NCBI RefSeq assembly: GCF_019430945.1
Contig: NZ_JAHYCB010000015.1
Span: 1-64,000, forward strand
Length of the DNA stretch: 64,000 nt
Reading direction: 5' to 3'
Source of the DNA: Neorhizobium populisoli
GTDB taxonomy: Bacteria > Pseudomonadota > Alphaproteobacteria > Rhizobiales > Rhizobiaceae
The notes beneath the pieces are model-generated. The model was not told where the DNA came from, searched no databases, and saw nothing but the letters and a program-made list of their open reading frames with translations. The position numbers and the translations under genes are program-made. Shown here in pieces: positions 1 through 64,000 of the stretch (positions are counted from its first letter, which is position 1; each line of letters starts with the position of its first letter).

Positions 1-107
1 CATACGAGGATATCGTCGATCATTGCTGCTACGCTTGGCGAACACTGCAGGACCGACCGTGGAAGATAATGTCGATCGGAAGGCGCAACTGGGCACAAGG
101 GTTCTGA

Positions 108-662
108 TCAATGACGGTTGGTATTAGCCACCTCTTCCTCTGCTCGGTGACGCGCAGCAGCTAGGTCGGCTTCGCGGCTTTTCACGTTGCTAAAGTCGAG
201 CTGGGACGCAAAGAAGTAGACGATCTTGCCAGCTTCATCGCGGACCGGTGACAGGAAGAGCGCGTTCCAGAACGAAGCCCCGTCTTTCCGGTAGTTCAAG
301 ATGTCGATGGCGATATCCGCGCCGGCTTCCACTGCTTCTCGGATGCGACCGACCGCTGCGCGGCTAGTTTCGGGCCCCTGCAGAAAACGGCAATTTCGGC
401 CTACGACCTCGTCGCTCGAGTAGCCTGTAAGTTTCTCGAAGGCGGCGTTGCAGAAGATGATAGGGTTGTCATCCTGGTTCGGGTCGGTCACGATCATCGG
501 CATTCTTGTCGCCTTGAATGCGGCCGCAAACGGGTCTTCCCGTACGTGCCGAGCAACGAGCCTGTCGCCGGCGTTTTGCGCGTCGTGGCGTTTTTTTTCC
601 TTATCTTGCATAGCTGACCGGTAACTCACAAAACTGGAACCTACGAACCGGGTCCTGATCAT
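108..662 (-). CDS. Short LOV/PAS photosensor-like protein
   Basis: A 184-residue protein with one PAS domain of the LOV class at about residues 45-160. It carries GRNCRFLQG with Cys91, the cysteine that forms the flavin adduct in LOV photoreceptors, after an N-x-x-F-x-x-L-T-G-Y stretch. LOV domains in rhizobia usually sit in front of an HWE histidine kinase. Here the protein ends with a short helical tail soon after the domain, so it is a short LOV protein or a truncated kinase. No good ribosome binding site is seen; a second ATG lies at 611. Flavin binding is inferred from the family motif. Confidence 0.75.
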
Positions 663-847
663 ATCATCAGCGGGCCATATCCCGCGGGGGCGAACTCGGT
701 GTCTGGAAGTATGTCCTGCGGGGTTGATTTCAAGGCCTCTCCAAATCGCCTTACGGCTGAAGCTTCGGTGCTTCTAGCCAAACAAATAAATGGCGGATAT
801 TCGGATGGCCTGCGTCGATGTCCCCGATATACTGTCGATCATCAGCT

Positions 848-882
848 AAAAAAGAGGCCGGGCGAAACTCGCATCGACCTCT
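848..882 (-). terminator. Rho-independent terminator after the PRC-barrel gene
   Basis: On the minus strand an 8-bp stem (AGAGGTCG paired with CGGCCTCT, one G-U pair; arms at 875-882 and 853-860) is followed by a run of T. It lies about 45 bp past the stop of the PRC-barrel gene. Confidence 0.75.
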
Positions 883-926
883 CTGTATGCGCGGCGCCGG
901 TACATCCGCGGTCGCTAGCAAGCTGA

Positions 927-1394
927 TTACTTCTTGAACTTGTCGTAGTCGAGCTTGGGAGCCTGCGACAGAGCGTCCTTCGTCGTATCGACATAGGCTT
1001 TCCTAGTGCCGTTGTCGTTATTTAGCGCAACCGACGCCGGATCAAGTACGACGTAGCTGGTGCCCATGCCCAAAAAGCCGCCGACGCTGGCGACGATACC
1101 AACAACCGACTTGCCGCCACCGATGACGACGTCAGAAATCTCGCCGATAGACTCGTCTGCCTTGTTGTAGATATTGACGCCTACAAGCTTCGACGTGACG
1201 AGATCGGTGTCCTTGATCTCTACATACTTTAGCGGCATCGTCGCTGCCTTACCCATCGTCATTCCCGGGGCGGCCATCATGGCGTCGGACCCAGCCGCCG
1301 CCGTTGCGGGAGCGGCAGGTGCAGCCGGCTGCTGTGCAAACGCAGCGCCAGACATTGCGGCAAGCGATACGGCGGCGATGATGAAGTTCTTCAT
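927..1394 (-). CDS. PRC-barrel domain protein, exported
   Basis: A 155-residue protein. The start at 1394 is chosen because GAGGAA lies just upstream and the N-terminus then forms a clear signal peptide ending near AFAQQ. An Ala/Pro-rich linker (residues 20-50) leads to a PRC-barrel-like domain (about 60-130) with the typical G-V-x-I-Y and G-x-I-x-D-V-V-I elements. PRC-barrel proteins of this kind are common periplasmic stress proteins of unknown biochemical role in rhizobia. It is a single-gene unit with an EcfG-type promoter upstream (1444-1468) and a terminator downstream. Confidence 0.85.
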   Translation of the reverse strand: MKNFIIAAVSLAAMSGAAFAQQPAAPAAPATAAAGSDAMMAAPGMTMGKAATMPLKYVEIKDTDLVTSKLVGVNIYNKADESIGEISDVVIGGGKSVVGIVASVGGFLGMGTSYVVLDPASVALNNDNGTRKAYVDTTKDALSQAPKLDYDKFKK

Positions 1395-1443
1395 TCGAGT
1401 TCCTCGTAATTGCATGTTCCACGGTAATCCGTGGCGGGCAGCC

Positions 1444-1468
1444 AACGACAAGATGGATGAAAGGTTCC
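1444..1468 (-). promoter_or_regulatory. EcfG-type promoter of the PRC-barrel gene
   Basis: On the minus strand GGAAC (1468-1464), 16 bp, then CGTT (1447-1444). It matches the alphaproteobacterial general stress consensus exactly and leaves a leader of about 45 nt before the start at 1394. Confidence 0.85.
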
Positions 1469-1673
1469 ATGCAAAACCATGAAATTATTGAGTGATTTCT
1501 TTAGCGACACGACATGCACCAGCATCCAAGCTGTAACATCGGGCACGCAAGTCTGCCTGGTATTACTCACTCACGCGATGGCTGTGCGGTACGTGGGCGG
1601 CCAGACATCGCCCACCGCCCGTTACTTCCAAGCGCCAATGCGCCCGGTCCTGGGCGCGAATGCCCTGAGCCGA

Positions 1674-3563
1674 TTAGATTTGCTTCAGTGCCAAAGCGAA
1701 AAGTCTCGCCTGCCGGCTCGCAAACGCGCGCGGATCTTTCGGTCGGTCACCGTCTAAAATCAGGGCCTCATCCAGTAAGAGCCACGCCGCATCTTCTCGA
1801 AATTCGTCATTTGTCACCGCCGCAAGGCTCTGAATGACTGGGCTCTGCGCATTGATTTCCAAAATCGGCTTGGACGCGGTCTGCAACCGCCCTGCCCCTT
1901 GGAGAATCTTTTCAAGCTGCCGGTCCGGCCCGTGTTCGGACGCCACAAGGCAGACAGAACTTTCCGTCAGTCGAGTCGACACCCGGACATCCGCTACCTC
2001 GTCTTTCAGGATACGACGGCTCACTTCGATGAAGTCGAGCACGCTCTGAGAGGCCTCTGACTTGTCGCCACCATCGCTACCGTTGCTTGAGATATCATCG
2101 AGATCGGCCTGCCCCTGGGTTACCGACTTGAGTGTCTTGCCCTCGAATTCACCCGCGTTCGTTGGCCAGAAACTGTCGACTTGGTCTGTCAGCAACAAGA
2201 CTTCGATGCCCTTGGCACGGAACCCTTCCAGATGCGGCGACGCCTTCAACTGTGCGAGACTGGAACCGCTGATATAATAGATGGAAGACTGCCCTTCCTT
2301 CATTGCCCCCAGATAATCGGACAAGCTGCGCGTCGCGTCTTCCGAGGCCGTCGTGCGGAAGCGTGCAAGCTTCAACAACTGCCCGCGACGTTCATAGTCT
2401 TCGTAAATGCCTTCCTTGACGATCGCACCGAACAGCTCCCAGAATTTGCCGAAGGTTTCTGGTTCACCCTCGGCCATCTTCTCCAAGCTCGTCAGGATGC
2501 GGCTGGTCAGCCCCTTGCGAATTGCCACGAGAACCGGGCTTTCCTGTATCATCTCACGCGAAATGTTCAGCGGCAGGTCCGACGTGTCGACCACGCCACG
2601 GATGAAGCGCAGGTAGCGCGGCAGCAACTCTGCCTCGTCGGTGATGAAGACGCGCTTAACATAGAGCTTCATCCGTCCGTGGCGCTCGACATCGAAAAGG
2701 TCGAAAGGCTGCGAACCGGGCACGAAGGCAAGTGCCGTATACTCATGGCGGCCTTCGGCGCGGAAATGCACATTCGCCAGCGGCTCGTCATACTGCCCGG
2801 AAACGCTGCGATAGAAATCGTCATACTCCTGCTTCGAGATCTCCCCTTTCGGCTTCGTCCACAGGGCTGCGCCATCAGTGACCTGGACTGCGTCCGCGCC
2901 GGGTTTCTCGATCAGCTTAATCGGCACAGGCACATGACCAGACTGGTCGCGGATGATCTTCTCGATCGTCCACTTACCCGTGTATTTCTGTGCGTCGCCC
3001 ATGAGGTGCAGGACGACGCGCGTGCCTCTGGCGGGAGCGTCTGCAGGATCGACGGCGACGACTTCATAACTTCCCTTGCCATCGGAGGACCACATCCATA
3101 CAGAGTCGTGCCCAGCACGCCTTGAGATGACGTCGACTTTGTCGGCAACCATGAAGGACGAATAGAAACCGACGCCGAACTGACCGATGAGTTCGGCCTT
3201 GTCGCCCGACTTCGCCGCTTCCAAGCGCTCCATGAAGGCACGCGTCCCCGACCGGGCGATCGTGCCGAGAGCGTCGATCATTTCGTCTCGGCTCATTCCA
3301 ATCCCGTTGTCTTCGACAATAAGGCTGGGCGCTTGCTCGTCGAGCTTGACCAGAATTTGCGGCTCTGAACCGTCGGCTGACAGATGTGGCTTTGAAATTG
3401 CTTCAAACCGCAGCTTCTCACAGGCGTCTGCCGCGTTGGAAATCAGTTCTCGAAGGAATACATCCTTATCCGAATATACGGAGTGAACCATCATCTGCAG
3501 GAGCCGGCTCACGTCAGCCTCGAAGGCGTGATGCTCGGGTTGGCGGTCTTCATTCGTCGTCAT
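1674..3563 (-). CDS. htpG: Molecular chaperone HtpG (Hsp90)
   Basis: A 629-residue protein, full length for the family. The N-terminal GHKL ATPase domain shows ELISNAADACEKLRF, DNGIGM and GQFGVGFYSSFMVADKV. The middle domain has the LPLNISREMIQ motif and the C-terminus has the dimerisation region. HtpG is the cytosolic Hsp90 that refolds and stabilises proteins under heat and oxidative stress. It stands alone in the minus orientation. No GGAAC-type promoter was seen in the 190 bp upstream, so it is probably controlled differently from its neighbours. Confidence 0.97.
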   Translation of the reverse strand: MTTNEDRQPEHHAFEADVSRLLQMMVHSVYSDKDVFLRELISNAADACEKLRFEAISKPHLSADGSEPQILVKLDEQAPSLIVEDNGIGMSRDEMIDALGTIARSGTRAFMERLEAAKSGDKAELIGQFGVGFYSSFMVADKVDVISRRAGHDSVWMWSSDGKGSYEVVAVDPADAPARGTRVVLHLMGDAQKYTGKWTIEKIIRDQSGHVPVPIKLIEKPGADAVQVTDGAALWTKPKGEISKQEYDDFYRSVSGQYDEPLANVHFRAEGRHEYTALAFVPGSQPFDLFDVERHGRMKLYVKRVFITDEAELLPRYLRFIRGVVDTSDLPLNISREMIQESPVLVAIRKGLTSRILTSLEKMAEGEPETFGKFWELFGAIVKEGIYEDYERRGQLLKLARFRTTASEDATRSLSDYLGAMKEGQSSIYYISGSSLAQLKASPHLEGFRAKGIEVLLLTDQVDSFWPTNAGEFEGKTLKSVTQGQADLDDISSNGSDGGDKSEASQSVLDFIEVSRRILKDEVADVRVSTRLTESSVCLVASEHGPDRQLEKILQGAGRLQTASKPILEINAQSPVIQSLAAVTNDEFREDAAWLLLDEALILDGDRPKDPRAFASRQARLFALALKQI

Positions 3564-3753
3564 CGGTCATCCCCAGATTGCTAAATTCGGGCGACAGATG
3601 GATTGCTAGCCAATAGTTTTCAAGAGTGTGTCGAGACGTCAATCACTCAAAACCTTGCTGTTGATACGACATGCGCCTGAGCTGCACCTCTTGCGAAAAT
3701 TGCGATCGAGAGCAAATACTCTGCCTACGACTCAGACTGCGGAATGCGTACAA

Positions 3754-3981
3754 ATGTTTTCAGGATCCCATCGTTCTCCCTTATCCACGGAATATACACA
3801 AGGCGACGTCACCGTAACGGTCGATATCAAACAGACGTTTCGCGATGCCGGGTGGGAACTCGAGGTGACGAGTGCCGATGGTCAAGTCACCGACTGGGAT
3901 TTGACCTTCGCAACGGATCGCGAGGCCTACGACGAATTCTTGTATGTGGTTGAGACAGAGGGCATTGAGGTGTTTGTATAA
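3754..3981 (+). CDS. Small conserved-looking hypothetical protein
   Basis: A 75-residue acidic protein with alternating beta-strand-like segments (VTVTVDIKQTF, WELEVTSADG). The start at 3754 is inferred because the sequence before it lacks coding character; a weak GGA lies 10 bp upstream. The family is not recognised. It lies between the convergent ends of htpG (divergent start) and topoisomerase IB. The composition looks like a real protein rather than a shadow. Confidence 0.5.
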   Translation: MFSGSHRSPLSTEYTQGDVTVTVDIKQTFRDAGWELEVTSADGQVTDWDLTFATDREAYDEFLYVVETEGIEVFV

Positions 3982-4061
3982 GGGCGGATCGTCTCAAGGC
4001 TTTGCGGCACGGTGGCCTTCAGCCCGGGATCCGTCGACGCCATTGCCACCACATTTCGCTC

Positions 4062-5144
4062 TCAGGCAGTAGGCTCAGCGGCTGGCCGTGTCTTTGTCTT
4101 CAGCCATCGTAAAACTCGGATTTCTTCATCGTCCAGCCATTGAAGCAGTCGCTCGCTTTTCGTTTTCAGCTTTAAGACATCCCGCAAAATTCCTGCCTGA
4201 AAATCTTCGAATACGGCGGGATGAATGTAGGACGAACGGCAAACAGAGCGCGTGTTCACGAGCTTCGCAGCGACCGCATCGACTGCCTCGTTAAGCTGAC
4301 GCGCAAGGTCACGCTTGGTCTGGGCGACCTCGAGCGAAACCAAGGCTTCGACAGCCATGCAGGTGGCTCCCCAGGTCCGAAACTGCTTGGAAGAAAAGTC
4401 TTCACCCGTAATCTCGCGAATGTAGGCATTCACGTCATGTGAGGAAATCGGCCTGCATCCACCTTCGTCGCAGACATATTGGAAAAGTTGCTGGCCTGGC
4501 AATTCCTGCAACTTTCGGACAACGTTTGCAATTCTACGATCGCTGTGGGCGAGGTTCCATTCCTTGCCCGATTTACCCTTGAACCGGAACTTCAGGCTTC
4601 CGCCTTCAACCTTCACATGCCGATTGCGTAATGTGGTCAGGCCGAAGGACTTATTAGCCTGAGCATATGCGGCGTTGCCGACACGAATGTACAGGTTATC
4701 CAACATCCAGACGACGGTAGCGAGCGCCTTATCCATCGATAAACCGCGGGACCTCAGATCATTTTCAACCCGTTCACGCAAATCAGGGAGGCACTCGGCA
4801 AAAGATACAAGACGTTCAAATTTGGCTTTGCCGCGCTCCGTGTGCCAATCCGGATGATAACGGTACTGGCGCCGCCCCCGAGCATCCCTGCCGATCGCTT
4901 GGAGATGGGAGAAAGGGTTGGTCGAGATGACCACGTCGGTGTAGGCTGGCGGTATAGCCAAGCTGTTCAAGCGGGCGATCTCTGAGGCCTCCGTAATTCT
5001 CCTGCCATCCGGCCGATAGTACAAAAAACCTTTAGCGCCCATCTTCCGGGAGATTCCTGTATCCAGTCCAGGAACGTACACCAACCCGGATGCCAATTTG
5101 GCTTCCGTGGCGATTGTATCGATTTCGGTGATGATCTGGTTCAT
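4062..5144 (-). CDS. DNA topoisomerase IB (poxvirus/bacterial type)
   Basis: About 360 residues. Family landmarks are the N-terminal LVYV start, IPPAYTDV, QAIGRDARGRRQYRYH (the DNA-binding and RxK segment), KFRFKGKSGKEW and the C-terminal CRSSYIHP with the catalytic tyrosine near residue 306. These enzymes nick one DNA strand through a 3'-phosphotyrosine bond and relax supercoils. The start at 5144 is the last ATG before the conserved domain and lies only about 9 bp from the -10 of an EcfG-type promoter, so the transcript may be leaderless or nearly so. The gene is probably monocistronic. Confidence 0.9.
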   Translation of the reverse strand: MNQIITEIDTIATEAKLASGLVYVPGLDTGISRKMGAKGFLYYRPDGRRITEASEIARLNSLAIPPAYTDVVISTNPFSHLQAIGRDARGRRQYRYHPDWHTERGKAKFERLVSFAECLPDLRERVENDLRSRGLSMDKALATVVWMLDNLYIRVGNAAYAQANKSFGLTTLRNRHVKVEGGSLKFRFKGKSGKEWNLAHSDRRIANVVRKLQELPGQQLFQYVCDEGGCRPISSHDVNAYIREITGEDFSSKQFRTWGATCMAVEALVSLEVAQTKRDLARQLNEAVDAVAAKLVNTRSVCRSSYIHPAVFEDFQAGILRDVLKLKTKSERLLQWLDDEEIRVLRWLKTKTRPAAEPTA

Positions 5145-5152
5145 TCCGCCAT

Positions 5153-5177
5153 AACTCGCACAGCGTAGCGCAGTTCC
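5153..5177 (-). promoter_or_regulatory. EcfG-type promoter of topoisomerase IB
   Basis: Minus strand GGAAC (5177-5173), 16 bp, AGTT (5156-5153). The predicted transcript start lies within a few bases of the start codon at 5144. Confidence 0.7.
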
Positions 5178-5251
5178 CCAATTGACTGCAACTGTGCTTG
5201 GTCGGCGTGTATTGACTCCTGACTGAGGCAGCAATTCCGTAAGCGGGCATC

Positions 5252-5278
5252 AATAAAAAGGCCCGCAATGAGCGGGCC
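5252..5278 (-). terminator. Rho-independent terminator after the CsbD-like gene
   Basis: Minus strand: GGCCCGC, a 5-nt loop, GCGGGCC, then TTTTTATT. A perfect 7-bp GC stem (arms 5272-5278 and 5260-5266) with a T-run, 26 bp past the stop codon at 5304. Confidence 0.9.
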
Positions 5279-5303
5279 TCCGGGCTTGAGATCGAGAGCT
5301 CTA

Positions 5304-5495
5304 TCAGGCTCTATCGACGCCACTTTTTGCGGCGTCCTTCACATGGCCTTTGGCCTGTTGAGCATCACCTTTTGCTTCCTGCGCATACCCTTTTGCCTCA
5401 AGGCTTTTGTTATCGGTAGCATCGCCGATCACCTGTTTGGCCTTACCGGCAATCTCATTAGCCTTGCCGGAAATTTTGTCGGATGTCGAACCCAT
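5304..5495 (-). CDS. CsbD-family stress protein
   Basis: A 63-residue, Lys/Ala/Gly-rich protein starting MGSTSDK with the CsbD pattern DKISGKANEIAGKAKQ and a repeated EAKGxAQxAKG motif. CsbD-like proteins are abundant small cytosolic proteins of general stress regulons; their function is unknown. The start at 5495 is set by AAAGGAG eight bases upstream. A weak GGAAC-N16-CATT site lies at 5605-5629 and a strong terminator follows the gene. Confidence 0.9.
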   Translation of the reverse strand: MGSTSDKISGKANEIAGKAKQVIGDATDNKSLEAKGYAQEAKGDAQQAKGHVKDAAKSGVDRA

Positions 5496-5604
5496 GATCA
5501 TTTCTCCTTTAATGAAAGGGGTCGTTCTGGCGTTCAAATCGCCCTCCGGTCAATCGCGCCGGGTAAGTCCATTGTCAGCCGTCTCTCGACCTACCTGTCG
5601 AGTG

Positions 5605-5629
5605 AATGCTCCACGACACAGATCGTTCC
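5605..5629 (-). promoter_or_regulatory. Weak EcfG-like site upstream of the CsbD gene
   Basis: Minus strand GGAAC (5629-5625), 16 bp, CATT (5608-5605). The -35 is perfect but the -10 departs from NGTT by one base, so this is a tentative call. Confidence 0.35.
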
Positions 5630-5778
5630 AGTGAGCTATCTTGCGGGAGGATTGATCATTCTCTAGCGCAAAAACTCTGCACCTGGCAGCGTTGTGAAAC
5701 GCAACTGATCCAAGGCGGCTCTCTTCGCGTAGATCCTGGAAAGTACACTGCGGAATGATCTCGCTGGAGGGTCGCTTG

Positions 5779-6321
5779 ATGTCAAAGTTCACGAGCATTT
5801 TAAAACGGCTGACTTTGGCAGCGTCGTGCACCTTCCCTACCCTCTCGATAGCATCGGCGGAACCTCCCGTCGTCAAAGTCGGCCCGGATCACTACCGGGT
5901 TACTTGGCTTGAAATTGGCAGAACGCCGATGTGGCTGACGGATGGTTGCGTGGCAGGCTATTCAATTTATCGTCCCGCCAAGACAAAAGACCAAGTGACG
6001 GTGGAAGACGGGTGCCGGGAAGGCACTCCGGACGGGCGTTTGAAGACAGTAAACGGCGTTGGCACCATCTTAGACTTCGGTACGACGAACGCCAAGATGC
6101 GGGTTCGATATCCTCTGCTCATTACGTTCAACTACTGGGTCTTGTACAAGTCCCCGGACAAGTCCTGGTTCATCAGCGCCAATCCATCGAGGACGGATCT
6201 GTGGATCTATTCACGCAAGGTTCCTTCGAAAACCCAGCTGGCTCGCATGGTGGATAAGGCCCGAGTGCTCGGGTACGATGTCCGGAAGCTCGAATTCCCG
6301 CCGCAGCAAGCGAGCAAGTAG
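5779..6321 (+). CDS. Lipocalin-like exported protein
   Basis: A 180-residue protein with a signal peptide (MSKFTSILKRL to about IASAEPP). The C-terminal third matches the end of bacterial lipocalin Blc: YWVLYKSPDKSWF, SRTDLWIYSR, then a helix ending in LGYDVRKLEF. The N-terminal half is more divergent. Blc-type lipocalins are envelope proteins that bind fatty acids or lysophospholipids. The start at 5779 follows GGAGG by 8 bases. It is probably co-transcribed with tspO, 45 bp downstream. The ligand is not predictable. Confidence 0.7.
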   Translation: MSKFTSILKRLTLAASCTFPTLSIASAEPPVVKVGPDHYRVTWLEIGRTPMWLTDGCVAGYSIYRPAKTKDQVTVEDGCREGTPDGRLKTVNGVGTILDFGTTNAKMRVRYPLLITFNYWVLYKSPDKSWFISANPSRTDLWIYSRKVPSKTQLARMVDKARVLGYDVRKLEFPPQQASK

Positions 6322-6366
6322 GCTCGAAGCGGCGTAACACTCGCGCCTAAGCCTTCAAGGACGAGC

Positions 6367-6831
6367 ATGACAAGACCGTTGAACGAAAAACTTGCACTTG
6401 GCATCTTCATACTAATCGTCGTCGGGATGGGAGCGCTCATTGGGCTGATGATCCGACCGGGCGAGTGGTATGCTTCCCTGACCAAGCCGCCCTTCAACCC
6501 TCCAAATTGGGTGTTCGGACCGGCGTGGATGATCCTCTACGTTCTGATCGCGATTGCGGGATGGAAAACCTGGAAGGCAGAGGGCTTGTCAGGGGCACGG
6601 ATGAAGATTTGGTACGGACAGATGATCCTGAACTGGCTCTGGACGCCGGTTTTCTTCGGCTTGCACGCTATGGCGTTCGGTCTTGTGATCATCCTCGGCC
6701 TGCTGGTCGTGATCTCGTACTTTCTTGTGCGGACGAGGGATCGCGTGGCAAGATTATGCTTTGTCCCATACGCGCTGTGGGTCGCGTTTGCCTCCACTCT
6801 CAACTCGTCGCTGCTGCTGCTCAACAACTAA
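6367..6831 (+). CDS. tspO: TspO/MBR family membrane protein
   Basis: 154 residues with five membrane helices. Typical TspO features are SLTKPPFNPPNWVFGPAW between helices 1 and 2 and NWLWTPVFFGLHAM in helix 3. TspO binds porphyrins and other hydrophobic ligands in the membrane and in alphaproteobacteria affects tetrapyrrole traffic and stress gene expression. It lies 45 bp after the lipocalin-like gene in the same orientation, so the two probably form an operon of hydrophobic-ligand-binding envelope proteins. Confidence 0.93.
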   Translation: MTRPLNEKLALGIFILIVVGMGALIGLMIRPGEWYASLTKPPFNPPNWVFGPAWMILYVLIAIAGWKTWKAEGLSGARMKIWYGQMILNWLWTPVFFGLHAMAFGLVIILGLLVVISYFLVRTRDRVARLCFVPYALWVAFASTLNSSLLLLNN

Positions 6832-6927
6832 GCGGAAGTGTCTGCCGGTAAAGAACGGGTGACCTGCTACGCACCCGGAGCAGAAGCCAGTCGCGGCCAG
6901 TTGAAACACGCAATCTCGTTTAGACCG

Positions 6928-6952
6928 GGAACTTCTGATATCATGTCCGGTT
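6928..6952 (+). promoter_or_regulatory. EcfG-type promoter of the DUF6894-Crp operon
   Basis: GGAAC (6928-6932), 16 bp, GGTT (6949-6952). The first downstream gene starts at 7093, giving a leader of about 130 nt, longer than at the other sites. Confidence 0.6.
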
Positions 6953-7092
6953 TGCGTGTCGTCAATTGAAGGATTTTATCATATTCATGCGAAATAGACC
7001 AACTCGAAGCAGTGCTGCCTGAATCGAAAAAGGCGGTTCCGAGCGCGGGCGTGGTGCTCTGTAAGCTCCTCGGCGGGAAAAGGAAAAGTCAC

Positions 7093-7326
7093 ATGCGATA
7101 TTACTTTCACGTTCGTGGTCCGGATGGCTTCGTCGAAGATCTCGAGGGAGCTGAGTTTGCCTCCGATGAGCTTGCGACGGTGGAAGCCCAAGCGGCTGCA
7201 CGAGAATTGATGGCCGCGAAAGTCGCCAAAGGTGAAGTCGTCGATGGCGGGCAGTTCGAGATAACTACGGAGAATGGAAAGATCATCGACACGATCCTAT
7301 TTAAGTCAGTGGTCAAGATCGATTGA
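7093..7326 (+). CDS. DUF6894 family protein
   Basis: A 77-residue protein opening with MRYYFHVRGPDG and continuing with the family pattern D-x-E-G-x-E-F-x-S-x-x-x-A and A-A-R-E-L-M-A. DUF6894 proteins are small, cytosolic, common in Rhizobiales and without known function. The start at 7093 follows AAGGAAAAG. The gene lies 39 bp before a Crp-type regulator in the same direction, so the two form a likely operon. A paralogue at 60291-60536 also neighbours a Crp-type gene. Confidence 0.88.
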   Translation: MRYYFHVRGPDGFVEDLEGAEFASDELATVEAQAAARELMAAKVAKGEVVDGGQFEITTENGKIIDTILFKSVVKID

Positions 7327-7365
7327 GGCTGTCTCCCGCTCGGGATAGATTAAGGACGGACCGCT

Positions 7366-8082
7366 ATGAACCTCGCTGAAGCTGAAATCCATGAAAACAA
7401 ATTGTTGTCAGTTTTGCCTAGTGAAAGCTTAGCGCAAGCTGCATCACACCTGAAGTATCAGAGGCTCCCCCGCGGGACCCGACTCGCGAGCGCAGGAGAG
7501 CCAATAGATCATGTGTACTTCCTGACCTCGGGCGTTGGCTCCGTACTGGCTCAAACGCCTGAAGGAAGCGCCGCCGAGGCCGGAATTTTCGGCAGGGAGG
7601 GTTACATACCAACTTCCGCCGTCAGCGGTTCCGAGCAGAGCACCTTCGACGTGACAGTCCAGATAGACGCGGCGGGGTACCGCATAGGCTTCGAAGATTT
7701 TCGTCGCCAGATGGAAAGCAACCGGGCATTCGCAAAAGTCATGATCCGGGCAATCGAGGCCTTTGCGATCCAGCTCGCGTATACAGCAGTCTCGAATGCC
7801 GTGCACGACGTTACGGAGCGTCTCGCCCGGTGGATATTGATGTGCCACGATCGAGTGGGTGTTGACGAGTTACCGCTTACGCATGACTTCATCTCGACCA
7901 TGCTGGCGGTTCGCAGACCGAGCGTTACAACCGCTCTCCACATCTTGGAGGGAAACCGGTTCGTCATCGCAGAGCGCGGGATGCTGACCATCCGAGACCG
8001 TCCTGCCCTCGAGGAGTTCGCTCACGACGCTTACGGAAAGCCGGAACAAGAGTACCGGCGTTTAATGACCGGCCTCTTCTAG
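7366..8082 (+). CDS. Crp/Fnr family transcriptional regulator
   Basis: 238 residues: an N-terminal cyclic-nucleotide-binding-like fold (about 15-130, with PIDHVYFLTSGVGSV and FGREGYIPTSA) and a C-terminal winged helix (about 150-225) whose recognition helix reads RRPSVTTALHILEG. No FNR-type cysteine cluster is seen and the canonical cAMP-contact residues are not obvious, so the signal is unknown. It is probably co-transcribed with the DUF6894 gene under an EcfG-type promoter. The paralogue at 59481-60194 shares the same architecture. Confidence 0.9.
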   Translation: MNLAEAEIHENKLLSVLPSESLAQAASHLKYQRLPRGTRLASAGEPIDHVYFLTSGVGSVLAQTPEGSAAEAGIFGREGYIPTSAVSGSEQSTFDVTVQIDAAGYRIGFEDFRRQMESNRAFAKVMIRAIEAFAIQLAYTAVSNAVHDVTERLARWILMCHDRVGVDELPLTHDFISTMLAVRRPSVTTALHILEGNRFVIAERGMLTIRDRPALEEFAHDAYGKPEQEYRRLMTGLF

Positions 8083-8210
8083 AGAGCTTAGGTACGGATG
8101 TCTGATGCGGGTGGTGTCTCCGTTAGCTGTGCCCGAACGGAGAGAGGGGCGATAAGCGCATTTGCCCAAGTCCCTGGTCGGTACGGTAGCAGACCCACCT
8201 CATTCACGCC

Positions 8211-8236
8211 GGAACACCATTGATCAACAAACGGTT
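8211..8236 (+). promoter_or_regulatory. EcfG-type promoter of the sigma factor gene (17-bp spacer)
   Basis: GGAAC (8211-8215), 17 bp, GGTT (8233-8236); it can also be read as N16 followed by CGGTT. It lies just upstream of the EcfG-like gene at 8261, which suggests positive autoregulation or control by another EcfG. Confidence 0.6.
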
Positions 8237-8260
8237 GTGCTCCTTTAGAGGAGTGGTTCA

Positions 8261-8752
8261 ATGCAAGATAACCGTTGCAGACTTCGCGTCGAAGCCGAAA
8301 TAATCGGATACATCCCAGCGCTGTACAAATTCGCCCACCGCTTTCATCGCACGGAGAGCGACGTCGAAGATCTGGTTCAAGACACCCTCCTGAAGGCGCT
8401 CGGAAATCTTGACAAGTTTCAGGAAGGGACGAGCGTGAAGTCCTGGATGTTTACGATAATGCGAAACGCATTTTGCACCAAGTACGCTCGCAACAAGCGC
8501 GAGCAGGTCGGATTGGACGATGTTCAGATAAACAAGTTTTCGACGAAACCGGAGCAGGAGTGGCGAGTGCAAGGCCAGGAGATCGAGCAAGCTATCGCCG
8601 CCCTCAACGCCGACCACCGTAAGGCGGTCGATCTGGTAATCCTGCAGGGCACGAGCTACGAGGACGCTGCGGTTTTGTGTCAGTGCGCTGTTGGAACAAT
8701 GAAGAGCCGCGTCAATCGCGCAAGGGCGTCGCTCTCTCGCATGCTGTCATAG
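8261..8752 (+). CDS. ecfG: EcfG-type (ECF15) RNA polymerase sigma factor
   Basis: 163 residues with sigma region 2 (about 12-75: FHRTESDVEDLVQDTLLKAL and GTSVKSWMFTIMRNAF) and region 4 (about 105-160: GTSYEDAA, CAVGTMKSRVNRAR). The wording closely follows the EcfG/RpoE2 general stress sigma factors of rhizobia. EcfG is held by the anti-sigma factor NepR and released by phosphorylated PhyR; neither gene is visible here, so this looks like a secondary EcfG copy, as known for some Rhizobium species. The start is set by GAGGAG 8 bases upstream. Its own promoter is of the type it would recognise. Confidence 0.85.
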   Translation: MQDNRCRLRVEAEIIGYIPALYKFAHRFHRTESDVEDLVQDTLLKALGNLDKFQEGTSVKSWMFTIMRNAFCTKYARNKREQVGLDDVQINKFSTKPEQEWRVQGQEIEQAIAALNADHRKAVDLVILQGTSYEDAAVLCQCAVGTMKSRVNRARASLSRMLS

Positions 8753-9233
8753 CGGCAGGCAAGAACGCGTCCTATCCTGCCGTTTCCGCGCACTTCAGGG
8801 CTAAGGTGCAACTTCTTGATTGCGTTTTGTCCGCAAGGAAATGCGGCGGGCGGCTATTTGTCTATCGTTGTCGTAGCAGACCAACTCATGTCCGATGACG
8901 TGAACGGAAACGTCTCAGGTGCAGACGGCGCGCTTCTCGATGTGACCGGTCAAACCGATGGCCTTCACGCTTAAGAGCTTCTATACGTCCAAGATCCGTT
9001 TGTTTATGTTGTCACCGCCCAGACTTCGTCAGGGGCACACTACTCCGATCTTCGTAGGGATCATCCGCCCTATTACTTATGGGGAAAACAGTAAAACGGC
9101 ACTGAAAACCACATCCTCGCGGTGGCTCTCGGGAATCGCGGGCCTCCCATCGTTGGCCCGCATCTATTCGCAAAGTCAGTCCATACGGCGGCATACTAGG
9201 CCATAGCTCGATGCGTGCGATGCCATGGTCGCG
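8753..9233 (+). other. Intergenic stretch with no supported gene
   Basis: About 480 bp between the convergent ecfG and a small membrane protein gene. Only short open frames without coding character are seen. No terminator, promoter of the GGAAC class or repeat was recognised. A 28-codon frame at 8888 is too short to support. Confidence 0.4.
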
Positions 9234-9416
9234 TTAAGAGCTTTGAAAAATGCCGTACACCGCTATGAACACATAGAGGAACGCGGCAAGTGCCGCGATC
9301 CCGACGATAAAGAGCATGAGGCCTTTCCCAGCCTGTAATTTTTTCTTCTTCTGTTCCGAGCTGTCGGACGACGGTGCCAATCCGGTAGGGGTTTCATTCT
9401 TGCCGTAATTCGTCAT
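9234..9416 (-). CDS. Small single-pass membrane protein
   Basis: A 60-residue protein: a polar N-terminus with a Lys-rich patch (EQKKKKLQ) followed by one membrane helix of about 25 residues (GLMLFIVGIAALAAFLYVFI). The start MTNYGKN at 9416 follows GGGAG. It lies 13 bp after the end of another tiny membrane protein gene, making it the third gene of a predicted operon starting at 9770. No family recognised. Confidence 0.65.
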   Translation of the reverse strand: MTNYGKNETPTGLAPSSDSSEQKKKKLQAGKGLMLFIVGIAALAAFLYVFIAVYGIFQSS

Positions 9417-9429
9417 GCATTTTCTCCCA

Positions 9430-9570
9430 TCATAGGAGGGCGACGCCTGCACCAGCGATGGTCAGGACCACCAGTAACAGGACAACTGCTCTGGCGATGC
9501 CGCTACTTCCCCCAGTTTGGCCAAAGATTCTGAACCACCAGTCTGGCCCCTGATTGCCGCTGTGAGACAT
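9430..9570 (-). CDS. 46-residue membrane protein, translationally coupled
   Basis: A 46-residue frame, MSHSGNQGPDWWFRIFGQ followed by a C-terminal hydrophobic helix (VVLLLVVLTIAGAGVALL). Its ATG overlaps the stop of the preceding gene as TGATG, and AAGGGAAATG sits in front, so translation is probably coupled. It lies between two other small membrane protein genes in the same direction. No family recognised. The WWFRIFGQ segment is reminiscent of amphipathic anchors but this is only an impression. Confidence 0.7.
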   Translation of the reverse strand: MSHSGNQGPDWWFRIFGQTGGSSGIARAVVLLLVVLTIAGAGVALL

Positions 9571-9770
9571 CATTTCCCTTTTTGATCGCTGCCTGAAATC
9601 ACGTCTGGCGGGCTGAGCGCTGGAGATGTCGCCCCATCGAAGAAACCGTATGCCAGACCCAGTAAACCAGCGAGCGTAACGGCGAACGCAGCAACCGTCC
9701 CTTTTTTCGAGGCTACGGACATTGCGAGGCCTAGAAGGGCGGCTCCGACTGCTACCGCGGTGAAGGACAT
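9570..9770 (-). CDS. Small two-helix membrane protein
   Basis: About 66 residues starting MSFTAVAVG, with two hydrophobic helices (residues 1-17 and 25-46) and a polar tail ending SGSDQKGK. Longer frames starting at 9782 or 9848 are possible, but the EcfG-type -10 at 9792-9795 puts the transcript start near 9785, which favours the 9770 start and excludes the 9848 start for this transcript. First gene of a three-gene operon of tiny membrane proteins. Confidence 0.65.
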   Translation of the reverse strand: MSFTAVAVGAALLGLAMSVASKKGTVAAFAVTLAGLLGLAYGFFDGATSPALSPPDVISGSDQKGK

Positions 9771-9791
9771 TATCGTAATCATGCCGCAGCG

Positions 9792-9816
9792 AACTGAAAT
9801 AAGAGCAAAGAGTTCC
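9792..9816 (-). promoter_or_regulatory. EcfG-type promoter of the tiny membrane protein operon
   Basis: Minus strand GGAAC (9816-9812), 16 bp, AGTT (9795-9792), 22 bp before the chosen start at 9770. Confidence 0.7.
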
Positions 9817-10086
9817 ATTTGTTGGGCTACATCGACGTGCGAGTGCATTGGCTCTCAGTTTGGGACAAGGCTAGTCGTAAGTCGAAGCGGTACGGCTAGA
9901 ATGTCCGCCCCCGAATGGCCACCGAACCTCACGCGATCTACCGGAAGGTTTGATCGAACTCCCGGCAGGCCTGCTCTCCGGCAACCTCATCGGTGCAAGT
10001 GGTTGAGAACCCAAGCGTGTCACATATGAGCAGCGGGCGGATACGCGATGCGACGAGACCGGTCGCACCAACGCCGGGGAAGACAT

Positions 10087-10542
10087 CTAATGGAGCGGCC
10101 CGTCTCCGGTTTCATGGACTTTAATCGCGCTCATGGCAGTGGACTGGTCGCGATCACCAAACGCCCGCCCAACATCGGCATAGGCGAGGCCGAACTTGTC
10201 GCGCACCTCCCACATCAGTCGGCGGCGTGCAACGACCACTCGTTTCAAAGCAGAGCGCCCAACGACATCACGATACTCTACGCCTAATTCTCCGCATCGC
10301 TTCTTTATGTAACTCACCTCCGGTCGGACACATTTGTTCGCGAGGTGAAACTGGTAAGCGCGGACATGAGCATCGAAGAGGATTTCTGCGCGTTTCCAGA
10401 TAGGTGGGCGCTGTGAGACCTCGATCTGCAACTTGCGCGCCACTACCATCCGCGATGCCGAAGCATACCTGGCCTGCCGCGATCTGTGGGCGTGGAGAAG
10501 TTTAGCTTGTGTGGGAGTGATTTCCTGAACTTGAACGGTCAT
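10087..10542 (-). CDS. Protein with DnaA domain IV-like helix-turn-helix
   Basis: 151 residues; start MTVQVQEITP at 10542 with GGAAA upstream. The C-terminal part (about 80-145) resembles the DNA-binding domain IV of DnaA: DVVGRSALKRVVVARRRLMW, a helix, then GRAFGDRDQSTAMSAIK, which mirrors the DnaA signature GRDHSTV-H-A. The ATPase domains of DnaA are absent. Such orphan DnaA-C proteins occur in rhizobial genomes; whether this one binds DnaA boxes is unknown. It stands alone on the minus strand. Confidence 0.7.
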   Translation of the reverse strand: MTVQVQEITPTQAKLLHAHRSRQARYASASRMVVARKLQIEVSQRPPIWKRAEILFDAHVRAYQFHLANKCVRPEVSYIKKRCGELGVEYRDVVGRSALKRVVVARRRLMWEVRDKFGLAYADVGRAFGDRDQSTAMSAIKVHETGDGPLH

Positions 10543-10845
10543 TTTCCAACATGCCTTATCGCTTGGCCGCACAAGGCCGAAGCTGACATCATCTATGAAG
10601 TGGTGAAGCGCACGCACCCCGGACCCGAGAACAGTCCGACGGGAAGTGCGCTGTACGATCAGCCGCAAGAGACGTGCTGTCTCAGATCGTGACCATTAGA
10701 TGTTGCTTGGAAAGCTCGAATTCAAGTGACGCGAAGAGCGACTTGGAAGGGTTGGTCGATTTGAAATGTGGTCGATCCCAACAATCAGATATGCAAGGAG
10801 CGGCTCTACCGCTCTTTCCGGCATTGTCCTTCCTTTCGTATCAAG

Positions 10846-10870
10846 GGAACTTCGTCTCACACGGTCAGTT
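10846..10870 (+). promoter_or_regulatory. EcfG-type promoter of the 10896-12856 operon
   Basis: GGAAC (10846-10850), 16 bp, AGTT (10867-10870), 25 bp before the start at 10896. Confidence 0.8.
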
Positions 10871-10895
10871 CGAGCGAGGCAAAAGGAGATCGATC

Positions 10896-11234
10896 ATGCC
10901 CGAAAGAAAACGCCGTGACGCTGTTCTCACCGAAACTGCGACGGAAGCGAGGCAGGGGCGCACCGGACGACCCGTGCTTATGGTACTGATCTGCGGGCTC
11001 GTTCTCGTCTTCTTCGCATGGGGTGCAGCCGAATGGTGGGGTGAAGCGACAGACGCACCGCCGCAGCAGACCGCTACTCCACCGGCTGGGGAAAATACCC
11101 CTCGCCCGCAGACGACAACGACCGCTCCTTCAGGCGGAATGGCTCCAACCGACCGTACGCCCCACGCCGATGGCGGTAGCGGGAACCCCAACCCCGTCAA
11201 TGAGCCATCGGGAAACACCGTGACGAAGCCATGA
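10896..11234 (+). CDS. Single-pass membrane protein with Pro/Thr-rich tail
   Basis: 112 residues: a basic N-terminus (MPERKRRD), one membrane helix at about residues 28-48 (VLMVLICGLVLVFFAWGAA) and a long low-complexity tail rich in Pro, Thr, Gly and Asn, probably periplasmic. AAAAGGAG precedes the ATG. It is the first gene of a likely operon with an alpha/beta hydrolase (38 bp gap), an unknown protein and a 42-residue membrane protein, all behind an EcfG-type promoter. No family recognised. Confidence 0.7.
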   Translation: MPERKRRDAVLTETATEARQGRTGRPVLMVLICGLVLVFFAWGAAEWWGEATDAPPQQTATPPAGENTPRPQTTTTAPSGGMAPTDRTPHADGGSGNPNPVNEPSGNTVTKP

Positions 11235-11272
11235 TCCTCGAGCCGGCGTCTGTGGCGTAAGGGGTTAACTGG

Positions 11273-12247
11273 ATGCATTACGATCCTAACGCCATTTTCA
11301 CAGCGAAAGATATAAGGCGAGCCGGGCGGTTAAACAAACTGCTAAAATGGGTCCCGAGATACCGCACGAGCGGCAGGTTCAACGCCCGGTTCATCAACGG
11401 CATGTGTTCGGTAGGACGCCATCTGGCCGCAGAGCCCGCAAACATCGGCGTGATGGTCAAAAGCCTATCGGTGAATGGCGGTAAGCTGCCGATCCGCGTC
11501 CTGTTTCCCGAAAAGCCGCGTGCCTTGCTTCTTCATTTTCATGGCGGAGCCTGGGTGATTGGGGACTCTAAGCTAGATGATAATTGGAATGTCGAATATG
11601 TCCGCCGCTGTCGTGTCGCAGTGGCTAGTGCCAATTTTCATCTGGCGACAGACGATGATCTCGCGCAGACGATCAGGGACGCGCACGCTTTTACTAGGTG
11701 GGCGCTGGACAGCCGAGCCAATTTTGGCGTCGACAAAGTTTTTCTGGAGGGTGAGTCTTCGGGTGCCCACCTTGCCGCGTCTTCTCTTGTCCGGTTGTCG
11801 CGCAGTCGGTCGCTTGAGTGTATTGCCGGACTTGTCTCCTACTGTGGAGCGTTCGATCTCTCTGGTCCCGCCAGCCTCAAACTGGCAGCTGACAGCCTCG
11901 TCATCGACCCGCAGGCTGCAGGCAGAAACTTGGATCGACTTCTGGAAGGGTCACCTTCACTCGCAGTGGATGATCCCGTTGTATCGCCGTTGCGTGCCGA
12001 CTTGATTGGAATGCCGCCCGGCCTCTTCATTGCCGGACAACTTGACCCGATCATCGGCGACAGCCGGTCGATGCAGACGCGTTGGCAAGACGTCTGCGGG
12101 AACGCGGACCTGCTGGTCGTGCCGGAAGGACCCCATGGTTTCCATCGCTTTCCCACCCGACTGGCGGCGCGGACAAAGACGGTTGCCGTTGAATGGATCA
12201 ACCGCAGACTGCGGAACGAGGTGCAGGAAGCATCGTTTAATGCTTAG
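11273..12247 (+). CDS. Alpha/beta hydrolase (HSL-like esterase)
   Basis: 324 residues with the hormone-sensitive-lipase features: HFHGGAWVIG (oxyanion hole), nucleophile elbow GESSGAH, acidic residue in GQLDPI and the catalytic histidine in EGPHGFH. Such enzymes cleave short-chain esters of unknown identity. No signal peptide, so cytosolic. A heavily decayed paralogue lies at 18003-18695. The next gene starts 16 bp downstream. Confidence 0.88.
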   Translation: MHYDPNAIFTAKDIRRAGRLNKLLKWVPRYRTSGRFNARFINGMCSVGRHLAAEPANIGVMVKSLSVNGGKLPIRVLFPEKPRALLLHFHGGAWVIGDSKLDDNWNVEYVRRCRVAVASANFHLATDDDLAQTIRDAHAFTRWALDSRANFGVDKVFLEGESSGAHLAASSLVRLSRSRSLECIAGLVSYCGAFDLSGPASLKLAADSLVIDPQAAGRNLDRLLEGSPSLAVDDPVVSPLRADLIGMPPGLFIAGQLDPIIGDSRSMQTRWQDVCGNADLLVVPEGPHGFHRFPTRLAARTKTVAVEWINRRLRNEVQEASFNA

Positions 12248-12263
12248 GAACAGGAGATGCGAA

Positions 12264-12728
12264 ATGTCTAACGCCACTCAGGACAATCAGCGCGGCACCA
12301 AGAACAACGGTGTGAGCGATACGGAATTCGGCAAGTCCGTTGAAAGCCAGGCGCAGATTGCGGATGCTGCGATCTTGGCCTCTGGTACCGACCCAGGCGA
12401 GGTCTTGAATGTATATCGGTTGGAACCGGTCGCACCGCCCGACGACTTCAGGTGGGACAAAGCACAAAGCCACGGATCGATTTATGTCGCGGCGCGGACA
12501 GCTGGCGACGCGCGCATCGTTGCTGCTGGACACGAGGGTGACTTTCTCGAAATGGCATCCCTCCCAAGCGAAGACGTGACGACAAGGCATGCGAGCGCCT
12601 TCCGCGACGAGAAGGCATACACCGTTATCGAAGTCGCCAATGCGGTGCCGGGTCTCCATCGCGGGCTGGTTGAGGATAAAGCGAAATTGGAACGGCTGGC
12701 CTCCTCCAATGGCGACATGCTTCGTTGA
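12264..12728 (+). CDS. Unrecognised 154-residue protein
   Basis: A soluble protein, start MSNATQDN at 12264 behind AGGAG. The N-terminal 35 residues are polar and probably disordered; the rest is mixed alpha/beta with no motif I can name. It is placed 16 bp after the hydrolase and its stop overlaps the start of a tiny membrane protein gene (TGATG), so it belongs to the same predicted stress-induced operon. Confidence 0.65.
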   Translation: MSNATQDNQRGTKNNGVSDTEFGKSVESQAQIADAAILASGTDPGEVLNVYRLEPVAPPDDFRWDKAQSHGSIYVAARTAGDARIVAAGHEGDFLEMASLPSEDVTTRHASAFRDEKAYTVIEVANAVPGLHRGLVEDKAKLERLASSNGDMLR

Positions 12729-12856
12729 TGACTTCCGTGATCATTGGCATCGTCACCATTGTTGCAGCGGTCGCGTTCATGTCGGTGATGAAGCTGTTCT
12801 ACAACAGGAGACGCGTCTATTGGCCCAGCGAGTGCCCTTGCGGAGCAACAGCGTGA
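12728..12856 (+). CDS. 42-residue membrane protein, translationally coupled
   Basis: MTSVIIGIVTIVAAVAFMSV forms one membrane helix, followed by a basic segment (KLFYNRRRVYW) and a C-terminal CPCG pair of cysteines. The ATG overlaps the upstream stop as TGATG. The frame ends 2 bp before the -35 of the next EcfG-type promoter. The overlap, hydrophobic helix and position-inside rule charges support a real product. Confidence 0.6.
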   Translation: MTSVIIGIVTIVAAVAFMSVMKLFYNRRRVYWPSECPCGATA

Positions 12857-12858
12857 AT

Positions 12859-12883
12859 GGAACCGGAAGCGCCATACATTGTT
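12859..12883 (+). promoter_or_regulatory. EcfG-type promoter of the first DUF982 gene
   Basis: GGAAC (12859-12863), 16 bp, TGTT (12880-12883), 30 bp before the start at 12914. Confidence 0.8.
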
Positions 12884-12913
12884 ATCGCTCGACAGTAATG
12901 GGAAAAACAAATT

Positions 12914-13174
12914 ATGGCTGGACCAAACGAAAAGTGGAGCCGACCCGTCGAGGTGCGCATGAATCGGGAAGGGAGGAGGACCGTGGCCGGACCGTTCGAA
13001 GCGCTCGCGGTTCTGACCGACTCGTGGCCAGGCGAGCAGAGCTTGAGCTTTGTGAAAGCACGGAGCGCTTGCAGAGGTGCGCTCGCTGGCCACAAATCAC
13101 TCGAAGACGCGCGCAGAGAATTTGAGACCGCGGCAACCGAAGCCCGTCAAAAATTCGAACGTGGTCGGCACTAG
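12914..13174 (+). CDS. DUF982 family protein
   Basis: 86 residues with the DUF982 pattern: KWSRPVEVRM, VAGPFEALAVLTDSWP, A-x-x-x-C near the middle and a final AREFETAA-like helix. DUF982 proteins are small, very common in rhizobia and of unknown function. A second DUF982 gene lies at 33049-33309 and also follows an EcfG-type promoter, so this family appears twice in the same predicted regulon. Confidence 0.88.
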   Translation: MAGPNEKWSRPVEVRMNREGRRTVAGPFEALAVLTDSWPGEQSLSFVKARSACRGALAGHKSLEDARREFETAATEARQKFERGRH

Positions 13175-13305
13175 ATCAAAACTGACGGTGCCGAAGTTAG
13201 CGGCACTTGCACCGCGACTGTCTATCCAATTTTGAACGCAGCCTTTCCAAGTTGTCAAAAGCTCCTTGATTGGCCCCTTTGCGAGTTGCGTTATGCTGAG
13301 ATGTT

Positions 13306-13395
13306 CTACCAGCTTAAATAAGCTTCAATGATGAATTTGTTGATGCCGTCGAGCTGGGCCGCTACGTAGGCCTTGTCCAAAGCAGCGCTCGCAGA
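13306..13395 (-). pseudogene. DUF4142 gene fragment
   Basis: About 29 codons reading ASAALDKAYVAAQLDG and onwards match the C-terminal part of DUF4142 proteins; the intact gene at 38817 reads ASGAAFDKAYVASQLEG. No other part of the gene is found nearby, so this is a small relic. Confidence 0.55.
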
Positions 13396-13444
13396 CGATC
13401 GGCGCGATCGGCGATGTACGCTATCGTACCCTTCAAAAATTTCT

Positions 13445-13469
13445 GGAACTAATCGTCGACGGCAGAGTT
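13445..13469 (+). promoter_or_regulatory. EcfG-type promoter of the 13499 operon
   Basis: GGAAC (13445-13449), 16 bp, AGTT (13466-13469), 29 bp before the GTG start at 13499. Confidence 0.75.
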
Positions 13470-13498
13470 TTTCGCGCGAATTAGCAAAGGAGTTGACT

Positions 13499-13681
13499 GT
13501 GACCGCGCCCGTTTCCCAGCCCCAGATCACCGGCGCCAAGGAAGTTGTAAGCGTCGTCGATTTCGCCGTCAGGTACGGCCTCTGTACAGAAGAGAAAAAT
13601 CGGCTCGTAAAGCTTTTCGGTCACTTCGCCCGCAAGCATGAATTGCTGATGAACGCTCGGCGCGAGACAAGGGTTCGCTGA
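13499..13681 (+). CDS. Small hypothetical protein, GTG start
   Basis: 60 residues starting at GTG, chosen because AAAGGAG lies 6 bases upstream. Sequence is mostly helical with a basic C-terminus (FARKHELLMNARRETRVR). No family recognised; small proteins of this pattern are seen in rhizobial genomes. The next tiny gene starts 1 bp after the stop, so they are probably co-translated. Confidence 0.65.
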   Translation: MTAPVSQPQITGAKEVVSVVDFAVRYGLCTEEKNRLVKLFGHFARKHELLMNARRETRVR

Positions 13682-13682
13682 T

Positions 13683-13808
13683 ATGATCCGGGCGTTGTTG
13701 TCACAGATCTTCAGTCGCTATCAGCAATCGATGGTGGCAGACCTCGTGCCGGCTACAGCTGTCATGTGCGGTGGTCTCTGGCTGACTGCGCTAGTTATGG
13801 GAATCTGA
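13683..13808 (+). CDS. 41-residue small membrane protein
   Basis: MIRALLSQIFSRYQQSMVAD followed by a hydrophobic C-terminal helix (ATAVMCGGLWLTALVMGI). It starts 1 bp after the preceding stop codon and is in the same direction, behind the same EcfG-type promoter. Too short for family assignment; the amphipathic-then-hydrophobic layout supports a membrane peptide. Confidence 0.55.
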   Translation: MIRALLSQIFSRYQQSMVADLVPATAVMCGGLWLTALVMGI

Positions 13809-14305
13809 ATTCGAAAGCTCGCGCTTAGTAGAAACAGGCGCGGGCGGAACGGCCTGAACCTCTTTTCTACATTGACCGTTAACGTTCCGCGTGAAACGTT
13901 GATATAGAACGTCCGCAGAATAGAGCGGCGGCAGAGTTGACGGGCGCCCCTGCCGTGCCAAGATCATTGGTTTTAGGGCGTCTCAAAAACCCCCTTTTTG
14001 ATCCGTCTACACCGAAGTCGAACCTTGCGGACCCGATCCGCTGCCCTCTGCGTGGGCCGCCTAGACCCACTGCTTGAAATGCGTCTTCTGATCCCACTCT
14101 AAATCTGCAGTCGCGTACGGCTTGATCCCGCTTCGACGTCAAAAAGCCCAGTTTTTTCTTCCGGGACGAGGACTTTGGTGTTGGGCGATCTCGTATTTTG
14201 GTCGCCGTGAAGGAAAATTTCGTGGCATATGCGGCAGCGCTTTTGAGGTCGCACTGACGGTCGTTGCTACATCAAATGGCAATCGAAGACCGCCGATTAT
14301 AAGGC
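13809..14305 (+). other. Intergenic stretch downstream of malQ
   Basis: About 500 bp between a tiny membrane protein gene and the end of malQ. In many rhizobia treY follows malQ in this position, but no TreY-like reading was found in any frame. An 87-codon minus-strand frame at 13879-14142 has no recognisable content. No GGAAC-type promoter or clear terminator was seen. Confidence 0.4.
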
Positions 14306-16147
14306 TCACCTTTGATTCGGCCGCTCCTCGCGCACTGCCTCCGCAATCCGTAAGAGCAGCGACACGCTGGCCAACTGCTCTATCGCAACGGAGAGTTTTG
14401 GCTTCCAGTTCGGGTAACTGTCGCTGGTACCGGGAATATTCGTGGGACGCTTCTCACCTGTCATGTCTGCCAGTCGAACCCCAGCCAGCATCGACGCAGT
14501 TTTTGCGATGAAGCGATGAGCGCTGACGATCAGGTCATTCAGCTTGTGCTCGCCCGCGGCGGAAGAAGGCAGGCGGTTTGGCGGATCCGTGCCTGCCTCC
14601 TCCAGCGCAACCTTCAGATCCTCTCGCTCATGCTGGCGTTCTTTGACATGCGCTTCTGTCAAGTCAGGAGGAACAACCCCATGATCCAACCTGGCTTTGA
14701 TGTCAGCGCCACGCCACCACCCAGCCAGTGTTTGATGATCATGGGTCGAAATACACGCGAGCGACAGCCGCGGATAAGCCTCCGTGGGCTTAAAGCCTTC
14801 TTCTTCCCGTTCATAAGACAAAATGCGGTAGGACAGGATCTGAGCTTCAGCGAGGTCTTTCTGCAAGCCGTCCGGCAGCATCCCTAAATCTTCTCCGATG
14901 ACCAGACATCTGAATTTCGACGACGCCTCCGCCAAAATCTGCAGCAATCCGTTTTGTGGGTAGTCCACATAGGCACCTCCCTCGGGCAAACTTTCAAGGG
15001 GTACGAGAAACAGCCGGCGCAAGGCTGCGGCATGATCGATCCTGATGGCGCCCGCGTAACGCATCGCAGCTGTTACCATCCGTCGATAGGGAGCATCGTC
15101 GCCCGACACGATCTTTGCCGGATGGAAAGCAGCCAGATGCCAATCCTGGCCGTTGGGCGCGAAGGGATCAGGGGGACTTCCAACCGTGGCATCGGCAATA
15201 TAGGCGTCCGGTTCACTCCAAGTCGCCGATCCATCGATTGCTTCACCAACGGCCAGATCAAGATAAAGGCCAATACGCAAACCGGCGTCCCGAGCCGTCT
15301 CGGCGACCCGGATTAGTTGCTGATTGCAAAGCCATTGCAGCCAAATGTGAAAGTCGATGGTGTCTGCATGTTCGTCGGCAAACGCGGCAACCTCCGCGCT
15401 TTCCGGCTGCTGATACGCCGCGGGCCAGGATTTCCAGCCAGTGCCGCTGCCCTTTTCACCCATGAAGGCTGACAGGGCTTCGAACAACGCGTGCCGCCGC
15501 AAGATTTCGCCGCCGTTCGCTACGAAGGCCTCGAAGTTTTGCCGAGACGAATTGTCTGATAAGCGCCGCCAGCTCGCCCAGACTTCCCGCAAAACCGCGA
15601 GTTTAGTCTCGGCTACCTGGATATAATCGACGAGATCAGTTGATCGCAACTCCTGTAACCTTGCTTCGAGTTCCGAAGTGCTTTCAAAGCTAGTAATTTT
15701 GTCGACGGCGATGTAGAGCGGATTGAGCATCTGCCGGTTCGACGGCTCATACGGGCTGCACCGATCGGGATCGGCAAGAAACGGCGCATGCAGCGGGTTG
15801 AGCCCGACGAAATCGGCGCCGAGCGTGGCGGCAAAACGGACCATTTCGACAAGGTCTTCAAAGTCACCGATGCCCCAGTTCCGTTCCGATCGAAGTTCAT
15901 AGAGCTGCAGACTGATCCCCCACACACGGTCGGCCTCGAGAAAATGCGGAAGGAAGGATGGCGCGATTTTATTGTTCTCAGGACTCTTTCGAACCGGTTT
16001 TTGCGGTTCGCTGTCAACCGCGACGCCGAGCGCCGCAAGAACTTTGCGTTTCACGCTATCGGTAATCGGTACCTCCACGTTTTCCGGGCTTGGCCTTGTC
16101 AGGCTGATCCCATGCTCTTTGGCCAGTTGGTCGAGGTCCCTATCCAT
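14306..16147 (-). CDS. malQ: 4-alpha-glucanotransferase (amylomaltase)
   Basis: 613 residues, GH77. Landmarks are WGISLQLYELRSERNWGIGD, GADFVGLNPLHA, the nucleophile region RIDHAAALRRLF, the acid/base region VIGEDLG and STHDHQTLAGWW. MalQ transfers glucan chains between alpha-1,4-glucans and works with TreY/TreZ in making trehalose. The start at 16147 overlaps the end of the preceding gene by 8 bp, whose second half is the tail of TreZ. So malQ is the surviving intact member of a treZ-malQ operon. Transcription probably comes from the EcfG-type promoter at 16843-16867. Confidence 0.93.
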   Translation of the reverse strand: MDRDLDQLAKEHGISLTRPSPENVEVPITDSVKRKVLAALGVAVDSEPQKPVRKSPENNKIAPSFLPHFLEADRVWGISLQLYELRSERNWGIGDFEDLVEMVRFAATLGADFVGLNPLHAPFLADPDRCSPYEPSNRQMLNPLYIAVDKITSFESTSELEARLQELRSTDLVDYIQVAETKLAVLREVWASWRRLSDNSSRQNFEAFVANGGEILRRHALFEALSAFMGEKGSGTGWKSWPAAYQQPESAEVAAFADEHADTIDFHIWLQWLCNQQLIRVAETARDAGLRIGLYLDLAVGEAIDGSATWSEPDAYIADATVGSPPDPFAPNGQDWHLAAFHPAKIVSGDDAPYRRMVTAAMRYAGAIRIDHAAALRRLFLVPLESLPEGGAYVDYPQNGLLQILAEASSKFRCLVIGEDLGMLPDGLQKDLAEAQILSYRILSYEREEEGFKPTEAYPRLSLACISTHDHQTLAGWWRGADIKARLDHGVVPPDLTEAHVKERQHEREDLKVALEEAGTDPPNRLPSSAAGEHKLNDLIVSAHRFIAKTASMLAGVRLADMTGEKRPTNIPGTSDSYPNWKPKLSVAIEQLASVSLLLRIAEAVREERPNQR

Positions 16148-16814
16148 GAACGTCACTTTCTGCTGAAACTGATTTAAGCTGAGTGGATTGAATGCTGAAG
16201 ATGACGAGCCAAGGAGATAAAGTCTCATCGGTGGATGATCCCAGCGAAAAAATCCGCTTGGCTGACGGCGACGTCTGGTACTGCGCCGGCTTCTCAGAGA
16301 GGTTCGCAATCAGGAGGAGCCTCGCCCGATCTTTCAGCACCCACTCGTCAGCGGTGACACTGCCTTCCCGTCGGAACGAACCGCCTCCACCGCCAAGGCC
16401 GTGCAACAGCGGCATGATCCGTTGATGCCGCAGAGCAAGAAGGGTCCAATAAAAGGCGAGCATTTCGGACGAATTTGGATCGATCAGCCTGGACCAGTCG
16501 AGTTTTGCCGCTTCGAACGTTGACTGCACCGTGGGATCAAGCAGGTCGTCGGCATCAAACCCCGGAAGGCGCGCCGTCGGCCTCGCATCCCTACCAAAAC
16601 GCCGCTCGGCGAATTCTACGGTGGTGCCGCTTGAGGTGAGCAAACCTGCATCTATCAATTCCCATTCGCCCTGGCCTGACGGGATGCCGTAGAAGATCCC
16701 ATTTACGATCGAGAGCTGCCGGTAAGCAAGATCCGCTGCGAAACCTTTGGTACCGTCCGCCATATCCTCGAGCGGTACGAGATCGGCATTTTCCAGCACT
16801 AATTGGGTTGTCAT
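16140..16814 (-). pseudogene. Chimera: metallo-beta-lactamase-fold N-terminus joined to TreZ C-terminus
   Basis: An open frame of 224 residues. Residues 1 to about 82 (LAYRQLSIVNGIFYGIPS, WELIDAGLL, AERRFGRDARPTA) match the start of MBL-fold hydrolases but stop just before the THGHFDH metal motif. The rest (STFEAAKLDWSRL, LLALRHQRIMPLL, LLLIANLSEKP, LSPWLVIF) matches the C-terminal domain of malto-oligosyltrehalose trehalohydrolase. Both catalytic centres are missing. The frame has remained open across the joint, most simply the product of one in-frame deletion. Start MTTQLVL at 16814 behind GGAG and an EcfG-type promoter. Confidence 0.75.
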
Positions 16815-16842
16815 GAAGGTCTCCGGTGGCTGTATCCTGCGC

Positions 16843-16867
16843 AACCGGGGTGGGGCAGGAAAGTTCC
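16843..16867 (-). promoter_or_regulatory. EcfG-type promoter of the MBL-TreZ chimera and malQ
   Basis: Minus strand GGAAC (16867-16863), 16 bp, GGTT (16846-16843), 29 bp before the start at 16814. It is divergent from the Mn-catalase promoter 40 bp away. Confidence 0.75.
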
Positions 16868-16906
16868 CATCATTTTCTCCATGTCTGAACTGCAGTTCGG
16901 CGGCAG

Positions 16907-16931
16907 GGAACTTTGTCGACTGCGCTGTGTT
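16907..16931 (+). promoter_or_regulatory. EcfG-type promoter of Mn-catalase
   Basis: GGAAC (16907-16911), 16 bp, TGTT (16928-16931), 28 bp before the start at 16960. Confidence 0.8.
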
Positions 16932-16959
16932 AGCGCCGTCGAAACCCAGGAGAGTCCCA

Positions 16960-17784
16960 ATGTTTTATACCGATAACAAGCTGCAGTTTCCCGTTCGCGT
17001 GGAAACTCCAGATCCATTGTTCGCCCGAGCGTTGCAGCAGGCAATTGGCGGCGTAGAAGGTGAAATTCGCGTGGCGATGCAATATTTCTTCCAGGCTTGC
17101 GGCGCCCGTGGCAATCCGAAGTTCCGCGATCTGCTGATGAACACAGCTGCCGAGGAACTCGGCCATATCGAGATGCTGGCGACAGCGGTCGCACTTAATC
17201 TTGAAGGTGCTCCCGTTTCCATCAAGGATGAAGTCGCCGCCGACCCGGTGGCGAGCGCGGTGCTCGGCGGCCTCAACATGAAGAACCTATTGTCGGCCGG
17301 CCTATCCGCAATGCCCGTGGATTCCGACGGCGTGCCGTTCGACATGTCTCACATCTACGCCAGCGGAAACATCGCCGCTGACATGACCGCGAACGTTGCC
17401 GCGGAATCGACCGGCCGCGTGCTGGCAACCCGCCTCTTCAATCTTACAAATGATCCGGGTATGAAGGAAATGTTGTCGTATCTTATCGCCCGCGACACAA
17501 TGCACCAGAACCAGTGGCTGGCCGCGTTGGAGGAGCTTGGCGGATCGAAAGCTGTCTTCCCAATCCCCAACAGCTTCCCGCAAGAGCAAGAGTTGAAAGA
17601 GTTCAGCTATGCCTTCCTCGGCTTCCAGAACGATGGCAGTGCGCCACCTGCCGGCCGCTGGTCGGAGGGAACGTCCATAGATGGGAAGGGTACGTTCTCC
17701 TCAACGTCGCTGGAGCCGTTGGGACAAACGCCGGTGCTGGGGCCGGCGAAACCGAAAAGCGGTGCGCAACTCGAGCAGATGTAA
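16960..17784 (+). CDS. Manganese catalase
   Basis: 274 residues with a ferritin-like four-helix core. The dimanganese ligands of the Lactobacillus plantarum enzyme (E35, E66, H69, E148, H181) find counterparts at E35, E66, H69, E149 and H182. The enzyme splits hydrogen peroxide to water and oxygen. The C-terminus ends in the family tail GAQLEQM. The ATG follows AGGAG. A decayed second copy lies at 54268-54937. A GC-rich hairpin follows the stop. Confidence 0.94.
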   Translation: MFYTDNKLQFPVRVETPDPLFARALQQAIGGVEGEIRVAMQYFFQACGARGNPKFRDLLMNTAAEELGHIEMLATAVALNLEGAPVSIKDEVAADPVASAVLGGLNMKNLLSAGLSAMPVDSDGVPFDMSHIYASGNIAADMTANVAAESTGRVLATRLFNLTNDPGMKEMLSYLIARDTMHQNQWLAALEELGGSKAVFPIPNSFPQEQELKEFSYAFLGFQNDGSAPPAGRWSEGTSIDGKGTFSSTSLEPLGQTPVLGPAKPKSGAQLEQM

Positions 17785-17794
17785 CGGCTTTCAG

Positions 17795-17818
17795 GGCCGG
17801 GCAGCCCACCGCCCGGCC
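17795..17818 (+). terminator. Hairpin after Mn-catalase
   Basis: GGCCGGGC, 8-nt loop, GCCCGGCC (17795-17802 and 17811-17818). A perfect 8-bp GC stem 10 bp past the stop; the T-run is short (TTCGT). Confidence 0.65.
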
Positions 17819-18002
17819 TTCGTAACGGCACGACCTACAATCGTTCCTGGGCCAACGACCCACTACTACAAAGGGCTCTATGAGCGTCACCAAAAAGAGC
17901 TGGCCCCGATCGGCCCGGTGGAAGTAAAGACCTTGCTACGCCGGCACTATACTCCATGATCACACCGTATTTAGGCGTAGTATCATCGCCAATGATCGGA
18001 TG

Positions 18003-18695
18003 ATCGGGCTGCGTGTTGCCGGATGGTACCCCTAGAGGCATCTATGTCCACTTCCACGGCGGGGGCGTGGGTGCTGGGCAATGCACGCCTGGATGACGGG
18101 ATCACCCCGCAGATTGCGAAAGAGTGCCAGGTTCTGGCTGTTGCGGTCGATTTCCACAACGCTTCCGACGACCGCGTCGACAAATTTGTCGACGACCGTG
18201 AGGCTGCCCTCGAATGGATGTGTGGAGCCTTGCGGCGCTCGGCGTCGCGCGAATTGTGATTGGACGCGAATCATCCGGTGCTCATCTGGCGGCTCAGGCT
18301 TTGCTGCTGTTGAGAGACCGGGGAATGGCAACGGCGTTTTCGGTTTCATCTCGACGTGTGGAGCGTTTGATTCAGCGGCTCGCCGAGCCTGAAGCGCTCG
18401 ACCGATCGCTCTTTGATCGCCAGCGGGCCCCCGGCCTATCTATCTTCAGAGGCTGCGCCCACACTTGCGGCGCGAAGAAGCGGGCGGTCCTTGGTTCGCA
18501 CGACTTCACGGGCTGCCACCGGCTCTTTTCATTGCCGGTGAACTCGATCCCATCATCGACGACACTGAAATGCCCCGAGCGCGGCAGCGGGCTAACAGCA
18601 ACGCGACCCTGACCGTTTCTCCCCTCGGCTCGCATGGCTTCAATCGCCTTCCATCGGCACTCGCGGCGATGACAAATGCTTCGGCAAGACGATGA
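18003..18695 (+). pseudogene. Decayed alpha/beta hydrolase (paralogue of 11273)
   Basis: Pieces of an HSL-like hydrolase appear in order but in different frames: VHFHGGG, AGAWVLGNARLDD, VDFHNASDD, IVIGRESSGAHLAAQ, ISTCGAFD, LFIAGELDPIIDD and LGSHGFNRLPSA. At least four frame changes separate them. Same order and spacing as the intact gene at 11273-12247. Not functional. Confidence 0.88.
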
Positions 18696-18751
18696 ATCAC
18701 AGCGATTAATGCCGGGGATCACGATCCGGTCCGCAAGCTGTAAGCGAGGGG

Positions 18752-19015
18752 CTAATAGACGAGACGGCCCCAGCCTTCATCCCATGTTACGTCTTCTGTC
18801 AATTCGACCCAGATATCGTCGCCTCGACCATGGCTTTTGGCGATCGCAAAGGCTGCGTCGGGCTCCATCTCCTCGCCGGGAAAGATCGTATCCTCGTTTG
18901 CCGTGTCCGCGACCTTGCGGACATAACCGCGGATCTGATCGCCCGAGTGGTAGAACTTCACGACGATGTCGCCCTGCTTCGGCAGACCCTCGTAATATCT
19001 TCGGTATTCAAGCAT
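18752..19015 (-). CDS. Unrecognised 87-residue protein
   Basis: A soluble acidic protein starting MLEYRRYYEGLPKQGD, rich in Trp and Asp at the C-terminus (DDIWVELTEDVTWDEGWGRLVY). The ATG follows GAGG. It lies 78 bp after nuoD in the same direction and could be the third gene of that operon. No family recognised. Confidence 0.65.
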   Translation of the reverse strand: MLEYRRYYEGLPKQGDIVVKFYHSGDQIRGYVRKVADTANEDTIFPGEEMEPDAAFAIAKSHGRGDDIWVELTEDVTWDEGWGRLVY

Positions 19016-19093
19016 GCTAATCCTCGTTAATGAATCTTGGCAGTAAGGCTCGGCCGACCCCGGGCAGCAGAGACGAAGCGAACCGGTCGCAGC

Positions 19094-20284
19094 TCATCGA
19101 TCCACCTCCCCAAAAACGATGTCTAACGAACCTAGGACCGCCGAGACGTCGGCAAGCTGGTGTCCCCTGCACATATAATCCATCGCTTGCAGGTGGGTGA
19201 ACCCTGGTGCCCTGATCTTGCAGCGGTACGGGCTGTTTGTTCCGTCAGCGATCAAATACACGCCAAACTCGCCTTTCGGAGCCTCGACGGCGGCATAGGC
19301 TTCGCCTGCCGGAACATGGAAGCCCTCTGTATATAGCTTGAAGTGATGGATCAGGGCCTCCATCGAGCGCTTCATCTCTGCGCGTTTCGGCGGCACGACC
19401 TTGCCATCGGCAGAGGAGAAGGGGCCCGTCGCTTCGCTCGACAGCAGACGGTCAACGCACTGCTTCATGATGCTGGCCGATTGCCGCATCTCGATCATCC
19501 GGATCAGGTAGCGATCATAACAATCGCCGTTTTTGCCGATGGGTATTTCGAAATCCAGCTCCGAATAGCACTCGTAGGGCTGCGATCGCCGCAGATCCCA
19601 CGCCGCGCCGGATCCGCGAACCAGCACACCGGAAAAGCCCCATGCCCAGGCGTCATCTAGCGATATTACCCCGACATCGACATTTCGTTGTTTGAAAATG
19701 CGGTTGTTGGTTAGCAGACCCTCAATATCATCGAGCGTGTTTGGGAACGTCTCGCACCAGCGGCCGATATCCTCGACCAAGTCTCTTGGAAGATCCTGGT
19801 GCACGCCTCCAGGCCGGAAATACGCCGCGTGCATGCGAGACCCGGAGGCGCGCTCGTAAAACACCATCAGGTTCTCGCGCTCTTCAAAACCCCATAACGG
19901 CGGTGTCAGCGCACCGATATCCATGGCCTGGGTAGTGACGTTGAGGAGGTGGGACAAGATCCGGCTGATCTCGGCATAAAGCACCCTTATCAGCTGACCG
20001 CGGATCGGAACCTGCAACCCCAGCAGCTTTTCGATCGCCATGCAGTAGCCGTGTTCCTGGCACATCGGCGCTACATAATCCAGCCGATCGAAATATGGCA
20101 GAGCCTGGAGATAGGTCTTCGCCTCGATCAGCTTTTCCGTCCCGCGGTGCAAGAGGCCGATATGGGGATCTACGCGCTCAACCAGTTCTCCGTCGAGTTC
20201 GAGGACCAGGCGAAGGACCCCGTGGGCGGCCGGATGCTGCGGCCCGAAATTGATGTTGAAATTTCTGACATTGTGCTCGGGCAT
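19094..20284 (-). CDS. nuoD: NADH-quinone oxidoreductase subunit D
   Basis: 396 residues, full length. It carries [10 protein letters not shown], the [14 protein letters not shown] segment, [10 protein letters not shown] with the quinone-site tyrosine, and [12 protein letters not shown]. NuoD is the 49-kDa subunit that forms the quinone pocket in the peripheral arm of complex I. It starts 8 bp after nuoC. No nuoA, nuoB, nuoE or other subunit gene is present on either side, and the pair has its own EcfG-type promoter, so it may replace the main NuoC/NuoD under stress or form another complex. Confidence 0.93.
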
Positions 20285-20292
20285 CCGCGTCC

Positions 20293-20907
20293 TCAGCCTT
20301 TGCTATCGGTTGATTTTTCGTCGCCAGGCAGGACGTAGTCGGTGCCCTCCCACGGGGACAAGAAGTCGAAGTGTCGATATTCCTGACGGAGTTCGACGGG
20401 TTCGTAGACGACCCGTTTCGCGGCATCATCGTACCGAACCTCAACGTAACCCGTGAGCGGAAAGTCCTTTCGCAGCGGATGGCCTTCGAACCCGTAATCC
20501 GTCAGAAGTCGCCGGAGGTCCGGATGACCCTCGAACAAGATGCCGTACATGTCCCAGGCTTCCCGTTCATACCAATCCGCAGCCGGGTAGACGCTGCACG
20601 CCGATGGCACCGGCAGGTCTTCCGTCGTTGTCAGCTTAAGCCGAACGCGCTGGTTGAGCTGAGGCGAAAGCAGGTGATAAACGACATCGAAACGCTCCGC
20701 TCGCTGCGGCCAGTCCACCCCGCAAATATCCAGCAGACAGATAAATCTGAACCTCATGTCGTCACGCAGAAGCAGCAGGAGAGGAATTATCGTCTCGCGG
20801 CTCGTGGTTAACGTCAGTTCATCGAGGCGGATGTCAGCCGCCGTGTAAAGACCCGAACATGTCGTCTCGACTTGCTCTCGCAATAAGGAAAGATTGCTGT
20901 CCACCAT
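20293..20907 (-). CDS. nuoC: NADH-quinone oxidoreductase subunit C
   Basis: 204 residues. Family motifs are [24 protein letters not shown], and the signature [21 protein letters not shown] followed by [10 protein letters not shown]. NuoC is the 30-kDa subunit that packs against NuoD. The gene opens a two- or three-gene operon behind an EcfG-type promoter at 20935-20959. The sequence shows no sign of decay. Confidence 0.92.
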
Positions 20908-20934
20908 CTGCGCCTCTTAACTTGGAAGCGCTCA

Positions 20935-20959
20935 AACAATGGTTCGAGGAAAGAGTTCC
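20935..20959 (-). promoter_or_regulatory. EcfG-type promoter of nuoCD
   Basis: Minus strand GGAAC (20959-20955), 16 bp, TGTT (20938-20935), 28 bp before the nuoC start. Confidence 0.78.
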
Positions 20960-21014
20960 TCGCTCGGTAATGCGGCAGGTGTTTCGGTGCGCTTCGGTAG
21001 GTCCGGCCTGACGG

Positions 21015-21480
21015 TCAGAGCGGGATTTTCATTGTGGCAACCAAACCTTGCGGATCATAGCTGAGTTGTACGTTGCCGCCGAGATGCGCGCCGTTCCCTG
21101 GAGCAATTCAGAGCCATACCCGTTGCGTCCGGGCGGCTGCACGACAGGGCCTTTTTTCTCACGCCACTGGCAGTTGAGGTACGTCCGTCCGCGAACGCCC
21201 TCTTCCAGCGATGAGGTGACGATACTTCGCCATCGGTAACAGACAGCGCCCTTGTTTTACGGCGTTGGTCGTCAGCTCGTGGAAGATCATGCTGCGGCCA
21301 GAATCGTCGAGCTGCCGACCTCGACAGCCGGCCCTCGACATTCGAACCGACTGGCCCAGGTGCCGCCCACTGGCCCAAGCGATGCGCGGCGATGGCGCGC
21401 TCTCACATATACCGATCATTCTGGTAAGTGGGGCACAGGGGAGCGTCGGCCGGTTATCCTGGGCTTTTGGCGATGGCCAG
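21015..21480 (-). pseudogene. HWE-type histidine kinase C-terminal remnant
   Basis: Pieces of the ATPase end of an HWE kinase are visible on the minus strand: FHELTTNAVKQG (the N box), ALSVTDGEV in a second frame and a final SYDPQGLVATMKIPL before a stop at 21015-21017. Frame changes separate them and no sensor or H-box region is found upstream. Confidence 0.65.
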
Positions 21481-21618
21481 CGCACGGTCCATCATCAACG
21501 TGGAGCTCACAGCCACAGCCTACGATCCGAGGCGGATGGATGCTCAGCCGCTTGCGCTGGCGCCTCGGCTGTGCGCAGTGCCGATTGACGCTACACGCAT
21601 CTAGGCCAGGAACGGCAA

Positions 21619-22191
21619 TTATGCGGCATCTGACAGCTCCCTGAAGGTGATCGAATATCGCAGCCGGTCGACGGGAGGGATCGAATGTTCCCATACAGTT
21701 CGTGCCGGGCCAGACAGAACGTAGATGGATCCGGGCTGGGCCTCGGTCGATGCACGCTCCCACTTCTCGCCGTTCCGGCGGCGAAGGCGAAATGTGCAGG
21801 GCGATAGCAGCGAGATGCCGACGACAACGCCAAAGACGGCCTTGTCTCGATGCCAGCCAATTGGCGCGCCGATATCATATTCGCTCACAAGGGTCTGCTG
21901 AAGACGCTCCGGGGCCAATCCAGCGAAAGCAGCCGCGATGTCACGCAAAGGAAACAGAATGTCAGGTATGTCATCGGTTTTCCGGAGCGAGGCGAGAGCA
22001 GAATCATACTTCCAGCCGAATGAAACGACCCGTCGCTTGCCCTCGAAACCATGGAAGTCGAATGCCTTGAGCGGCAATGTTCCTATCCACTGAACGAGTT
22101 CGTCCTGCGTTGCCTGAGAAACAGCATCCGGCTTGTACTGGAATCCCTCCGGCAAACGCTGCGGCAGATCGCCGAAAAGATCATCCTGCAT
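21619..22191 (-). CDS. AlkB-family 2-oxoglutarate/Fe(II) dioxygenase
   Basis: 190 residues. The iron ligands are H114 and D116 (GWHRDK) and H169 (VWEHSIP); R178 and R184 in RLRYSITFR match the 2-oxoglutarate-binding RxxxxxR. RRVVSFGW in the first third fits the nucleotide-recognition lid. AlkB proteins remove methyl groups from damaged bases by oxidation. The start overlaps the end of the ligase-phosphoesterase chimera by 11 bp, so it is translated from the same message behind the promoter at 22866-22890. Confidence 0.9.
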   Translation of the reverse strand: MQDDLFGDLPQRLPEGFQYKPDAVSQATQDELVQWIGTLPLKAFDFHGFEGKRRVVSFGWKYDSALASLRKTDDIPDILFPLRDIAAAFAGLAPERLQQTLVSEYDIGAPIGWHRDKAVFGVVVGISLLSPCTFRLRRRNGEKWERASTEAQPGSIYVLSGPARTVWEHSIPPVDRLRYSITFRELSDAA

Positions 22192-22642
22192 GCGCGGTGT
22201 TCTTTAATTGCAATCGCCTTGACCGCTTCGTCAGCAATCCGGCCGCGGTTCTCGGGTGCAGGTCACGTGGGTCAACACCAACGTCGAACTGGCGCGGCAT
22301 GGGCCTTAATCTACCATGAGAATGACCGTGCAGATTGATCGACCTCTTGCCCATCTGGTTCCAGGTGCGGAACGGATATCGACAGAGAATGAGCCGCTGG
22401 CTGTCGATCGTCAGTTCTGCATAGTGCTGAACGCTCGCCCATCGGGTAGCACATGTGGTTTCGGCTGGATAATTGTTGCCGACGTGGCTGGCCTGTTTGA
22501 ATGCCAGGCAACGAAAACTATCCCATTTCGGCTCGTATTGCCAACCGCCGCCCGCCGGCAAGCTGTCTGCGGACCCTGCTTCCGTTGGTTCGATCTCAAG
22601 GGAGAGGCCGAAATTGAAAACCTCGGTAGCTGCCTTTGTCAC
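22181..22642 (-). pseudogene. Chimera: ATP-dependent DNA ligase N-terminus joined to metallophosphoesterase C-terminus
   Basis: An open frame of 153 codons with a GTG start behind AAAGGG. Residues 1 to about 50 (FGLSLEIEPTEA, WQYEPKWDSFRCLAF) match the start of LigC/LigD-type ligases including the adenylated lysine region. From about residue 54 on the sequence (GNNYPAE, LCRYPFRTWNQMGKRSINLHGHSHGRL, FDVGVD) is the C-terminal half of a YfcE-like metallophosphoesterase. Neither enzyme can work. A separate phosphoesterase pseudogene with the same second half lies at 57808-58284. Confidence 0.78.
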
Positions 22643-22678
22643 TTCGGTGCCCTTTGCTAGACGCCGCGCCTCAAAGGT

Positions 22679-22843
22679 TTACTCTGGCGACGGTTCGGCT
22701 GCTTCAGAGCCCGCGACATTCTCGCTTCTCGGCTCTTTACTGCTTGGCGAAGGCACCTGCTTTTGCCGCTTCAAATCCCTCTCGACGGTTTCCCTGCTGC
22801 CTTCCGCCGGATCCTGCTCTGGGTGCTTGTCATCGTTCATCAT
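22679..22843 (-). CDS. Small charged, probably disordered protein
   Basis: 54 residues (MMNDDKHPEQDPAEGS onward), rich in Glu, Ser, Pro and Lys, with no hydrophobic core. AAGGAG lies 8 bases before the ATG at 22843. It is the first gene behind an EcfG-type promoter, with the ligase-phosphoesterase chimera 36 bp and alkB further downstream. Small hydrophilic proteins of this kind are typical of general stress regulons; the function is unknown. Confidence 0.7.
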   Translation of the reverse strand: MMNDDKHPEQDPAEGSRETVERDLKRQKQVPSPSSKEPRSENVAGSEAAEPSPE

Positions 22844-22865
22844 CTCGGTTCTCCTTCGTGACGCA

Positions 22866-22890
22866 AACCTCATCCAGAACCGAAAGTTCC
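22866..22890 (-). promoter_or_regulatory. EcfG-type promoter of the 22843-21619 operon
   Basis: Minus strand GGAAC (22890-22886), 16 bp, GGTT (22869-22866), 23 bp before the start at 22843. Confidence 0.75.
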
Positions 22891-23013
22891 TCCTCTGTAC
22901 CGGCTTGCGCACAAAGCCACACCATGACCACAGTGCGCTCGGTGCTCCGGCGCCCCCAGATAGAACCCGGAGGATCGCATTGCTGCCTGTCTTTAAGGAG
23001 GCGCGGGGGGTGG

Positions 23014-23928
23014 TCACCGCACGAGCGGTGACCGTTCAGACAAATCATTCCTGATCGTAGTGGCGGCAACGCCTGCCTGGCCCATTGCATGGCTGATCTG
23101 ATCGAGGCCGATCACGACATCCCCAGCCGCGTAAAGGCCGGGAACATTTGTCCGCTGATGATCGTCGACGCGGATGCACCCCTCATTCGATAGTGTTGCT
23201 CCAACGCAGGTGACGAGCTCGGACCGTACATCCGAGCCAAGCGCCGGGTAGATGGAATCAAAGCGATATTCCGCCGCTCCCGCCCGTATAAGGATCGCCT
23301 CCTGCTCGACCTCGAATTTGAGCGGTCCGCTCTCGAAATGGATCCCGAGTTCCGTCAACCGAGCCTGTTGGTGGGGCTGAAGATCATGTTCGCCCGGTAA
23401 GAACAACTTGACCTCGCGCGTATAGCTTCTGAGAAAAACCGCCTCGTCAAACGCTTTTGCGCCTTGTCCGACAACGGCAACTTGTTTGTCGGTAACCTCA
23501 AATCCATCGCACACCGGGCAGTAGCGGATCAGCCCCCGACGGAGAGCTTCGTCATGCTCGCCCTTTGGCATCGCGGGCGGCCGGTTGATTACCCCAGTTG
23601 CGATCATAACGGTTCGGGCCGGCAATGTGTGATTGCCGAAAGAGACAAGGAATTCGTCTCCTCTCTGGCTCAACGCGTTCACGTGCTCGTTGACGATTTC
23701 GGCGCCGTAGGTGAGCGCTTGAGCGCGCATCCTCTCCAGCAGTTCGCTTCCGCCGATCCCGTCCGGGAAGCCGGCATGGTTATGGGAGATCGGGATAGTG
23801 GCTGCTCTGCTTGTGCCATCGTCAAAGACAATGACGGAAAGATGGTAGCGCGAAAGATAGATCGCAGCTGTCAATCCGGCTGGCCCGCCTCCGATGATGA
23901 CGCAATCCCTTCGTTTCAAACCCATCAT
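23014..23928 (-). CDS. Thioredoxin reductase-like FAD/NAD(P) oxidoreductase
   Basis: About 304 residues. FAD-binding GGGPAGLTAAIYLSRY at the N-terminus, a CPVC redox pair in the middle (RYCPVCDGFEV), a second nucleotide-binding site (VAVVGQGAKAFDEA, with a modified glycine pattern) and the C-terminal GLYAAGDVVIGLDQISHAMGQ. It resembles the thioredoxin reductase superfamily; the partner is unknown. Starts at 23928, 23925 or an upstream GTG are possible. It follows DUF2269 and an SDR gene in the same direction with a 54-bp gap, so it may share their EcfG-type promoter. Confidence 0.87.
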   Translation of the reverse strand: MMGLKRRDCVIIGGGPAGLTAAIYLSRYHLSVIVFDDGTSRAATIPISHNHAGFPDGIGGSELLERMRAQALTYGAEIVNEHVNALSQRGDEFLVSFGNHTLPARTVMIATGVINRPPAMPKGEHDEALRRGLIRYCPVCDGFEVTDKQVAVVGQGAKAFDEAVFLRSYTREVKLFLPGEHDLQPHQQARLTELGIHFESGPLKFEVEQEAILIRAGAAEYRFDSIYPALGSDVRSELVTCVGATLSNEGCIRVDDHQRTNVPGLYAAGDVVIGLDQISHAMGQAGVAATTIRNDLSERSPLVR

Positions 23929-23982
23929 CTTGTTCACTTTTCGTATTAGGTTACGGTGGTCTCGCAAAAGGCAGGCGAAGAT

Positions 23983-24450
23983 CTACCAGGCCGGGCGGGT
24001 TATCATCAGCCAGACAATGGCGAGGACAGCGCCGAAAGCAGGAAAGCCGAAAAAGAACCAGCGCCGGAACAGCGCATAGTACCGCTGCGGCAATTCAAGC
24101 CCTTGTCGGTCGGCTTCGGCCGCGAGGTCCCGCATCTCCATCTGCATCCACACGACCGGCAGCCAGAAGATCCCGGTCAGGATGTAGAGCATGATTGAGA
24201 CGACGATCCAGCCGTCAGTGAGAGAGTAGCCAACGGTCCAGGCGAGTGCGATTCCACTAACGGGCTGCACCACGACAGCAGTTGCGGTGAAGAGGAAGTC
24301 CGCGAGAACCACGATGCGAGCGACAGGTGCGACCGTCGACGCCTTTCCCGTTCGATGCGCAATCAGCATGAAGAACGCAATTCCAGCTCCGGTTCCCAGC
24401 AGCACGCAGGCGCCGATGATGTGGATGAATTTCAAGAGGAAGTAGAGCAT
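23983..24450 (-). CDS. DUF2269 family membrane protein
   Basis: 155 residues with four predicted membrane helices, starting MLYFLLKFIHIIGACVLLG with a conserved histidine in the first helix and ending in WLMITRPAW. DUF2269 proteins are integral membrane proteins of unknown function. The ATG overlaps the end of the SDR-DoxX gene, indicating coupled translation. Confidence 0.83.
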   Translation of the reverse strand: MLYFLLKFIHIIGACVLLGTGAGIAFFMLIAHRTGKASTVAPVARIVVLADFLFTATAVVVQPVSGIALAWTVGYSLTDGWIVVSIMLYILTGIFWLPVVWMQMEMRDLAAEADRQGLELPQRYYALFRRWFFFGFPAFGAVLAIVWLMITRPAW

Positions 24451-25736
24451 CAGCGCTCCTCCAGTATCGCCAGGGCCACCAGATGAAGAACGAGAATGGG
24501 CCCGATCTTCAGGAGCGGCCCAAGGGGCTCATTCCAAAGCGCAGGGACGAGGATTGTGCCGGCGATGGCATAGAAGATCGATACGAGGACTGCAGCCCAT
24601 AGACCAACGCGGCTCGTTCGCCGGAACGCGATCATTGCGCCTATGACAATGTCTGCCAGAGCTCCTGCGATGACCGAAGGCGCCGATAGCTGGCCTGCGG
24701 CTGCCCGGTCCATCAGCGTCATTCCTTCGTCGAAGCCGGCCGTAAGGGAAATGATGCCGGTCGAGATCCAGAACAGCGGCAGGACTATGAACATCAACGG
24801 CTTGAGGAAGAAGAGATTGGCAAACCACCGCTCCTGCACGGTCGCCGGGGTTGAACTCAGTACTTCGGGTAGGGAGCGAGGATAGATGCCGACTACCACA
24901 GCCCACGGCTGCGGGTCGCCTGTCGCTCCGCGGACGATTTCCTTTTTCGCCGTCGTTCGCAGCGCTGGCCTCCAGCCGAGCAAGCTTGCGAGGTCGCCGA
25001 GGGTGTAAAGCAGAGAGGCGATGACCGTCGGCAGGCGGATCTGAGTGGCCGGACCTCTGCCAAGCCAGCGGCGATAGAACGCGACCACGTCTTCAAATCG
25101 AAGCCGCTGCGGGCCCACCAGCTCCAGGACCACGCGGCTCCTGGCGTTCGGCTCGATCAACCGCACCACTGTTTCAACAACGTCCTCCAGTTGTACGACC
25201 TGAAGTTCAGCGGCGGCAGGCATGATCGGTAGTACGGGGAGAGCGGCCAAACCACGGATGAGAGCACTTGCGCCAAACGCCGAACGTCCAAGCACGACGG
25301 AAGGTCGCAAGATGACCCAGTCGAGGTCACGCGCCATCAGGACATCGTCACCACGCAGTTTGGTATCGGAAAATGCGCTTGGTTGTTGTCGATCGACGCC
25401 GATCGCGGAAAAATGCACGACTCGTCTGACACCAAGCTGCTCGCAGGCCTGAAAAAGGGCCGCTGGGCCTGCGACATGCGCCCCTGCTAGATCCTCTCTT
25501 GCGCTCTGCTGCAACACACCCACGCAGTTCACCACCGCATCGACATCCTCCAGAACCGGAAGCCATCCATCGATTGCGGTTGCGGTCGCGACGTCGAGAT
25601 AGATGGTATTGGCGACACCATAAGGTCGACGGCTGCCTGGCCTCACGACCCCAACGACCTGGTGGCCCTCCCGAATAAGCCGCCCGCATATCGCCGAGCC
25701 TATGAGCCCGTTCGCGCCCGTCACAAGAATGTTCAT
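24450..25736 (-). CDS. SDR-type NAD(P)-binding protein fused to a DoxX-like membrane domain
   Basis: 428 residues. The N-terminal half (1-about 290) is an atypical extended SDR with TGANGLIGSAICGRL, FSAIGV and LRPSVVLGR. The C-terminal part (about 300-428) has four hydrophobic helices of the DoxX-like type (FWISTGIISLTAG, ALADIVIGAMIAF). Similar fusions are annotated as NAD(P)H-binding or complex I NDUFA9-like proteins. It opens an operon with DUF2269 (overlapping) and the thioredoxin-reductase-like gene, behind an EcfG-type promoter. Confidence 0.87.
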   Translation of the reverse strand: MNILVTGANGLIGSAICGRLIREGHQVVGVVRPGSRRPYGVANTIYLDVATATAIDGWLPVLEDVDAVVNCVGVLQQSAREDLAGAHVAGPAALFQACEQLGVRRVVHFSAIGVDRQQPSAFSDTKLRGDDVLMARDLDWVILRPSVVLGRSAFGASALIRGLAALPVLPIMPAAAELQVVQLEDVVETVVRLIEPNARSRVVLELVGPQRLRFEDVVAFYRRWLGRGPATQIRLPTVIASLLYTLGDLASLLGWRPALRTTAKKEIVRGATGDPQPWAVVVGIYPRSLPEVLSSTPATVQERWFANLFFLKPLMFIVLPLFWISTGIISLTAGFDEGMTLMDRAAAGQLSAPSVIAGALADIVIGAMIAFRRTSRVGLWAAVLVSIFYAIAGTILVPALWNEPLGPLLKIGPILVLHLVALAILEER

Positions 25737-25795
25737 CGTTTCCCAAGAGTTTTAAGCAATCAGATTTTCTCCGCGCATGTGCGCGCGCCAAAGCA

Positions 25796-25820
25796 AACTT
25801 CACGAACGTGCCGAAGTTCC
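25796..25820 (-). promoter_or_regulatory. EcfG-type promoter of the SDR-DUF2269 operon
   Basis: Minus strand GGAAC (25820-25816), 16 bp, AGTT (25799-25796), 60 bp before the start at 25736. Confidence 0.72.
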
Positions 25821-26273
25821 CTAGAGGTGGACCGGCTAGGCGGAGGCTTCCAAATTGTTTGTCCGGCCGGCATTCAAACTGAGTTCACGGTTGTTGCAGT
25901 ACACGTCACGGCTATGGAGATGCCGAAAAAGGACCAACGGCTCTGGGGCCTGCTGTCTGCGCTACCGACGGATATGGCGAAGGCCGCCTAAGGGCACCGG
26001 GCTCAAGACGTCAATACGGTGCTGGAGTTTGGCTTGATGTTGGCGCGGGGCGACTTGAAGCAGAGACGTTATCGCTTGACGGCGGTGGGGGCACAGTTGA
26101 CGAAGCGGCATGTCGATCAACACGAAATGGGTAAATAAGGCTGCGAACACATGCTGCGCCTGCTTTGGCCCGTGGCCGGCTGCGGCGTCTCTTTTACCGC
26201 CACATCCGGTTTGGCTGGGCCACGCTCCGCATCAACAGCTGCAGTCACCCGTAACTCCGAGTAAGCCAAAGTC
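25821..26273 (+). other. Intergenic stretch between two divergent stress promoters
   Basis: About 450 bp flanked by the promoter at 25796-25820 and the one at 26274-26298. Short open frames are present on the plus strand but none resembles a known protein. Possibly decayed coding sequence; nothing further can be supported. Confidence 0.35.
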
Positions 26274-26298
26274 GGAACAAATGTGGCGGAAAGGTGTT
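26274..26298 (+). promoter_or_regulatory. EcfG-type promoter of the DUF892 gene
   Basis: GGAAC (26274-26278), 16 bp, TGTT (26295-26298), 69 bp before the start at 26368. Confidence 0.75.
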
Positions 26299-26367
26299 TA
26301 CCGGCCATGTTGGCCTCCGCCGACATGTCTGCCGATCCGGCACCATTTCCTTTTACGGAGTACATTC

Positions 26368-26868
26368 ATGGCGACCAAGACCCTGGAAGACCTCTTCATC
26401 GACGGCGTGAAGGACATCTATTATGCCGAGCGAAAGATCGTAGCAGCGCTGAAAAAGATGATCCGTGGCGCGCAGTCGCAGGACCTGAAGACAGCATTCG
26501 AAACCCACCTGCAGGAGACCGAAGGTCAGATTGAACGCCTTGTTCAGGTGTTCGAAATTCTCGGCAAGCCGGCCCGTGGCAAGACCTGCCCGGCGATCGA
26601 TGGCATCGTTGAGGAAGGACAGGAGATCCTGGAGGAATTCAAGGACTCGCCGGCGCTCGACGCAGGTTTGCTGGCTGCTGCCCAGGCCGTTGAGCATTAT
26701 GAGATCGCCCGCTACGGCACTCTTCGCAATTGGGCTCGCGAACTTGGCAAGGATGACGTCGCCCAGCTTCTCGAAGAGACCCTGGCTGAAGAAGAAAAGA
26801 CCGACGAACTGCTGACGCAACTTGCGGATGCCAAGGTCAATCGCAAGGGCAAGACAAAAGCTGCATGA
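26368..26868 (+). CDS. DUF892 (YciE/YciF-like) ferritin-like protein
   Basis: 166 residues. Starts MATKTLEDLFIDGVKDIYYAE and carries the four-helix pattern with Glu/His metal ligands: YYAERKI, HLQETEGQIERL, AAQAVEHYEIARYG and LLEETLAEEEKTDE. YciE/YciF proteins are stress-induced di-iron carboxylate proteins of uncertain role, probably in oxidative stress. The ATG follows ACGGAG. A 12-bp perfect hairpin follows the stop. A decayed relative lies at 58500-58915. Confidence 0.93.
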   Translation: MATKTLEDLFIDGVKDIYYAERKIVAALKKMIRGAQSQDLKTAFETHLQETEGQIERLVQVFEILGKPARGKTCPAIDGIVEEGQEILEEFKDSPALDAGLLAAAQAVEHYEIARYGTLRNWARELGKDDVAQLLEETLAEEEKTDELLTQLADAKVNRKGKTKAA

Positions 26869-26872
26869 TATC

Positions 26873-26902
26873 AACGGGAGCGGCATCGTAGCCGCTCCCG
26901 TT
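26873..26902 (+). terminator. Strong hairpin after the DUF892 gene
   Basis: A perfect 12-bp stem (arms 26873-26884 and 26891-26902) around a 6-nt loop, 5 bp past the stop. Only a short T stretch follows. Confidence 0.7.
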
Positions 26903-26988
26903 CCGCCGGCAAACCAACTGGTATCCCGGGTTAACCGGCGACAGAGTTGCGTCCGGCCCGACTGTCGAAGCTCTTGCAGGATAATCTC

Positions 26989-27642
26989 TTGCGTTTTCTA
27001 CGTGACAGTGGCCTCACCATTGCCCCTTTTCGGTATTGACAGTAGGCGGAATGCTTTTGACCGGCTGGGGGGTCCACAATGAGGAGCTGACCCAGCATGG
27101 GGCGCAGCAGCTTGACTTGTGGAGCGATGCGCTCTCAGGGCACTTCTTGTCGGCTCTGTTCGAGAAATGGGAGAGTGAGTTCCTGCAGATGTCGGCCTAT
27201 GTGATGCTGACGGCCATCTTCTTCCAACGCGGCTCGGCAGAATCGAAGGATCCCGACGAGCCTGCCTCACAGGATCAGGACCCGAGAGAGAAACAGCACG
27301 ATGCTCGAAGCGCCTTGGCCTGTTCGAGTCGGTCGGGTAGCGCGCTCCCTCTATTCCTATTCCCTCGCGACAGCACTGGCGATCCTCTTCATCCTGAGCT
27401 TTCTGCTCCATCTGCGTTACAGCGCTGAAGACGCGAATGCCGGAGGGCTCATCCATTGCCAGCCCGCAGTACCCCTCATTGAGCATCTAGCCAGTACCCA
27501 GTTCTGGTTTGAATCCTTTCCAGAACTGGCAGTCGGAATTTCTGTCGACTGCCGTGCTTGTGGTCCTGTCAATCTTCCTACGCTTCAAGGGGCGCCGGAA
27601 TCAAAATCCGTGGCAGCACCTCACTCTGAAACGGGCAGCTGA
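26989..27642 (+). pseudogene. DUF6766 membrane protein pseudogene
   Basis: Family pieces appear in order in different frames: LRFLRDSGLTIA (starting from TTG at 26989), LLTGWGVHNEE, GHFLSALFEKWESEFLQM, QRGSAESKDPDEP, then APWPVRVGRVARSLYSYSL and STQFWFESF in another frame, ending PHSETGS. At least three frameshifts (near 27030, 27300 and 27520) break it. The repeated GHFL-W-ESEFLQM / FWFESF layout is typical of the family. Confidence 0.8.
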
Positions 27643-27855
27643 TGGCCGGTCCCAATATTCGCACGACTGACGGTGACGAAGACGTCATCAGGGAGCCCCG
27701 GGAGCCACAACGGTGGCCGCATCTAACGGCCGGCGAAGCAGTTCGGGTGCGGCCCGTTTTAAAGGTATCGCCTGCATGATTTCTGGTTGCCCCTCTGAAA
27801 TGACCGGGCGGCACATCAGCGACAGACCCGCCGGCAGCTATTGCGCCAGGCGGTT

Positions 27856-30165
27856 CTAGACCGATCGCCAGGTCAACTCTGCATCCTCCGACGCGGCCTG
27901 ACCCACGCAGGCCTCGGGGCTGCCAAAGAGGAATCCCTGCATGAGATGAGGGCCCTTCGATGATATCACCGCTCGTTGTTCTTCTGTCTCCACGCCTTCC
28001 ACGACCACCCTCAACCTAAGGCTTCGACCAAGTGCAAGGGCACAGTCGATGATCACCCCAGCCACAGGGTCTTTATCAAGGGCAGCAACGTAGCTGCGAT
28101 CGATCTTGAGTGTGTCGAAGGGGTATCGCCTAAGGTTCGTCATTGACGAATAACCGCTGCCGTAGTCGTCCATTGCAAGCCTTACCTCGAGCGCCCTGAG
28201 CCTAAGAAGGGACTGCGCTACCTCGACACGATCTTCAAGGAGCGACGTCTCGGTCACCTCCAGTTCGAGCCTCGCAGCGGAGAGACCGCTTGCGGTGAGG
28301 GCGCCACTCACCTGATCAAGCAAATCAACGGAGAGAAGTTGCCGCGGCGAAACGTTCACGGCCAGGAACAGGTTTTCGTCCCAGCTTGCCGCCTGCCGGC
28401 ACGCTTCCTGGAGAACCCATGCGCCGATCTCGACAATGGCGCCGCTTTCTTCCGCAGCCTCAAGGAAAACGGCGGGCGATAGAACGCCATAAGTGGGATG
28501 GCGCCAACGCAATAGTGCCTCGTAGCCTGCCGGCTGCCCTGACAGGGTATCGACGATGGGCTGGTACAGTAGAAAGAATTCGTTTTCTCTCACTGCCCGT
28601 CTAAGCTCGTCCTCAAGCCGCCGGCGCTCCCGCATTTGTTGATCGAGGAAACGGTCAAAAGCGCATACCCGCCCACGCCCTCGCGATTTCGCGCGATACA
28701 GAGCCGCGTCCGCGTTGTGCTGCAGCTGACTAAGGGTGCCACCATGGGCAGGAAAGGCCGCGATCCCCACGCTCACCCCCAGCGCAGCTGCCTTTGGATA
28801 GGGGGCGAAGACCGCTTTAAAGCGCGACATGAAGGCCGACGCTACTTGTTGCCCCTCGAAATCAGAACTCGCAGGGAGAAGCACGGAAAACTCGTCCCCC
28901 CTATTCTTCCGATGAGCGCTGTGCTGCCGAAGGACGATCTCAGCACTTGGGCGACTTGCTGCAGCACCAGATCTCCTTCGCCATGGCCATGAATGTCGTT
29001 GATCGCTTTGAAGCGGTCGAGATCGAGGATCAGCAGAGCCGCAGCTGATCCTTCAGCCTCAGCCAGGCGGATAGTGTTCTCGGACTGAGCGTTGAATGCC
29101 CGCCTGTTCAAAAGACCTGTCAGCGGATCGTGTGAGGCGAGGTGATCGAGACGCTCGTGCGCTTCAAGGCGTTCGCGAACGTCGCGTAGTCCAAAGACCA
29201 ATGTCTCGCGCCCGCGGTACTCGATGACTCCGTCGACGATATCGACCGGCACCCTGCCGTCAAGGGATTTGACAAGTCCATGTTTTCCTTCCTTCTGCTC
29301 AAGGAAATTTTCGAGAGGAAGTGCCTTGAGCTCGGCGAGCGGCTTGCCGACCATCGATACGAACTGCTCGTTAGCATGAATTATCATACCCCCTCGCGTC
29401 AGGACAACAGCCTCAGACGTGGCGTTCGCAAGACCTTTCACATCCGTCAGGTGTCGATCGAAGAAGAGCGCCGCGACGCCTGCCGCGATCAGCAAGCTTG
29501 ATACAACGCAGACAGCTGCTGCAATACCGATACGATCGATAAACGTCAGGCCATTGTCCGGACCGGGATAAAGCGGCACGACGCGCAGCCCGCTCATCGA
29601 GATCAGGTGGTGGCCGCAGACAGCCGATACCAGTAGCAATGCAGTGATTACCAGTCTCGGTCTGGTAACCTGACCGCAGGCGATCAGCATCGCCGAGACC
29701 GTAAAGACGCCACCGACCGCCCACGCCGCAATCAAGGTGTCCGTGCGGCTTTCAACAACCGCAGAGTCGCTGATAGCGCTGAGCCCGACTGTATGCATCC
29801 CAGCGATTGCAAGTCCGAGGAGGCACCCACTCGCTACGGCGCCCCCACAGCCCGAGATCCCGACCAGGGTATAGGTCGCGAGGCACTAGATCGCGATCGC
29901 GACCAGAATGGACGCGCCGGTTTCAAATATCTGATAGGAGACGGGAATGCTGTAAGCCAGCATCGCGAGGAAATGCGTCGCCCAGATCGTCCCCCCAAGC
30001 ACGATGCCAGCAACGCAAACCCAGAGATTGCGGTGTACTCTTACACACCGTCGCGCGCGAGACAGCATGAACAGCCGCAAGGTTTCCCCCGACGCAAACA
30101 CAGACTGCCACGAGCAGAAGCGGAAAATTATGCTGCTCGGCAATACAGGAAACCAGTGAGATCAT
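27856..30165 (-). pseudogene. MHYT-PAS-GGDEF-EAL cyclic-di-GMP enzyme pseudogene
   Basis: On the minus strand a membrane MHYT-type sensor (GGTIWATHFLAMLAYSIPVSY), a PAS domain (near AVVLTRGGMIIHANEQF), GGDEF (LASHDPLTGLLNRRAF) and EAL (PAGYEALLRWRHP, LAMDDYGSGYSSM) are all recognisable. Breaks: a frame change near 30095, a TAG at 29886-29888, and a one-base loss in a G-run around 28898-28903 that destroys the GGDEF motif itself (reads GRIGGTSF instead of GRIGGDEF). The EAL frame 27856-28884 remains open and retains catalytic residues but lacks its own clear start. Confidence 0.87.
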
Positions 30166-30479
30166 CGCCACCTCCGGTCTCCACACTTTCATGCGCTATA
30201 TAATCTGCCGTTAGGCAGCTTCCTAAAAGTTTAACTTCTGTTTTGATTGTTCTGGGTCATCTGAAGAAGCGTGTCCCTCCCCTCCCCTCCCCTCAAGTCC
30301 GCGTAAATAGGGCGTTTCCTGAGGCGGAGGAACTCCTGCCAAGTCCAGAGGTTCGCTGTCGAAATCTCCCAACGACTGACATCTTGAACCTTCGCACCAT
30401 TCTGTCGGCCGCAATCTTGCTAACCGCGAGCATGAGGACAAGAAACTCGGCTTGATAGAAGCCGTTCCGGCCATCGGGC

Positions 30480-30790
30480 TGGGACGAACCGGGCTCATCC
30501 TGCTATGGCGCGGAAGCCGCACTGACCGTGCTGTCCGCCTGGGTAGCCCGGGTTTTGTGACCTTGCCGCTGACGCTCGGTGGCGTCGTCGAACAGCACCA
30601 GGATATGGTACTGTAATGTCCGGGTGGACAAAGCGCCGGACATCGACAAGGATGGTGCGTTGGCCTATCCACAAAAATCGTGTCACCTAAAAGCCCGTGA
30701 CAGCTGCCGCGCGCGGTATGACGCCGGCGATCAGCTCGCGGAGCTCGGGGATGTCCCGTTGAAACGGTCGCCTCCTCGCGCATGGCCCCC
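30480..30790 (-). pseudogene. Possible PAS/chemotaxis-kinase-like sensor fragment
   Basis: The minus strand reads FQRDIPELRELIAGVIPRAA, then after a stop RTILVDVRRFVH, then in another frame ILVLFDDATERQRQ. This order resembles the PAS part of CheR/PAS-type sensor kinases, where R-x-x-L-x-x-x-R-R precedes ILLAIEDVTERR. Several frame breaks; no kinase domain follows. Tentative. Confidence 0.35.
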
Positions 30791-31033
30791 TCTTCCGCCG
30801 CGTCAGCGACAGGGTAAAATCAGGTCTTCAGGTAACCGAGCGTGCATCCGACCGTTCCGAACGCAAGCGGAGTACAGATGCGAATATGGGTCCAGTCGCC
30901 CCTTGTGGTGCGGCGGCGCAGGTTCTGGATTCATGCACGGCAGCACTTTTCCAACCTGCCTTGACGACCGATATAAGGGTGCTCTGACGGATCGAGGTAA
31001 GCGTCGTCTTAAGATCGGGCGAGTTCAACCGTG

Positions 31034-32365
31034 CTATAGCCGGCATCCATCACGAGCGGCGGAGTGACAGCTGGCTTCAGTCTCTTCGGCCGTTTCGTCA
31101 ATGATGCGCGCACCGCGTTGTCGCGTGAGATACCGACCGACCCACTGGATGGCGACAAGAAGGCGCTTCTCGAAATTGATGAGGAGATAGACGTGAACAA
31201 GTGCCCAAAGCAGCCAGGCTGCCCGGCCTTTCATCGTCCACTTTCCGAAGTCGAAAACAGCGGCGTTCCGGCCAATCACCGCCGTATTGCCGCGATTTTT
31301 GAACGTGAAGCCTGGCAGGGCATGGCCACTTCGCAGACTTTTTCCCAGGTATGCGCCTTGCTGCTTGGCGACCTGCGCTAGGCCTGGCAGAAGCTTCCCG
31401 TCCGCCCCATTGAGTGCGGATGTGTCTCCAATGGCGTAGATGTCGTCAAACCCCAGGACACGAAGGTGATCATCAACAGGAATCCGGCCGCCCGCGATCC
31501 CGGGTATCCCGAGCCATGAGTGGGCAGGAGATGCCTTAACGCCAGCGCCCCATATGACCGACCCGGTGGGAACGAATTCGCCCTCGATCTCGGCCCCATC
31601 CTCGCGAATATTCGTTACCCGTCTGCCTGTGCGGACCTCGACCCCCATCTTTTCGAGGTACGACCTCGCGTACGCAGATAGGTGCTCGGGGAACGCGGCC
31701 AGTAAGCGTGGTCCCGCCTCAATGAGGATCACTCTCAGATTGTCGGGGTGGAGCTTTCGAAAGTCGCGACTGATCATAAAGCGACCCAATTCTGAGATCG
31801 CACCGGCCATTTCTACGCCCGTCGGTCCCCCGCCGATGACAATGCTGGTGAGCAACGCCTGCTTCTCCAGCTCGCTCTTCGCCCGCTCAGCTTTTTCAAA
31901 GGCCAGAAGCAGCCGATGACGGATCTGCCGCGCCTCGTGAATGCTTTTCAGGCCGGGCGCAAACTGTCGCCAGTCGTCGTGTCCGAAGTAGTTATAGTCG
32001 GAGCCGGTGGCGATGACCAGCTGATCGTAAGACAGAAGATCGCCGTCAGACAGTGACACTGTGCACGACGACGGATCTATACCGGCCACCTCCGCCATGA
32101 TCATGTTGATGTTCTTGAACCGGGCAAGCGTTTTACGGATCGGCTCGGCGATGTCGGCGGGCGACAGAGCGGCTGTTGCAACCTGATAAAGCAGGGGCTG
32201 AAACAGATTGTGGTTGCGACGATCGATGACCGTCACCACAATGTCCGGAGCATTACCGAGTTCGATCGCGCAAGCCAAACCGCCAAAACCGCCGCCCACG
32301 ATGACCACGTGGCGGGAGGCACGGGGTACGGCATTGAGGTCAATTCGGTCGGGATACGCAGTCAT
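31034..32365 (-). CDS. ndh: Type II NADH dehydrogenase (NDH-2)
   Basis: 443 residues. FAD site VVIVGGGFGGLACAIEL, the NDH-2 quinone-site stretch NLFQPLLYQVATAALSP, NADH site IVIGGGPTGVEMAGAISEL, YAIGDTSAL, the AKQQGAYL segment and a C-terminal amphipathic region (AAWLLWALVHVYLLINF). NDH-2 oxidises NADH and reduces quinone without pumping protons. It lies 50 bp after a small DUF2243-linked gene and may be the last gene of the operon starting at 33309. Confidence 0.92.
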   Translation of the reverse strand: MTAYPDRIDLNAVPRASRHVVIVGGGFGGLACAIELGNAPDIVVTVIDRRNHNLFQPLLYQVATAALSPADIAEPIRKTLARFKNINMIMAEVAGIDPSSCTVSLSDGDLLSYDQLVIATGSDYNYFGHDDWRQFAPGLKSIHEARQIRHRLLLAFEKAERAKSELEKQALLTSIVIGGGPTGVEMAGAISELGRFMISRDFRKLHPDNLRVILIEAGPRLLAAFPEHLSAYARSYLEKMGVEVRTGRRVTNIREDGAEIEGEFVPTGSVIWGAGVKASPAHSWLGIPGIAGGRIPVDDHLRVLGFDDIYAIGDTSALNGADGKLLPGLAQVAKQQGAYLGKSLRSGHALPGFTFKNRGNTAVIGRNAAVFDFGKWTMKGRAAWLLWALVHVYLLINFEKRLLVAIQWVGRYLTRQRGARIIDETAEETEASCHSAARDGCRL

Positions 32366-32415
32366 GGATCAGCTCCGTCGATTGCTTGGGATAGGTCGCG
32401 CGCTCGACCGGCGCT

Positions 32416-32577
32416 TTATGTCGGCAGGCCGAAGCAGCGCAATGAGAGCAGGTCTTCAAGCGTGAAGTTTGGGCCGAAGAGAAGAAACGACCACACCGGT
32501 CGTGTCGCGAGGACGAGACCAAGGCCGAACGCCGCCCAGATCATCGCGGTGCGCAGTTCACGCAGCGTCTCAGCCAT
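32416..32577 (-). CDS. 53-residue membrane protein coupled to DUF2243
   Basis: MAETLRELRTAMIWAAFGLG and onwards: one hydrophobic segment (about 12-35) followed by FGPNFTLEDLLSL. Its ATG overlaps the DUF2243 stop in ATGGCTGA, so translation is probably coupled. No family recognised. The frame sits between the DUF2243 gene and ndh, all in one direction. Confidence 0.65.
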   Translation of the reverse strand: MAETLRELRTAMIWAAFGLGLVLATRPVWSFLLFGPNFTLEDLLSLRCFGLPT

Positions 32578-33052
32578 GACGCCGCCTCAGCATCAGTACG
32601 CCGACGGCTATCATCGCTCCACCCCAGGCAAGGAATACGAGATCCCAGAAGAGCCACTGCCCGCGCGGCACTGTTTCGTTGACGTGGTGCAGGCCGAGAA
32701 CATGATGATCGACAATGCCTTCGACCAGGTTGAATGCTCCGAAGCCAATGAGCATCGTCGCGACGAGGTCGGCTGTCGACCAGAGGAAATGGCTAAGGCG
32801 GCCGGACCGCCACAGGATGAAGAGACCGGCGAGCACGAAGACATAAGTGCCGGAGTGGAAGACGCCGTCCCAGAAGGTGTTAAGTTCGAGGTTCTCGATT
32901 GTGGTGATTGGATACCGCGAGCTTAGCATATGATGCCACTGCAGAAGCTGGTGGAGAACGATGCCGTCGAAGAAACCGCCAAGCCCCAAGCCCAGCAGCA
33001 GGCCGGCGGATAATGGGAAGCTTCGTGAGGCGCGGCGCTCCAGGCCTGTCAT
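32570..33052 (-). CDS. DUF2243 membrane protein
   Basis: 160 residues with four membrane helices. The family motif GGFFDGIVLHQLLQWHHMLS follows the first helix and a second histidine motif (LVEGIVDHHVLGLHHV) is in the third. DUF2243 proteins are predicted membrane proteins that may bind metal or haem through these histidines, but the function is unknown. The start overlaps the DUF982 stop by 4 bp. Confidence 0.9.
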   Translation of the reverse strand: MTGLERRASRSFPLSAGLLLGLGLGGFFDGIVLHQLLQWHHMLSSRYPITTIENLELNTFWDGVFHSGTYVFVLAGLFILWRSGRLSHFLWSTADLVATMLIGFGAFNLVEGIVDHHVLGLHHVNETVPRGQWLFWDLVFLAWGGAMIAVGVLMLRRRHG

Positions 33053-33309
33053 GCAAGCACCTTCGCCGCGACCGCTGCTTCCACAAACGCCTCGCGGGCG
33101 AGCTTAGGGCTGCCGTGGTTTGCAACGGCGTCGACGCAGCGGCGTTTGGCGACAGCCTGTTCCGATTGATGGCTTGACGGCCAGCGGTGGAGAAGCGCCG
33201 CCACTGCCGCGTCAGGCCCGTCGATGCGTTCCCGCATGCCATTCCCGATCCGTATGAAGACGGGCGATTGCCACGTTACATGGAAATCGACGTCGATGAC
33301 CTTGTCCAT
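33049..33309 (-). CDS. DUF982 family protein
   Basis: 86 residues: VTWQSPVFIRIGNG, RIDGPDAAVAALLHRWP, a cysteine in AKRRCVDAV and a final AREAFVEAAVAA helix, as in DUF982. GGAGG precedes the ATG. First gene of the DUF982-DUF2243-small membrane protein(-ndh) operon behind an EcfG-type promoter. Function unknown. Confidence 0.87.
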   Translation of the reverse strand: MDKVIDVDFHVTWQSPVFIRIGNGMRERIDGPDAAVAALLHRWPSSHQSEQAVAKRRCVDAVANHGSPKLAREAFVEAAVAAKVLA

Positions 33310-33337
33310 AGAAGACCTCCATCAGTAGTTTCCGACG

Positions 33338-33362
33338 AACATTCGTACGGCATCCAAGTTCC
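33338..33362 (-). promoter_or_regulatory. EcfG-type promoter of the DUF982-DUF2243 operon
   Basis: Minus strand GGAAC (33362-33358), 16 bp, TGTT (33341-33338), 29 bp before the start at 33309. Confidence 0.8.
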
Positions 33363-33587
33363 CTTGCTTCCGACTTGATATGAAACCAACGAGCCGCAAC
33401 AGCTCGAACAAGGTCCTCGGCCTCCGGAAGCACGCGATGCTCGCTGTGGCAGCATCAGGGGCCTCGCCATGGCAGGCCTTCACGAGGGACCGGAGAAGCC
33501 GGTGGAAATGTGGGAGTTTCCGCGACATCTAAGAAAGCCGGAGACATGCCGGGGGACGTCGAAGCGGCGGCCGCCAAGTGAGACGAG

Positions 33588-33612
33588 GGAACTCTCCGCA
33601 TGTTTTAAGGTT
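33588..33612 (+). promoter_or_regulatory. EcfG-type promoter of the SPW-alcohol dehydrogenase operon
   Basis: GGAAC (33588-33592), 16 bp, GGTT (33609-33612), 27 bp before the TTG start at 33640. Confidence 0.78.
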
Positions 33613-33639
33613 AGGCAACACTCGTGATGGAGCTCGACC

Positions 33640-34011
33640 TTGCGCATTATCCCTACGTCACTGCATGGAATAGCCGACTACGTTGTCGGTCTCTTTGTCA
33701 TCGCCCTGCCCTTCATCTTGAACCTAGAGGTTTCCGCCAGTTGGTTCTTTGTGGTGATAGGTGTCGTGGCGATCTCCTATAGCCTTCTCACCGACTACGA
33801 GTTCGGTGTCGTGCGCGTCCTGCCCATCCTTTTCCATCTCTTCCTCGATGCCGTTTTTGGGCTGCTGCTACTTCTGGGACCTTGGCTCCTTGATCTTCCG
33901 CAGAATGCCCGCTGGTCGAGCAATGTGATAGGCGCCCTTGCTCTGGCGCTGGTCGCAACTACTAAAATTCGAGCCAAAGGAACGGCGGCAACGCATCTGA
34001 AGGAGAAATAA
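33640..34011 (+). CDS. SPW-repeat-like four-helix membrane protein
   Basis: 123 residues, TTG start behind GGAG. It opens [20 protein letters not shown] and has four hydrophobic helices; the paired layout (HGIADYVVG ... [19 protein letters not shown]) resembles SPW-repeat membrane proteins. Function unknown. The alcohol dehydrogenase gene starts 4 bp after its stop, so they form an operon. Confidence 0.78.
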
Positions 34012-34015
34012 TATC

Positions 34016-35191
34016 ATGAAAGCACTGTGCTGGCACGGCAAAGGCGACATCCGCTGCGATGAAGTTCCAGATCCCCGAATCGAAGACGGTCGAGACGTCA
34101 TCATCAAGATGACGGCCTGTGCCATCTGCGGATCGGATCTTCACCTGATGGACGGATACATCCCGTTCATGGAGAAGGGAGACGTTCTCGGTCACGAGTT
34201 CATGGGTGAAGTGGTCGAGGTCGGGCGCGACAACAAGAAGCTGAAGGTCGGCGATCGCGTTGTCGTTCCATTCACGATCTGCTGCGGTGAATGCCAGCAA
34301 TGCCGGAAGGGGAACTGGTCCGTCTGCGAGCGCACCAATCGCAATGCCGACAACGCCACCAAAGCGTTTGGCTATCCGACGGCCGGGCTGTTCGGCTACT
34401 CGCATCTGACGGGCGCCTATGCTGGGGGCCAGGCGGAATACGTCCGTGTACCGTTCGCGGATGTATCACCAATCGTCATTCCGAACGGGATGACCGACGA
34501 ACAAGCGCTGTTTCTCGGCGATATCTTCCCGACCGGTTGGATGGCTGCGGCCAACTGCGAAATCGAGCCGACCGACATTGTCGCGATCTGGGGCTGTGGT
34601 CCTGTCGGCCAGTTCTGCATCAAGAGCGCGCTGATGCAGGGAGCTGCGCGCGTGATCGCGATCGACAATGTACCGGAACGGTTGGCTTTGGCGCAAGCCG
34701 CGGGTGCCGAAACCATCAACTTTGATGAAGTTGATGACAACATTCCGGATGTCATCAAGCAAATGACGGCCGGCCATGGTGCCGACAAGTGCATCGATGC
34801 CGTTGGCGCGGAATCACACGCGACCGCGTCTTTCGACGCCATCGTCGACAAGGTGAAAGCCGCTACCCTGCTCGGAACCGACCGGCCCCATGTTCTTCGG
34901 ACTGCAATCATGGCGTGCCGGCCCGGCGGTATTGTCTCGGTACCAGGCGTCTACGGCGGCTTTCTTGACAAGATCCCGTTCGGCGCCGCTATGAATAAAG
35001 GGCTGACGATCCGCACCGGCCAAACTCATGTGAACCGTTACTCGCTCGATCTCCTGCGTCGGATCGAGGAAGGCGAGATTGACCCAAGTTTTATCATCAC
35101 CCACCGCGCAAAGCTGGAAGACGGTCCGGGTCTTTACGAAACTTTTCGCGACAAGAAGGACGGCTGCATCAAAGTCGTCCTGACGGCATGA
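34016..35191 (+). CDS. Zinc-dependent alcohol dehydrogenase
   Basis: 391 residues of the medium-chain dehydrogenase family. Catalytic zinc ligands lie in CAICGSDLH and GHEFMGEV; four structural-zinc cysteines lie in [16 protein letters not shown]; the cofactor site is [16 protein letters not shown] followed by [11 protein letters not shown], whose Asp suggests NAD(H). The long form resembles formaldehyde-dehydrogenase-like members, but glutathione dependence cannot be told. Second gene of a two-gene operon with an EcfG-type promoter and a terminator. Confidence 0.9.
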
Positions 35192-35198
35192 GGCAAAA

Positions 35199-35222
35199 GG
35201 GCGGCGGTACGCGCCGCCGCCC
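35199..35222 (+). terminator. Terminator after the alcohol dehydrogenase gene
   Basis: GGGCGGCGG, 6-nt loop, CCGCCGCCC, then TCTCCTT. A perfect 9-bp GC stem 8 bp past the stop. Confidence 0.8.
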
Positions 35223-35264
35223 TCTCCTTGCGCTGCTCAATAAAGCTCCCGCCGAATAGCGACT

Positions 35265-36089
35265 TTAAACCAGTGCGACCGGCAGAGCCCGTTTGTGAGA
35301 GCTCGCGTAATGCGTCGCGATGATCTTCTGCCTTGCAACTTCCGAAACGTCCTTTCCTTCCAGAAAATCGTCGATCTCGTCATAGGTGACGCCGTAGACG
35401 TCCTCATCGGGACGAAGCGGGGCATCTGTTTCTAGATCGGCCGTCGGGACTTTGAAAACCAATTCATCCGGTGCGCCGAGATGCGTTGCGATGGCCCTAA
35501 CGCGTCGTTTCGTCAGGCCGGACAAAGGGAGGATATCAGCAGCGCCATCGCCGAATTTGGTGAAAAATCCCATTAGCGCTTCAGCGGCCTGATCGGTTCC
35601 GATAACAAGTCCGCGTGTCGTGCCAGCTAGCGCGTACTGCGCGATCATTCGCTGGCGCGCTTTGATATTTCCGAGATGGAAATTGAGCCTTGCGGTATCC
35701 AGAAGGTCGCCGCCCTCGACACGCACAGCCTCCAACATTGCATCTGTGGCCGGCTTAATATCTATAGTTACAACTCGGTCGGGTTTGATGACTTGCAATG
35801 ACCTTTGCGCGTCTGCTTCGTCGGCCTGGGTGCCGTAAGGAAGTCGGACCGCGATGAACTGAGCTTCGTGCCCCTGCGAACGGAGGCTCTCGACGGCTGA
35901 CTGAGCAAGCATCCCGGCGGCCAGTGAATCGACACCGCCGCTGATTCCAAGCACATAGGACTGCAAGGACGATGCGCGCAAATAATCTGCCAAAAACCGG
36001 ATGCGCTGCTCCGCCTCTGCTGCTGCATCGAAGCTCTTGGCCACGCCCAGTCGTTCGGCGATCTGAGATTGCTGATCGTGAAATGTCAT
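35265..36089 (-). CDS. nadE: NH3-dependent NAD(+) synthetase
   Basis: 274 residues, the short ammonia-dependent form. The ATP pyrophosphatase P-loop SGGVDS is at 50-55, followed by RLPYGTQADEADAQ, GNIKARQRMIAQYALA, GTDQAAEALMGFFTKFGDG and DILPLSGLTKRRVR. It converts deamido-NAD to NAD in the cytosol. It starts 22 bp after the isochorismatase-like gene, so NAD salvage is the probable theme of the operon. No EcfG-type promoter was seen in front of the operon. Confidence 0.94.
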   Translation of the reverse strand: MTFHDQQSQIAERLGVAKSFDAAAEAEQRIRFLADYLRASSLQSYVLGISGGVDSLAAGMLAQSAVESLRSQGHEAQFIAVRLPYGTQADEADAQRSLQVIKPDRVVTIDIKPATDAMLEAVRVEGGDLLDTARLNFHLGNIKARQRMIAQYALAGTTRGLVIGTDQAAEALMGFFTKFGDGAADILPLSGLTKRRVRAIATHLGAPDELVFKVPTADLETDAPLRPDEDVYGVTYDEIDDFLEGKDVSEVARQKIIATHYASSHKRALPVALV

Positions 36090-36111
36090 TTCTTTGCCTG
36101 TGTTGAGTGGC

Positions 36112-36693
36112 TCAACCGTAACGCCTGATGAACGTTTCCGTCTCGACAATTTCCACTTGAACGGAGAAGCGATCGCCGAGAAGTTGGAGTGATGCATCGT
36201 ATGTGTCATCAGCGCCGCTGCAAACCGCGTCCTTAAGCAGTTTGACCTCGTATCCGAGATCGATGGCTCCTAGAGCGGCAGCGAGGACGCAGACATCGGT
36301 CTCACCGCCGGAGATGGCAAGCGTCTGCACACCTTGCGTCTGCAGCTTGCGGTGAAGATTCCCATCGATCCAGGGCGAGTAAGTCATCTTGTCGAAAACC
36401 TTGGCCGGGGGGATGTAACGCTTAAGTTCAGGGATGACATCTACCATTTCGGGCCCGAGACGCTCAAATGTCATATTTTCCCACTTGCGATAGTAGTCCC
36501 GCCAGGCTCCTGGCACCTGCTCGGGGCTAACCGGCGGGACGAAACGTGTGAAGATGGTCTTCTCAGGATGTCGTCCGGCTATTTCGACGATAGCAGGCGA
36601 CACCTTTGCCATCCATGGCACATGCCAAGGCGTATCCTCCTTGAACATCCGCTGCATGTCGATGCAAAGATGGACCCAGTTGTCACTCAACAC
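36112..36693 (-). CDS. Isochorismatase-family cysteine hydrolase
   Basis: 193 residues with a GTG start behind GAGG. The catalytic Asp lies in LCIDMQRMF, the lysine in VFDKMTYSPW and the cysteine in GGETDVCVLAAALGA. The family includes nicotinamidases, and the neighbouring nadE makes nicotinamide deamidation an attractive role, but the metal-site residues of true PncA are not clear here. It is 7 bp downstream of a 55-residue protein gene. Confidence 0.85.
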   Translation of the reverse strand: MLSDNWVHLCIDMQRMFKEDTPWHVPWMAKVSPAIVEIAGRHPEKTIFTRFVPPVSPEQVPGAWRDYYRKWENMTFERLGPEMVDVIPELKRYIPPAKVFDKMTYSPWIDGNLHRKLQTQGVQTLAISGGETDVCVLAAALGAIDLGYEVKLLKDAVCSGADDTYDASLQLLGDRFSVQVEIVETETFIRRYG

Positions 36694-36700
36694 GTCTGCC

Positions 36701-36868
36701 TCACTTCGTGGTGCCGTAAAGCGGCTTTCGGCCAACGCGGGCCACCTTGGCGGCTTCGATTTCCTCAAGGGGCGTCCGACTCGTGTCGATGCTTTCCGCA
36801 ACGCGCGCCGACCCCTGTGCGCCGAGTACAGGTTTATCGAAACGATTGTCTTTTTTTTCTTCAGACAT
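36701..36868 (-). CDS. Small hydrophilic protein
   Basis: 55 residues, MSEEKKDNRFDKPVLGAQGS onward, basic C-terminus (RVGRKPLYGTTK). GGAG lies 7 bases before the ATG. No hydrophobic segment and no family recognised. First gene of the isochorismatase-nadE operon by spacing (7 bp). Confidence 0.65.
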   Translation of the reverse strand: MSEEKKDNRFDKPVLGAQGSARVAESIDTSRTPLEEIEAAKVARVGRKPLYGTTK

Positions 36869-37059
36869 TCTCACACTCCATATCCGGGGCGGGAGGCATA
36901 TCGTTCTCAATCAACGAGGTCCGAGGACGCCATCTCGACATGCCTCCCATGTTGCGAACTGCCAATCAGCTCGAGAGTTTCAGTCTGCTTTCGTACGGTC
37001 CATTTATCAACGACTAGCAGGAGCGCGTAACGGTCCTACCGTCGATACTGAAATATCGT

Positions 37060-37446
37060 CTACCGTTCTTTTTTGCTCTTATTGTCTTGACCTTCCAAGC
37101 CACTTATTTCGGCTCCTGCAATATGAACTTGCATCTGCGACGGCAGATGCGCAATCTCAGCGACCCTTCGGCCGGAGCGGCCGTCAACTCGCCCCTTCAG
37201 CGAATCTTGCGACGTATGGCCGACGTTCGCTGCTATTACGCAGACGGCATAGAGCCTCAACCCGATGTCAGCCAGCCCTTGACTACCTGGCCACCAGAGA
37301 CTAGCCGTCCCAGCATTTTCGCATACGCCGGTCGCAGCGATGACCAACGAAGGATGTGGAACCCATCCAAACATGATCGTCAGGAACGGCCCCGCAAAGA
37401 CAAGGTGGACGATGCCCGCGACGAGATAGCGGATGGACACGGCCAC
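37060..37446 (-). CDS. DoxX-like membrane protein, possibly degenerate at the C-terminus
   Basis: 128 residues, GTG start. The first 75 residues fit a DoxX-type layout (IRYLVAGIVHLVFAGPFLTIM, CENAGTASLWWPGSQGLADIGL, LYAVCVIAANVGH). The C-terminal 50 residues are unusually polar where the family has a fourth helix, so the end may be altered. Ribosome binding site is weak. Could be a decaying gene. Confidence 0.5.
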   Translation of the reverse strand: MAVSIRYLVAGIVHLVFAGPFLTIMFGWVPHPSLVIAATGVCENAGTASLWWPGSQGLADIGLRLYAVCVIAANVGHTSQDSLKGRVDGRSGRRVAEIAHLPSQMQVHIAGAEISGLEGQDNKSKKER

Positions 37447-37492
37447 TCAAGCACGCCCGCCACCCCGCGGTTTGGTGCTGAATATCTCCATC

Positions 37493-38090
37493 TTACTGAA
37501 GCTTTCGCTTCAGAACGGCGAGCACCCTGGCTGCGCCCGAAGATGATATGGTGTGCCTTGTACCTAGTTTTACATCGACTTCGACCTCAAACCTCGCCGT
37601 CCCCAGTTGCGAAGCGGCGAGCGTAGAAGCAGTTGCCGGGATCGTCGTGTCCGCCTGACCGTGTACCAGTAGGATCGGCGTGGTCCGACTCAAGGATAAA
37701 ATCGGCTGCGGAGGAAGAAGACCTGAGAACGCGACCACCGAACCGATCTTCCAGCGTCCGTTGGCGACGGCATCCAGGCCCATGAGAGCGCCATGCGAGA
37801 TGCCCGTGAGAGCGACGCGGTCGTGCACTTCCTCGAACCCTTCGCGCCGCGCGACATCTTTGATCAGCGCGTCGAAGACCTGCTGCGCGGCCAGAATGCG
37901 CTCGGGCGCGAGGGGGTTGCCTTCGGTCGTGAACCACTGATGGCCCCGCCGATGATGCATAGGAGCATCCGGCGCTACGAAGCAAGTGCCAGAGAGGGCT
38001 GTCCCGCCAAAAAGCGGCAAGCGGCATGAGCTGCGCGCCGGAAGCGCCGATCCCATGGACAAGGATTACGAGGTGGTCGTGCGACGCCAT
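37493..38090 (-). pseudogene. Alpha/beta hydrolase (carboxylesterase/DLH-like) with one frameshift
   Basis: The first frame gives MASHDHLVILVHGIGASGAQ up to AFWRDS; the second gives GTCFVAPDAPMHH, ISHGALMGLDAVA (nucleophile), VVAFSGLLP, LVHGQADTTIP (acid) and LGTRHTIS (His). Removing one C from the CCC at the joint (about 37998-38000) restores a single 198-codon reading. All catalytic residues survive, so this is a very recent break or a sequence error. Confidence 0.8.
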
Positions 38091-38352
38091 GATTTTCCGT
38101 GATCGCTGAAAAAGGTCCGAGGGCGCTCGACCCGAGGCAGGGAGCAGCCCTCTCACCCGCGCAAGCCATCACGATGGCGCCGGCGGACGGCGCTGCGGAG
38201 GCTCTCTTGGGGGTGGCAGACACTACATGGTGTCGGTTCCGCGATCTCGCAAGGACGTCCGCTACGTCGTACGCTAGCGGACGCGCCCCTTCGGACCTGT
38301 TGATCCTGATCATCGTGATTTCCATATGTCGGGAAACCCCAAAGGATTTGTC

Positions 38353-38523
38353 ATGGTGAGCAGGCTCAGAAAAACTCTGACCGTGCAAGAACGCGCGGCG
38401 GCTTTCGAACACACGCACAAGGTCGCGGCGGACGCTCTGGAGGAAGAGCGCCGGCTGCGTGAGGAGAAGAGCGGACGGCTTCGGCGGCTGCGTCTGGCAG
38501 CCCGCGAAAGCGCTTCTAGTTGA
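38353..38523 (+). CDS. Small coiled-coil-like basic protein
   Basis: 56 residues, start MVSRLRKTL with AAAGGA 7 bases upstream. The sequence is nearly all helix with heptad-like charge patterning (ADALEEERRLREEKSGRLRRLRLAARES). No family recognised. It lies 56 bp before a small HTH gene in the same direction. Confidence 0.6.
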   Translation: MVSRLRKTLTVQERAAAFEHTHKVAADALEEERRLREEKSGRLRRLRLAARESASS

Positions 38524-38528
38524 CCACC

Positions 38529-38553
38529 GGAACCCGGCCCGCGCTCAGGCATT
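38529..38553 (+). promoter_or_regulatory. Weak EcfG-like site before the small HTH gene
   Basis: GGAAC (38529-38533), 16 bp, CATT (38550-38553), 26 bp before the start at 38580. The -10 differs from NGTT at one position. Confidence 0.35.
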
Positions 38554-38579
38554 TTCAGGACGCCCTCAAGGAGAACGAC

Positions 38580-38759
38580 ATGGATCATCACACTCACGCA
38601 AAATCATCGCTGGACCTTCAGGCGGCTCGCCTTGCGAAAGGGTATAGTCTTGAGGACCTTGCAATCGCCACAGGGCTTACGGTGGAGGAAATTACGGTCG
38701 CCGAACAAGGGGCTGCTCCGGCGCAGCATCTGGAGCGCATTGAGCACGCGCTGACCTAA
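38580..38759 (+). CDS. Small XRE-like helix-turn-helix protein
   Basis: 59 residues, MDHHTHAKSS onward behind AAGGAG. The segment QAARLAKGYSLEDLAIATGL followed by TVEEITVAEQG fits the XRE-type helix-turn-helix (A-R-x-x-K-G-x-S-x-x-x-L-A-x-x-T-G). The N-terminus has a His-rich start. Probably a DNA-binding protein; target unknown. Its stop is adjacent to the -35 of the DUF4142 promoter. Confidence 0.7.
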   Translation: MDHHTHAKSSLDLQAARLAKGYSLEDLAIATGLTVEEITVAEQGAAPAQHLERIEHALT

Positions 38760-38784
38760 GGAACTCCGGGATGGCCTCGTTGTT
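38760..38784 (+). promoter_or_regulatory. EcfG-type promoter of the DUF4142 gene
   Basis: GGAAC (38760-38764), 16 bp, TGTT (38781-38784), 32 bp before the start at 38817. Confidence 0.78.
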
Positions 38785-38816
38785 AGAGCGCCGTTCCATA
38801 ACCCTCGGAGAAGTTC

Positions 38817-39377
38817 ATGAACCGCCGCACAATGCTTTCTGTCGCTGCAGCCGCAGCCACCCTTCCAGTCCTCCTTTCCTCTACCGCCAGCTTCGCGCAG
38901 ACCGCCAAGGCCGCAGGCGACGCTGAGAAGAAGCACGCCGACGAAACGAAGAAGGTCGGTTCGCTGTCGCTCGCGACAAGCCGCGTCGCCGCCGAGAAGG
39001 CTTCCGATCCTATGGTGAAAGAGTTCGCGAAATGGGAGACCGCGGAGCAGGAGACGATTGCCGATATCCTCAAGTCGATGGAGATGGACGGCAAGGCCGA
39101 GGGCGCCCTCAAGCCGCCGTCAGACAGCGAGGTGCAGGCGATGCTCGACGCGGAAGGCAAGGCCTCGCTCGAAAAGCTGAAGGCTGCCAGCGGCGCTGCC
39201 TTCGACAAGGCCTACGTAGCGTCCCAGCTCGAGGGCCATAAGAAACTGTTGGCGATCCAGGAAGACTACCTCAAGGTTGGCCAGGTACGAGAGCATCTCA
39301 GCGTGACGAAGCTCGCGCGAGGCCAGATCAAGGAACATATCGACCATCTCGACATGCTGAAATCGAAGATTGGATGA
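38817..39377 (+). CDS. DUF4142 exported protein
   Basis: 186 residues with a signal peptide (MNRRTMLSVAAAAATLPVLL ending near SFAQT) and a ferritin-like helical DUF4142 domain (KKVGSLSLATSRVA, MVKEFAKWETAEQETI, FDKAYVASQLEGHKKLL). DUF4142 proteins are periplasmic, stress-associated and of unknown function. The ATG follows CGGAG. Single-gene unit with an EcfG-type promoter and a terminator. A 29-codon relic of a second copy lies at 13306-13395. Confidence 0.9.
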   Translation: MNRRTMLSVAAAAATLPVLLSSTASFAQTAKAAGDAEKKHADETKKVGSLSLATSRVAAEKASDPMVKEFAKWETAEQETIADILKSMEMDGKAEGALKPPSDSEVQAMLDAEGKASLEKLKAASGAAFDKAYVASQLEGHKKLLAIQEDYLKVGQVREHLSVTKLARGQIKEHIDHLDMLKSKIG

Positions 39378-39418
39378 AGATGATGTGACCACGGATGAAT
39401 TGGCACGACTTCAAAGGG

Positions 39419-39443
39419 GGCCGGCGGAGACGCCGGCCTTCTT
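39419..39443 (+). terminator. Terminator after the DUF4142 gene
   Basis: GGCCGGCG, loop GAGA, CGCCGGCC, then TTCTT. A perfect 8-bp stem with a tetraloop, 41 bp past the stop. Confidence 0.82.
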
Positions 39444-39499
39444 GCGTTAATGTGGCGCATCGTCTTGACGAGTTGCGACCGGACTTTATCTGCCTGTGA

Positions 39500-39727
39500 A
39501 TGAGACCCGTCCCATCCCCGCCGAAGAATACAGACGCAGATCGCTTCCTAAAGTGTCAGGAAGCGATGGCGGACGGGGTCTCAGACGTCGCCCTCTCCGC
39601 GATTAAGGCGGGATGGCGGCCCGAAGAGGTCGCCGCCGCGCTCGTCGAGTTGGCAGATCACGTCATGCTCGGAATGCTTGCGAGCCGGGACGTCGAGTGC
39701 AGCCAGGCAAACCTGCGCAGAAGATGA
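39500..39727 (+). CDS. Small hypothetical helical protein
   Basis: 75 residues, mostly amphipathic helices (FLKCQEAMADGVSDVALSAI, PEEVAAALVELADHVML). No convincing ribosome binding site at the 39500 ATG; an internal ATG at 39563 has a better one (AGGAAG). No family recognised, but the composition looks like real rhizobial coding sequence. Confidence 0.5.
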   Translation: MRPVPSPPKNTDADRFLKCQEAMADGVSDVALSAIKAGWRPEEVAAALVELADHVMLGMLASRDVECSQANLRRR

Positions 39728-39889
39728 AGGACGGAGTTACCTTTTCCCTCTCCATGTTCAAGACTGATCGGTCATTCGCGGCCAGGATTTCCGGCGATGC
39801 CGACGACACGTTGCGGTCTTCGCTGCTTTATTCTCGATGGCGTGCCAGCTTGGCGTGACGCTTATGCCTGTGGCAAACGGAGAAGCACC

Positions 39890-40921
39890 TTAGTCGTCCC
39901 CCTTCTCGTCCAGAAAATCCTCCGCCGGGGCATGATCATCGGACCCGGAGTTTCGGAACCTTAACGCCACGTCCCGAGCGTAACGGTGCAGGTCGGAGCG
40001 CAGGCGAAGAACCGCCAGATCTTTCCCCTTGGCCTCGAGCATGACGTCGAAGTCGAACTCGTCTACGATCCTCATAAATGTTGCGAACTCGAACGGATGA
40101 CAGAAGTCCGCGTGCCTGGTCGTCACGGGGGCGAGCAGCTTCGTGGCTTTCTTCTTTGTGACGCGATCGATAACGACCTTTTCCTGAAAATCTATCCTCG
40201 GCGACGAGAAATGAATCTTCGGCTGCTGCCCGTCAGGCCATGTCCTCATGAAGCTCGAGAACGTTTCCTTCAGATCGGCGCGTTCAGGGTTTAGGCACCA
40301 GAAATGATGATGGTCGAAGATGAGACGTACGCCTGTCTGCTCGTGTATCCATAGCGTGTCGGCCGCAGAGAAACGAATGTCGTCATGTTCGAGAACCAGC
40401 CGCCTTTTCACCGGCTCCGGAAGAGCGTGCCATGTCTGTACCCAGCGTTCACGGCTGGACTGCAGGTCGCCGTACGCGCCGCCCACATGGATGACGACGA
40501 CGGACTCGGGTCCGAGCTCCATCAGGTCGAGCATCTCGGCTTGGCTCTGAAGATCCCACACGCTTTTTGCGACGAGCTCCGGATCGGGGCTGTTGAGCAC
40601 CACGAACTGTGAGGGATGAAACGACAGCCGGATGTCGAGATCTTTGGCCTTTCTGCCAACTGCCGCGAGCTCGCTTCTGCTCTCTTGCACCATGCCATGA
40701 AACTGGGGCATGTCGGGGTGCGTCGCATACGGAGCGATATCGGAAGACATCCGGTACATGTCGATCCGATGTCGCGCCAGATGATCGAGAATGGCATCGA
40801 GATACTCGAGCGAGGTCTTCAGATGCGGCCCGCTGGCTGCCCGTCGGGCATCATTGCTCTTAAGGTCGTCCCGGACCATCACCTTGACGGGAAATCCGAG
40901 CCGTGAAGTTCGCTGTCGCAT
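39890..40921 (-). CDS. uvsE: UV damage endonuclease UvdE/UvsE
   Basis: 343 residues with a TIM-barrel fold. Typical motifs: RLGFPVKVM at the N-terminus, MYRMSSDIAPYATHP, LSFHPSQFVVLNS, VVIHVGGAYGD, LVLEHDD, LIFDHHHFWC, KIHFSSPR and DVMLEAKGKDLAV, which hold the metal-binding His, Glu and Asp residues. The enzyme nicks DNA 5' of UV photoproducts and some other lesions. It is downstream of SMP-30 and GH15 genes in one direction (34-bp gap), so co-transcription is likely. Confidence 0.9.
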   Translation of the reverse strand: MRQRTSRLGFPVKVMVRDDLKSNDARRAASGPHLKTSLEYLDAILDHLARHRIDMYRMSSDIAPYATHPDMPQFHGMVQESRSELAAVGRKAKDLDIRLSFHPSQFVVLNSPDPELVAKSVWDLQSQAEMLDLMELGPESVVVIHVGGAYGDLQSSRERWVQTWHALPEPVKRRLVLEHDDIRFSAADTLWIHEQTGVRLIFDHHHFWCLNPERADLKETFSSFMRTWPDGQQPKIHFSSPRIDFQEKVVIDRVTKKKATKLLAPVTTRHADFCHPFEFATFMRIVDEFDFDVMLEAKGKDLAVLRLRSDLHRYARDVALRFRNSGSDDHAPAEDFLDEKGDD

Positions 40922-40955
40922 GTATGTCCTCGGTATGTGTGTATATGGGAACACG

Positions 40956-41783
40956 TTAGCCTGGCAGCGGGACGCAGAAGACCGCACCCGACATCGGCGC
41001 CCGTCTTTGGTCGGCGTCGCTCATCCCGTCGTAGGCGGTCGTGATGATGATCTCCCCGTCCGCGATGTCGCTACTTGTCACATTCGGTACGGGCAGCTCG
41101 ACGGATTGGATCAGATCGCCGCGGTGGGTGTATATTTCAAGGGCCGCCCCCCCGAAGACTGCGACGAGCAGCCTGTTTTCGGGATCCATGCAGAGGCCGT
41201 CGGGTGACCAGCCGTCCTTCTTTACGAACACCCGCTTGTTAGTGGGAACTCCCTGTTCGAGATCGTAGTCATAGACCCAAATCGTGCCCCGGCCGGTGTC
41301 GGCGTGATACATCAGCGCGCCGTCCGTGCTCCAGGCCTTGCCGTTGGCGTTGGTGAACCCGCCTTCAAAGAGCTCGAGCATCCCGTTTTTGAGTACGTAC
41401 AGCCCGGCAGTCTCGCTCGGCTCGGGGCTCGTGTTTATCGAGCCCACCCATAGCCTGCCCTTGGGGTCTAGCTTGCCATCGTTCAGACGATGGTCATGCG
41501 GCAGTTCTATCCTCGCAATCGGGGTTTCCCTGCCCGTCGCCGGATCAAAGTCGTAGATGCCGTCACGGAGCCCTAAAACGAGGCCGCCAGTTGCGCTCGT
41601 GAACACGAAGCTGACCTCCTTGCTCACTGACCACGACTGGTGGCTCCTCGACTCCATCTGAAATGCGTGAACGGCTTTCCCTTTGATGTCGACCCAATAG
41701 AACGTCGAACTCCTTCCATCCCAGAAGGCTCCCTCTCCGAGCTGGCTCTTAGGCAGGTCTTCATCGAGAAGTTGGGGGATCAT
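40956..41783 (-). CDS. SMP-30/gluconolactonase-family protein
   Basis: 275 residues of a six-bladed propeller. Signature pieces: LGEGAFWDGRSSTFYWVDI, HRLNDGKLDPKGRLWVGS, GGFTNANGKAWSTDGALMYHADT and DGWSPDGLCMDPENRL, with the metal ligands Glu, Asn and Asp of SMP-30 lactonases. It probably hydrolyses a sugar lactone. The gene overlaps the end of the GH15 gene by 23 bp. Confidence 0.9.
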   Translation of the reverse strand: MIPQLLDEDLPKSQLGEGAFWDGRSSTFYWVDIKGKAVHAFQMESRSHQSWSVSKEVSFVFTSATGGLVLGLRDGIYDFDPATGRETPIARIELPHDHRLNDGKLDPKGRLWVGSINTSPEPSETAGLYVLKNGMLELFEGGFTNANGKAWSTDGALMYHADTGRGTIWVYDYDLEQGVPTNKRVFVKKDGWSPDGLCMDPENRLLVAVFGGAALEIYTHRGDLIQSVELPVPNVTSSDIADGEIIITTAYDGMSDADQRRAPMSGAVFCVPLPG

Positions 41784-43566
41784 TTGCGTTCTCCTGGATG
41801 GATAGGATGGCGTGGAGCAGCGTGAGATGGCTAAGGCCTTGCGGAACGTTTCCCAAAGCCCTTCCTGAAGAAGGATCGATCTGCTCGCTCAAAATGCCAA
41901 AGTTGTTTCCAAGCGGCACCAGGAGATCGTTCAGCAGTTTCTCGGCGTGATCGACGTCGCCAAGAAACGCGTAGGCTTCAACCAGCCAGCACGAACAGGC
42001 GACGAAGGCGGCCTCCTCTTCCGAGGCGCCAGTGTAACGGTAGACGAGCGGTCCGACTGCGAGCTCCTTCTCCACGGCCGCGCGCGTCGAGCGCAGACGT
42101 TCTTCGCCATCGAAGCCGAACCGAGTGGCAAGAAGCAGGACGGCATCCAGTCTCTCCGTTCCGGAATGCATAGTGTAGGCCTGCTTGTGCTCGGACCAGC
42201 AGTGCTCGTCGATCCATACTCGGATTGTATCGCGCTCACGTGCCCATACATCCCGGCGATCGCGGGGTATGTGTCCTTCCTCGGCGAGCCACACCGCTCT
42301 GTCGAGCGCCAGCCAGCAGCCGATTTTGGAGAATGTATAGTGCTGGAGATCCTCAAGTTCCCAAATTCCCGAGTCCTTCATCCGCCACCGGTCGACGACC
42401 TGGTCTGCCAGTCGCTCCAACAGTCTCGAAGCGCGTGGGTCGAGAACGTGTCCCATCTGCGCAAAGAGAGCCGCCGTCTCCAGGAAGTCGCCATAGCAGC
42501 TCAACTGGATCTGGTGCTTGGCCCGGTTTCCCCGCCTGACCGGAGAGGAACCGCGGTAGCCCGGAACGTCGATCTCCTCCTCGTCCGGGACCTCCCCGCC
42601 GCGAAGGGTGTAGACGACTTTTGGTTTGGGTCCGTCATCGTCGATGGTGCGGACGAGCCAGCCGAACGCGGCGATGGGTTCCGAGAGTGCTCCGGCCCGG
42701 AGCAGCGCCTTGATCGTGTAGGCGGCGTCCCTCACCCAGGCATACCTGTAGTCATAATTCTTTTTGCCGCCGATGCGCTCGGGGAGGCCTGCGGTGGCGG
42801 CGGCGACGATTGCCCCCGTCTCGGAAAACAGCAGGAACTTGAGGGACAGCGCGCACCTGACAAGGTCCGCCTTGAACGGGCCCTTGTAGGTCAACGTTCC
42901 GGCCCATCGTCTCCATTCGTCGTCGCTGAGGTCGATCCGGCCGTCGATGTCGGACACGGCGGGTATCGCCAATGGTGCCCGGTCGGCGACGAGCAGCGCG
43001 ACGCATGTCCGGCTTTCTGGATGCGTCACCAGCCTTGCAGTGGTCCGCGTATTGGTCTCCTCCTCGATGTCTACGTCATATCCGTGACAGAATGTCGTGG
43101 TAAGATCGCCGATGTAGCGGACGCGCGCGTTTGGATGCTCTACACACCGTACGGGACCTCCGGCACAGATGGGCGCGAGCACGATTTCAAACTCGACGGA
43201 CCCCGATAGCCCTTCGATGCGTCGAGCCAACTCGCACCAAGGGAGCCGCCCGGACACTCCGCTGTTAAGCGACTCGGTGACTCGCGCGCTGCCGCAGTCT
43301 GTGATGAACACGGTTTCGAGGACATTGCTATCATCTCGATAGCGCCTCTCGATCGAGAAAGGCTGCGTCGGACGAAGGGTGAAGTGGCCGCCCTCCGGAT
43401 CATGGAGACGGTTGAACAGTGGTGGCGAGTCCATGTCGGGTGCGCACCACCAGTCGATGGCGCCGTCCGCCCCGACGAGTGGAACGGAACGCCCGTCGCC
43501 GATCGCGGCGTAATGTTCGAGGGGAAGGAAGCCGCCGGACCGCTCCGGCTTGAGGGAATGAAGCAT
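41761..43566 (-). CDS. Glycoside hydrolase family 15 protein
   Basis: About 601 residues. N-terminal beta-sandwich (LEHYAAIGDGRSVPLVGADGAIDWWCAPDMDSP) and the GH15 alpha/alpha barrel with YDYRYAWVRDAAYTI, SKIGCWLALDRAVWLAEEG and LLSEQIDPSSG with the catalytic Glu region. Members act as glucoamylases or trehalases; a trehalase role would fit a stress region but cannot be decided from sequence. The start MLHSLKP at 43566 has a weak ribosome binding site. First gene of a GH15-SMP30-UvsE run. Confidence 0.88.
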   Translation of the reverse strand: MLHSLKPERSGGFLPLEHYAAIGDGRSVPLVGADGAIDWWCAPDMDSPPLFNRLHDPEGGHFTLRPTQPFSIERRYRDDSNVLETVFITDCGSARVTESLNSGVSGRLPWCELARRIEGLSGSVEFEIVLAPICAGGPVRCVEHPNARVRYIGDLTTTFCHGYDVDIEEETNTRTTARLVTHPESRTCVALLVADRAPLAIPAVSDIDGRIDLSDDEWRRWAGTLTYKGPFKADLVRCALSLKFLLFSETGAIVAAATAGLPERIGGKKNYDYRYAWVRDAAYTIKALLRAGALSEPIAAFGWLVRTIDDDGPKPKVVYTLRGGEVPDEEEIDVPGYRGSSPVRRGNRAKHQIQLSCYGDFLETAALFAQMGHVLDPRASRLLERLADQVVDRWRMKDSGIWELEDLQHYTFSKIGCWLALDRAVWLAEEGHIPRDRRDVWARERDTIRVWIDEHCWSEHKQAYTMHSGTERLDAVLLLATRFGFDGEERLRSTRAAVEKELAVGPLVYRYTGASEEEAAFVACSCWLVEAYAFLGDVDHAEKLLNDLLVPLGNNFGILSEQIDPSSGRALGNVPQGLSHLTLLHAILSIQENANDPPTSR

Positions 43567-43655
43567 GGAAGTACTGGGATTGCCTGGCTTTCGATCTTTG
43601 TGACGACAAGAAGCGTCTGGAGCGCACAATGTTCCCTTGAATGAGCGCCTCGCAC

Positions 43656-43680
43656 GGAACTCATGGCAATGTCAGAGGTT
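43656..43680 (+). promoter_or_regulatory. EcfG-type promoter of the SDR-cytochrome operon
   Basis: GGAAC (43656-43660), 16 bp, GGTT (43677-43680), 31 bp before the start at 43712. Confidence 0.75.
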
Positions 43681-43711
43681 AAGGCGGCACACCCACACAA
43701 CGGAGACGATC

Positions 43712-44575
43712 ATGAACGAGACACGCCGTCCCACTCCTCCGCATCCCGAACAGCATCAGGAGCCGCCAGGCCAGACCGCGTTGATGGAGCCGGTGCCGGA
43801 TCACGGCGAGCAATCCTACCGTGGCGATGGCAAGCTAAAAGGCAAGGTCGCACTGATAACTGGGGCGGATTCGGGAATCGGCAAGGCCGTCGCCATTGCC
43901 TTCGCTCGCGAAGGGGCCGACGTGGTGATCTCGTACCTGTCCGAGGACGAGGATGCGCACGACACGGCAAGGTGGGTCAAGGAGGCTGGCCGCCGGGCGG
44001 TCGTCGCATCTGGCGACATCAAGTCCGAGGACCACTGCAAGGCTCTCGTGAAGCGTGCCGTCGAAGAGCTTGGCGGGATCGACATCCTAGTCAACAACGC
44101 CGCGTTCCAGAGGACCTACGCCGACATCGCCGACATTACAGCCGAGGAGTGGGACGAGACCTTCCGCACAAACATCTATGGCCCGTTCTTTCTGACGAAG
44201 GCCGCCGTGCCCCACATGAAGCCGGGCAGCTCTATCATCAACACGACATCGATACAGTCGCGCCAGCCTTCGCCTCAGCTACTAGCCTATGCATCGACCA
44301 AAGGATCGATTTCGAATTTCACTGCAGGCCTTGCCGAGATGCTCGCCGACAAAGGCATCCGCGTCAACGCAGTCGCTCCGGGCCCGATCTGGACGCCGCT
44401 GATCCCGTCGACGATGCCAGCCGAGAAGGCGGCGAAATTCGGCGAGCAGACCTTGCTGAAGCGTGCCGGACAGCCAGCCGAACTCGCTGGCGCTTATGTC
44501 CTGCTGGCTTCCGAACTGGGCAGCTACATGACGGGCGCGGTCATCCCAGTGACTGGCGGTGAGATCATGATCTGA
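43712..44575 (+). CDS. SDR family oxidoreductase (YghA/general-stress type)
   Basis: 287 residues. A proline-rich N-terminus (about 1-40) precedes the Rossmann fold with ITGADSGIGKAVAIAFA, LVNNAAFQ, catalytic Ser in INTTSIQS and YASTKGS (Tyr-x-x-x-Lys). The N-terminal extension and the GDIKSEDHC stretch are typical of the Gram-positive general stress protein 39 and E. coli YghA group. Substrate unknown. The ATG follows GGAG. A diheme cytochrome gene starts 31 bp downstream. Confidence 0.9.
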   Translation: MNETRRPTPPHPEQHQEPPGQTALMEPVPDHGEQSYRGDGKLKGKVALITGADSGIGKAVAIAFAREGADVVISYLSEDEDAHDTARWVKEAGRRAVVASGDIKSEDHCKALVKRAVEELGGIDILVNNAAFQRTYADIADITAEEWDETFRTNIYGPFFLTKAAVPHMKPGSSIINTTSIQSRQPSPQLLAYASTKGSISNFTAGLAEMLADKGIRVNAVAPGPIWTPLIPSTMPAEKAAKFGEQTLLKRAGQPAELAGAYVLLASELGSYMTGAVIPVTGGEIMI

Positions 44576-44606
44576 AGAGACGGTTGCTCAATAAGGATGC
44601 TAGTAA

Positions 44607-45512
44607 ATGCGCTCCAAACTTTCGATCTGGTTTGGCGCAGGGCTCGCCGTAGGCGCGGCATCGTTGCTTGTCTCCATTTGGCTGACCGATGCGGTGCCCC
44701 GCTTCTCTGGGGAGGGCGCCAACCTGCAAGGTGGCGATGCAGCGCGCGGCAAGCTCGTCTTTACCGCCGCCGACTGTTCCTCCTGCCATGCTACACCTGG
44801 GCAGACCGATCCCTTGAAACTCGGCGGCGGGCTGGCGCTGGCATCGCCTTTCGGAACCTTCCGGGTTCCGAACATTTCTCCAGATCGGGCAGACGGTATC
44901 GGATCCTGGACCGTTGCCGAGTTCGCCAACGCGCTGATCGCCGGCGTCTCCCCCACAGAACAACATTATTATCCAGCCTTCCCCTATACGAGCTATACCG
45001 GAATGAGCCTCAACGATATCCAAGACCTCTACGCTTATCTGCGCATATTGCCTGCGGTTTCCGGCAAGCCGCCGCCGCATGATCTGCCCCTCCTGTTTCG
45101 CCTCCGCCGCGCCATCGGTTTCTGGAAGCTTCTGTTCTTCGAGGAGGGCAAAGCGGAAGCTGTGACCGCTCAGGATCGCGGCGCCTACCTTACCGAAACC
45201 CTTGGCCACTGCGCGGAATGTCATTCCACCCGCAACATGCTTGGCGCCATCAAGCCGGAGACCAGGTTCGCCGGTGGAGTCGATCCCGAAGGGGCCGGCT
45301 TCGTCCCGAACATCACCGCCGTTGGCATCGGGGACTGGACGGAAGCGGATATTGCCGACATGCTGAAAACAGGCGAAACTCCCTTTAACGGTCGGGTCGG
45401 TTCGTCCATGGCGGATGTCGTCATCAACGCGGCGCAACTGCCGCAGAGCGATCGGGATGCCATTGCCCGCTATGTAAAGTCGCTGCCGCCCCGGCCGACG
45501 CCGCATCCCTGA
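44607..45512 (+). CDS. Membrane-anchored diheme cytochrome c
   Basis: 301 residues: one N-terminal membrane helix (SIWFGAGLAVGAASLLVSIWL) and two class I cytochrome domains with heme motifs CSSCH and CAECH; methionine ligands are likely in the MSLNDIQ and SSMADVV regions. It resembles the cytochrome subunit of alcohol or aldehyde dehydrogenases. It faces the oxidase operon tail-to-tail (1 bp between stop codons) and may bring electrons to it. Likely transcribed with the SDR gene. Confidence 0.88.
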   Translation: MRSKLSIWFGAGLAVGAASLLVSIWLTDAVPRFSGEGANLQGGDAARGKLVFTAADCSSCHATPGQTDPLKLGGGLALASPFGTFRVPNISPDRADGIGSWTVAEFANALIAGVSPTEQHYYPAFPYTSYTGMSLNDIQDLYAYLRILPAVSGKPPPHDLPLLFRLRRAIGFWKLLFFEEGKAEAVTAQDRGAYLTETLGHCAECHSTRNMLGAIKPETRFAGGVDPEGAGFVPNITAVGIGDWTEADIADMLKTGETPFNGRVGSSMADVVINAAQLPQSDRDAIARYVKSLPPRPTPHP

Positions 45513-45513
45513 C

Positions 45514-45921
45514 CTATCGCGCGTAGAGATAGGCCGCCAGATCCTTGGCCTCATGTTGAGAAATTCCGGTAACCGGCATCGCCGTCCCCGGCGAAAACGT
45601 TGGCGGAGATACGATCCAGCGGACCATGTTCTTCGGCGTATTGTTCATCACGCCCCCGACATACACCCGCTGCCGCATGTCGGTCAGCGGCCCTCCAACC
45701 CTGCCGTCCGCACCCGGAATGCCAGGGATCGTATGACAGCCCGTACAGCCGTATTTCCGAAAGATCGGCGGGGCCATCGCCGGATTGCCGCCGGTCATCG
45801 CGATTGCCACCGCATTCCGCTTCTGTCTGTCCCACATTATCGAGGTACCAACGCCGGTTGCCGCAGCGACCAGCAGGATCGTCGTCCCGATCAACCACGC
45901 TCTAGCGGACGCGACTCGCAT
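45514..45921 (-). CDS. Membrane-anchored monoheme cytochrome c
   Basis: 135 residues: an N-terminal anchor helix (WLIGTTILLVAAATGVGTSI) and one heme site CTGCHTIPG with an axial Met in GTAMPVTG. It overlaps the CtaG-like gene start region by 20 bp and is the last gene of the long minus-strand oxidase operon. Probably an electron carrier for the oxidase. Confidence 0.86.
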   Translation of the reverse strand: MRVASARAWLIGTTILLVAAATGVGTSIMWDRQKRNAVAIAMTGGNPAMAPPIFRKYGCTGCHTIPGIPGADGRVGGPLTDMRQRVYVGGVMNNTPKNMVRWIVSPPTFSPGTAMPVTGISQHEAKDLAAYLYAR

Positions 45922-46789
45922 AGGCGCCTCCCCGACTCGACGTTGATATCCACGCCGCAAGCATGACCAGCGCGGCTCCGGCATAGATGATGCCGCCCGG
46001 CACCCACATCACGATGCCGGCCAATTGCTGGTCTTCGAGCGGCGTCAACCCCCATTCAGGCGCGGACCGCGTTTGCGATACGTAAGCAACGCGGGGAGCA
46101 ACCGTAATGAGCGCGCCGAGGATGCTCGTATGTATCATCGTCACAAACAAATGCCAGGCAGCCGATCCCTTCTCGGCCTTCCAGATGACCGCCCACCAGA
46201 AGACGATCGCCGTGAGGAAGAAGCTCAAATGCTGCAGCCGATGCAGCGACACGATGGTCACGGTGGCATCGAACAGGGCCGGCGCATGCCAGACCCAGAT
46301 GGCTAGACCATGTAGCAAGGTCGCGACGGAGCCGCGCGAGAGGAAATCCCACGCCCGCTCCACCGGAGGTGGTTTGAGGACGATCATGGCAGAGTGCCGG
46401 ATGCCCCGCGGCATTCCCCAGAACAGGACCCCGATCGGCCGCGCCAGCACGATCAACGGTGCGGCGACCGCCATCACGAGCTCATGCTCGATCATGTGGA
46501 AAGTGAAGAGGTGCTCGCCCAGGAAATGCAGCGGGGACATCAGTGCAATGACTAGTACGATCCACCCGCTCCAGTAGGCGGCGCCCGACTTCACCAGCAG
46601 CCGCGCATCTTTAATCCGCGCCCAGAGCCTGAGGGAACCAAGCGCATAAAGCGCACCGGTAAACGCGATCGGCGTAACAATCCATGTATCGAAGGTCCAT
46701 TCCGGTAAGGCACCGTGCTCCTCTCCCCCGTGAGCCATAGCAGGGACAGCACTCATGAGGGAGATGAGTAGGGAGATTAACGCTCGCAT
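45902..46789 (-). CDS. ctaG: CtaG-like cytochrome c oxidase assembly protein
   Basis: 295 residues: a signal peptide then several membrane helices of the caa3-CtaG family (MSPLHFLGEHLFTFHMIEHELVM, LLHGLAIWVWHAPALFDA, VFWWAVIW) with conserved histidines. Members of this group help insert copper or assemble oxidases. The gene overlaps both neighbours, showing coupled translation. Confidence 0.88.
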   Translation of the reverse strand: MRALISLLISLMSAVPAMAHGGEEHGALPEWTFDTWIVTPIAFTGALYALGSLRLWARIKDARLLVKSGAAYWSGWIVLVIALMSPLHFLGEHLFTFHMIEHELVMAVAAPLIVLARPIGVLFWGMPRGIRHSAMIVLKPPPVERAWDFLSRGSVATLLHGLAIWVWHAPALFDATVTIVSLHRLQHLSFFLTAIVFWWAVIWKAEKGSAAWHLFVTMIHTSILGALITVAPRVAYVSQTRSAPEWGLTPLEDQQLAGIVMWVPGGIIYAGAALVMLAAWISTSSRGGAYASRVR

Positions 46790-47088
46790 GCATCCAGCAG
46801 CAAGGTTGCCGCTCCCTGCAGGTAAAGCGCGAATACGAAGGCAGCCCCGATCAGCACGGCGAGGCCTGCCACAAACCGGGTGCCCCGGGAGACCGAAGGG
46901 GTATAAGTCCGGTACGATAGCACCGTTCCAATGATGGCCAGCAGCATGGCAATGAAGCTACCCGTAGCCGTCAGAATCAGTTCCGATGCGCAATCGATAT
47001 GGGGCAGGATCTGCCCGAGCTGCATGTTGACCGCCCAGGCCGCAGGCGCGACGACCAGTCCGCCAAACTGTGCTATGGCTGGTCTCAT
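46777..47088 (-). CDS. Small membrane protein of the oxidase operon
   Basis: 103 residues with three hydrophobic helices, starting MRPAIAQFGGLVVAPAAWAV. Its start overlaps the end of the subunit III-like gene and its end overlaps the ctaG-like gene by 13 bp. Position suggests an accessory or subunit IV-like role; no family is recognised with certainty. Confidence 0.75.
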   Translation of the reverse strand: MRPAIAQFGGLVVAPAAWAVNMQLGQILPHIDCASELILTATGSFIAMLLAIIGTVLSYRTYTPSVSRGTRFVAGLAVLIGAAFVFALYLQGAATLLLDACER

Positions 47089-47687
47089 AAGCGTGGAACC
47101 CAATAAAGGCAGGCATAGATCGGCAGCCAGGTAATGACCACGAAATTCCAGTAGAGGCAGTTGTCCTCGACATCGCCGTAGCGCCGCGCATTGTCGCCGT
47201 GGCGGGAAAACATCAGGCAGGTCAGCACCAGCGTATCGACGAGATCGGTCAGGATATGCGTCGTATGAAGCCCGAGGATCGTCCAGGTGATCGAGCCATA
47301 GGCGTTGTCGTCCCACAGCACATGCAAGGCGGGAAACTCGTAAGCGCGAAAGACGAGCGGCACGATCCCCGTCACCGACATCACGACGAGCCCTACCCGA
47401 ACCCGCCACATATTCCGCTGCCGCGCCCAGCGCGACACGAGCATGTTTGGGACCACGCTTGCGACGAGCAGCGCCGTCAGCACCGTTCCCGCCCTAAGAT
47501 CCGGTGGCGGCACATCGATCGGCCAAATGGGTGCAAGGCTCATGAGATAAAAATAAACCGCGATCGCCAAGCTGAAGCCGGAGGCTTCGATCAGCATGAA
47601 GGCGCAGGTGCCCCACCACGTCGGGCTCGCCGTGCCCGTGGCATGCAGCGGCAGATGCGAAACGTCCAGAGCAACCCTTTCTTTCAT
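47085..47687 (-). CDS. ctaE: Cytochrome c oxidase subunit III-like protein
   Basis: 200 residues with five or more membrane helices. Subunit III features are WWGTCAFMLIEASGFSLAIAVYFYL, LGLHTTHILTDLVDT and a C-terminal NCLYWNFVVITWLPIYACLYW that resembles the family end (YWHFVDVVWL). Subunit III stabilises the oxidase core. It overlaps the subunit I gene by 4 bp. Confidence 0.87.
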   Translation of the reverse strand: MKERVALDVSHLPLHATGTASPTWWGTCAFMLIEASGFSLAIAVYFYLMSLAPIWPIDVPPPDLRAGTVLTALLVASVVPNMLVSRWARQRNMWRVRVGLVVMSVTGIVPLVFRAYEFPALHVLWDDNAYGSITWTILGLHTTHILTDLVDTLVLTCLMFSRHGDNARRYGDVEDNCLYWNFVVITWLPIYACLYWVPRL

Positions 47688-49594
47688 GATTCTTCCTCCG
47701 GCGCGCCCTTCGGCCAGAACCAGCCGATCAGCGCAATCGCGATCGGCATAGAACCCCAGACGACGGCCCAGGCGGAAAACATCGACCAGATCAGCATGAT
47801 CGATGTGGCGATTGCCGCCCAGAAGGGCCAGACGGATTGCGGCGCCGAGGACTCGCGTGCGTGCGGCAATGCTTCAACCACACTGGTGACCAAAAGTTCG
47901 CGGCGATCGGTCCGCAGGCCAGCCGCTACAGTGAGTTCACCCGGCCGCGACCAGAGCGGGTTTCGGTCCTCGACGACGGGAATTGAGCGGAAATTATAGG
48001 AGGGTGGCGGCGAGCTTGTCGCCCATTCGAGCGTTGGCGCATTCCATGGATTTTCGCCAGCCTTGGGTCCGTGCACACAACTGCGTACCGCATCGATGAA
48101 GAACACCAGAAAGCCGGCGGCCAACATGACGGAGCTCAGGCTGACGAACAGGTTGAGCCCGCCCCAGGGCAGTTCGGGCTGATAGGTATAAATCCGCCGC
48201 GGCATGCCCTGCAGGCCGAGGATATGCATTGGGAAGAAGGTGAGGTGAAAACCGATGAAGATCAGCCAGAACGCCCAGCGCCCCAAAATCTCGCTCATCA
48301 TCCGACCGGTCATCTTCGGAAACCAGTAGTAGATGGCGGCGAGCAGCGGATAGACAGCGCCGCCGATCAGCACGTAGTGGAAATGCGCCACCACGAAATA
48401 GGTGTCGTGCACCTGTGTGTCGAAAGGCACCGAGGCGACCATCACGCCGGTCAAGCCGCCAATCACGAAGGTGATGATGAAGCCGATGATGAACAGCATC
48501 GGCACCTTGAAGACCGGCCGCCCCGCCCAGAGCGTCGCAAGCCAGCAAAAGATCTGGATGCCGGCCGGGACGGCTATCGCCATGCTGGAAGCGGTAAAGA
48601 AACTCTCGCCGAGCCGCGGTAATCCGACGACGAACATGTGGTGGACCCAGAGGCCGAAGGACAGGATGCCCGTCGCGATCAGCGCCATCACGAGCGGCAG
48701 ATAACCGAAGACCGGCCTCTGAACGAAGGTCGGCAGGATCGTCGAGACCATGCCGACCGCCGGCAGGAAGATGATATAGACCTCCGGATGACCAAAGAAC
48801 CAGAAGACGTGCTGCCAGAGCAACGCATCGCCTCCTTCCGCCGGATTATAGAATTGCGTGCCGACGAGCCGGTCCATGATCAGTGTCGAACTGGCGAACA
48901 TGATGGCCGGCATTGCCATGATGACGAGGAACGCCATGACGAGCATTGCCCAGACCAGCAGCGGGATCCGATCGAGCGACATGCCCGGCGCGCGTTGCGT
49001 GAAGACGGTCACGACGATTTCCACTGCAATCGCCAGCGCTGAAAGCTCGGTGAACGTAATCATCTGAGCCCAGATATCGGCCCGCTTGCCCGCTCCGTAT
49101 TCGGGACCGGCGAGCGGCACATAGGCGAACCATCCGACATCGGGCGCGGCATCGAGCAGAAACGCCAGCCAGAGCAATATCCCGCCGGCGAGAAACACCC
49201 AGTAGGAAAACGCATTGAGGCGCGGAAAGGCGATGTTGCGCGTGCCGACCATCAGCGGCACCAGATAGACCGCCATCGCCTCCATGACAGGCACGGCGAA
49301 GAGGAACATCATGTTCGAGCCATGCATGGTGAAGATCTGATTGTATCGATCGGGATTGATGAACCGCGCTTCCGGCTGCGCCAGCTGCAGCCGCATTGCC
49401 AGTGCCAGAAGGCCGCCAAGGATCAGGAAAACGAAGGCCGTGACGATGTAGCGGCGTGCGATGACCTTGTGATCGACTGTCGCGATCATGCCCCAAAACC
49501 CCGGCTGGGCGCCCCAGGTCTTTTCCAGCTCCCGTTCCAGCCCCGCCCGATCCAGGTCTGTGTCCGCTATAACCGATAAACGCTGTTCGACCAT
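47684..49594 (-). CDS. ctaD: Cytochrome c oxidase subunit I
   Basis: 636 residues with twelve-plus membrane helices. It has the heme and copper ligands in HGSNMMFLFAVP, WFFGHPEVYI (HPEVY), VHHMF and VVAHFHYVL, so a proton-pumping heme-copper oxidase of the A family. The ATG overlaps the subunit II stop (TAATG). The C-terminal extension of about 100 residues with extra hydrophobic helices resembles that of fused or caa3-type subunit I. Works in the inner membrane to reduce oxygen to water. Confidence 0.96.
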   Translation of the reverse strand: MVEQRLSVIADTDLDRAGLERELEKTWGAQPGFWGMIATVDHKVIARRYIVTAFVFLILGGLLALAMRLQLAQPEARFINPDRYNQIFTMHGSNMMFLFAVPVMEAMAVYLVPLMVGTRNIAFPRLNAFSYWVFLAGGILLWLAFLLDAAPDVGWFAYVPLAGPEYGAGKRADIWAQMITFTELSALAIAVEIVVTVFTQRAPGMSLDRIPLLVWAMLVMAFLVIMAMPAIMFASSTLIMDRLVGTQFYNPAEGGDALLWQHVFWFFGHPEVYIIFLPAVGMVSTILPTFVQRPVFGYLPLVMALIATGILSFGLWVHHMFVVGLPRLGESFFTASSMAIAVPAGIQIFCWLATLWAGRPVFKVPMLFIIGFIITFVIGGLTGVMVASVPFDTQVHDTYFVVAHFHYVLIGGAVYPLLAAIYYWFPKMTGRMMSEILGRWAFWLIFIGFHLTFFPMHILGLQGMPRRIYTYQPELPWGGLNLFVSLSSVMLAAGFLVFFIDAVRSCVHGPKAGENPWNAPTLEWATSSPPPSYNFRSIPVVEDRNPLWSRPGELTVAAGLRTDRRELLVTSVVEALPHARESSAPQSVWPFWAAIATSIMLIWSMFSAWAVVWGSMPIAIALIGWFWPKGAPEEES

Positions 49595-50577
49595 TACTTC
49601 AGACTTTCCATATAGGCGGAGATCTGTCGGAGCTCTTGGGCGGAAAGTGGCACGAGCGGCATGCTGTTGCCGGGCTTCAACGTCTGCGGATCGGCGATCC
49701 ACGCGGCAAGCGAGCCTCGGCTGTTTTCCATGAGGCCCGCGCCGATCGTCATCCGGCTGCCGACATGGGTCAGGTCCGGACCGGAAATCCCGGTCGCTTG
49801 CGTCCCGCGGATCGTATGGCAGGCGCTGCATTGTCTGGCCATGAAAACTGCCTTGCCGGCCAGAGCCTCGGCTTCGCGCGGTTCGCTGGGCGTTGCACGT
49901 TGGGTAGCCTCCCATTGCCGATAGTTCTGCTCGTCTTCGGCTATCACCACGAAGGCCATGTGGCTGTGCTGCAGCCCGCAGAATTCAGCGCACTGGCCGC
50001 GATAAAATCCGGGTTTTTCCGCCCGGAGGGTCAGGACATTCTCACGACCTGGGATGAGATCCTGCTTGCCGGCAAGGCTCGGCACCCAGAAGGAGTGGAT
50101 GACGTCGATGCTCTCGAGCAAAACGCGGACATTCTTGCCGACCGGGATATGGATTTCGTTCGCCGTCTGGAACGCATGCACGGGCTCCCTGTCCTCGTAG
50201 GTGAACTGCCACCACCACTGCTGTGCCCGCACCCTGATCGTGACGTCAACATCCGGCACCGGCCCCAGGCCTCGTGTCGTGTAGAAGCTGGCAACCGTCA
50301 GGCCGGTGATGATGACGACGGTTGCTGCCACCGCCGCAATGACCGCGGTTTGCATCGGTTTGTCGGTACGGCTGTCCTCGGGTTTCGGCCTGTCACGCCG
50401 AAGCAATGCCCAGAAAAGCATAGCCATGACCGCCAGCCAGACGATGGAGCAGACGATGACGATGACAAAAATCAGGTTCCTGAGGAGGATCGCCGATTGT
50501 CCCTGCGCGTCGAGCGCGGACTGCACGCCGGCGCAGCCGCTTAATATGACCGGCAGGAGGAGAAGGGTCCGTTTCAC
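49594..50577 (-). CDS. ctaC: Cytochrome c oxidase subunit II with fused cytochrome c domain
   Basis: 327 residues, GTG start behind AGGGA and overlapping the preceding stop (GTGA). A lipoprotein-type signal peptide (LLLPVILSGCAG), two membrane helices, the CuA domain (QWWWQFTYEDREP, CAEFCGLQHSHM) and a C-terminal cytochrome c domain with CSACH and MPLVP. This caa3-type fusion carries its own electron donor. Confidence 0.95.
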   Translation of the reverse strand: MKRTLLLLPVILSGCAGVQSALDAQGQSAILLRNLIFVIVIVCSIVWLAVMAMLFWALLRRDRPKPEDSRTDKPMQTAVIAAVAATVVIITGLTVASFYTTRGLGPVPDVDVTIRVRAQQWWWQFTYEDREPVHAFQTANEIHIPVGKNVRVLLESIDVIHSFWVPSLAGKQDLIPGRENVLTLRAEKPGFYRGQCAEFCGLQHSHMAFVVIAEDEQNYRQWEATQRATPSEPREAEALAGKAVFMARQCSACHTIRGTQATGISGPDLTHVGSRMTIGAGLMENSRGSLAAWIADPQTLKPGNSMPLVPLSAQELRQISAYMESLK

Positions 50578-51176
50578 GGCGAAGGTCCCTGGTCGGGGTG
50601 AACCGGCACCGGCCCTTCGTCGAAAAGCGATGCGGCCGGCGCCCGGTTCTCGGCCGGACGCGTCTGCCGGTCGTCGTTCCGCGCCGGCGCGTTGACGCTG
50701 GCCGAATAGGCGCCGATTGTCTTGACGTAGCCGGACAGCTGCCAGATCTCGTCGATCGTTATCCTGCTCCCGAACGCCGGCATGCCATGCGGCCGGCCGT
50801 CCCGGATGGAGGCCGCGATCGAAACCATGGACGGACCGTAAAGCCACCAGCCGTCGAGAAACGATGGCCCCTTCCCGCCCTCGCCTTCGCCATGGCATTC
50901 GGCGCAACCGAACCAGGTATAGAGTCGCTTGCCCTGAGAGAGGTCGTAGGCCGTCTTCTCGTAGGGCTTCCCGAGCGCGAAATAGACGTCAGGCGGAGTG
51001 CCGGCAATCCCGTTCGGCATCAGCCTCATCCCCTCCAGCGCTTCCGAAACCGGCGGATCCGTACGATATTGCCGCGGTTCACGCAGATAGGCGATGAGAG
51101 CGGCAGTCAATGCGAACAGGATCAGGAGGATGGCCGGGAGCATGATCGAACTGTTACGCGAAACACTGGCCGACAT
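50574..51176 (-). CDS. Membrane-anchored cytochrome c
   Basis: 200 residues, one N-terminal helix (IMLPAILLILFALTAALIAYL), heme motif CAECH and a likely Met ligand in HGMPAFGS. The C-terminus is polar and Pro-rich. GAGGAGG precedes the ATG. First gene of the oxidase block proper; it starts 11 bp after the FdhF/YdeP gene, tying the two together in one operon. Confidence 0.88.
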   Translation of the reverse strand: MSASVSRNSSIMLPAILLILFALTAALIAYLREPRQYRTDPPVSEALEGMRLMPNGIAGTPPDVYFALGKPYEKTAYDLSQGKRLYTWFGCAECHGEGEGGKGPSFLDGWWLYGPSMVSIAASIRDGRPHGMPAFGSRITIDEIWQLSGYVKTIGAYSASVNAPARNDDRQTRPAENRAPAASLFDEGPVPVHPDQGPSP

Positions 51177-51187
51177 GCTTCTCCTCC

Positions 51188-53590
51188 TCAATTGAAAGGC
51201 AGTTCCGTTGAGGGTGAAAAACGCACGGGCAGGAGCTTGTAGGACGGTGTCTTGGCCTTTGGGCTGTGGTGGCTTAAAGGAAACAGCGGATTGGTTTCCG
51301 GATAATAGGCGGCGCAGCATCCTTCCGGAATATCGTAGCCGACGATCCGGAAACCCTTCACGGCTCTGCGCGTCTGCGTGTCTATCGCGGTAGTCAGGTC
51401 GACGACATCGCCGGCGCCAAAGCCGAGCCTGACAATATCTTTGCGGTTCATGAACACGACCTGCCTTGTTCCGTCCACGCCGCGGAAGCGATCGCTATAG
51501 CCATAGATCGTCGTGTTGAACTGGTCGTTCGAGCGCAGGCTTGCGAGATGAAGCACATCGTCGGCAAATGCCTCTTCCGGAAGGTCGGGAAACAGCCGCC
51601 CGGGTGTGAGAAAGTTCGCTTTGCCGCTCTTTGTAACCCATTTCCGCTCCCTCGCCGGAAGCGGCCGTGGAATGCCGCCCGGCTGGAACAGGCGTCTGTT
51701 GAAATCCTTGAACGTTTCGGGATAGGTCTCCTCGATCGCATTACGGATTAGCGAATAATCGTCCACCCAGCGGTCCCAAGGCACTCGACCTTCGGTCAAC
51801 GTCGCCTTGGCGATACCCGCGACAATCGCCGGCTCCGACAGGAGCTCCGGGCTTGCGGGCTTGGTCTTGCCGCGCGATCCGTGGAAATGCGCGACGGAGC
51901 TTTCCATCGACACCGCCTGCGGGCCGCTCGCCTGTTCATCGATCTCGATGCGGCCGAGACAGGGAAGCAGATAGGCGATCTCTCCATGGATGACATGGCT
52001 GCGATTGAGCTTGGTAGCGATCTGCACCGTAAGCCGCAATTTCCGCCATGCCGCTTCCATGGCCTCCGTCTCCGGCGCCGCCCGCAGGAAATTGCCGCCG
52101 AGGCTAACGAATGCCTTGGTTTCACCCTCTATGATCGACTTGCAGGCGTCGACCGTCGTATGGCCTTCCCATCGCGGCGGCTCGAACTGATAAAGTTCCT
52201 TCAGCTTGTCGAGCGGTACGAGGCCTGGCTTTTCGGTGATCCCGACCGTTCGCTGCCCCTGAACGTTAGAGTGGCCGCGCACGGCACAGATATTGGCGCC
52301 GGGCTTACCGACATTGCCGCGCAGCAGCGCCAGATTGGCGACCATATGGACATTCTCGACACCCATCAACTGCTGTGTGAGCCCCATTCCGTAGACCATC
52401 AGGACCGCATCAGACGCGGCATAAACCCTGGCCGCCTCCATCATCTCCCGCCGGGTCAGGCCGGAGACGCGTTCCAGTTCGCACCATTCATACGTCCGCG
52501 CAGCCGCGGCGAATTCTTCGAAGCCTGCCGTATGGGTCTGAATGAAATCGTGATCGAGAACGTGTTTATTATCTGCTGCCGCGACGGAAGCTGCAAAGGC
52601 AAAGGCTGCGGCGTTTGAAGGATCCTCCGGTACGTCATCCGACCCGGAAACCTTGCTGACCCGCGCCACATGGAGTGCATCGTCCGCCTCGATCAGCGCC
52701 TTGGCGATCCCGAACATGGCGGCAATGTCACCGCCGCTTCTAACCTGGTAATAGTTGGAGGAGATCGGCGTTTCCTTGCCGGTTAGCATCTCGCTCGGTG
52801 CTTGGGGGTTGATAAAGCGCTCCAGCCCCGGCTCGCGCAGAAGGTTGATGGTGACCACCTTGACGCCGCGGTCCACGGCATCCTGCAGGTCGTGCAGCAG
52901 GCGCGGCGAGGAAGTCCCGACATTCTGGGCGATGTAGAAGATACAGTCGCAGTTCTGGAAATCGGACAGGATCGCGGTGCCGACCGAAGCGCCGATACTC
53001 TCCGGTAACCCAACGGAGGAGCTCTCGTGACACATGTTGGACGAATCCGGCAGATTGTTGCTGCCATAGATCCTGGCCATGAGTTGATACATATAGGATG
53101 TTTCAAGCGAAGCGCGGCCGGATGTATAGAACTCCGCCTTCTCCGGCAAAATCGCGCGAAGCTCGCGGCCGATCTCCGCGAACGCGTCGTCCCAGGTAAC
53201 GGGCGCGTATTTGTCGGTCCCAGCATCCCAGCGCATAGGGTGGGTAAGCCGGCCCTGCTCTTCCAGATCGTGATCGCGCCAGCTTTCCAGTTCGGTTAGT
53301 GTGTGGGCAGCGAAAAAGTCTCTGTCGGCGCGTCTGCTCGTGACCTCCCAAGCCGTCGCCTTTGCGCCGTTTTCGCAGAACTCCAGCGGATGCGTCTTTG
53401 CCGGCTTCGCCCAGGCGCAGCTCACACACATATAGCCTTCCGGCTTGTTCTGCTGCGCCAGAAGTGCTGCACCGGACAGCGGCACATGTTCGCGGATCAG
53501 CACTTCGCTGACCGATTTCGCCGATCCCCATCCTCCGGCGGGACCGCTGTCGAAACCGATCCTGGGCTTTCTCTTCGGATTTTTGGTCAT
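51188..53590 (-). CDS. FdhF/YdeP-type molybdopterin oxidoreductase
   Basis: 800 residues. The N-terminus has CVSCAWAKP instead of an intact CxxCxxxC iron-sulfur site followed by CENGAKATAWE, which is the YdeP pattern. Then RYGSNNLPDSSNMCHESSSVGLPESIG-like molybdopterin segments (SNMCHESS), GVKVVTINLLREPGLERF, and a C-terminal guanylate-binding domain. E. coli YdeP is linked to acid resistance; the substrate is unknown. It lies 90 bp downstream of the two small genes at the operon start and 11 bp before the cytochrome c gene. Confidence 0.9.
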   Translation of the reverse strand: MTKNPKRKPRIGFDSGPAGGWGSAKSVSEVLIREHVPLSGAALLAQQNKPEGYMCVSCAWAKPAKTHPLEFCENGAKATAWEVTSRRADRDFFAAHTLTELESWRDHDLEEQGRLTHPMRWDAGTDKYAPVTWDDAFAEIGRELRAILPEKAEFYTSGRASLETSYMYQLMARIYGSNNLPDSSNMCHESSSVGLPESIGASVGTAILSDFQNCDCIFYIAQNVGTSSPRLLHDLQDAVDRGVKVVTINLLREPGLERFINPQAPSEMLTGKETPISSNYYQVRSGGDIAAMFGIAKALIEADDALHVARVSKVSGSDDVPEDPSNAAAFAFAASVAAADNKHVLDHDFIQTHTAGFEEFAAAARTYEWCELERVSGLTRREMMEAARVYAASDAVLMVYGMGLTQQLMGVENVHMVANLALLRGNVGKPGANICAVRGHSNVQGQRTVGITEKPGLVPLDKLKELYQFEPPRWEGHTTVDACKSIIEGETKAFVSLGGNFLRAAPETEAMEAAWRKLRLTVQIATKLNRSHVIHGEIAYLLPCLGRIEIDEQASGPQAVSMESSVAHFHGSRGKTKPASPELLSEPAIVAGIAKATLTEGRVPWDRWVDDYSLIRNAIEETYPETFKDFNRRLFQPGGIPRPLPARERKWVTKSGKANFLTPGRLFPDLPEEAFADDVLHLASLRSNDQFNTTIYGYSDRFRGVDGTRQVVFMNRKDIVRLGFGAGDVVDLTTAIDTQTRRAVKGFRIVGYDIPEGCCAAYYPETNPLFPLSHHSPKAKTPSYKLLPVRFSPSTELPFN

Positions 53591-53652
53591 GATACGCCAT
53601 GTGCTGCAGGAAGGGCGCGCAGGCATGCCGGTTGCGCGCCTGCGATCTTCAA

Positions 53653-53669
53653 CTCCTCGCTTCGAGGAG
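53653..53669 (-). other. Small hairpin in the gap before the YdeP-type gene
   Basis: CTCCTCG, 3-nt loop, CGAGGAG: a perfect 7-bp stem with no T-run, between the genes ending at 53681 and starting at 53590. It might attenuate or process the long message. Confidence 0.4.
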
Positions 53670-53680
53670 AAGCGACAGGT

Positions 53681-53941
53681 TCAGCGTTCGACGAATTTGT
53701 TGAAGCGGCTCGTTTCGCCGTCCCTGGTCTTGTCCTGATAGAGGAATGCGAGCTTGTTCTTGTCGAAAACATCGAAGAATTCGTCCCAGCCGATCTCATC
53801 GAACTCTTCTTCCTTTTCACGGAAATCGATACGGAGAACGCCGCCCTCCTTGCCATTGCGGATAATGGCGGGGCGGCCTTCGCGGGCTTCGGCCCATTTC
53901 TGGATCGTCTTGTGATCGGTCGTCGTTTCTGAACTGCTCAT
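53681..53941 (-). CDS. Small conserved protein often mislabelled as glucan branching enzyme
   Basis: 86 residues: DHKTIQKWAEAREGRPAI, GVLRIDFREKEEEFDEIGWDEFFDVFD and LAFLYQDKTRDGETSRFNKFV. This is a common small family in proteobacteria, soluble, with a predicted DNA-binding-like or histone-like role not established; database names referring to a branching enzyme come from a mistaken transfer. Its start overlaps the preceding gene (ATGA). Confidence 0.82.
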   Translation of the reverse strand: MSSSETTTDHKTIQKWAEAREGRPAIIRNGKEGGVLRIDFREKEEEFDEIGWDEFFDVFDKNKLAFLYQDKTRDGETSRFNKFVER

Positions 53942-54102
53942 CTTCTTTCCTTTCTACTCGCCAGCTTCGAACGCGGCGCCGGATCTTTCGGCGTGGCACT
54001 TTGTTCCGCTTTTAGCCTCGACTCGCCGTCCTGGCGGCGCAATTCCTTGTCGATCACCCTGCAAGAACCTTCCGCAGGCTGCTTGCTTTTCGGATCTGCC
54101 AT
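53938..54102 (-). CDS. Small basic hydrophilic protein
   Basis: 54 residues, MADPKSKQPAEGSCRVIDKE onward, Lys/Arg/Glu-rich and probably disordered. A near-perfect Shine-Dalgarno (GGAGGTGAT) precedes the ATG at 54102. It overlaps the next gene by 4 bp and is the first gene behind the EcfG-type promoter at 54129-54153. Function unknown. Confidence 0.75.
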   Translation of the reverse strand: MADPKSKQPAEGSCRVIDKELRRQDGESRLKAEQSATPKDPAPRSKLASRKERR

Positions 54103-54128
54103 AATCACCTCCGTTGCCGGACCTTCCG

Positions 54129-54153
54129 AACCAAGACCGGCGCTCGGAGTTCC
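54129..54153 (-). promoter_or_regulatory. EcfG-type promoter of the YdeP-cytochrome oxidase run
   Basis: Minus strand GGAAC (54153-54149), 16 bp, GGTT (54132-54129), 27 bp before the start at 54102. It could drive the genes from 54102 to 45514, which are co-directional with mostly overlapping ends. Confidence 0.75.
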
Positions 54154-54267
54154 GTCATGTCTCTCCGTTCTTCGAATATTGCCGGGAGGAAAATAGTCTT
54201 CCGGTCGCCACGAATAATCCAAGTTCCCCGCTGTCTGCTTCGGAAGCAAACGCAGAAGGAGAAAATG

Positions 54268-54937
54268 ATGTTTCACGGCAGCTCCTCATGAACACCGCGG
54301 CCGAAGAGCTCGGCCATATCGAAATGCTGGCCACCGCTGTCGCCCTGAACCTCGAAGGCGCGCCGCTCAAGCTTAGGGAGGAGATCGCAGCCGATCCGGT
54401 CGGCGGCGCCGTGCTCGGCGGCATCAACCTGAAGAACCTGCTCTCTGCGGGTCAGTCCGCCATGCCAGTCGATTCCGACGGCGTGCCGTTCAACATGTCG
54501 CATATCTATGCGAGCGGCAATATCGCCGCTGACATGACAGCCAATGTCACGGCCGAATCCGCCGGCCGGGTGCTGGCCGTGCGGCTCTACAACATGACCA
54601 GCGATCCCGGCATGAAGGACATGCTCTCCTTTCTGATCGCCCGCGACACGATGCACCAGAACCAGTGGCTGGCAGCGCTCGAAGAACTCGGGGGCACGGC
54701 CGGCGCTTTCCAATTCCCAACAGCTTCCCGCAGGAAGAGGAAAAGCAGGAATTCTCCTACGCCTTCCTCGGCTTCCAGGCAGACGGCAGCGATCCGGTTG
54801 CCGGGCGTTGGTCTGAAGGCCCTTCCGCCGATGGCAAGGGCGAATTCAAATCAATGCCGATGACCGAGGCTCTGGGGCAGAAACCGGTGCTTGGCCAGGC
54901 AAAGCCTGGCGGAGGCGCGCAGGTCGAGCAGATGTAA
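54268..54937 (+). pseudogene. Second manganese catalase, deleted and frameshifted
   Basis: AAGGAG and ATGTTTCA match the start of a Mn-catalase gene, but the sequence then jumps to LLMNTAAEELGHIEM (residue 58 of the intact protein), out of frame, losing about 50 residues including ligand E35. A second frameshift near 54715 separates EELGGTAGAF from IPNSFPQEEEKQEFSYAF. The final GAQVEQM is kept. The remaining sequence is very close to the intact copy at 16960-17784. Confidence 0.9.
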
Positions 54938-54944
54938 ACAGTGA

Positions 54945-54973
54945 CTGCCGCCGCACCCAGTTTGCGGCGGCAG
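54945..54973 (+). terminator. Hairpin after the Mn-catalase pseudogene
   Basis: CTGCCGCCGCA, 7-nt loop, TGCGGCGGCAG: a perfect 11-bp stem 7 bp past the old stop codon; no clear T-run. Confidence 0.65.
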
Positions 54974-55000
54974 CGTCATCTATCGTGTCGGAGGAATGTA

Positions 55001-55159
55001 ATGAGCAGACGGATTGCTTTTCGCTGCGGTCGCGTCATTGTCGTCCTGGCCGTCGTTATCGCCGTTGTCGATCAGGCCATGATGAGCGTCAATGGAGACC
55101 ATCCGACCCCGGCAGTCCGCGATCCTCGCAACCCGGCGGCTCAGGCTCCATCCCAATGA
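55001..55159 (+). CDS. Small single-pass membrane protein
   Basis: 52 residues: MSRRIAFRCGR then a hydrophobic helix (VIVVLAVVIAVVDQAMM) and a Pro/Asn-rich tail. GGAGG lies 6 bases before the ATG at 55001. Predicted to sit in the inner membrane with the tail outside. No family recognised. Confidence 0.65.
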   Translation: MSRRIAFRCGRVIVVLAVVIAVVDQAMMSVNGDHPTPAVRDPRNPAAQAPSQ

Positions 55160-55378
55160 TGCAAAGATCCTAAGGCGAGGCCGTTCCCGGCCCTGCGCTG
55201 CTCAGCCTGTGTCTTCTCAATCCGGACAAGGATGGCAACCGGGCCTGTCCTATCGCTTAGCCAGTAACCACATTTAGCAAATGGGGCTAGGACGAGACTC
55301 TTTGTGGCCCAGCAACCTTTTCGAAGAAAATATAGTTCTCGAGCGAATAGTGCTGGTCGGTGCCCATGACTGCGGTGG

Positions 55379-55513
55379 TCAGATATTCAGGGGAGGATCC
55401 GAACACTGTCGAGCCCGGACGATCTCCAACTCCATTTCTTCAGAAGAAACGCCCTGCCTGACGGCCCAATAATAGGCGCCCGTTTCAAGTTCGGAAGGGT
55501 CGATCTGTTGCAT
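55379..55513 (-). CDS. 44-residue soluble protein
   Basis: MQQIDPSELETGAYYWAVRQ, then an acidic helix (SSEEMELEIVRARQCS). GGGAG precedes the ATG at 55513 by 8 bases. A longer reading to 55630 would run through the terminator of the DUF3618 operon and is rejected. No family recognised. Confidence 0.55.
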   Translation of the reverse strand: MQQIDPSELETGAYYWAVRQGVSSEEMELEIVRARQCSDPPLNI

Positions 55514-55600
55514 TACCGGATCTCCCTTGACGTTGGCTGTCTTGGATAGGACGATTCGTCCCTCCAAATGTGCCGTGCACGCTGGCGTGCAAACGGCGGA

Positions 55601-55629
55601 TGAGGCCACCTGCTCGACAGGTGGCCTCA
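55601..55629 (-). terminator. Terminator hairpin after the DUF3618 gene
   Basis: A perfect 12-bp stem (arms 55601-55612 and 55618-55629) with a 5-nt loop, 7 bp past the DUF3618 stop codon. The T-run is weak. Confidence 0.72.
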
Positions 55630-55636
55630 CGACCGC

Positions 55637-56623
55637 CTAATGAGGGCGGGTACTCGACGAGGACTGGTCGTCGCTGCTCCGAAGGTTGGTTGCCTCTTCA
55701 GCAATCCGTTTGCGCGCAACGTCGTGCACGTCGGCCGCAACCGAGGTGGTCTTTTCATAGACTTCGGAGGCCAGGTTCCCGGCCTTGTCCATGGCCTTCG
55801 AAGCCTCGCTGGAAACTCGGCCTCTGACATCGGCGGCGGCCGAACCAAGGGCCTCATCTTCCGTGCGCGTATGCGGCAGAGCGGCGCCGATGGCGGCTCC
55901 GACGGCAAAGGCGAGTGCGCCGCCGACCAGCGGCTGATCCTTGAATTGCCTCAGGATCGTTTCGTTGAGCTGCGTCCCGGCGTTCAGCGAGCTCCGGCCG
56001 GCGCCTGCAACGGCGTCGCCGATCTTACCGGTCGAATGCGTAATCTGCCGCCAGGTGTGGGAGGCCCAGCCCGAAGCCTGGTCCAGAAGCTTGCCCGCCT
56101 CATCGCGGATGTCATGAATCTGGCGCCCCGAAGCGTCGGCAAAGCCGCGGAAGGTCTGGCCGCTTTCATCCATGAAATGGCCCGCCCGCCTGCCGGTCTC
56201 GTCCGTCAGCGCTTTGAAGCGTTTTCCCGCGCCGTCGATGAAGTGGCTGTAGCGCTTGTCGCCATCCGCCTGAACAGGCCCCGCCCGGCGCATGTCGCCG
56301 CTGACGACGGCAAGCGGATATTCCACCTCGTCCTCCTGACGATCGGCATAGGAGGAGACGGTTGTCTTCGGCGCAGCCATCAGCCAGGCAAGGCTGACGC
56401 CCATCAGAGCAAGCGGGATCGGGTTGTTCTTGAACGCATTGCCGAGATTAGCGACATACTCGCCACCACCGGACGATTTAACATAGGCAAGAGCCTCGTC
56501 GACGATCTGTCCGGGTGACATGCGCTGCTGGATCGCGTCGATCTTCTCTTCGATCCGGCGGCGGTCGGCTTCGATCTCCCGTTCGATTTCGACCGATTTG
56601 GTGGTTTCGGATGTGTGAGCCAT
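55637..56623 (-). CDS. DUF3618 domain protein
   Basis: 328 residues. The N-terminus has the DUF3618 helix pattern (EREIEADRRRIEEKIDAIQQRMSPGQIVDE), then a membrane helix near residues 65-85 (PLALMGVSLAWLMAA), a long helical middle with repeats of D-E-x-G-x-x-x-x-x-F and a second hydrophobic segment (GGALAFAVGAAIGAALP). Members accompany holin-like proteins in rhizobia; probably a membrane-associated envelope stress protein. AAGGAG precedes the ATG. Confidence 0.85.
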   Translation of the reverse strand: MAHTSETTKSVEIEREIEADRRRIEEKIDAIQQRMSPGQIVDEALAYVKSSGGGEYVANLGNAFKNNPIPLALMGVSLAWLMAAPKTTVSSYADRQEDEVEYPLAVVSGDMRRAGPVQADGDKRYSHFIDGAGKRFKALTDETGRRAGHFMDESGQTFRGFADASGRQIHDIRDEAGKLLDQASGWASHTWRQITHSTGKIGDAVAGAGRSSLNAGTQLNETILRQFKDQPLVGGALAFAVGAAIGAALPHTRTEDEALGSAAADVRGRVSSEASKAMDKAGNLASEVYEKTTSVAADVHDVARKRIAEEATNLRSSDDQSSSSTRPH

Positions 56624-57039
56624 CACGTTCTCTCCTTGATCATCTGCCCATCCCGCCGCAGCGAGGCGGAGGTGCGGTCGAGCTTCAGGTTTTCTCCGCG
56701 AAGCGTGGCAAGCCCGCGGGAAATAAGCCCCCACGCAATGAGGGCGACGACGACGCCGACGATGACGGAGGACAGAGCGTCCGCGCTCGGCTCCGCCATG
56801 CCGCGGGCGACGAAGAAGGCCGTCAGGCCGTTGACGAGCGCCGCAAGCAGAACGCCGACGGCGCAGATCGCGAAGACAAGTCCTGCAGCGAATGCCTCCA
56901 CGCCGGCGATCGCATGGGACATCTTCTCGGAGGCTTCGGTTTTGGCGAGATTGATCTCCTTGCGGAACAGTCCCGATATATCCGTCACCAGGCCGGTGAC
57001 GAGTTCAGGAAGCGAGCGGGTGTCAAGCGGCTTAGCCAT
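56623..57039 (-). CDS. Phage holin family (YqjE-like) membrane protein
   Basis: 138 residues: a short amphipathic N-terminus (SLPELVTGLVTDISGLFRKE) and two long membrane helices (GLVFAICAVGVLLAALV, VIVGVVVALIAWGLI) as in the Phage_holin_3_6 group. Despite the name these are usually not lytic. The start overlaps the upstream gene by 8 bp and the stop overlaps the DUF3618 start (TGATG). Confidence 0.86.
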   Translation of the reverse strand: MAKPLDTRSLPELVTGLVTDISGLFRKEINLAKTEASEKMSHAIAGVEAFAAGLVFAICAVGVLLAALVNGLTAFFVARGMAEPSADALSSVIVGVVVALIAWGLISRGLATLRGENLKLDRTSASLRRDGQMIKERT

Positions 57040-57661
57040 TGAAATGATCCTCCGTCGAAGGGGTGACATTTGTGTCGTGGCGGGTTGCGGACGCGCCGTC
57101 CGGAGTTTGCGGGGAACGCTGTTCGGCACCGTGCATGCCTGATCGCGAACCACGAATGGAAGAGGCTGTCAGGAAGCGGCTTGCGGCAAGGCCGGCGATG
57201 GCGGCCATGCCCAAGAAAGCCAAAGGCTGCTTGCGGCCGAAATCTTCCGCCATCTGCGCAATTTCACCGATATCGCGATCCTTGATGTCATCGGAAAACG
57301 TGCGCATGCTCGAGCCGATATTGCGGGTGAGGCGGCCGATATCCCGTTGATCGCCCTGCTCGAGTTCGGCCGCGACCTTTTCCATGGCTGCAGCAATGCC
57401 GCCGACCTTAGAGGCGATGACGTTCTTTTGTTCGATGGCAACGTCATTGGCTTTGTCGGCTGCACCGGACAGCTCGTCCTTGGCCGTCTGTCTTAGCGAT
57501 GCGATGTCATCCGATATTTTCTGGCCCAATCCGGCGGCGCTCGATTGGGAGGAGCCCGCCTCCCTGGGATTTTCGGAATGGGGTTCCTGGCTTTCCTGGA
57601 ATCGCGAAGAGCCGGAAGCGGCTGCGCCTCCGTGACCCGGGGTGAGATCTCGTTCAGTCAT
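57032..57661 (-). CDS. Nutrient-deprivation-induced protein-like
   Basis: 209 residues with a Ser/Glu-rich N-terminus and a long helical middle (GQKISDDIASLRQTAKDELSG, IGRLTRNIGSSMRTFSDDIKDR) ending in one hydrophobic helix (LAFLGMAAIAGLAASRFL). In rhizobia such proteins are known from a starvation-induced locus next to the holin-like and DUF3618 genes, the same order as here. First gene behind an EcfG-type promoter. Confidence 0.82.
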   Translation of the reverse strand: MTERDLTPGHGGAAASGSSRFQESQEPHSENPREAGSSQSSAAGLGQKISDDIASLRQTAKDELSGAADKANDVAIEQKNVIASKVGGIAAAMEKVAAELEQGDQRDIGRLTRNIGSSMRTFSDDIKDRDIGEIAQMAEDFGRKQPLAFLGMAAIAGLAASRFLTASSIRGSRSGMHGAEQRSPQTPDGASATRHDTNVTPSTEDHFNG

Positions 57662-57718
57662 GGAAATTCTCCCGATATGACGCTGATCTGTCTGCGTGGC
57701 TGCAGTGACCTATTCACG

Positions 57719-57743
57719 AACCGGAAGCTCACCGGATTGTTCC
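57719..57743 (-). promoter_or_regulatory. EcfG-type promoter of the nutrient-deprivation operon
   Basis: Minus strand GGAAC (57743-57739), 16 bp, GGTT (57722-57719), 58 bp before the start at 57661. Confidence 0.75.
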
Positions 57744-57807
57744 CTTTCAAGCATCGATGGGACTTCAGTCCCTTTGTCTACGGGACCGTCCTGCGTTTCG
57801 TGTCTGA

Positions 57808-58284
57808 ATGATCTACATCCGCACTATAATTTATCTCACCAGCGATACCCATTTCGCCGATCCGCGTGTCCTGCGCATAGACCGCCGTCCGTTTCCGGAT
57901 ATAGCGGCACACGACATCGCCCTGATCCGGAACGAGAATACACTCGTTGGCGAGGAGGAGGAAGTCTGGCACCTGGGCGACCTCATGTCGGCGCGGGGCG
58001 GCGACTGCGACCAGCTGCCGTCGAAGCTGAACGGGTGAAAGCACCTGGTCACCGGCAACAATGATCCCGCAACGACGACCAACGCCAGGGGCTGGGCGGG
58101 TGTCCCGCACTACGCCGAGTTCGTTCTCGATCGTCATCTGGCCATCCTTTCCAATTACCCTTTCCGGACCTGGAACAAGATGGGCGAGAAGTCGATCAAC
58201 CTGAATGGTCATTCGCTAGGTCGCCTTGAGCCGACGCCTCCTAAGTTCGATGTCGGCGTCGATGCATGTGACCTCGTCCCGTAA
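57808..58284 (+). pseudogene. Metallophosphoesterase pseudogene (internal stop)
   Basis: A 158-codon reading is broken by one in-frame TGA at 58036-58038, where KLNG*KHLVTGNND suggests an original arginine CGA. Motifs: LTSDTHFADP, WHLGDL, GNND, and GHSLGRL, where the family has GHSHG; so a metal-binding histidine is also lost. The protein resembles YfcE/YkuE-like phosphoesterases. The same C-terminal half is found in the chimera at 22181-22642 with its GHSHG intact. Confidence 0.82.
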
Positions 58285-58499
58285 CGCTCGGAGCGCTCCT
58301 GGTTCGACCGTGAGAGCTGGATCTGCCGACGTGGGCAGGTCTCAATCGACCTCACCCTGACGCCCTGCCGTGTGGCAGCGCTCACCAAACCGAAGCGACC
58401 GAACTTCCTTCGCGACGCGTGGTCGGTAGCGACCCAGAACAGGAGAGCGAGAAGACATGGCCGAGCAGCGTGTGATCTGTTTGTAAAGGATTGAAGAAT

Positions 58500-58915
58500 G
58501 CCCATGCCATGGAAAAACCAGCCGTTTCGATCATGAAGCCGCAGCTTCGCCGGATCAAATTTTATCTGGCATCGCTGGAAAAGCTGGACGAACATATTCG
58601 CGACACGGAAGGTCAGATCGTGCGCCTGGAGTACGTGCTGGAAAGCCTTGGGGAGCATCATTCCTTGGCGAAGTATGCGGGGATTTTCGCTCGCCGGAAC
58701 CATAGCGGGGATCGGCCACAGTTTGGCAGCTGCCAAGATTCTCAAGATAACAATGGGCGAACTTCGCGTCCGAGGATATCGAGATCGCGGCTGCAAGCCG
58801 CTGATCTCGTTTTCCGAGTACGCCGAACGTCCGCGCGCACCACACCCTTTAAGGCAAACCTCGAGGAGGAACTGGCGATGGCGAATGGCTGGACGGAACA
58901 TCTTCGCCTTGACCA
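58500..58915 (+). pseudogene. DUF892 ferritin-like pseudogene
   Basis: Family pieces in changing frames: SLEKLDEHIRDTEGQIVRLEYVLESLGEHHS, then SLAGTIAGIGHSLAAAKILK, then ANFASEDIEIAA. A different DUF892 subgroup from the intact gene at 26368. At least three breaks. Confidence 0.75.
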
Positions 58916-58949
58916 CCACGCTTGCTGCCCAGAAAACCCGCTGTCGGAC

Positions 58950-59303
58950 TTACTGGACCAGGCGGCATTCTCGCACCGCTTCAATAAAGTCGTCGGGCTT
59001 GCAGGGTTTGGTGATCCACCGACACTTGCTTTTCACCAGCGGAGACGCGCCTTACCTGTCATAGACGCCGGAACGGACGATGTAACAGATGCCGCGTGCG
59101 CCAAGTGCGGCAGCGTCCCTAAAACGCGTCTCGATGACCGCTAGTTCCGGCGTATGCTCTTCCAGCCCGTTGGCGACTGCGGAGCATGACGAGCATATAT
59201 TGATGGTGCGGAAACCGCCTTTTCGACAACATCTTCAAAAAAAAAGCGCGATCAGTGCCTGATCTCCCAAAAGCAGGACGGTTTCCTTTTCGTAATTTGC
59301 CAT
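58950..59303 (-). pseudogene. Response-regulator receiver pseudogene
   Basis: Starts MANYEKETVLLLGDQALIAL behind GGTGGAAG, then breaks at a run of nine T (59237-59245 on the minus strand) before EDVVEKA. Later pieces in other frames: EEHTPELAVIETRFRDA, RGICYIVRSGVY, SKCRWITKPCKPDDFIEAVRE with the conserved Lys-Pro, and a stop at 58950. At least three frame changes. Confidence 0.72.
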
Positions 59304-59480
59304 TGCACTTCCACCCGTTGGATGCTTGCATATTAGCAGCATCAAGAAGACGCGGCCCAAGGGTATGCCAGCGTACGTAAAATCAAGTCGGCAGAGCGGA
59401 TGGTATAGAATCGCCAACCGTCAGTGAAAGCTCAGGGCTTGGCGGCCGGAAGCAGACGCTTCTGCCCGACAGCGAGAGTC

Positions 59481-60194
59481 ATGGACGTTTTACGACAACC
59501 TTATCTGCGCAATCGCCTCCTTGCGCTTTTGCCTCAGAACGAAATCCAGCATATTGCGTCTGCAGTTCAACCGGTCGAGCTTCCGCGCGGCATCATCATC
59601 GTTGGCGCCGATTGCCCTATCGACCATGTTTATTTTCTCTGTAGTGGCATTGGTTCGGTGGTCACCATCTCGGCGGAAGGCCAGAGGGCGGAGGCAGGCA
59701 TGTTCGGGCGGGAAGGCTTTTCGCCTACATCGGCTGGTGTCGGCGGCACGATCAGCGTCCATGAAGTGTTGATGCAGGTGGCGGGCGAGGGTTTCCGAAT
59801 GTCGCTCCAATCCATTCACACAGCGCTTACCCACAATCCGGTGTTCGCCAACCTGCTTGCAAGATTTATTCAGAACTTCGCGTCGCAGATCTCGTACACA
59901 GCGCTTTGCAACGCGAATTATCAGGTGGACGAACGTCTCGCCCGCTGGCTGCTCATGTGCCACGATCGGGTGGATGGCGACGAGATTGCCCTTACCCACG
60001 ATTTCATCTCGCTGATGCTTGCCGTAAGGCGGCCAAGTGTCACGAATGCAATCCACATCCTGGAAGGCAACAAACTTGTGCGGGCCGAGCGGGGGCGGAT
60101 TACGATCCGCGACCGGAGGGGGCTGGAGGAGTTTGCGGGCGGCGCATACGGCAAGCCGGAAGAAGAATACCGCCGCCTCATCGGCCAAATCTAA
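59481..60194 (+). CDS. Crp/Fnr family transcriptional regulator
   Basis: 237 residues, start MDVLRQPYLRNRLL at 59481. Sensor half with PIDHVYFLCSGIGSV and FGREGFSPTSAG, winged helix with RRPSVTNAIHILEGNKLV. No FNR cysteine cluster. It is a clear paralogue of 7366-8082 and likewise next to a DUF6894 gene, though here the DUF6894 gene is convergent. No GGAAC-type promoter was seen in front of it. Confidence 0.9.
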   Translation: MDVLRQPYLRNRLLALLPQNEIQHIASAVQPVELPRGIIIVGADCPIDHVYFLCSGIGSVVTISAEGQRAEAGMFGREGFSPTSAGVGGTISVHEVLMQVAGEGFRMSLQSIHTALTHNPVFANLLARFIQNFASQISYTALCNANYQVDERLARWLLMCHDRVDGDEIALTHDFISLMLAVRRPSVTNAIHILEGNKLVRAERGRITIRDRRGLEEFAGGAYGKPEEEYRRLIGQI

Positions 60195-60290
60195 AGCATT
60201 TCCAGCATGCGAAGCAGTTTCTTGCTCAGAGATAAGTTAAGAAAAAGTTCAGAATTCCAAGATTCGGAGGAAAGCGAGACCGTTCTGAGC

Positions 60291-60536
60291 CTACTTCTTC
60301 AGCTGCTCCTGAATAATGGCATGGAAGGACGGGCTGAACTGCAAGGTGCCGGCCTCGTTATGAACGTCCATGTGCGCGTCGGAAATCGCCACGCCACTTT
60401 TGATTTGCGCCGCTATCAACTCGCGCACCGCGTCAAATGCATTGTTGCGCGCGTCTTCCACATTGGCACACTCATCGCCTTCTTCATCGAAGACGTTGCC
60501 GTCACTGCGGCGGATGTGGAAGAAATACCTGTTCAT
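60291..60536 (-). CDS. DUF6894 family protein
   Basis: 81 residues starting MNRYFFHIRRSDGNVFDEEGDECA, with the DAVRELIAAQIKSG helix, as in DUF6894. GAGG lies 8 bases before the ATG. Paralogue of 7093-7326. Convergent with the Crp-type gene. Unknown function. Confidence 0.86.
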   Translation of the reverse strand: MNRYFFHIRRSDGNVFDEEGDECANVEDARNNAFDAVRELIAAQIKSGVAISDAHMDVHNEAGTLQFSPSFHAIIQEQLKK

Positions 60537-61231
60537 AAGCTCAACCTCAGTTCCCGCTCGATAAGAGGCTTGCTGGCAACCTAATTAATCTATGCGCTCG
60601 GAAAAAGTCTTTCATAAGATGCCGGTATGCCTCTTTCTGCAGACACCAGGTGTTAAGTGCAAACTCTTCAAGAGCGGCGCGATCGTCACCGGGCCGCGCT
60701 CCGACTTGATGAAGCCCTTACGTTTGAGGATATGCAACCCGGGGTCACGCTCGGCCGTCGGAGGGCGAGCGTGAGGGATACATGTTCATGAGTCAGCGAG
60801 AACTTATTGTTACCCGGTCGTGACACTATGAGCAGCAGCGCGCCAGCCGCTCGTCGACTTCGTGTACCGCATTAGAGGCGGCTGTGGCGTCAGCTGCATC
60901 GAAAAGGCTTCCACGGAAAGTTGACGACAATCCCAAAGCTCTTGTTGCGGTCCATCCAGTCTCTGAACGTGTCAAAATCCAAGCGGTACGCATCTTCACT
61001 CAATTTCATGCTTACGAAGTGCGAACGGATCGTCAAGATTCAGCGTTGTCGTCGGTAATCTTATTCCCACCGGGTTTAAGGTTTGTACGGTAGCAGACGG
61101 AAAAAATAATGCTCTGACGCAGCCCGCGCACCACGCGGATGGATGCATGGGCAGTCGGCCGTCGGTCTGGAAGCGTACGGGAACGAGATCACCTGCGCAG
61201 ACATTATGGACGGAGACGATGGAGAAGCTCA
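60537..61231 (+). other. Long intergenic stretch without supported gene
   Basis: About 700 bp. It holds one modest hairpin (8-bp arms 60746-60753 and 60766-60773) and a GGAAC at 61180 with no matching -10. No frame resembles a known protein. Confidence 0.4.
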
Positions 61232-61501
61232 ATGACCATCACTCGCAGTTCACTACATCCCCAAACGCTAGCCCGAAATTCACTCCTGAACGAGGATATG
61301 GTGAGTGTCGCTCGCCGTATGGCCTTACGCTTCATGGCTCTGGAAAAGGATGCGTACGAACTTGCGCTAAACACAATTCTTCGGGCGAAATTGGAGGCTA
61401 CGCCGGGACTGGACAGTCGGACATTACAATTCCTGCTATTCACGCTGATGCGGGAAATCGCGCTTACAAGCAAGAACGCCAATACGGGTGTTAATGCCTG
61501 A
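61232..61501 (+). CDS. Unrecognised 89-residue protein
   Basis: MTITRSSLHPQTLARNSLLN onward; start at 61232 behind GGAGAAGC. Helical throughout (ARRMALRFMALEKDAYELAL, LQFLLFTLMREIALT), soluble. No family recognised. Its end overlaps the end of the receiver-like gene on the other strand by 11 bp. Confidence 0.6.
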   Translation: MTITRSSLHPQTLARNSLLNEDMVSVARRMALRFMALEKDAYELALNTILRAKLEATPGLDSRTLQFLLFTLMREIALTSKNANTGVNA

Positions 61502-61865
61502 CCCCGTGATCTCCGTCTTGAAAAATGGAAGACAAGATTTTGCCGATCTCGTTCCGGCGGTCGCTCAACACGAACATCTTGTTACGATCCTGGTAGGCGG
61601 CATCCGGCAGGACGTATAGCGACGGGACCAGCGCATCATCCAGCCGCTCCGACAATCCGAACAGGCTACCCTCGTCGCCGTTCGTTATGTCCATTAGAAC
61701 TCCATGAAAAGCTCTCAGGTCATAGGCTAAAGCTCTATGAACCGGGACCGGCCCCAGCAACTCGACGCCAACTTCGCTCCAAGCCGTTTGGATGGCGAGC
61801 GATACAAGATCTTCAGGTCCGACAACGAGTAATTTGTAGCGGGTCAAATACCACCTGTTCGACAT
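61491..61865 (-). CDS. Degenerate receiver-domain protein
   Basis: About 124 residues. KLLVVGPEDLVSLAIQTAW and VELLGPVPVHRALAYDL, then GVLMDI fit a CheY-like receiver: the strand-1 acidic pair is partly kept (GPED) and an Asp remains at the phosphoacceptor place (LMDI). A receiver-like last strand with Lys is not obvious. Possibly a pseudo-receiver. The start is uncertain (61865 or 61916) as no ribosome binding site is clear. Confidence 0.55.
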   Translation of the reverse strand: MSNRWYLTRYKLLVVGPEDLVSLAIQTAWSEVGVELLGPVPVHRALAYDLRAFHGVLMDITNGDEGSLFGLSERLDDALVPSLYVLPDAAYQDRNKMFVLSDRRNEIGKILSSIFQDGDHGVRH

Positions 61866-61916
61866 GTTGCGAAGACTAACCAGAAACGCGGTGGCCGGTT
61901 GCGTGTCGCTATACAT

Positions 61917-62503
61917 TTTCGGCGGTTTCCAAAAGTTGAGGAAGCAATGCCTCATGCGGCCCAACACCCCCTCATGCCCTAAAGAATAGCCACAGGATGG
62001 TGCCGGCAAGCGCCGACGATAGCGCCATGATAATGACGAAGTGGGCATGCCGGCATTGCTATTCTGCCGGCCGAACAGCACAGAACCAATAAGGGCTCTG
62101 GGCTGCCGCTATGTGACGTACCTCCCCCTTCGAGATATCCCGCTTTCAATCCAACAGTGCAATTTGTTGTTAGCGTAAAACGTCAAGCTCTTTTTTTCGC
62201 CGTGGAGCCTGACGAACAGCCGGGCACGACCGGAATTTCCGCCGCAATTTCGATTTTTTGCGGCGCCGGTTTTGTGGGAGGATTTCAGCAATTCAATCCG
62301 GTTCACCGTACTTCGCTTGAGGGAACTGCGAAGCGGTTCAACGCCCTCTCGATGAGCACGATTACTCCGACAACAAAAAGCGCTCGGGAGCCACAGCTCC
62401 ATCTTGAATGTCATCTTCCTCAACATCATCCGGAACTCTTCCACACAGTTTCTCTTCGGCCACCCTATCGAGACCAGCAATCAGCCAACCAAAGGGTAAT
62501 CAA
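61917..62503 (+). other. Intergenic stretch with no supported gene
   Basis: About 590 bp between the receiver-like gene and the ugd remnant. Only short frames of low coding character on both strands. Likely decayed sequence. Confidence 0.35.
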
Positions 62504-62760
62504 ATGAATGCGGTGATGATCCGGGCCGGCTATGTCGGCCTGACGACGGTGCGTGCTTCGCGTCGATGGGCCACGATGTATGTTGCGTCGATATCGCCGA
62601 GGACCGCGTTCGCGAACTCGAAGCCGGCAGGATTCCGATATATGAATCAGGTCTCGACGAGCTGATCGCCGCGAACCGTGCCGACGGGCGGATCCGGTTT
62701 TCATGCGATAGCACTTCGGCGGTCGCTGGTGGAGCGAAAATGAGCTGGAGGTCCTCGTCT
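62504..62760 (+). pseudogene. UDP-glucose 6-dehydrogenase N-terminal remnant
   Basis: MNAVMIRAGYVGLTT, then after a frameshift SMGHDVCCVDIAEDRVRELEAG and IPIYESGLDELIAANRADGRI. This is the Rossmann start of UDP-glucose dehydrogenases (usual G-x-G-Y-V-G-L, here R-A-G-Y-V-G-L). About 80 residues of a 430-residue enzyme remain. Confidence 0.8.
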
Positions 62761-62803
62761 GTCTCTTCGTCTCGCAGAATGGGCTCAGTGATCTACAAGA
62801 GCC

Positions 62804-63060
62804 GATCAAGCTCGATGACGGTCGGGACGCCGGTCTGGATGGGGGCGTTGAAGACCTCCTTATCGACCCACCGGAAACGAAGTGCACCGAGGCGGGTTTC
62901 GTCGGCAACTCCCAGCAGGTAGTCGCTTTCGGCGAGGGTGCGAACCGATCGCCTCCCGCTCCGCGCTGCGACGCTCCGTGCGTTGCATGAGCCGCTTCCC
63001 GTACGTGTTAGGAGCAGAGTCTCTGATCGACCCGCACGTTGCCCAGCCTGTCGGCGGAGC
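62804..63060 (-). pseudogene. HipA-type toxin kinase remnant
   Basis: In two frames: SAPNTYGKRLMQRTERRSAERE, then VRTLAESDYLLGVADETRLGALRFR and an IELDRLL tail. These match the segment of HipA proteins with the PDRWGR, L-M-x-R-R-E and DYLLGVxDxxRxGALRF signature. The kinase core is absent. It follows the hipB-like gene below in the usual hipBA order. Confidence 0.75.
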
Positions 63061-63211
63061 AAAGGCCCCGCGGGTCAATGCAAGCGCCGGTTCCAGCGAG
63101 AAGCGATCGGGATGCTTCAGTCGATCCCGATGCCGACTTCAAGCGGAGGCGCCTAGACAGATCGGCACCGGCAAGCGCCTGGCCGACACCGTCGTTGCTG
63201 ATGTCAGGCAC

Positions 63212-63442
63212 CTAGGTAAGCCCGTCGAGTAGCTCTAACGCCAGGAGAACGCCCGCATATATCCCGATGCTGACACTCGTGTCTCCCGCCTCTATCTTTT
63301 GCAGCGTCGAGCGCGAGGTAAAAGCTCGTTCTGCAACGACCGCCATCTGCAGCTTACGTCGACGACGAGCATCCTGGATATCCGCACCGAGCTTTCGCAA
63401 AGCGCGCCGGACGACTGCCGGTGGTTGATGGGGAGTAGGCAT
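63212..63442 (-). pseudogene. HipB-like antitoxin gene with an early stop
   Basis: A 76-codon frame starting MPTPHQPPAVVRRALRKLGA, with the XRE helix-turn-helix (IQDARRRRKLQMAVVAERAF, SRSTLQKIEAGD). The stop TAG at 63212 is followed in the same frame by VPDISNDGVGQALAGADLSRRLRLKS, which fits the normal C-terminal tail of this family (D-P-x-N-D-x-V-G-x-A-L). The HTH part could still bind DNA, but its toxin partner is a remnant. Confidence 0.65.
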
Positions 63443-63631
63443 GTCGGACCTTCGCGCTACCGTTTTGCTTTTATGAAGCACGAAGCTAACAATATTTTTT
63501 TGATCACAACACAATCACTCGCCACGATGACCAATGCGATGAATACGCCTAGTCGGAGACGGCCGAGCAGCGTCTTCGCGTGAACTTGCGAGAGAGAATC
63601 CGCAATACGCGGACGGGGCCGCAGTTCAGAC

Positions 63632-63657
63632 GGAACAATACAAATGTCGGAGCGGTT
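63632..63657 (+). promoter_or_regulatory. EcfG-type promoter of the response regulator gene (17-bp spacer)
   Basis: GGAAC (63632-63636), 17 bp, GGTT (63654-63657); also readable as N16 and CGGT. It lies 33 bp before the start at 63691. Same variant as in front of the sigma gene at 8261. Confidence 0.55.
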
Positions 63658-63690
63658 TAACCTTTACAACAGCAAGAAGGCCAATAGCCC

Positions 63691-64000
63691 ATGACCTGCC
63701 GTATCCTTATCGTCGAAGACCAACCGCTTATCGCTCTTTGTCTGGAAGAAGCCGTTATTGAACTCGGCTACAAACCAGCCGGGATGGCATCGAACATGTC
63801 TGAGGCTCTGGCACTCGGGGCGAACGCGGATGTCGCTTTGGTCGACGTCGATCTCCTCGATGGTCCGACAGGTCCGGAAATCGGCAGGAGCCTGGCAGAA
63901 AACGATGTGTCTGTGGTTTTCATGACGGGCAATCCGGCCTACCTCGGCGACGGCGTGCCCGGCACACTTGGCGTGATCAGTAAGCCGCTGATGGACATCG
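63691..64000 (+). CDS. Response regulator receiver protein (partial, runs off the window)
   Basis: 103 codons are visible: MTCRILIVEDQPLIALCLEE, phosphoacceptor D52 in ALVDVDLLDG, VVFMTGNPAYL and the conserved Lys in ISKPL. This is a CheY-like receiver close to complete at the edge; whether an output domain follows is not visible. AAGG lies upstream. Single-domain regulators are known to feed into the PhyR-NepR-EcfG pathway, so an EcfG-type promoter in front is suggestive. Confidence 0.88.
   Translation, partial: MTCRILIVEDQPLIALCLEEAVIELGYKPAGMASNMSEALALGANADVALVDVDLLDGPTGPEIGRSLAENDVSVVFMTGNPAYLGDGVPGTLGVISKPLMDI

Follow-up and report, generated by a model that had tools for sequence, protein, structure and literature searches.

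The window analyzed here, a 64-kb stretch of DNA (64,000 nucleotides), encodes a sigma factor, a Crp/Fnr-family regulator adjoining it, and proteins that include a Mn-containing catalase and several domains of unknown function. On its two strands we found 27 exact matches to the EcfG-type promoter pattern GGAAC-N16/17-NGTT (23 N16, 4 N17), so that the dense cluster described in an earlier note on this sequence was recovered, although not its count of 19 N16 and 2 N17 sites. The repA, repB and repC genes lie in one run (C7:97.5-101.1 kb; L002 13450-17139) and carry RP-C domains, ParB_N (RepB scoring just below its cut-off) and a ParA-type AAA_31 domain; these genes identify the contig of the window, which comes from a Rhizobiaceae genome, as a repABC plasmid. 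Sites and principal genes are as follows, with promoters predicted from pattern matches and the four letters denoting the -10 box.

1444-1468, minus strand: N16 promoter, CGTT, 49 nt before the PRC-barrel gene 927-1394 (pattern and Pfam)
5153-5177, minus strand: N16 promoter, AGTT, within a long topoisomerase IB ORF, 110 nt from an RBS-backed internal start (326 aa)
6928-6952, plus strand: N16 site, GGTT, before a DUF6894 gene; 59 nt from the start of the longest ORF and 140 nt from the RBS-backed one
7366-8082, plus strand: Crp/Fnr-family regulator adjoining the sigma gene (Pfam)
8211-8236, plus strand: N17 EcfG-type promoter, GGTT, 24 nt ahead of the sigma gene start (pattern match)
8261-8752, plus strand: gene for a non-canonical EcfG (ECF15) sigma factor of 163 aa (Pfam Sigma70_r2, Sigma70_r4_2)
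9792-9816, minus strand: N16 site, AGTT, within ORF 9573-9848; no clear downstream start
10846-10870, plus strand: N16 promoter, AGTT, 25 nt before a 112-aa ORF
12213-12237, plus strand: N16 promoter, CGTT, at the end of a hydrolase gene, 26 nt before ORF 12264-12728
12859-12883, plus strand: N16 promoter, TGTT, 75 nt before a 71-aa ORF
13445-13469, plus strand: N16 promoter, AGTT, 29 nt before a 60-aa ORF
16843-16867, minus strand: N16 promoter, GGTT, 28 nt upstream of a 224-aa ORF that encodes a TreZ C-terminal domain
16907-16931, plus strand: N16 promoter, TGTT, 28 nt before the Mn-catalase gene
16960-17784, plus strand: Mn-containing catalase gene (Pfam PF05067, E 1.7e-78)
20935-20959, minus strand: N16 promoter, TGTT, 27 nt before a nuoC-nuoD pair
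22866-22890, minus strand: N16 promoter, GGTT, 22 nt before a 54-aa ORF
25796-25820, minus strand: N16 promoter, AGTT, 59 nt before the epimerase/DoxX-like gene 24450-25736, where no SD-like tetramer was seen; three relatives retain both boxes
26274-26298, plus strand: N16 promoter, TGTT, 69 nt before the DUF892 gene; boxes kept in three relatives
26368-26868, plus strand: DUF892 gene (Pfam PF05974; start from alignment)
30329-30353, plus strand: N16 site, GGTT, within ORF 30226; no start was identified, and the match may be chance
30444-30468, minus strand: N16 site, AGTT, within ORF 30226; no start was identified, and the match may be chance
30834-30858, minus strand: N16 promoter, GGTT, 50 nt before ORF 30223-30783
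33338-33362, minus strand: N16 promoter, TGTT, 28 nt before a DUF982 gene
33588-33612, plus strand: N16 promoter, GGTT, 27 nt before an SPW-repeat gene
38760-38784, plus strand: N16 promoter, TGTT, 32 nt before a DUF4142 gene
42875-42900, minus strand: N17 site within a GH15 gene, probably chance
43656-43680, plus strand: N16 promoter, GGTT, 31 nt before a short-chain dehydrogenase gene
54129-54153, minus strand: N16 promoter, GGTT, 26 nt before a 54-aa ORF
57719-57743, minus strand: N16 promoter, GGTT, 57 nt before an operon-like three-gene run ending in holin-X and DUF3618
59123-59148, minus strand: N17 site; no RBS-backed start within 160 nt
63632-63657, plus strand: N17 site; no RBS-backed start within 160 nt

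Dinucleotide shuffles of the window (n=100) yielded a mean of 3.01 GGAAC-N16/17-NGTT matches and never more than 8. The spacing was specific: GGAAC and GTT stood at a total spacer length of 17 in 23 cases and of 18 in four, compared with 0-2 cases at each length from 13 to 16 and from 19 to 22. A genome-wide count, which the earlier note had proposed, gave 382 matches in 6.84 Mb; the window is ~7.6-fold denser (27 in 64 kb versus 3.6), but the overall excess over the reversed pattern (338 matches) is small. We dropped that control as the background of the genome search because codon use differs for reversed words, and used wrong spacings and a phase-matched N13 control instead. The first base of the -10 box does vary, as had been noted, with the distribution over all 23 N16 sites being G 9, A 6, T 6 and C 2 rather than G 7, T 6, A 5 and C 1.

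The sites are also placed where promoters would be expected. The ORFs used were the Pfam-backed ones, gene-finder starts being weak. Under a strict test (an SD-like tetramer and start codon opening an ORF of at least 40 codons, 20-60 nt downstream), 15 of 23 N16 sites passed, as opposed to 8 of 129 GGAAC boxes lacking GTT and 1 of 16 GGAAC..GTT pairs at twelve wrong spacings; 12 of the 15 site-to-start distances were 22-32 nt. A looser test (18-120 nt, ORF of at least 30 codons) was passed by 18 of 23 N16 and one of four N17 sites. The earlier statement that the sites lie upstream of, and oriented with, gene starts therefore holds for most of them but not for eight of the 27 (N16 sites 6928, 9792, 25796, 30329 and 30444; N17 sites 42875, 59123 and 63632). 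Site 42875 falls within a Pfam-supported gene and sites 9792, 30329 and 30444 within ORFs; some of the failing sites may be chance. The divergent promoters at 25796 and 26274 retain GGAAC, GTT and the N16 spacing in three relatives, with variable spacer sequences.

A short pattern in a G+C-rich genome could in principle arise from chance and composition, and the small genome-wide excess of 382 over 338 fits such an origin. For the window it is contradicted by the shuffles, the wrong spacings, the placement before start codons and the conservation in relatives, and we regard it as extremely improbable. As the origin of the whole window set, chance was ruled out; single intragenic sites may still be due to it.

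The sigma factor has regions 2 and 4 only. It scores 25.8 bits against Pfam PhyR_sigma2, just below the cut-off of 27, and among the 25 NCBIfam models listed only the general TIGR02937 (sigma70-ECF) is above cut-off. Its best PDB match is 5uxx chain A ('RNA polymerase sigma factor', E 9.5e-33), which we take to be the Bartonella NepR complex. Domains, PDB match and a tree in which EcfG proteins are closest all place it in ECF15, bearing out the earlier mention of an EcfG-like sigma gene. Canonical EcfG (RpoE4/RpoE2/SigT, accompanied by NepR and PhyR) shares ECF15 kinship and the GGAAC -35 element, but the window protein is only 40% identical to the chromosomal EcfG, compared with 51.6% to plasmid-borne R. 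etli EcfG2. The genome's canonical PhyR-NepR-EcfG locus lies on another contig (C23:495 kb), with its only NepR match (E 0.001) and best PhyR match; neither nepR nor phyR was found beside the window sigma gene. Region 2.4 of the window protein reads NAFCTKYAR and departs from the NEFY(S/T)QMRK of 25 canonical sequences. The residue after the invariant Asn is Glu in 25/25 of the canonical sequences and in none of 27 non-canonical ones (Thr 23, Ser 2, Ala 1, Ile 1). On these sequence features, the protein is classed as a non-canonical, EcfG2-like EcfG, that is, an ECF15 paralog encoded outside the phyR locus. Its gene sits near one end of the site cluster, not in the middle. The N17 promoter ahead of it could possibly serve autoregulation or the input of a cascade. 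A review describes non-canonical EcfG proteins, in the passages cited, as lacking autoregulation (PMC8103513), and SigU/EcfG2 of two species is reported in part of another source not to be bound by NepR (PMC4814048).

Islands that combine such a sigma gene with stress genes and many N16 sites recur on Rhizobium and Agrobacterium plasmids: 14, 19 and 14 sites per 40 kb on R. etli p42f, A. fabrum pAt1D1478 and R. leguminosarum pR132503, respectively, and 11 and 10 per 30 kb on A. salinitolerans pDG3-1d and Rhizobium sp. N324 pRspN324b. Crp-type genes recur close to non-canonical ecfG in other islands. Like the window sigma factor, R. etli CFN42 EcfG2 (RHE_PF00052) is a plasmid-encoded non-canonical ECF15 protein and, as in the window, no response-regulator or anti-sigma gene lies nearby according to the portion cited of PMC3892343. 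The 40 kb around it on p42f hold ferritin-like, DUF4142, alpha/beta hydrolase and Crp genes, and 12 of the 14 N16 sites are non-C. The two proteins occupy different sub-lineages of the tree, whose deep supports are weak. For R. etli EcfG2, the regulon was measured and a promoter motif search is described as without result (PMC3892343).

The A. fabrum pAt1D1478 sigma factor is 56% identical to that of the window and is encoded near treZ, glgA, Crp/Fnr, catalase, DUF892 and DUF4142 genes; only one of the 19 N16 sites in 40 kb is CGTT. Gene order differs from the window, and an annotated full treZ adjoins the sigma gene. TreZ in the window was matched by the NCBIfam TreZ model alone (33 bits), and a search of the window with the pAt TreZ (600 aa) found nothing at E 1e-3. 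pRspN324b shares with the window a YdeP-like/caa3-oxidase operon (58-79% identity) and a three-gene DUF3618/holin run (50-56% identity), both beside its non-canonical sigma gene, unlike in the window, where these blocks lie ~37-49 kb away; none of its 10 N16 sites is CGTT. S. meliloti RpoE5 (pSymB) is likewise a second ECF15 sigma factor on a secondary replicon (44% identity), with two CGTT boxes among 7 N16 sites over 30 kb. It differs from the window system in being activated by RpoE2 (PMC6180224, in part).

As in a general stress response regulon, GGAAC-N16/17-NGTT promoters stand ahead of genes, and the description of the window as a stress-response island is upheld by mostly well-placed promoters before PRC-barrel, Mn catalase, DUF892, DUF4142 and DUF982 genes. 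The sigma paralog, the placed sites and the similar plasmid islands therefore point to a plasmid module of a known system: very probably, the window is a plasmid-borne part of the alphaproteobacterial general stress response, with ~20 EcfG-type promoters and a non-canonical EcfG gene. From the sites and the paralog we infer transcription, the sigma factor responsible and the order of the cascade. Stress would free the chromosomal EcfG via PhyR and NepR, as is established for the system; EcfG-type sigma factors would then turn on the plasmid sigma gene via its N17 promoter; and the island's stress genes would be transcribed by EcfG holoenzymes, probably including that of the plasmid paralog. 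Counting against this reading, eight of the 27 sites pass neither start test, overexpressed S. meliloti RpoE5 is credited with a single putative target in the passages cited (PMC6180224), and R. etli ecfG2, unlike the window sigma gene, is not preceded by a GGAAC-N16/17-NGTT site in its own orientation. The review statement that non-canonical EcfG proteins lack autoregulation (PMC8103513) counts the same way. Proximity to a sigma gene does not by itself make a site one of its targets.

Another GGAA-reading sigma factor such as ECF26 might own the sites instead of EcfG. The motif of S. meliloti RpoE6 (ECF26) is similar to that of ECF15 and some RpoE2 targets are raised by RpoE6, but the ECF26 consensus is GGAATA/GT (both from the cited part of PMC6180224), a distinction to be read knowing that our search pattern itself imposed GGAAC. 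The window gene set also resembles EcfG regulons, with PRC-barrel, topoisomerase IB, catalase and trehalose genes reported for S. melonis (PMC6599016, in part), and we consider ownership by another ECF sigma factor very unlikely.

More than one EcfG-type sigma factor is reported for about half of sequenced alphaproteobacterial genomes (PMC3892343, in part). We tentatively propose, giving it not quite an even chance, that EcfG paralogs share the GGAAC -35 element but speak different dialects at the -10 box: the canonical NEFYSQMRK type would ask for CGTT, and the plasmid-borne non-canonical type, in which the region 2.4 Glu after the invariant Asn is replaced, mostly by Thr, would prefer GGAAC-N16-GGTT/TGTT/AGTT. 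At 43 of 48 sites around one type of canonical ecfG the -10 box reads CGTT, whereas boxes near plasmid-borne non-canonical ecfG mostly do not; in the window, 16 of 18 start-supported N16 sites are non-C. Island promoters being mostly one letter off those around the main stress sigma gene suggests what the second type may read.

The alternative is a core and a periphery: one EcfG reads all sites, phyR and nepR-ecfG keep the strong CGTT, peripheral genes carry weaker GGTT, TGTT or AGTT, and the paralog only adds dose. We rate this somewhat below an even chance. It accords with cited portions of several studies. In Sphingopyxis granuli, EcfG1 and EcfG2 were both assayed in vitro on TGTT, CATT and GGTT promoters, changes towards CGTT raised transcript, and EcfG2 output exceeded that of EcfG1 (PMC7083833); M. 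extorquens EcfG2 is described as without its own regulon, with a C/GGTT consensus (PMC4814048); and the first base is free among S. melonis Fr1 EcfG targets (PMC6599016). On other sampled contigs of the present genome, 25 of 37 start-supported N16 sites are non-C. S. meliloti pSymB, rejected as a 'canonical only' control, gave a mixed result that also speaks against a strict dialect: 15 start-supported sites (G 7, C 6, A 1, T 1) among 37 distinct sites from the first 30 of 105 matches, all on the forward strand, plus the RpoE5 region.

Against a single reader stands the motif published for R. etli EcfG1, GGAAC-N16-CGTT, which precedes 19 of 56 units (PMC3892343, in part), together with the comparison among genomes. 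Relative to the N13 control, 15 genomes with a non-canonical EcfG had a non-C excess of +536, as opposed to -26 (CGTT +118) in 12 genomes taken as having S-type canonical EcfG only; in 12 T-type genomes C and non-C sites were both ~20% below the control, which is biased there. The genomes were grouped by sigma class with the N16 counts already in view but the N13 counts not yet, and the S/T split was noticed after site counts were seen. Type was read from sequence in 6/12 S and 11/12 T genomes and otherwise taken over from a congeneric genome; 'canonical only' stands for the absence of a clearly non-canonical match at E 1e-30, and includes G059, G156 and G136, whose own match was not among the matches listed. 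Within 18 genera (raw N16 sites per Mb, omitting genomes with ambiguous 41-42% matches), non-C sites were denser with a non-canonical EcfG in 14 (Wilcoxon p 0.012) and C sites in 10 (p 0.55), with no clear difference in the non-C fraction (11/18, p 0.18).

Other observations bear on the dialect less kindly. Around chromosomal non-canonical genes of the same genus, C occurs at 8 of 18 sites. R. etli katG, reported to be EcfG2-dependent, shows no GGAAC on its strand in the 259 nt before it, nor any N16/N17 site in the vicinity, and therefore lends no support. Over whole plasmids, p42f is mixed (15 of 38 matches: 11 start-supported, G 3, A 3, T 2, C 3), and pAt1D1478 has G 9, T 3, A 1 and C 1 at 14 start-supported sites (15 of 44 matches).

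The stress response system itself is already known; what may be new here is a promoter dialect. If true, it would supply the pattern of non-canonical EcfG target promoters, 'a pattern yet to be determined' in the cited part of a 2021 review (PMC8103513), and plasmids could carry a stress regulon that is read less well by the host's main EcfG. The islands offer a cheap and concrete prediction for the non-canonical promoter pattern, and they put many genes of unknown function into a plasmid-carried stress regulon.

The genome of N. populisoli comprises 6.84 Mb in 52 contigs, and the window represents the first 64000 bases of one of them, C7. Sequence comparison places the relatives of this genome in the Rhizobiaceae. 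A total of 27 GGAAC-N16/17-NGTT matches occur in the window (23 N16 and 4 N17), compared to a mean of 3.01 and a maximum of 8 in 100 shuffles of the same sequence. This bears out the dense cluster of EcfG-type sites proposed in the earlier note, although its figure of 21 was too low. When the total spacer was set to a wrong length (13-16 or 19-22 bases), each length yielded 0-2 matches. The -10 box began with G in 9 of the 23 N16 sites, with A in 6, T in 6 and C in 2, and 16 of the sites carried a T directly 3' of GGAAC.

Promoter placement was assessed by the presence of a Shine-Dalgarno-like tetramer and a start codon, opening an ORF of at least 40 codons, 20-60 nt past the -10. Fifteen of the 23 N16 sites passed, compared to 8/129 controls with GGAAC but no GTT at that place and 1/16 controls with GGAAC and GTT at twelve wrong spacings; in 12 of the 15 the distance was 22-32 nt. 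Eight of the 27 sites (5 N16, 3 N17) failed every start test, looser limits included. Both promoters between two divergent genes at 25736 and 26368 are conserved in Rhizobium wenxiniae, R. sp. NFR07 and R. cauense. In 4/4 genomes the two boxes, GGAAC and GTT, and the N16 length are unchanged while the spacer sequences differ; the first -10 base of the DUF892 promoter reads T, G, T, T, and that of its divergent partner is A in 4/4. Between these promoters lies a plus-strand stretch (about 25914-26150), well conserved in three relatives and opening with a shared ATGGAGATGCCG: a putative unlisted small gene or a remnant thereof.

Genes preceded by sites encode, among others, PRC-barrel, topoisomerase IB, Mn catalase, NuoCD, epimerase/DoxX, DUF892, DUF982, SPW, DUF4142 and short-chain dehydrogenase proteins. 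The nuoC-nuoD pair (19094-20907) lies downstream of an EcfG-type promoter, and a Pfam scan of 80 ORFs found no other complex I subunits. The ORF at 16143-16844 encodes only the C-terminal domain of TreZ and has an EcfG-type promoter 28 nt before it; next comes a GH77 gene (14306-16228) that resembles the MalQ portion of a MalQ-TreY fusion, and the two look like a shortened trehalose operon. Also present are an alpha/beta hydrolase (Abhydrolase_3) gene fragment, likely a remnant (18044-18259), and a 193-aa ORF matching the DnaA C-terminal helix-turn-helix (10087-10668; PF08299, 37.7 bits).

The EcfG-like sigma gene that the earlier note had placed in the window was confirmed:

8261-8752, window sigma gene, 163 aa, sigma regions 2 and 4

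Its closest PDB match is 5uxx chain A, 'RNA polymerase sigma factor', and an N17 site lies 24 nt upstream of its start. At E 1e-5 the genome holds nine matches to this protein, counting the protein itself; those ranking next are on contig C23 at 561 kb (46%) and 495 kb (40%). The genome's only NepR match and best PhyR match adjoin the sigma gene at 495 kb, which identifies that gene as the canonical ecfG and makes the window sigma a non-canonical EcfG paralog. In a 52-row tree, a long branch led to a clade of four canonical proteins (100/100); the window sigma grouped, with weak support, beside R. wenxiniae and two further relatives. R. etli EcfG2, encoded on p42f, is 51.6% identical to it. 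A second, chromosomal non-canonical EcfG lies in L068 (C23:550-570 kb), where 12 sites in 20 kb make a denser cluster than that of the window.

C7 (103,072 bases) carries repA, repB and repC (positions 13450-17139 of region L002) and is therefore all or part of a repABC plasmid. The same plasmid encodes a VirC1-like ATPase, a DUF1173 protein and an ArdC-type anti-restriction protein (positions 9832-16368 of region L001; C7:73.8-80.4 kb). Of 72,556 plasmid records, 303 matched the window sigma at E 1e-20, a number that includes canonical relatives on large replicons. We compared nine regions (L180-L184, L206-L209), which between them hold ferritin-like/DUF892, Crp/Fnr, DUF4142, DUF982, catalase, treZ and PAS genes near the sigma gene. 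On pRspN324b the sigma gene adjoins a window-like YdeP/caa3-oxidase operon and DUF3618/holin run. Two of the nine are site-poor: L183 (5 N16) and the S. meliloti RpoE5 region L209 (7 N16). Four Shinella loci (L024, L029, L030, L031) have sigma, Crp and DUF892 genes inside 20 kb. At least three N16/N17 sites occurred in 24 of 34 loci around DUF892 relatives (L017-L050), and zero in the two of these from Sphingobacteriales and Mucilaginibacter.

We then counted how often C is the first -10 base in N16 sites that are followed, at 18-120 nt, by a start. Canonical EcfG loci (L067, L171, L173, L176, L178, L185-L204) split into types with NEFYSQ or NEFYTQ in region 2.4, and CGTT was near-strict only around the former (S-type; 43/48 sites at 14 loci, four of them not independent because they come from the source organism's own genus) versus the latter (T-type; 10/25 sites, 11 loci). 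C occurred in 2/18 sites in the window (Fisher p = 3e-9 versus S-type), 6/59 in seven plasmid islands (G in 35), 1/20 at the four Shinella loci, 5/23 at ten loci of window-like sigmas, 0/5 in R. wenxiniae, 2/8 in L207 and 2/4 in L209. The region 2.4 residue after an invariant Asn varies in step with these base classes: Glu in 25/25 canonical rows, and Thr in 23, Ser in 2, Ala in 1 and Ile in 1 of 27 non-canonical rows. The -35 reading helix (CAVGT.KSR) is largely common to both. In M. tuberculosis SigH the matching Asn88 contacts T-10 and Ile91/Asn92 the -11 G:C pair; the structure section that gives these contacts leaves the neighbouring first -10 base undiscussed (PMC6411747).

Genome-wide, N16 counts were set against N13 counts, which keep codon phase, in 39 of 247 genomes. 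Genomes with non-canonical EcfG (15, from 11 genera) had N16 versus N13 counts of 1008 versus 737 for C and 1771 versus 1235 for non-C, compared to 560 versus 442 and 933 versus 959 in those with S-type canonical EcfG only (12, 6 genera). With T-type only (12, 8 genera), N16 fell below N13 for both C (340 versus 427) and non-C (545 versus 702), and therefore no excess is readable there. The non-C ratio differed between non-canonical-bearing and S-type genomes (Mann-Whitney p = 2.5e-4; 1.7e-4 with the own genus excluded), while the C ratio did not (p = 0.51); pooling S- and T-type genomes for a size-matched comparison gave p = 8e-4. Exceptions were G204 (0.89) and G222 (1.00) among genomes with non-canonical EcfG, and G147 (1.37) among those without. 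Within genera, raw non-C sites per Mb were higher with non-canonical EcfG in 14/18 (p = 0.012) and C sites in 10/18 (p = 0.55); the share of non-C sites showed no clear difference (p = 0.18).

Several observations count against a dialect in which canonical EcfG favours CGTT and plasmid-borne paralogs favour non-C. At L068, L170, L172 and L177, four non-canonical loci on chromosomes of the own genus, C occurred in 8/18 N16 sites (p = 3e-4 versus S-type); here N17 was as common as N16 (24/42 start-supported sites), perhaps a third dialect defined by spacer length. S. meliloti pSymB is mixed (G 7, C 6, A 1, T 1 in 15 start-supported sites), although RpoE5, when overexpressed in this species, had a single putative target (PMC6180224). 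p42f beyond its island is also mixed (C in 3/11 sites, 15 loci), and start-supported sites on the remaining sampled contigs of the own genome are non-C in 25/37 cases. In published work, both Sphingopyxis paralogs were assayed in vitro on GGTT and TGTT promoters, which were common to both (PMC7083833); and the first -10 base is free in the S. melonis motif (PMC6599016) and C/G in that of M. extorquens (PMC4814048). Jans et al. report that a motif search of EcfG2-regulated promoters found none and that 1/19 units matched the EcfG1 consensus (PMC3892343). R. etli katG lacks a site.

EcfG, the GGAAC-N16-CGTT motif, -10 flexibility and plasmid-borne non-canonical EcfG have all been published. In the literature searched, most subscription papers lying outside it, we found no paper describing a cluster of EcfG promoters together with a plasmid-borne paralog, nor one describing a dialect in the first -10 base, and a review describes the non-canonical EcfG promoter pattern as yet to be determined (PMC8103513). 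The proposed first-base dialect of EcfG paralogs is a testable lead of moderate strength. The cluster in the window is real, and represents a novel form, carried on a plasmid, of a known system, the general stress response.
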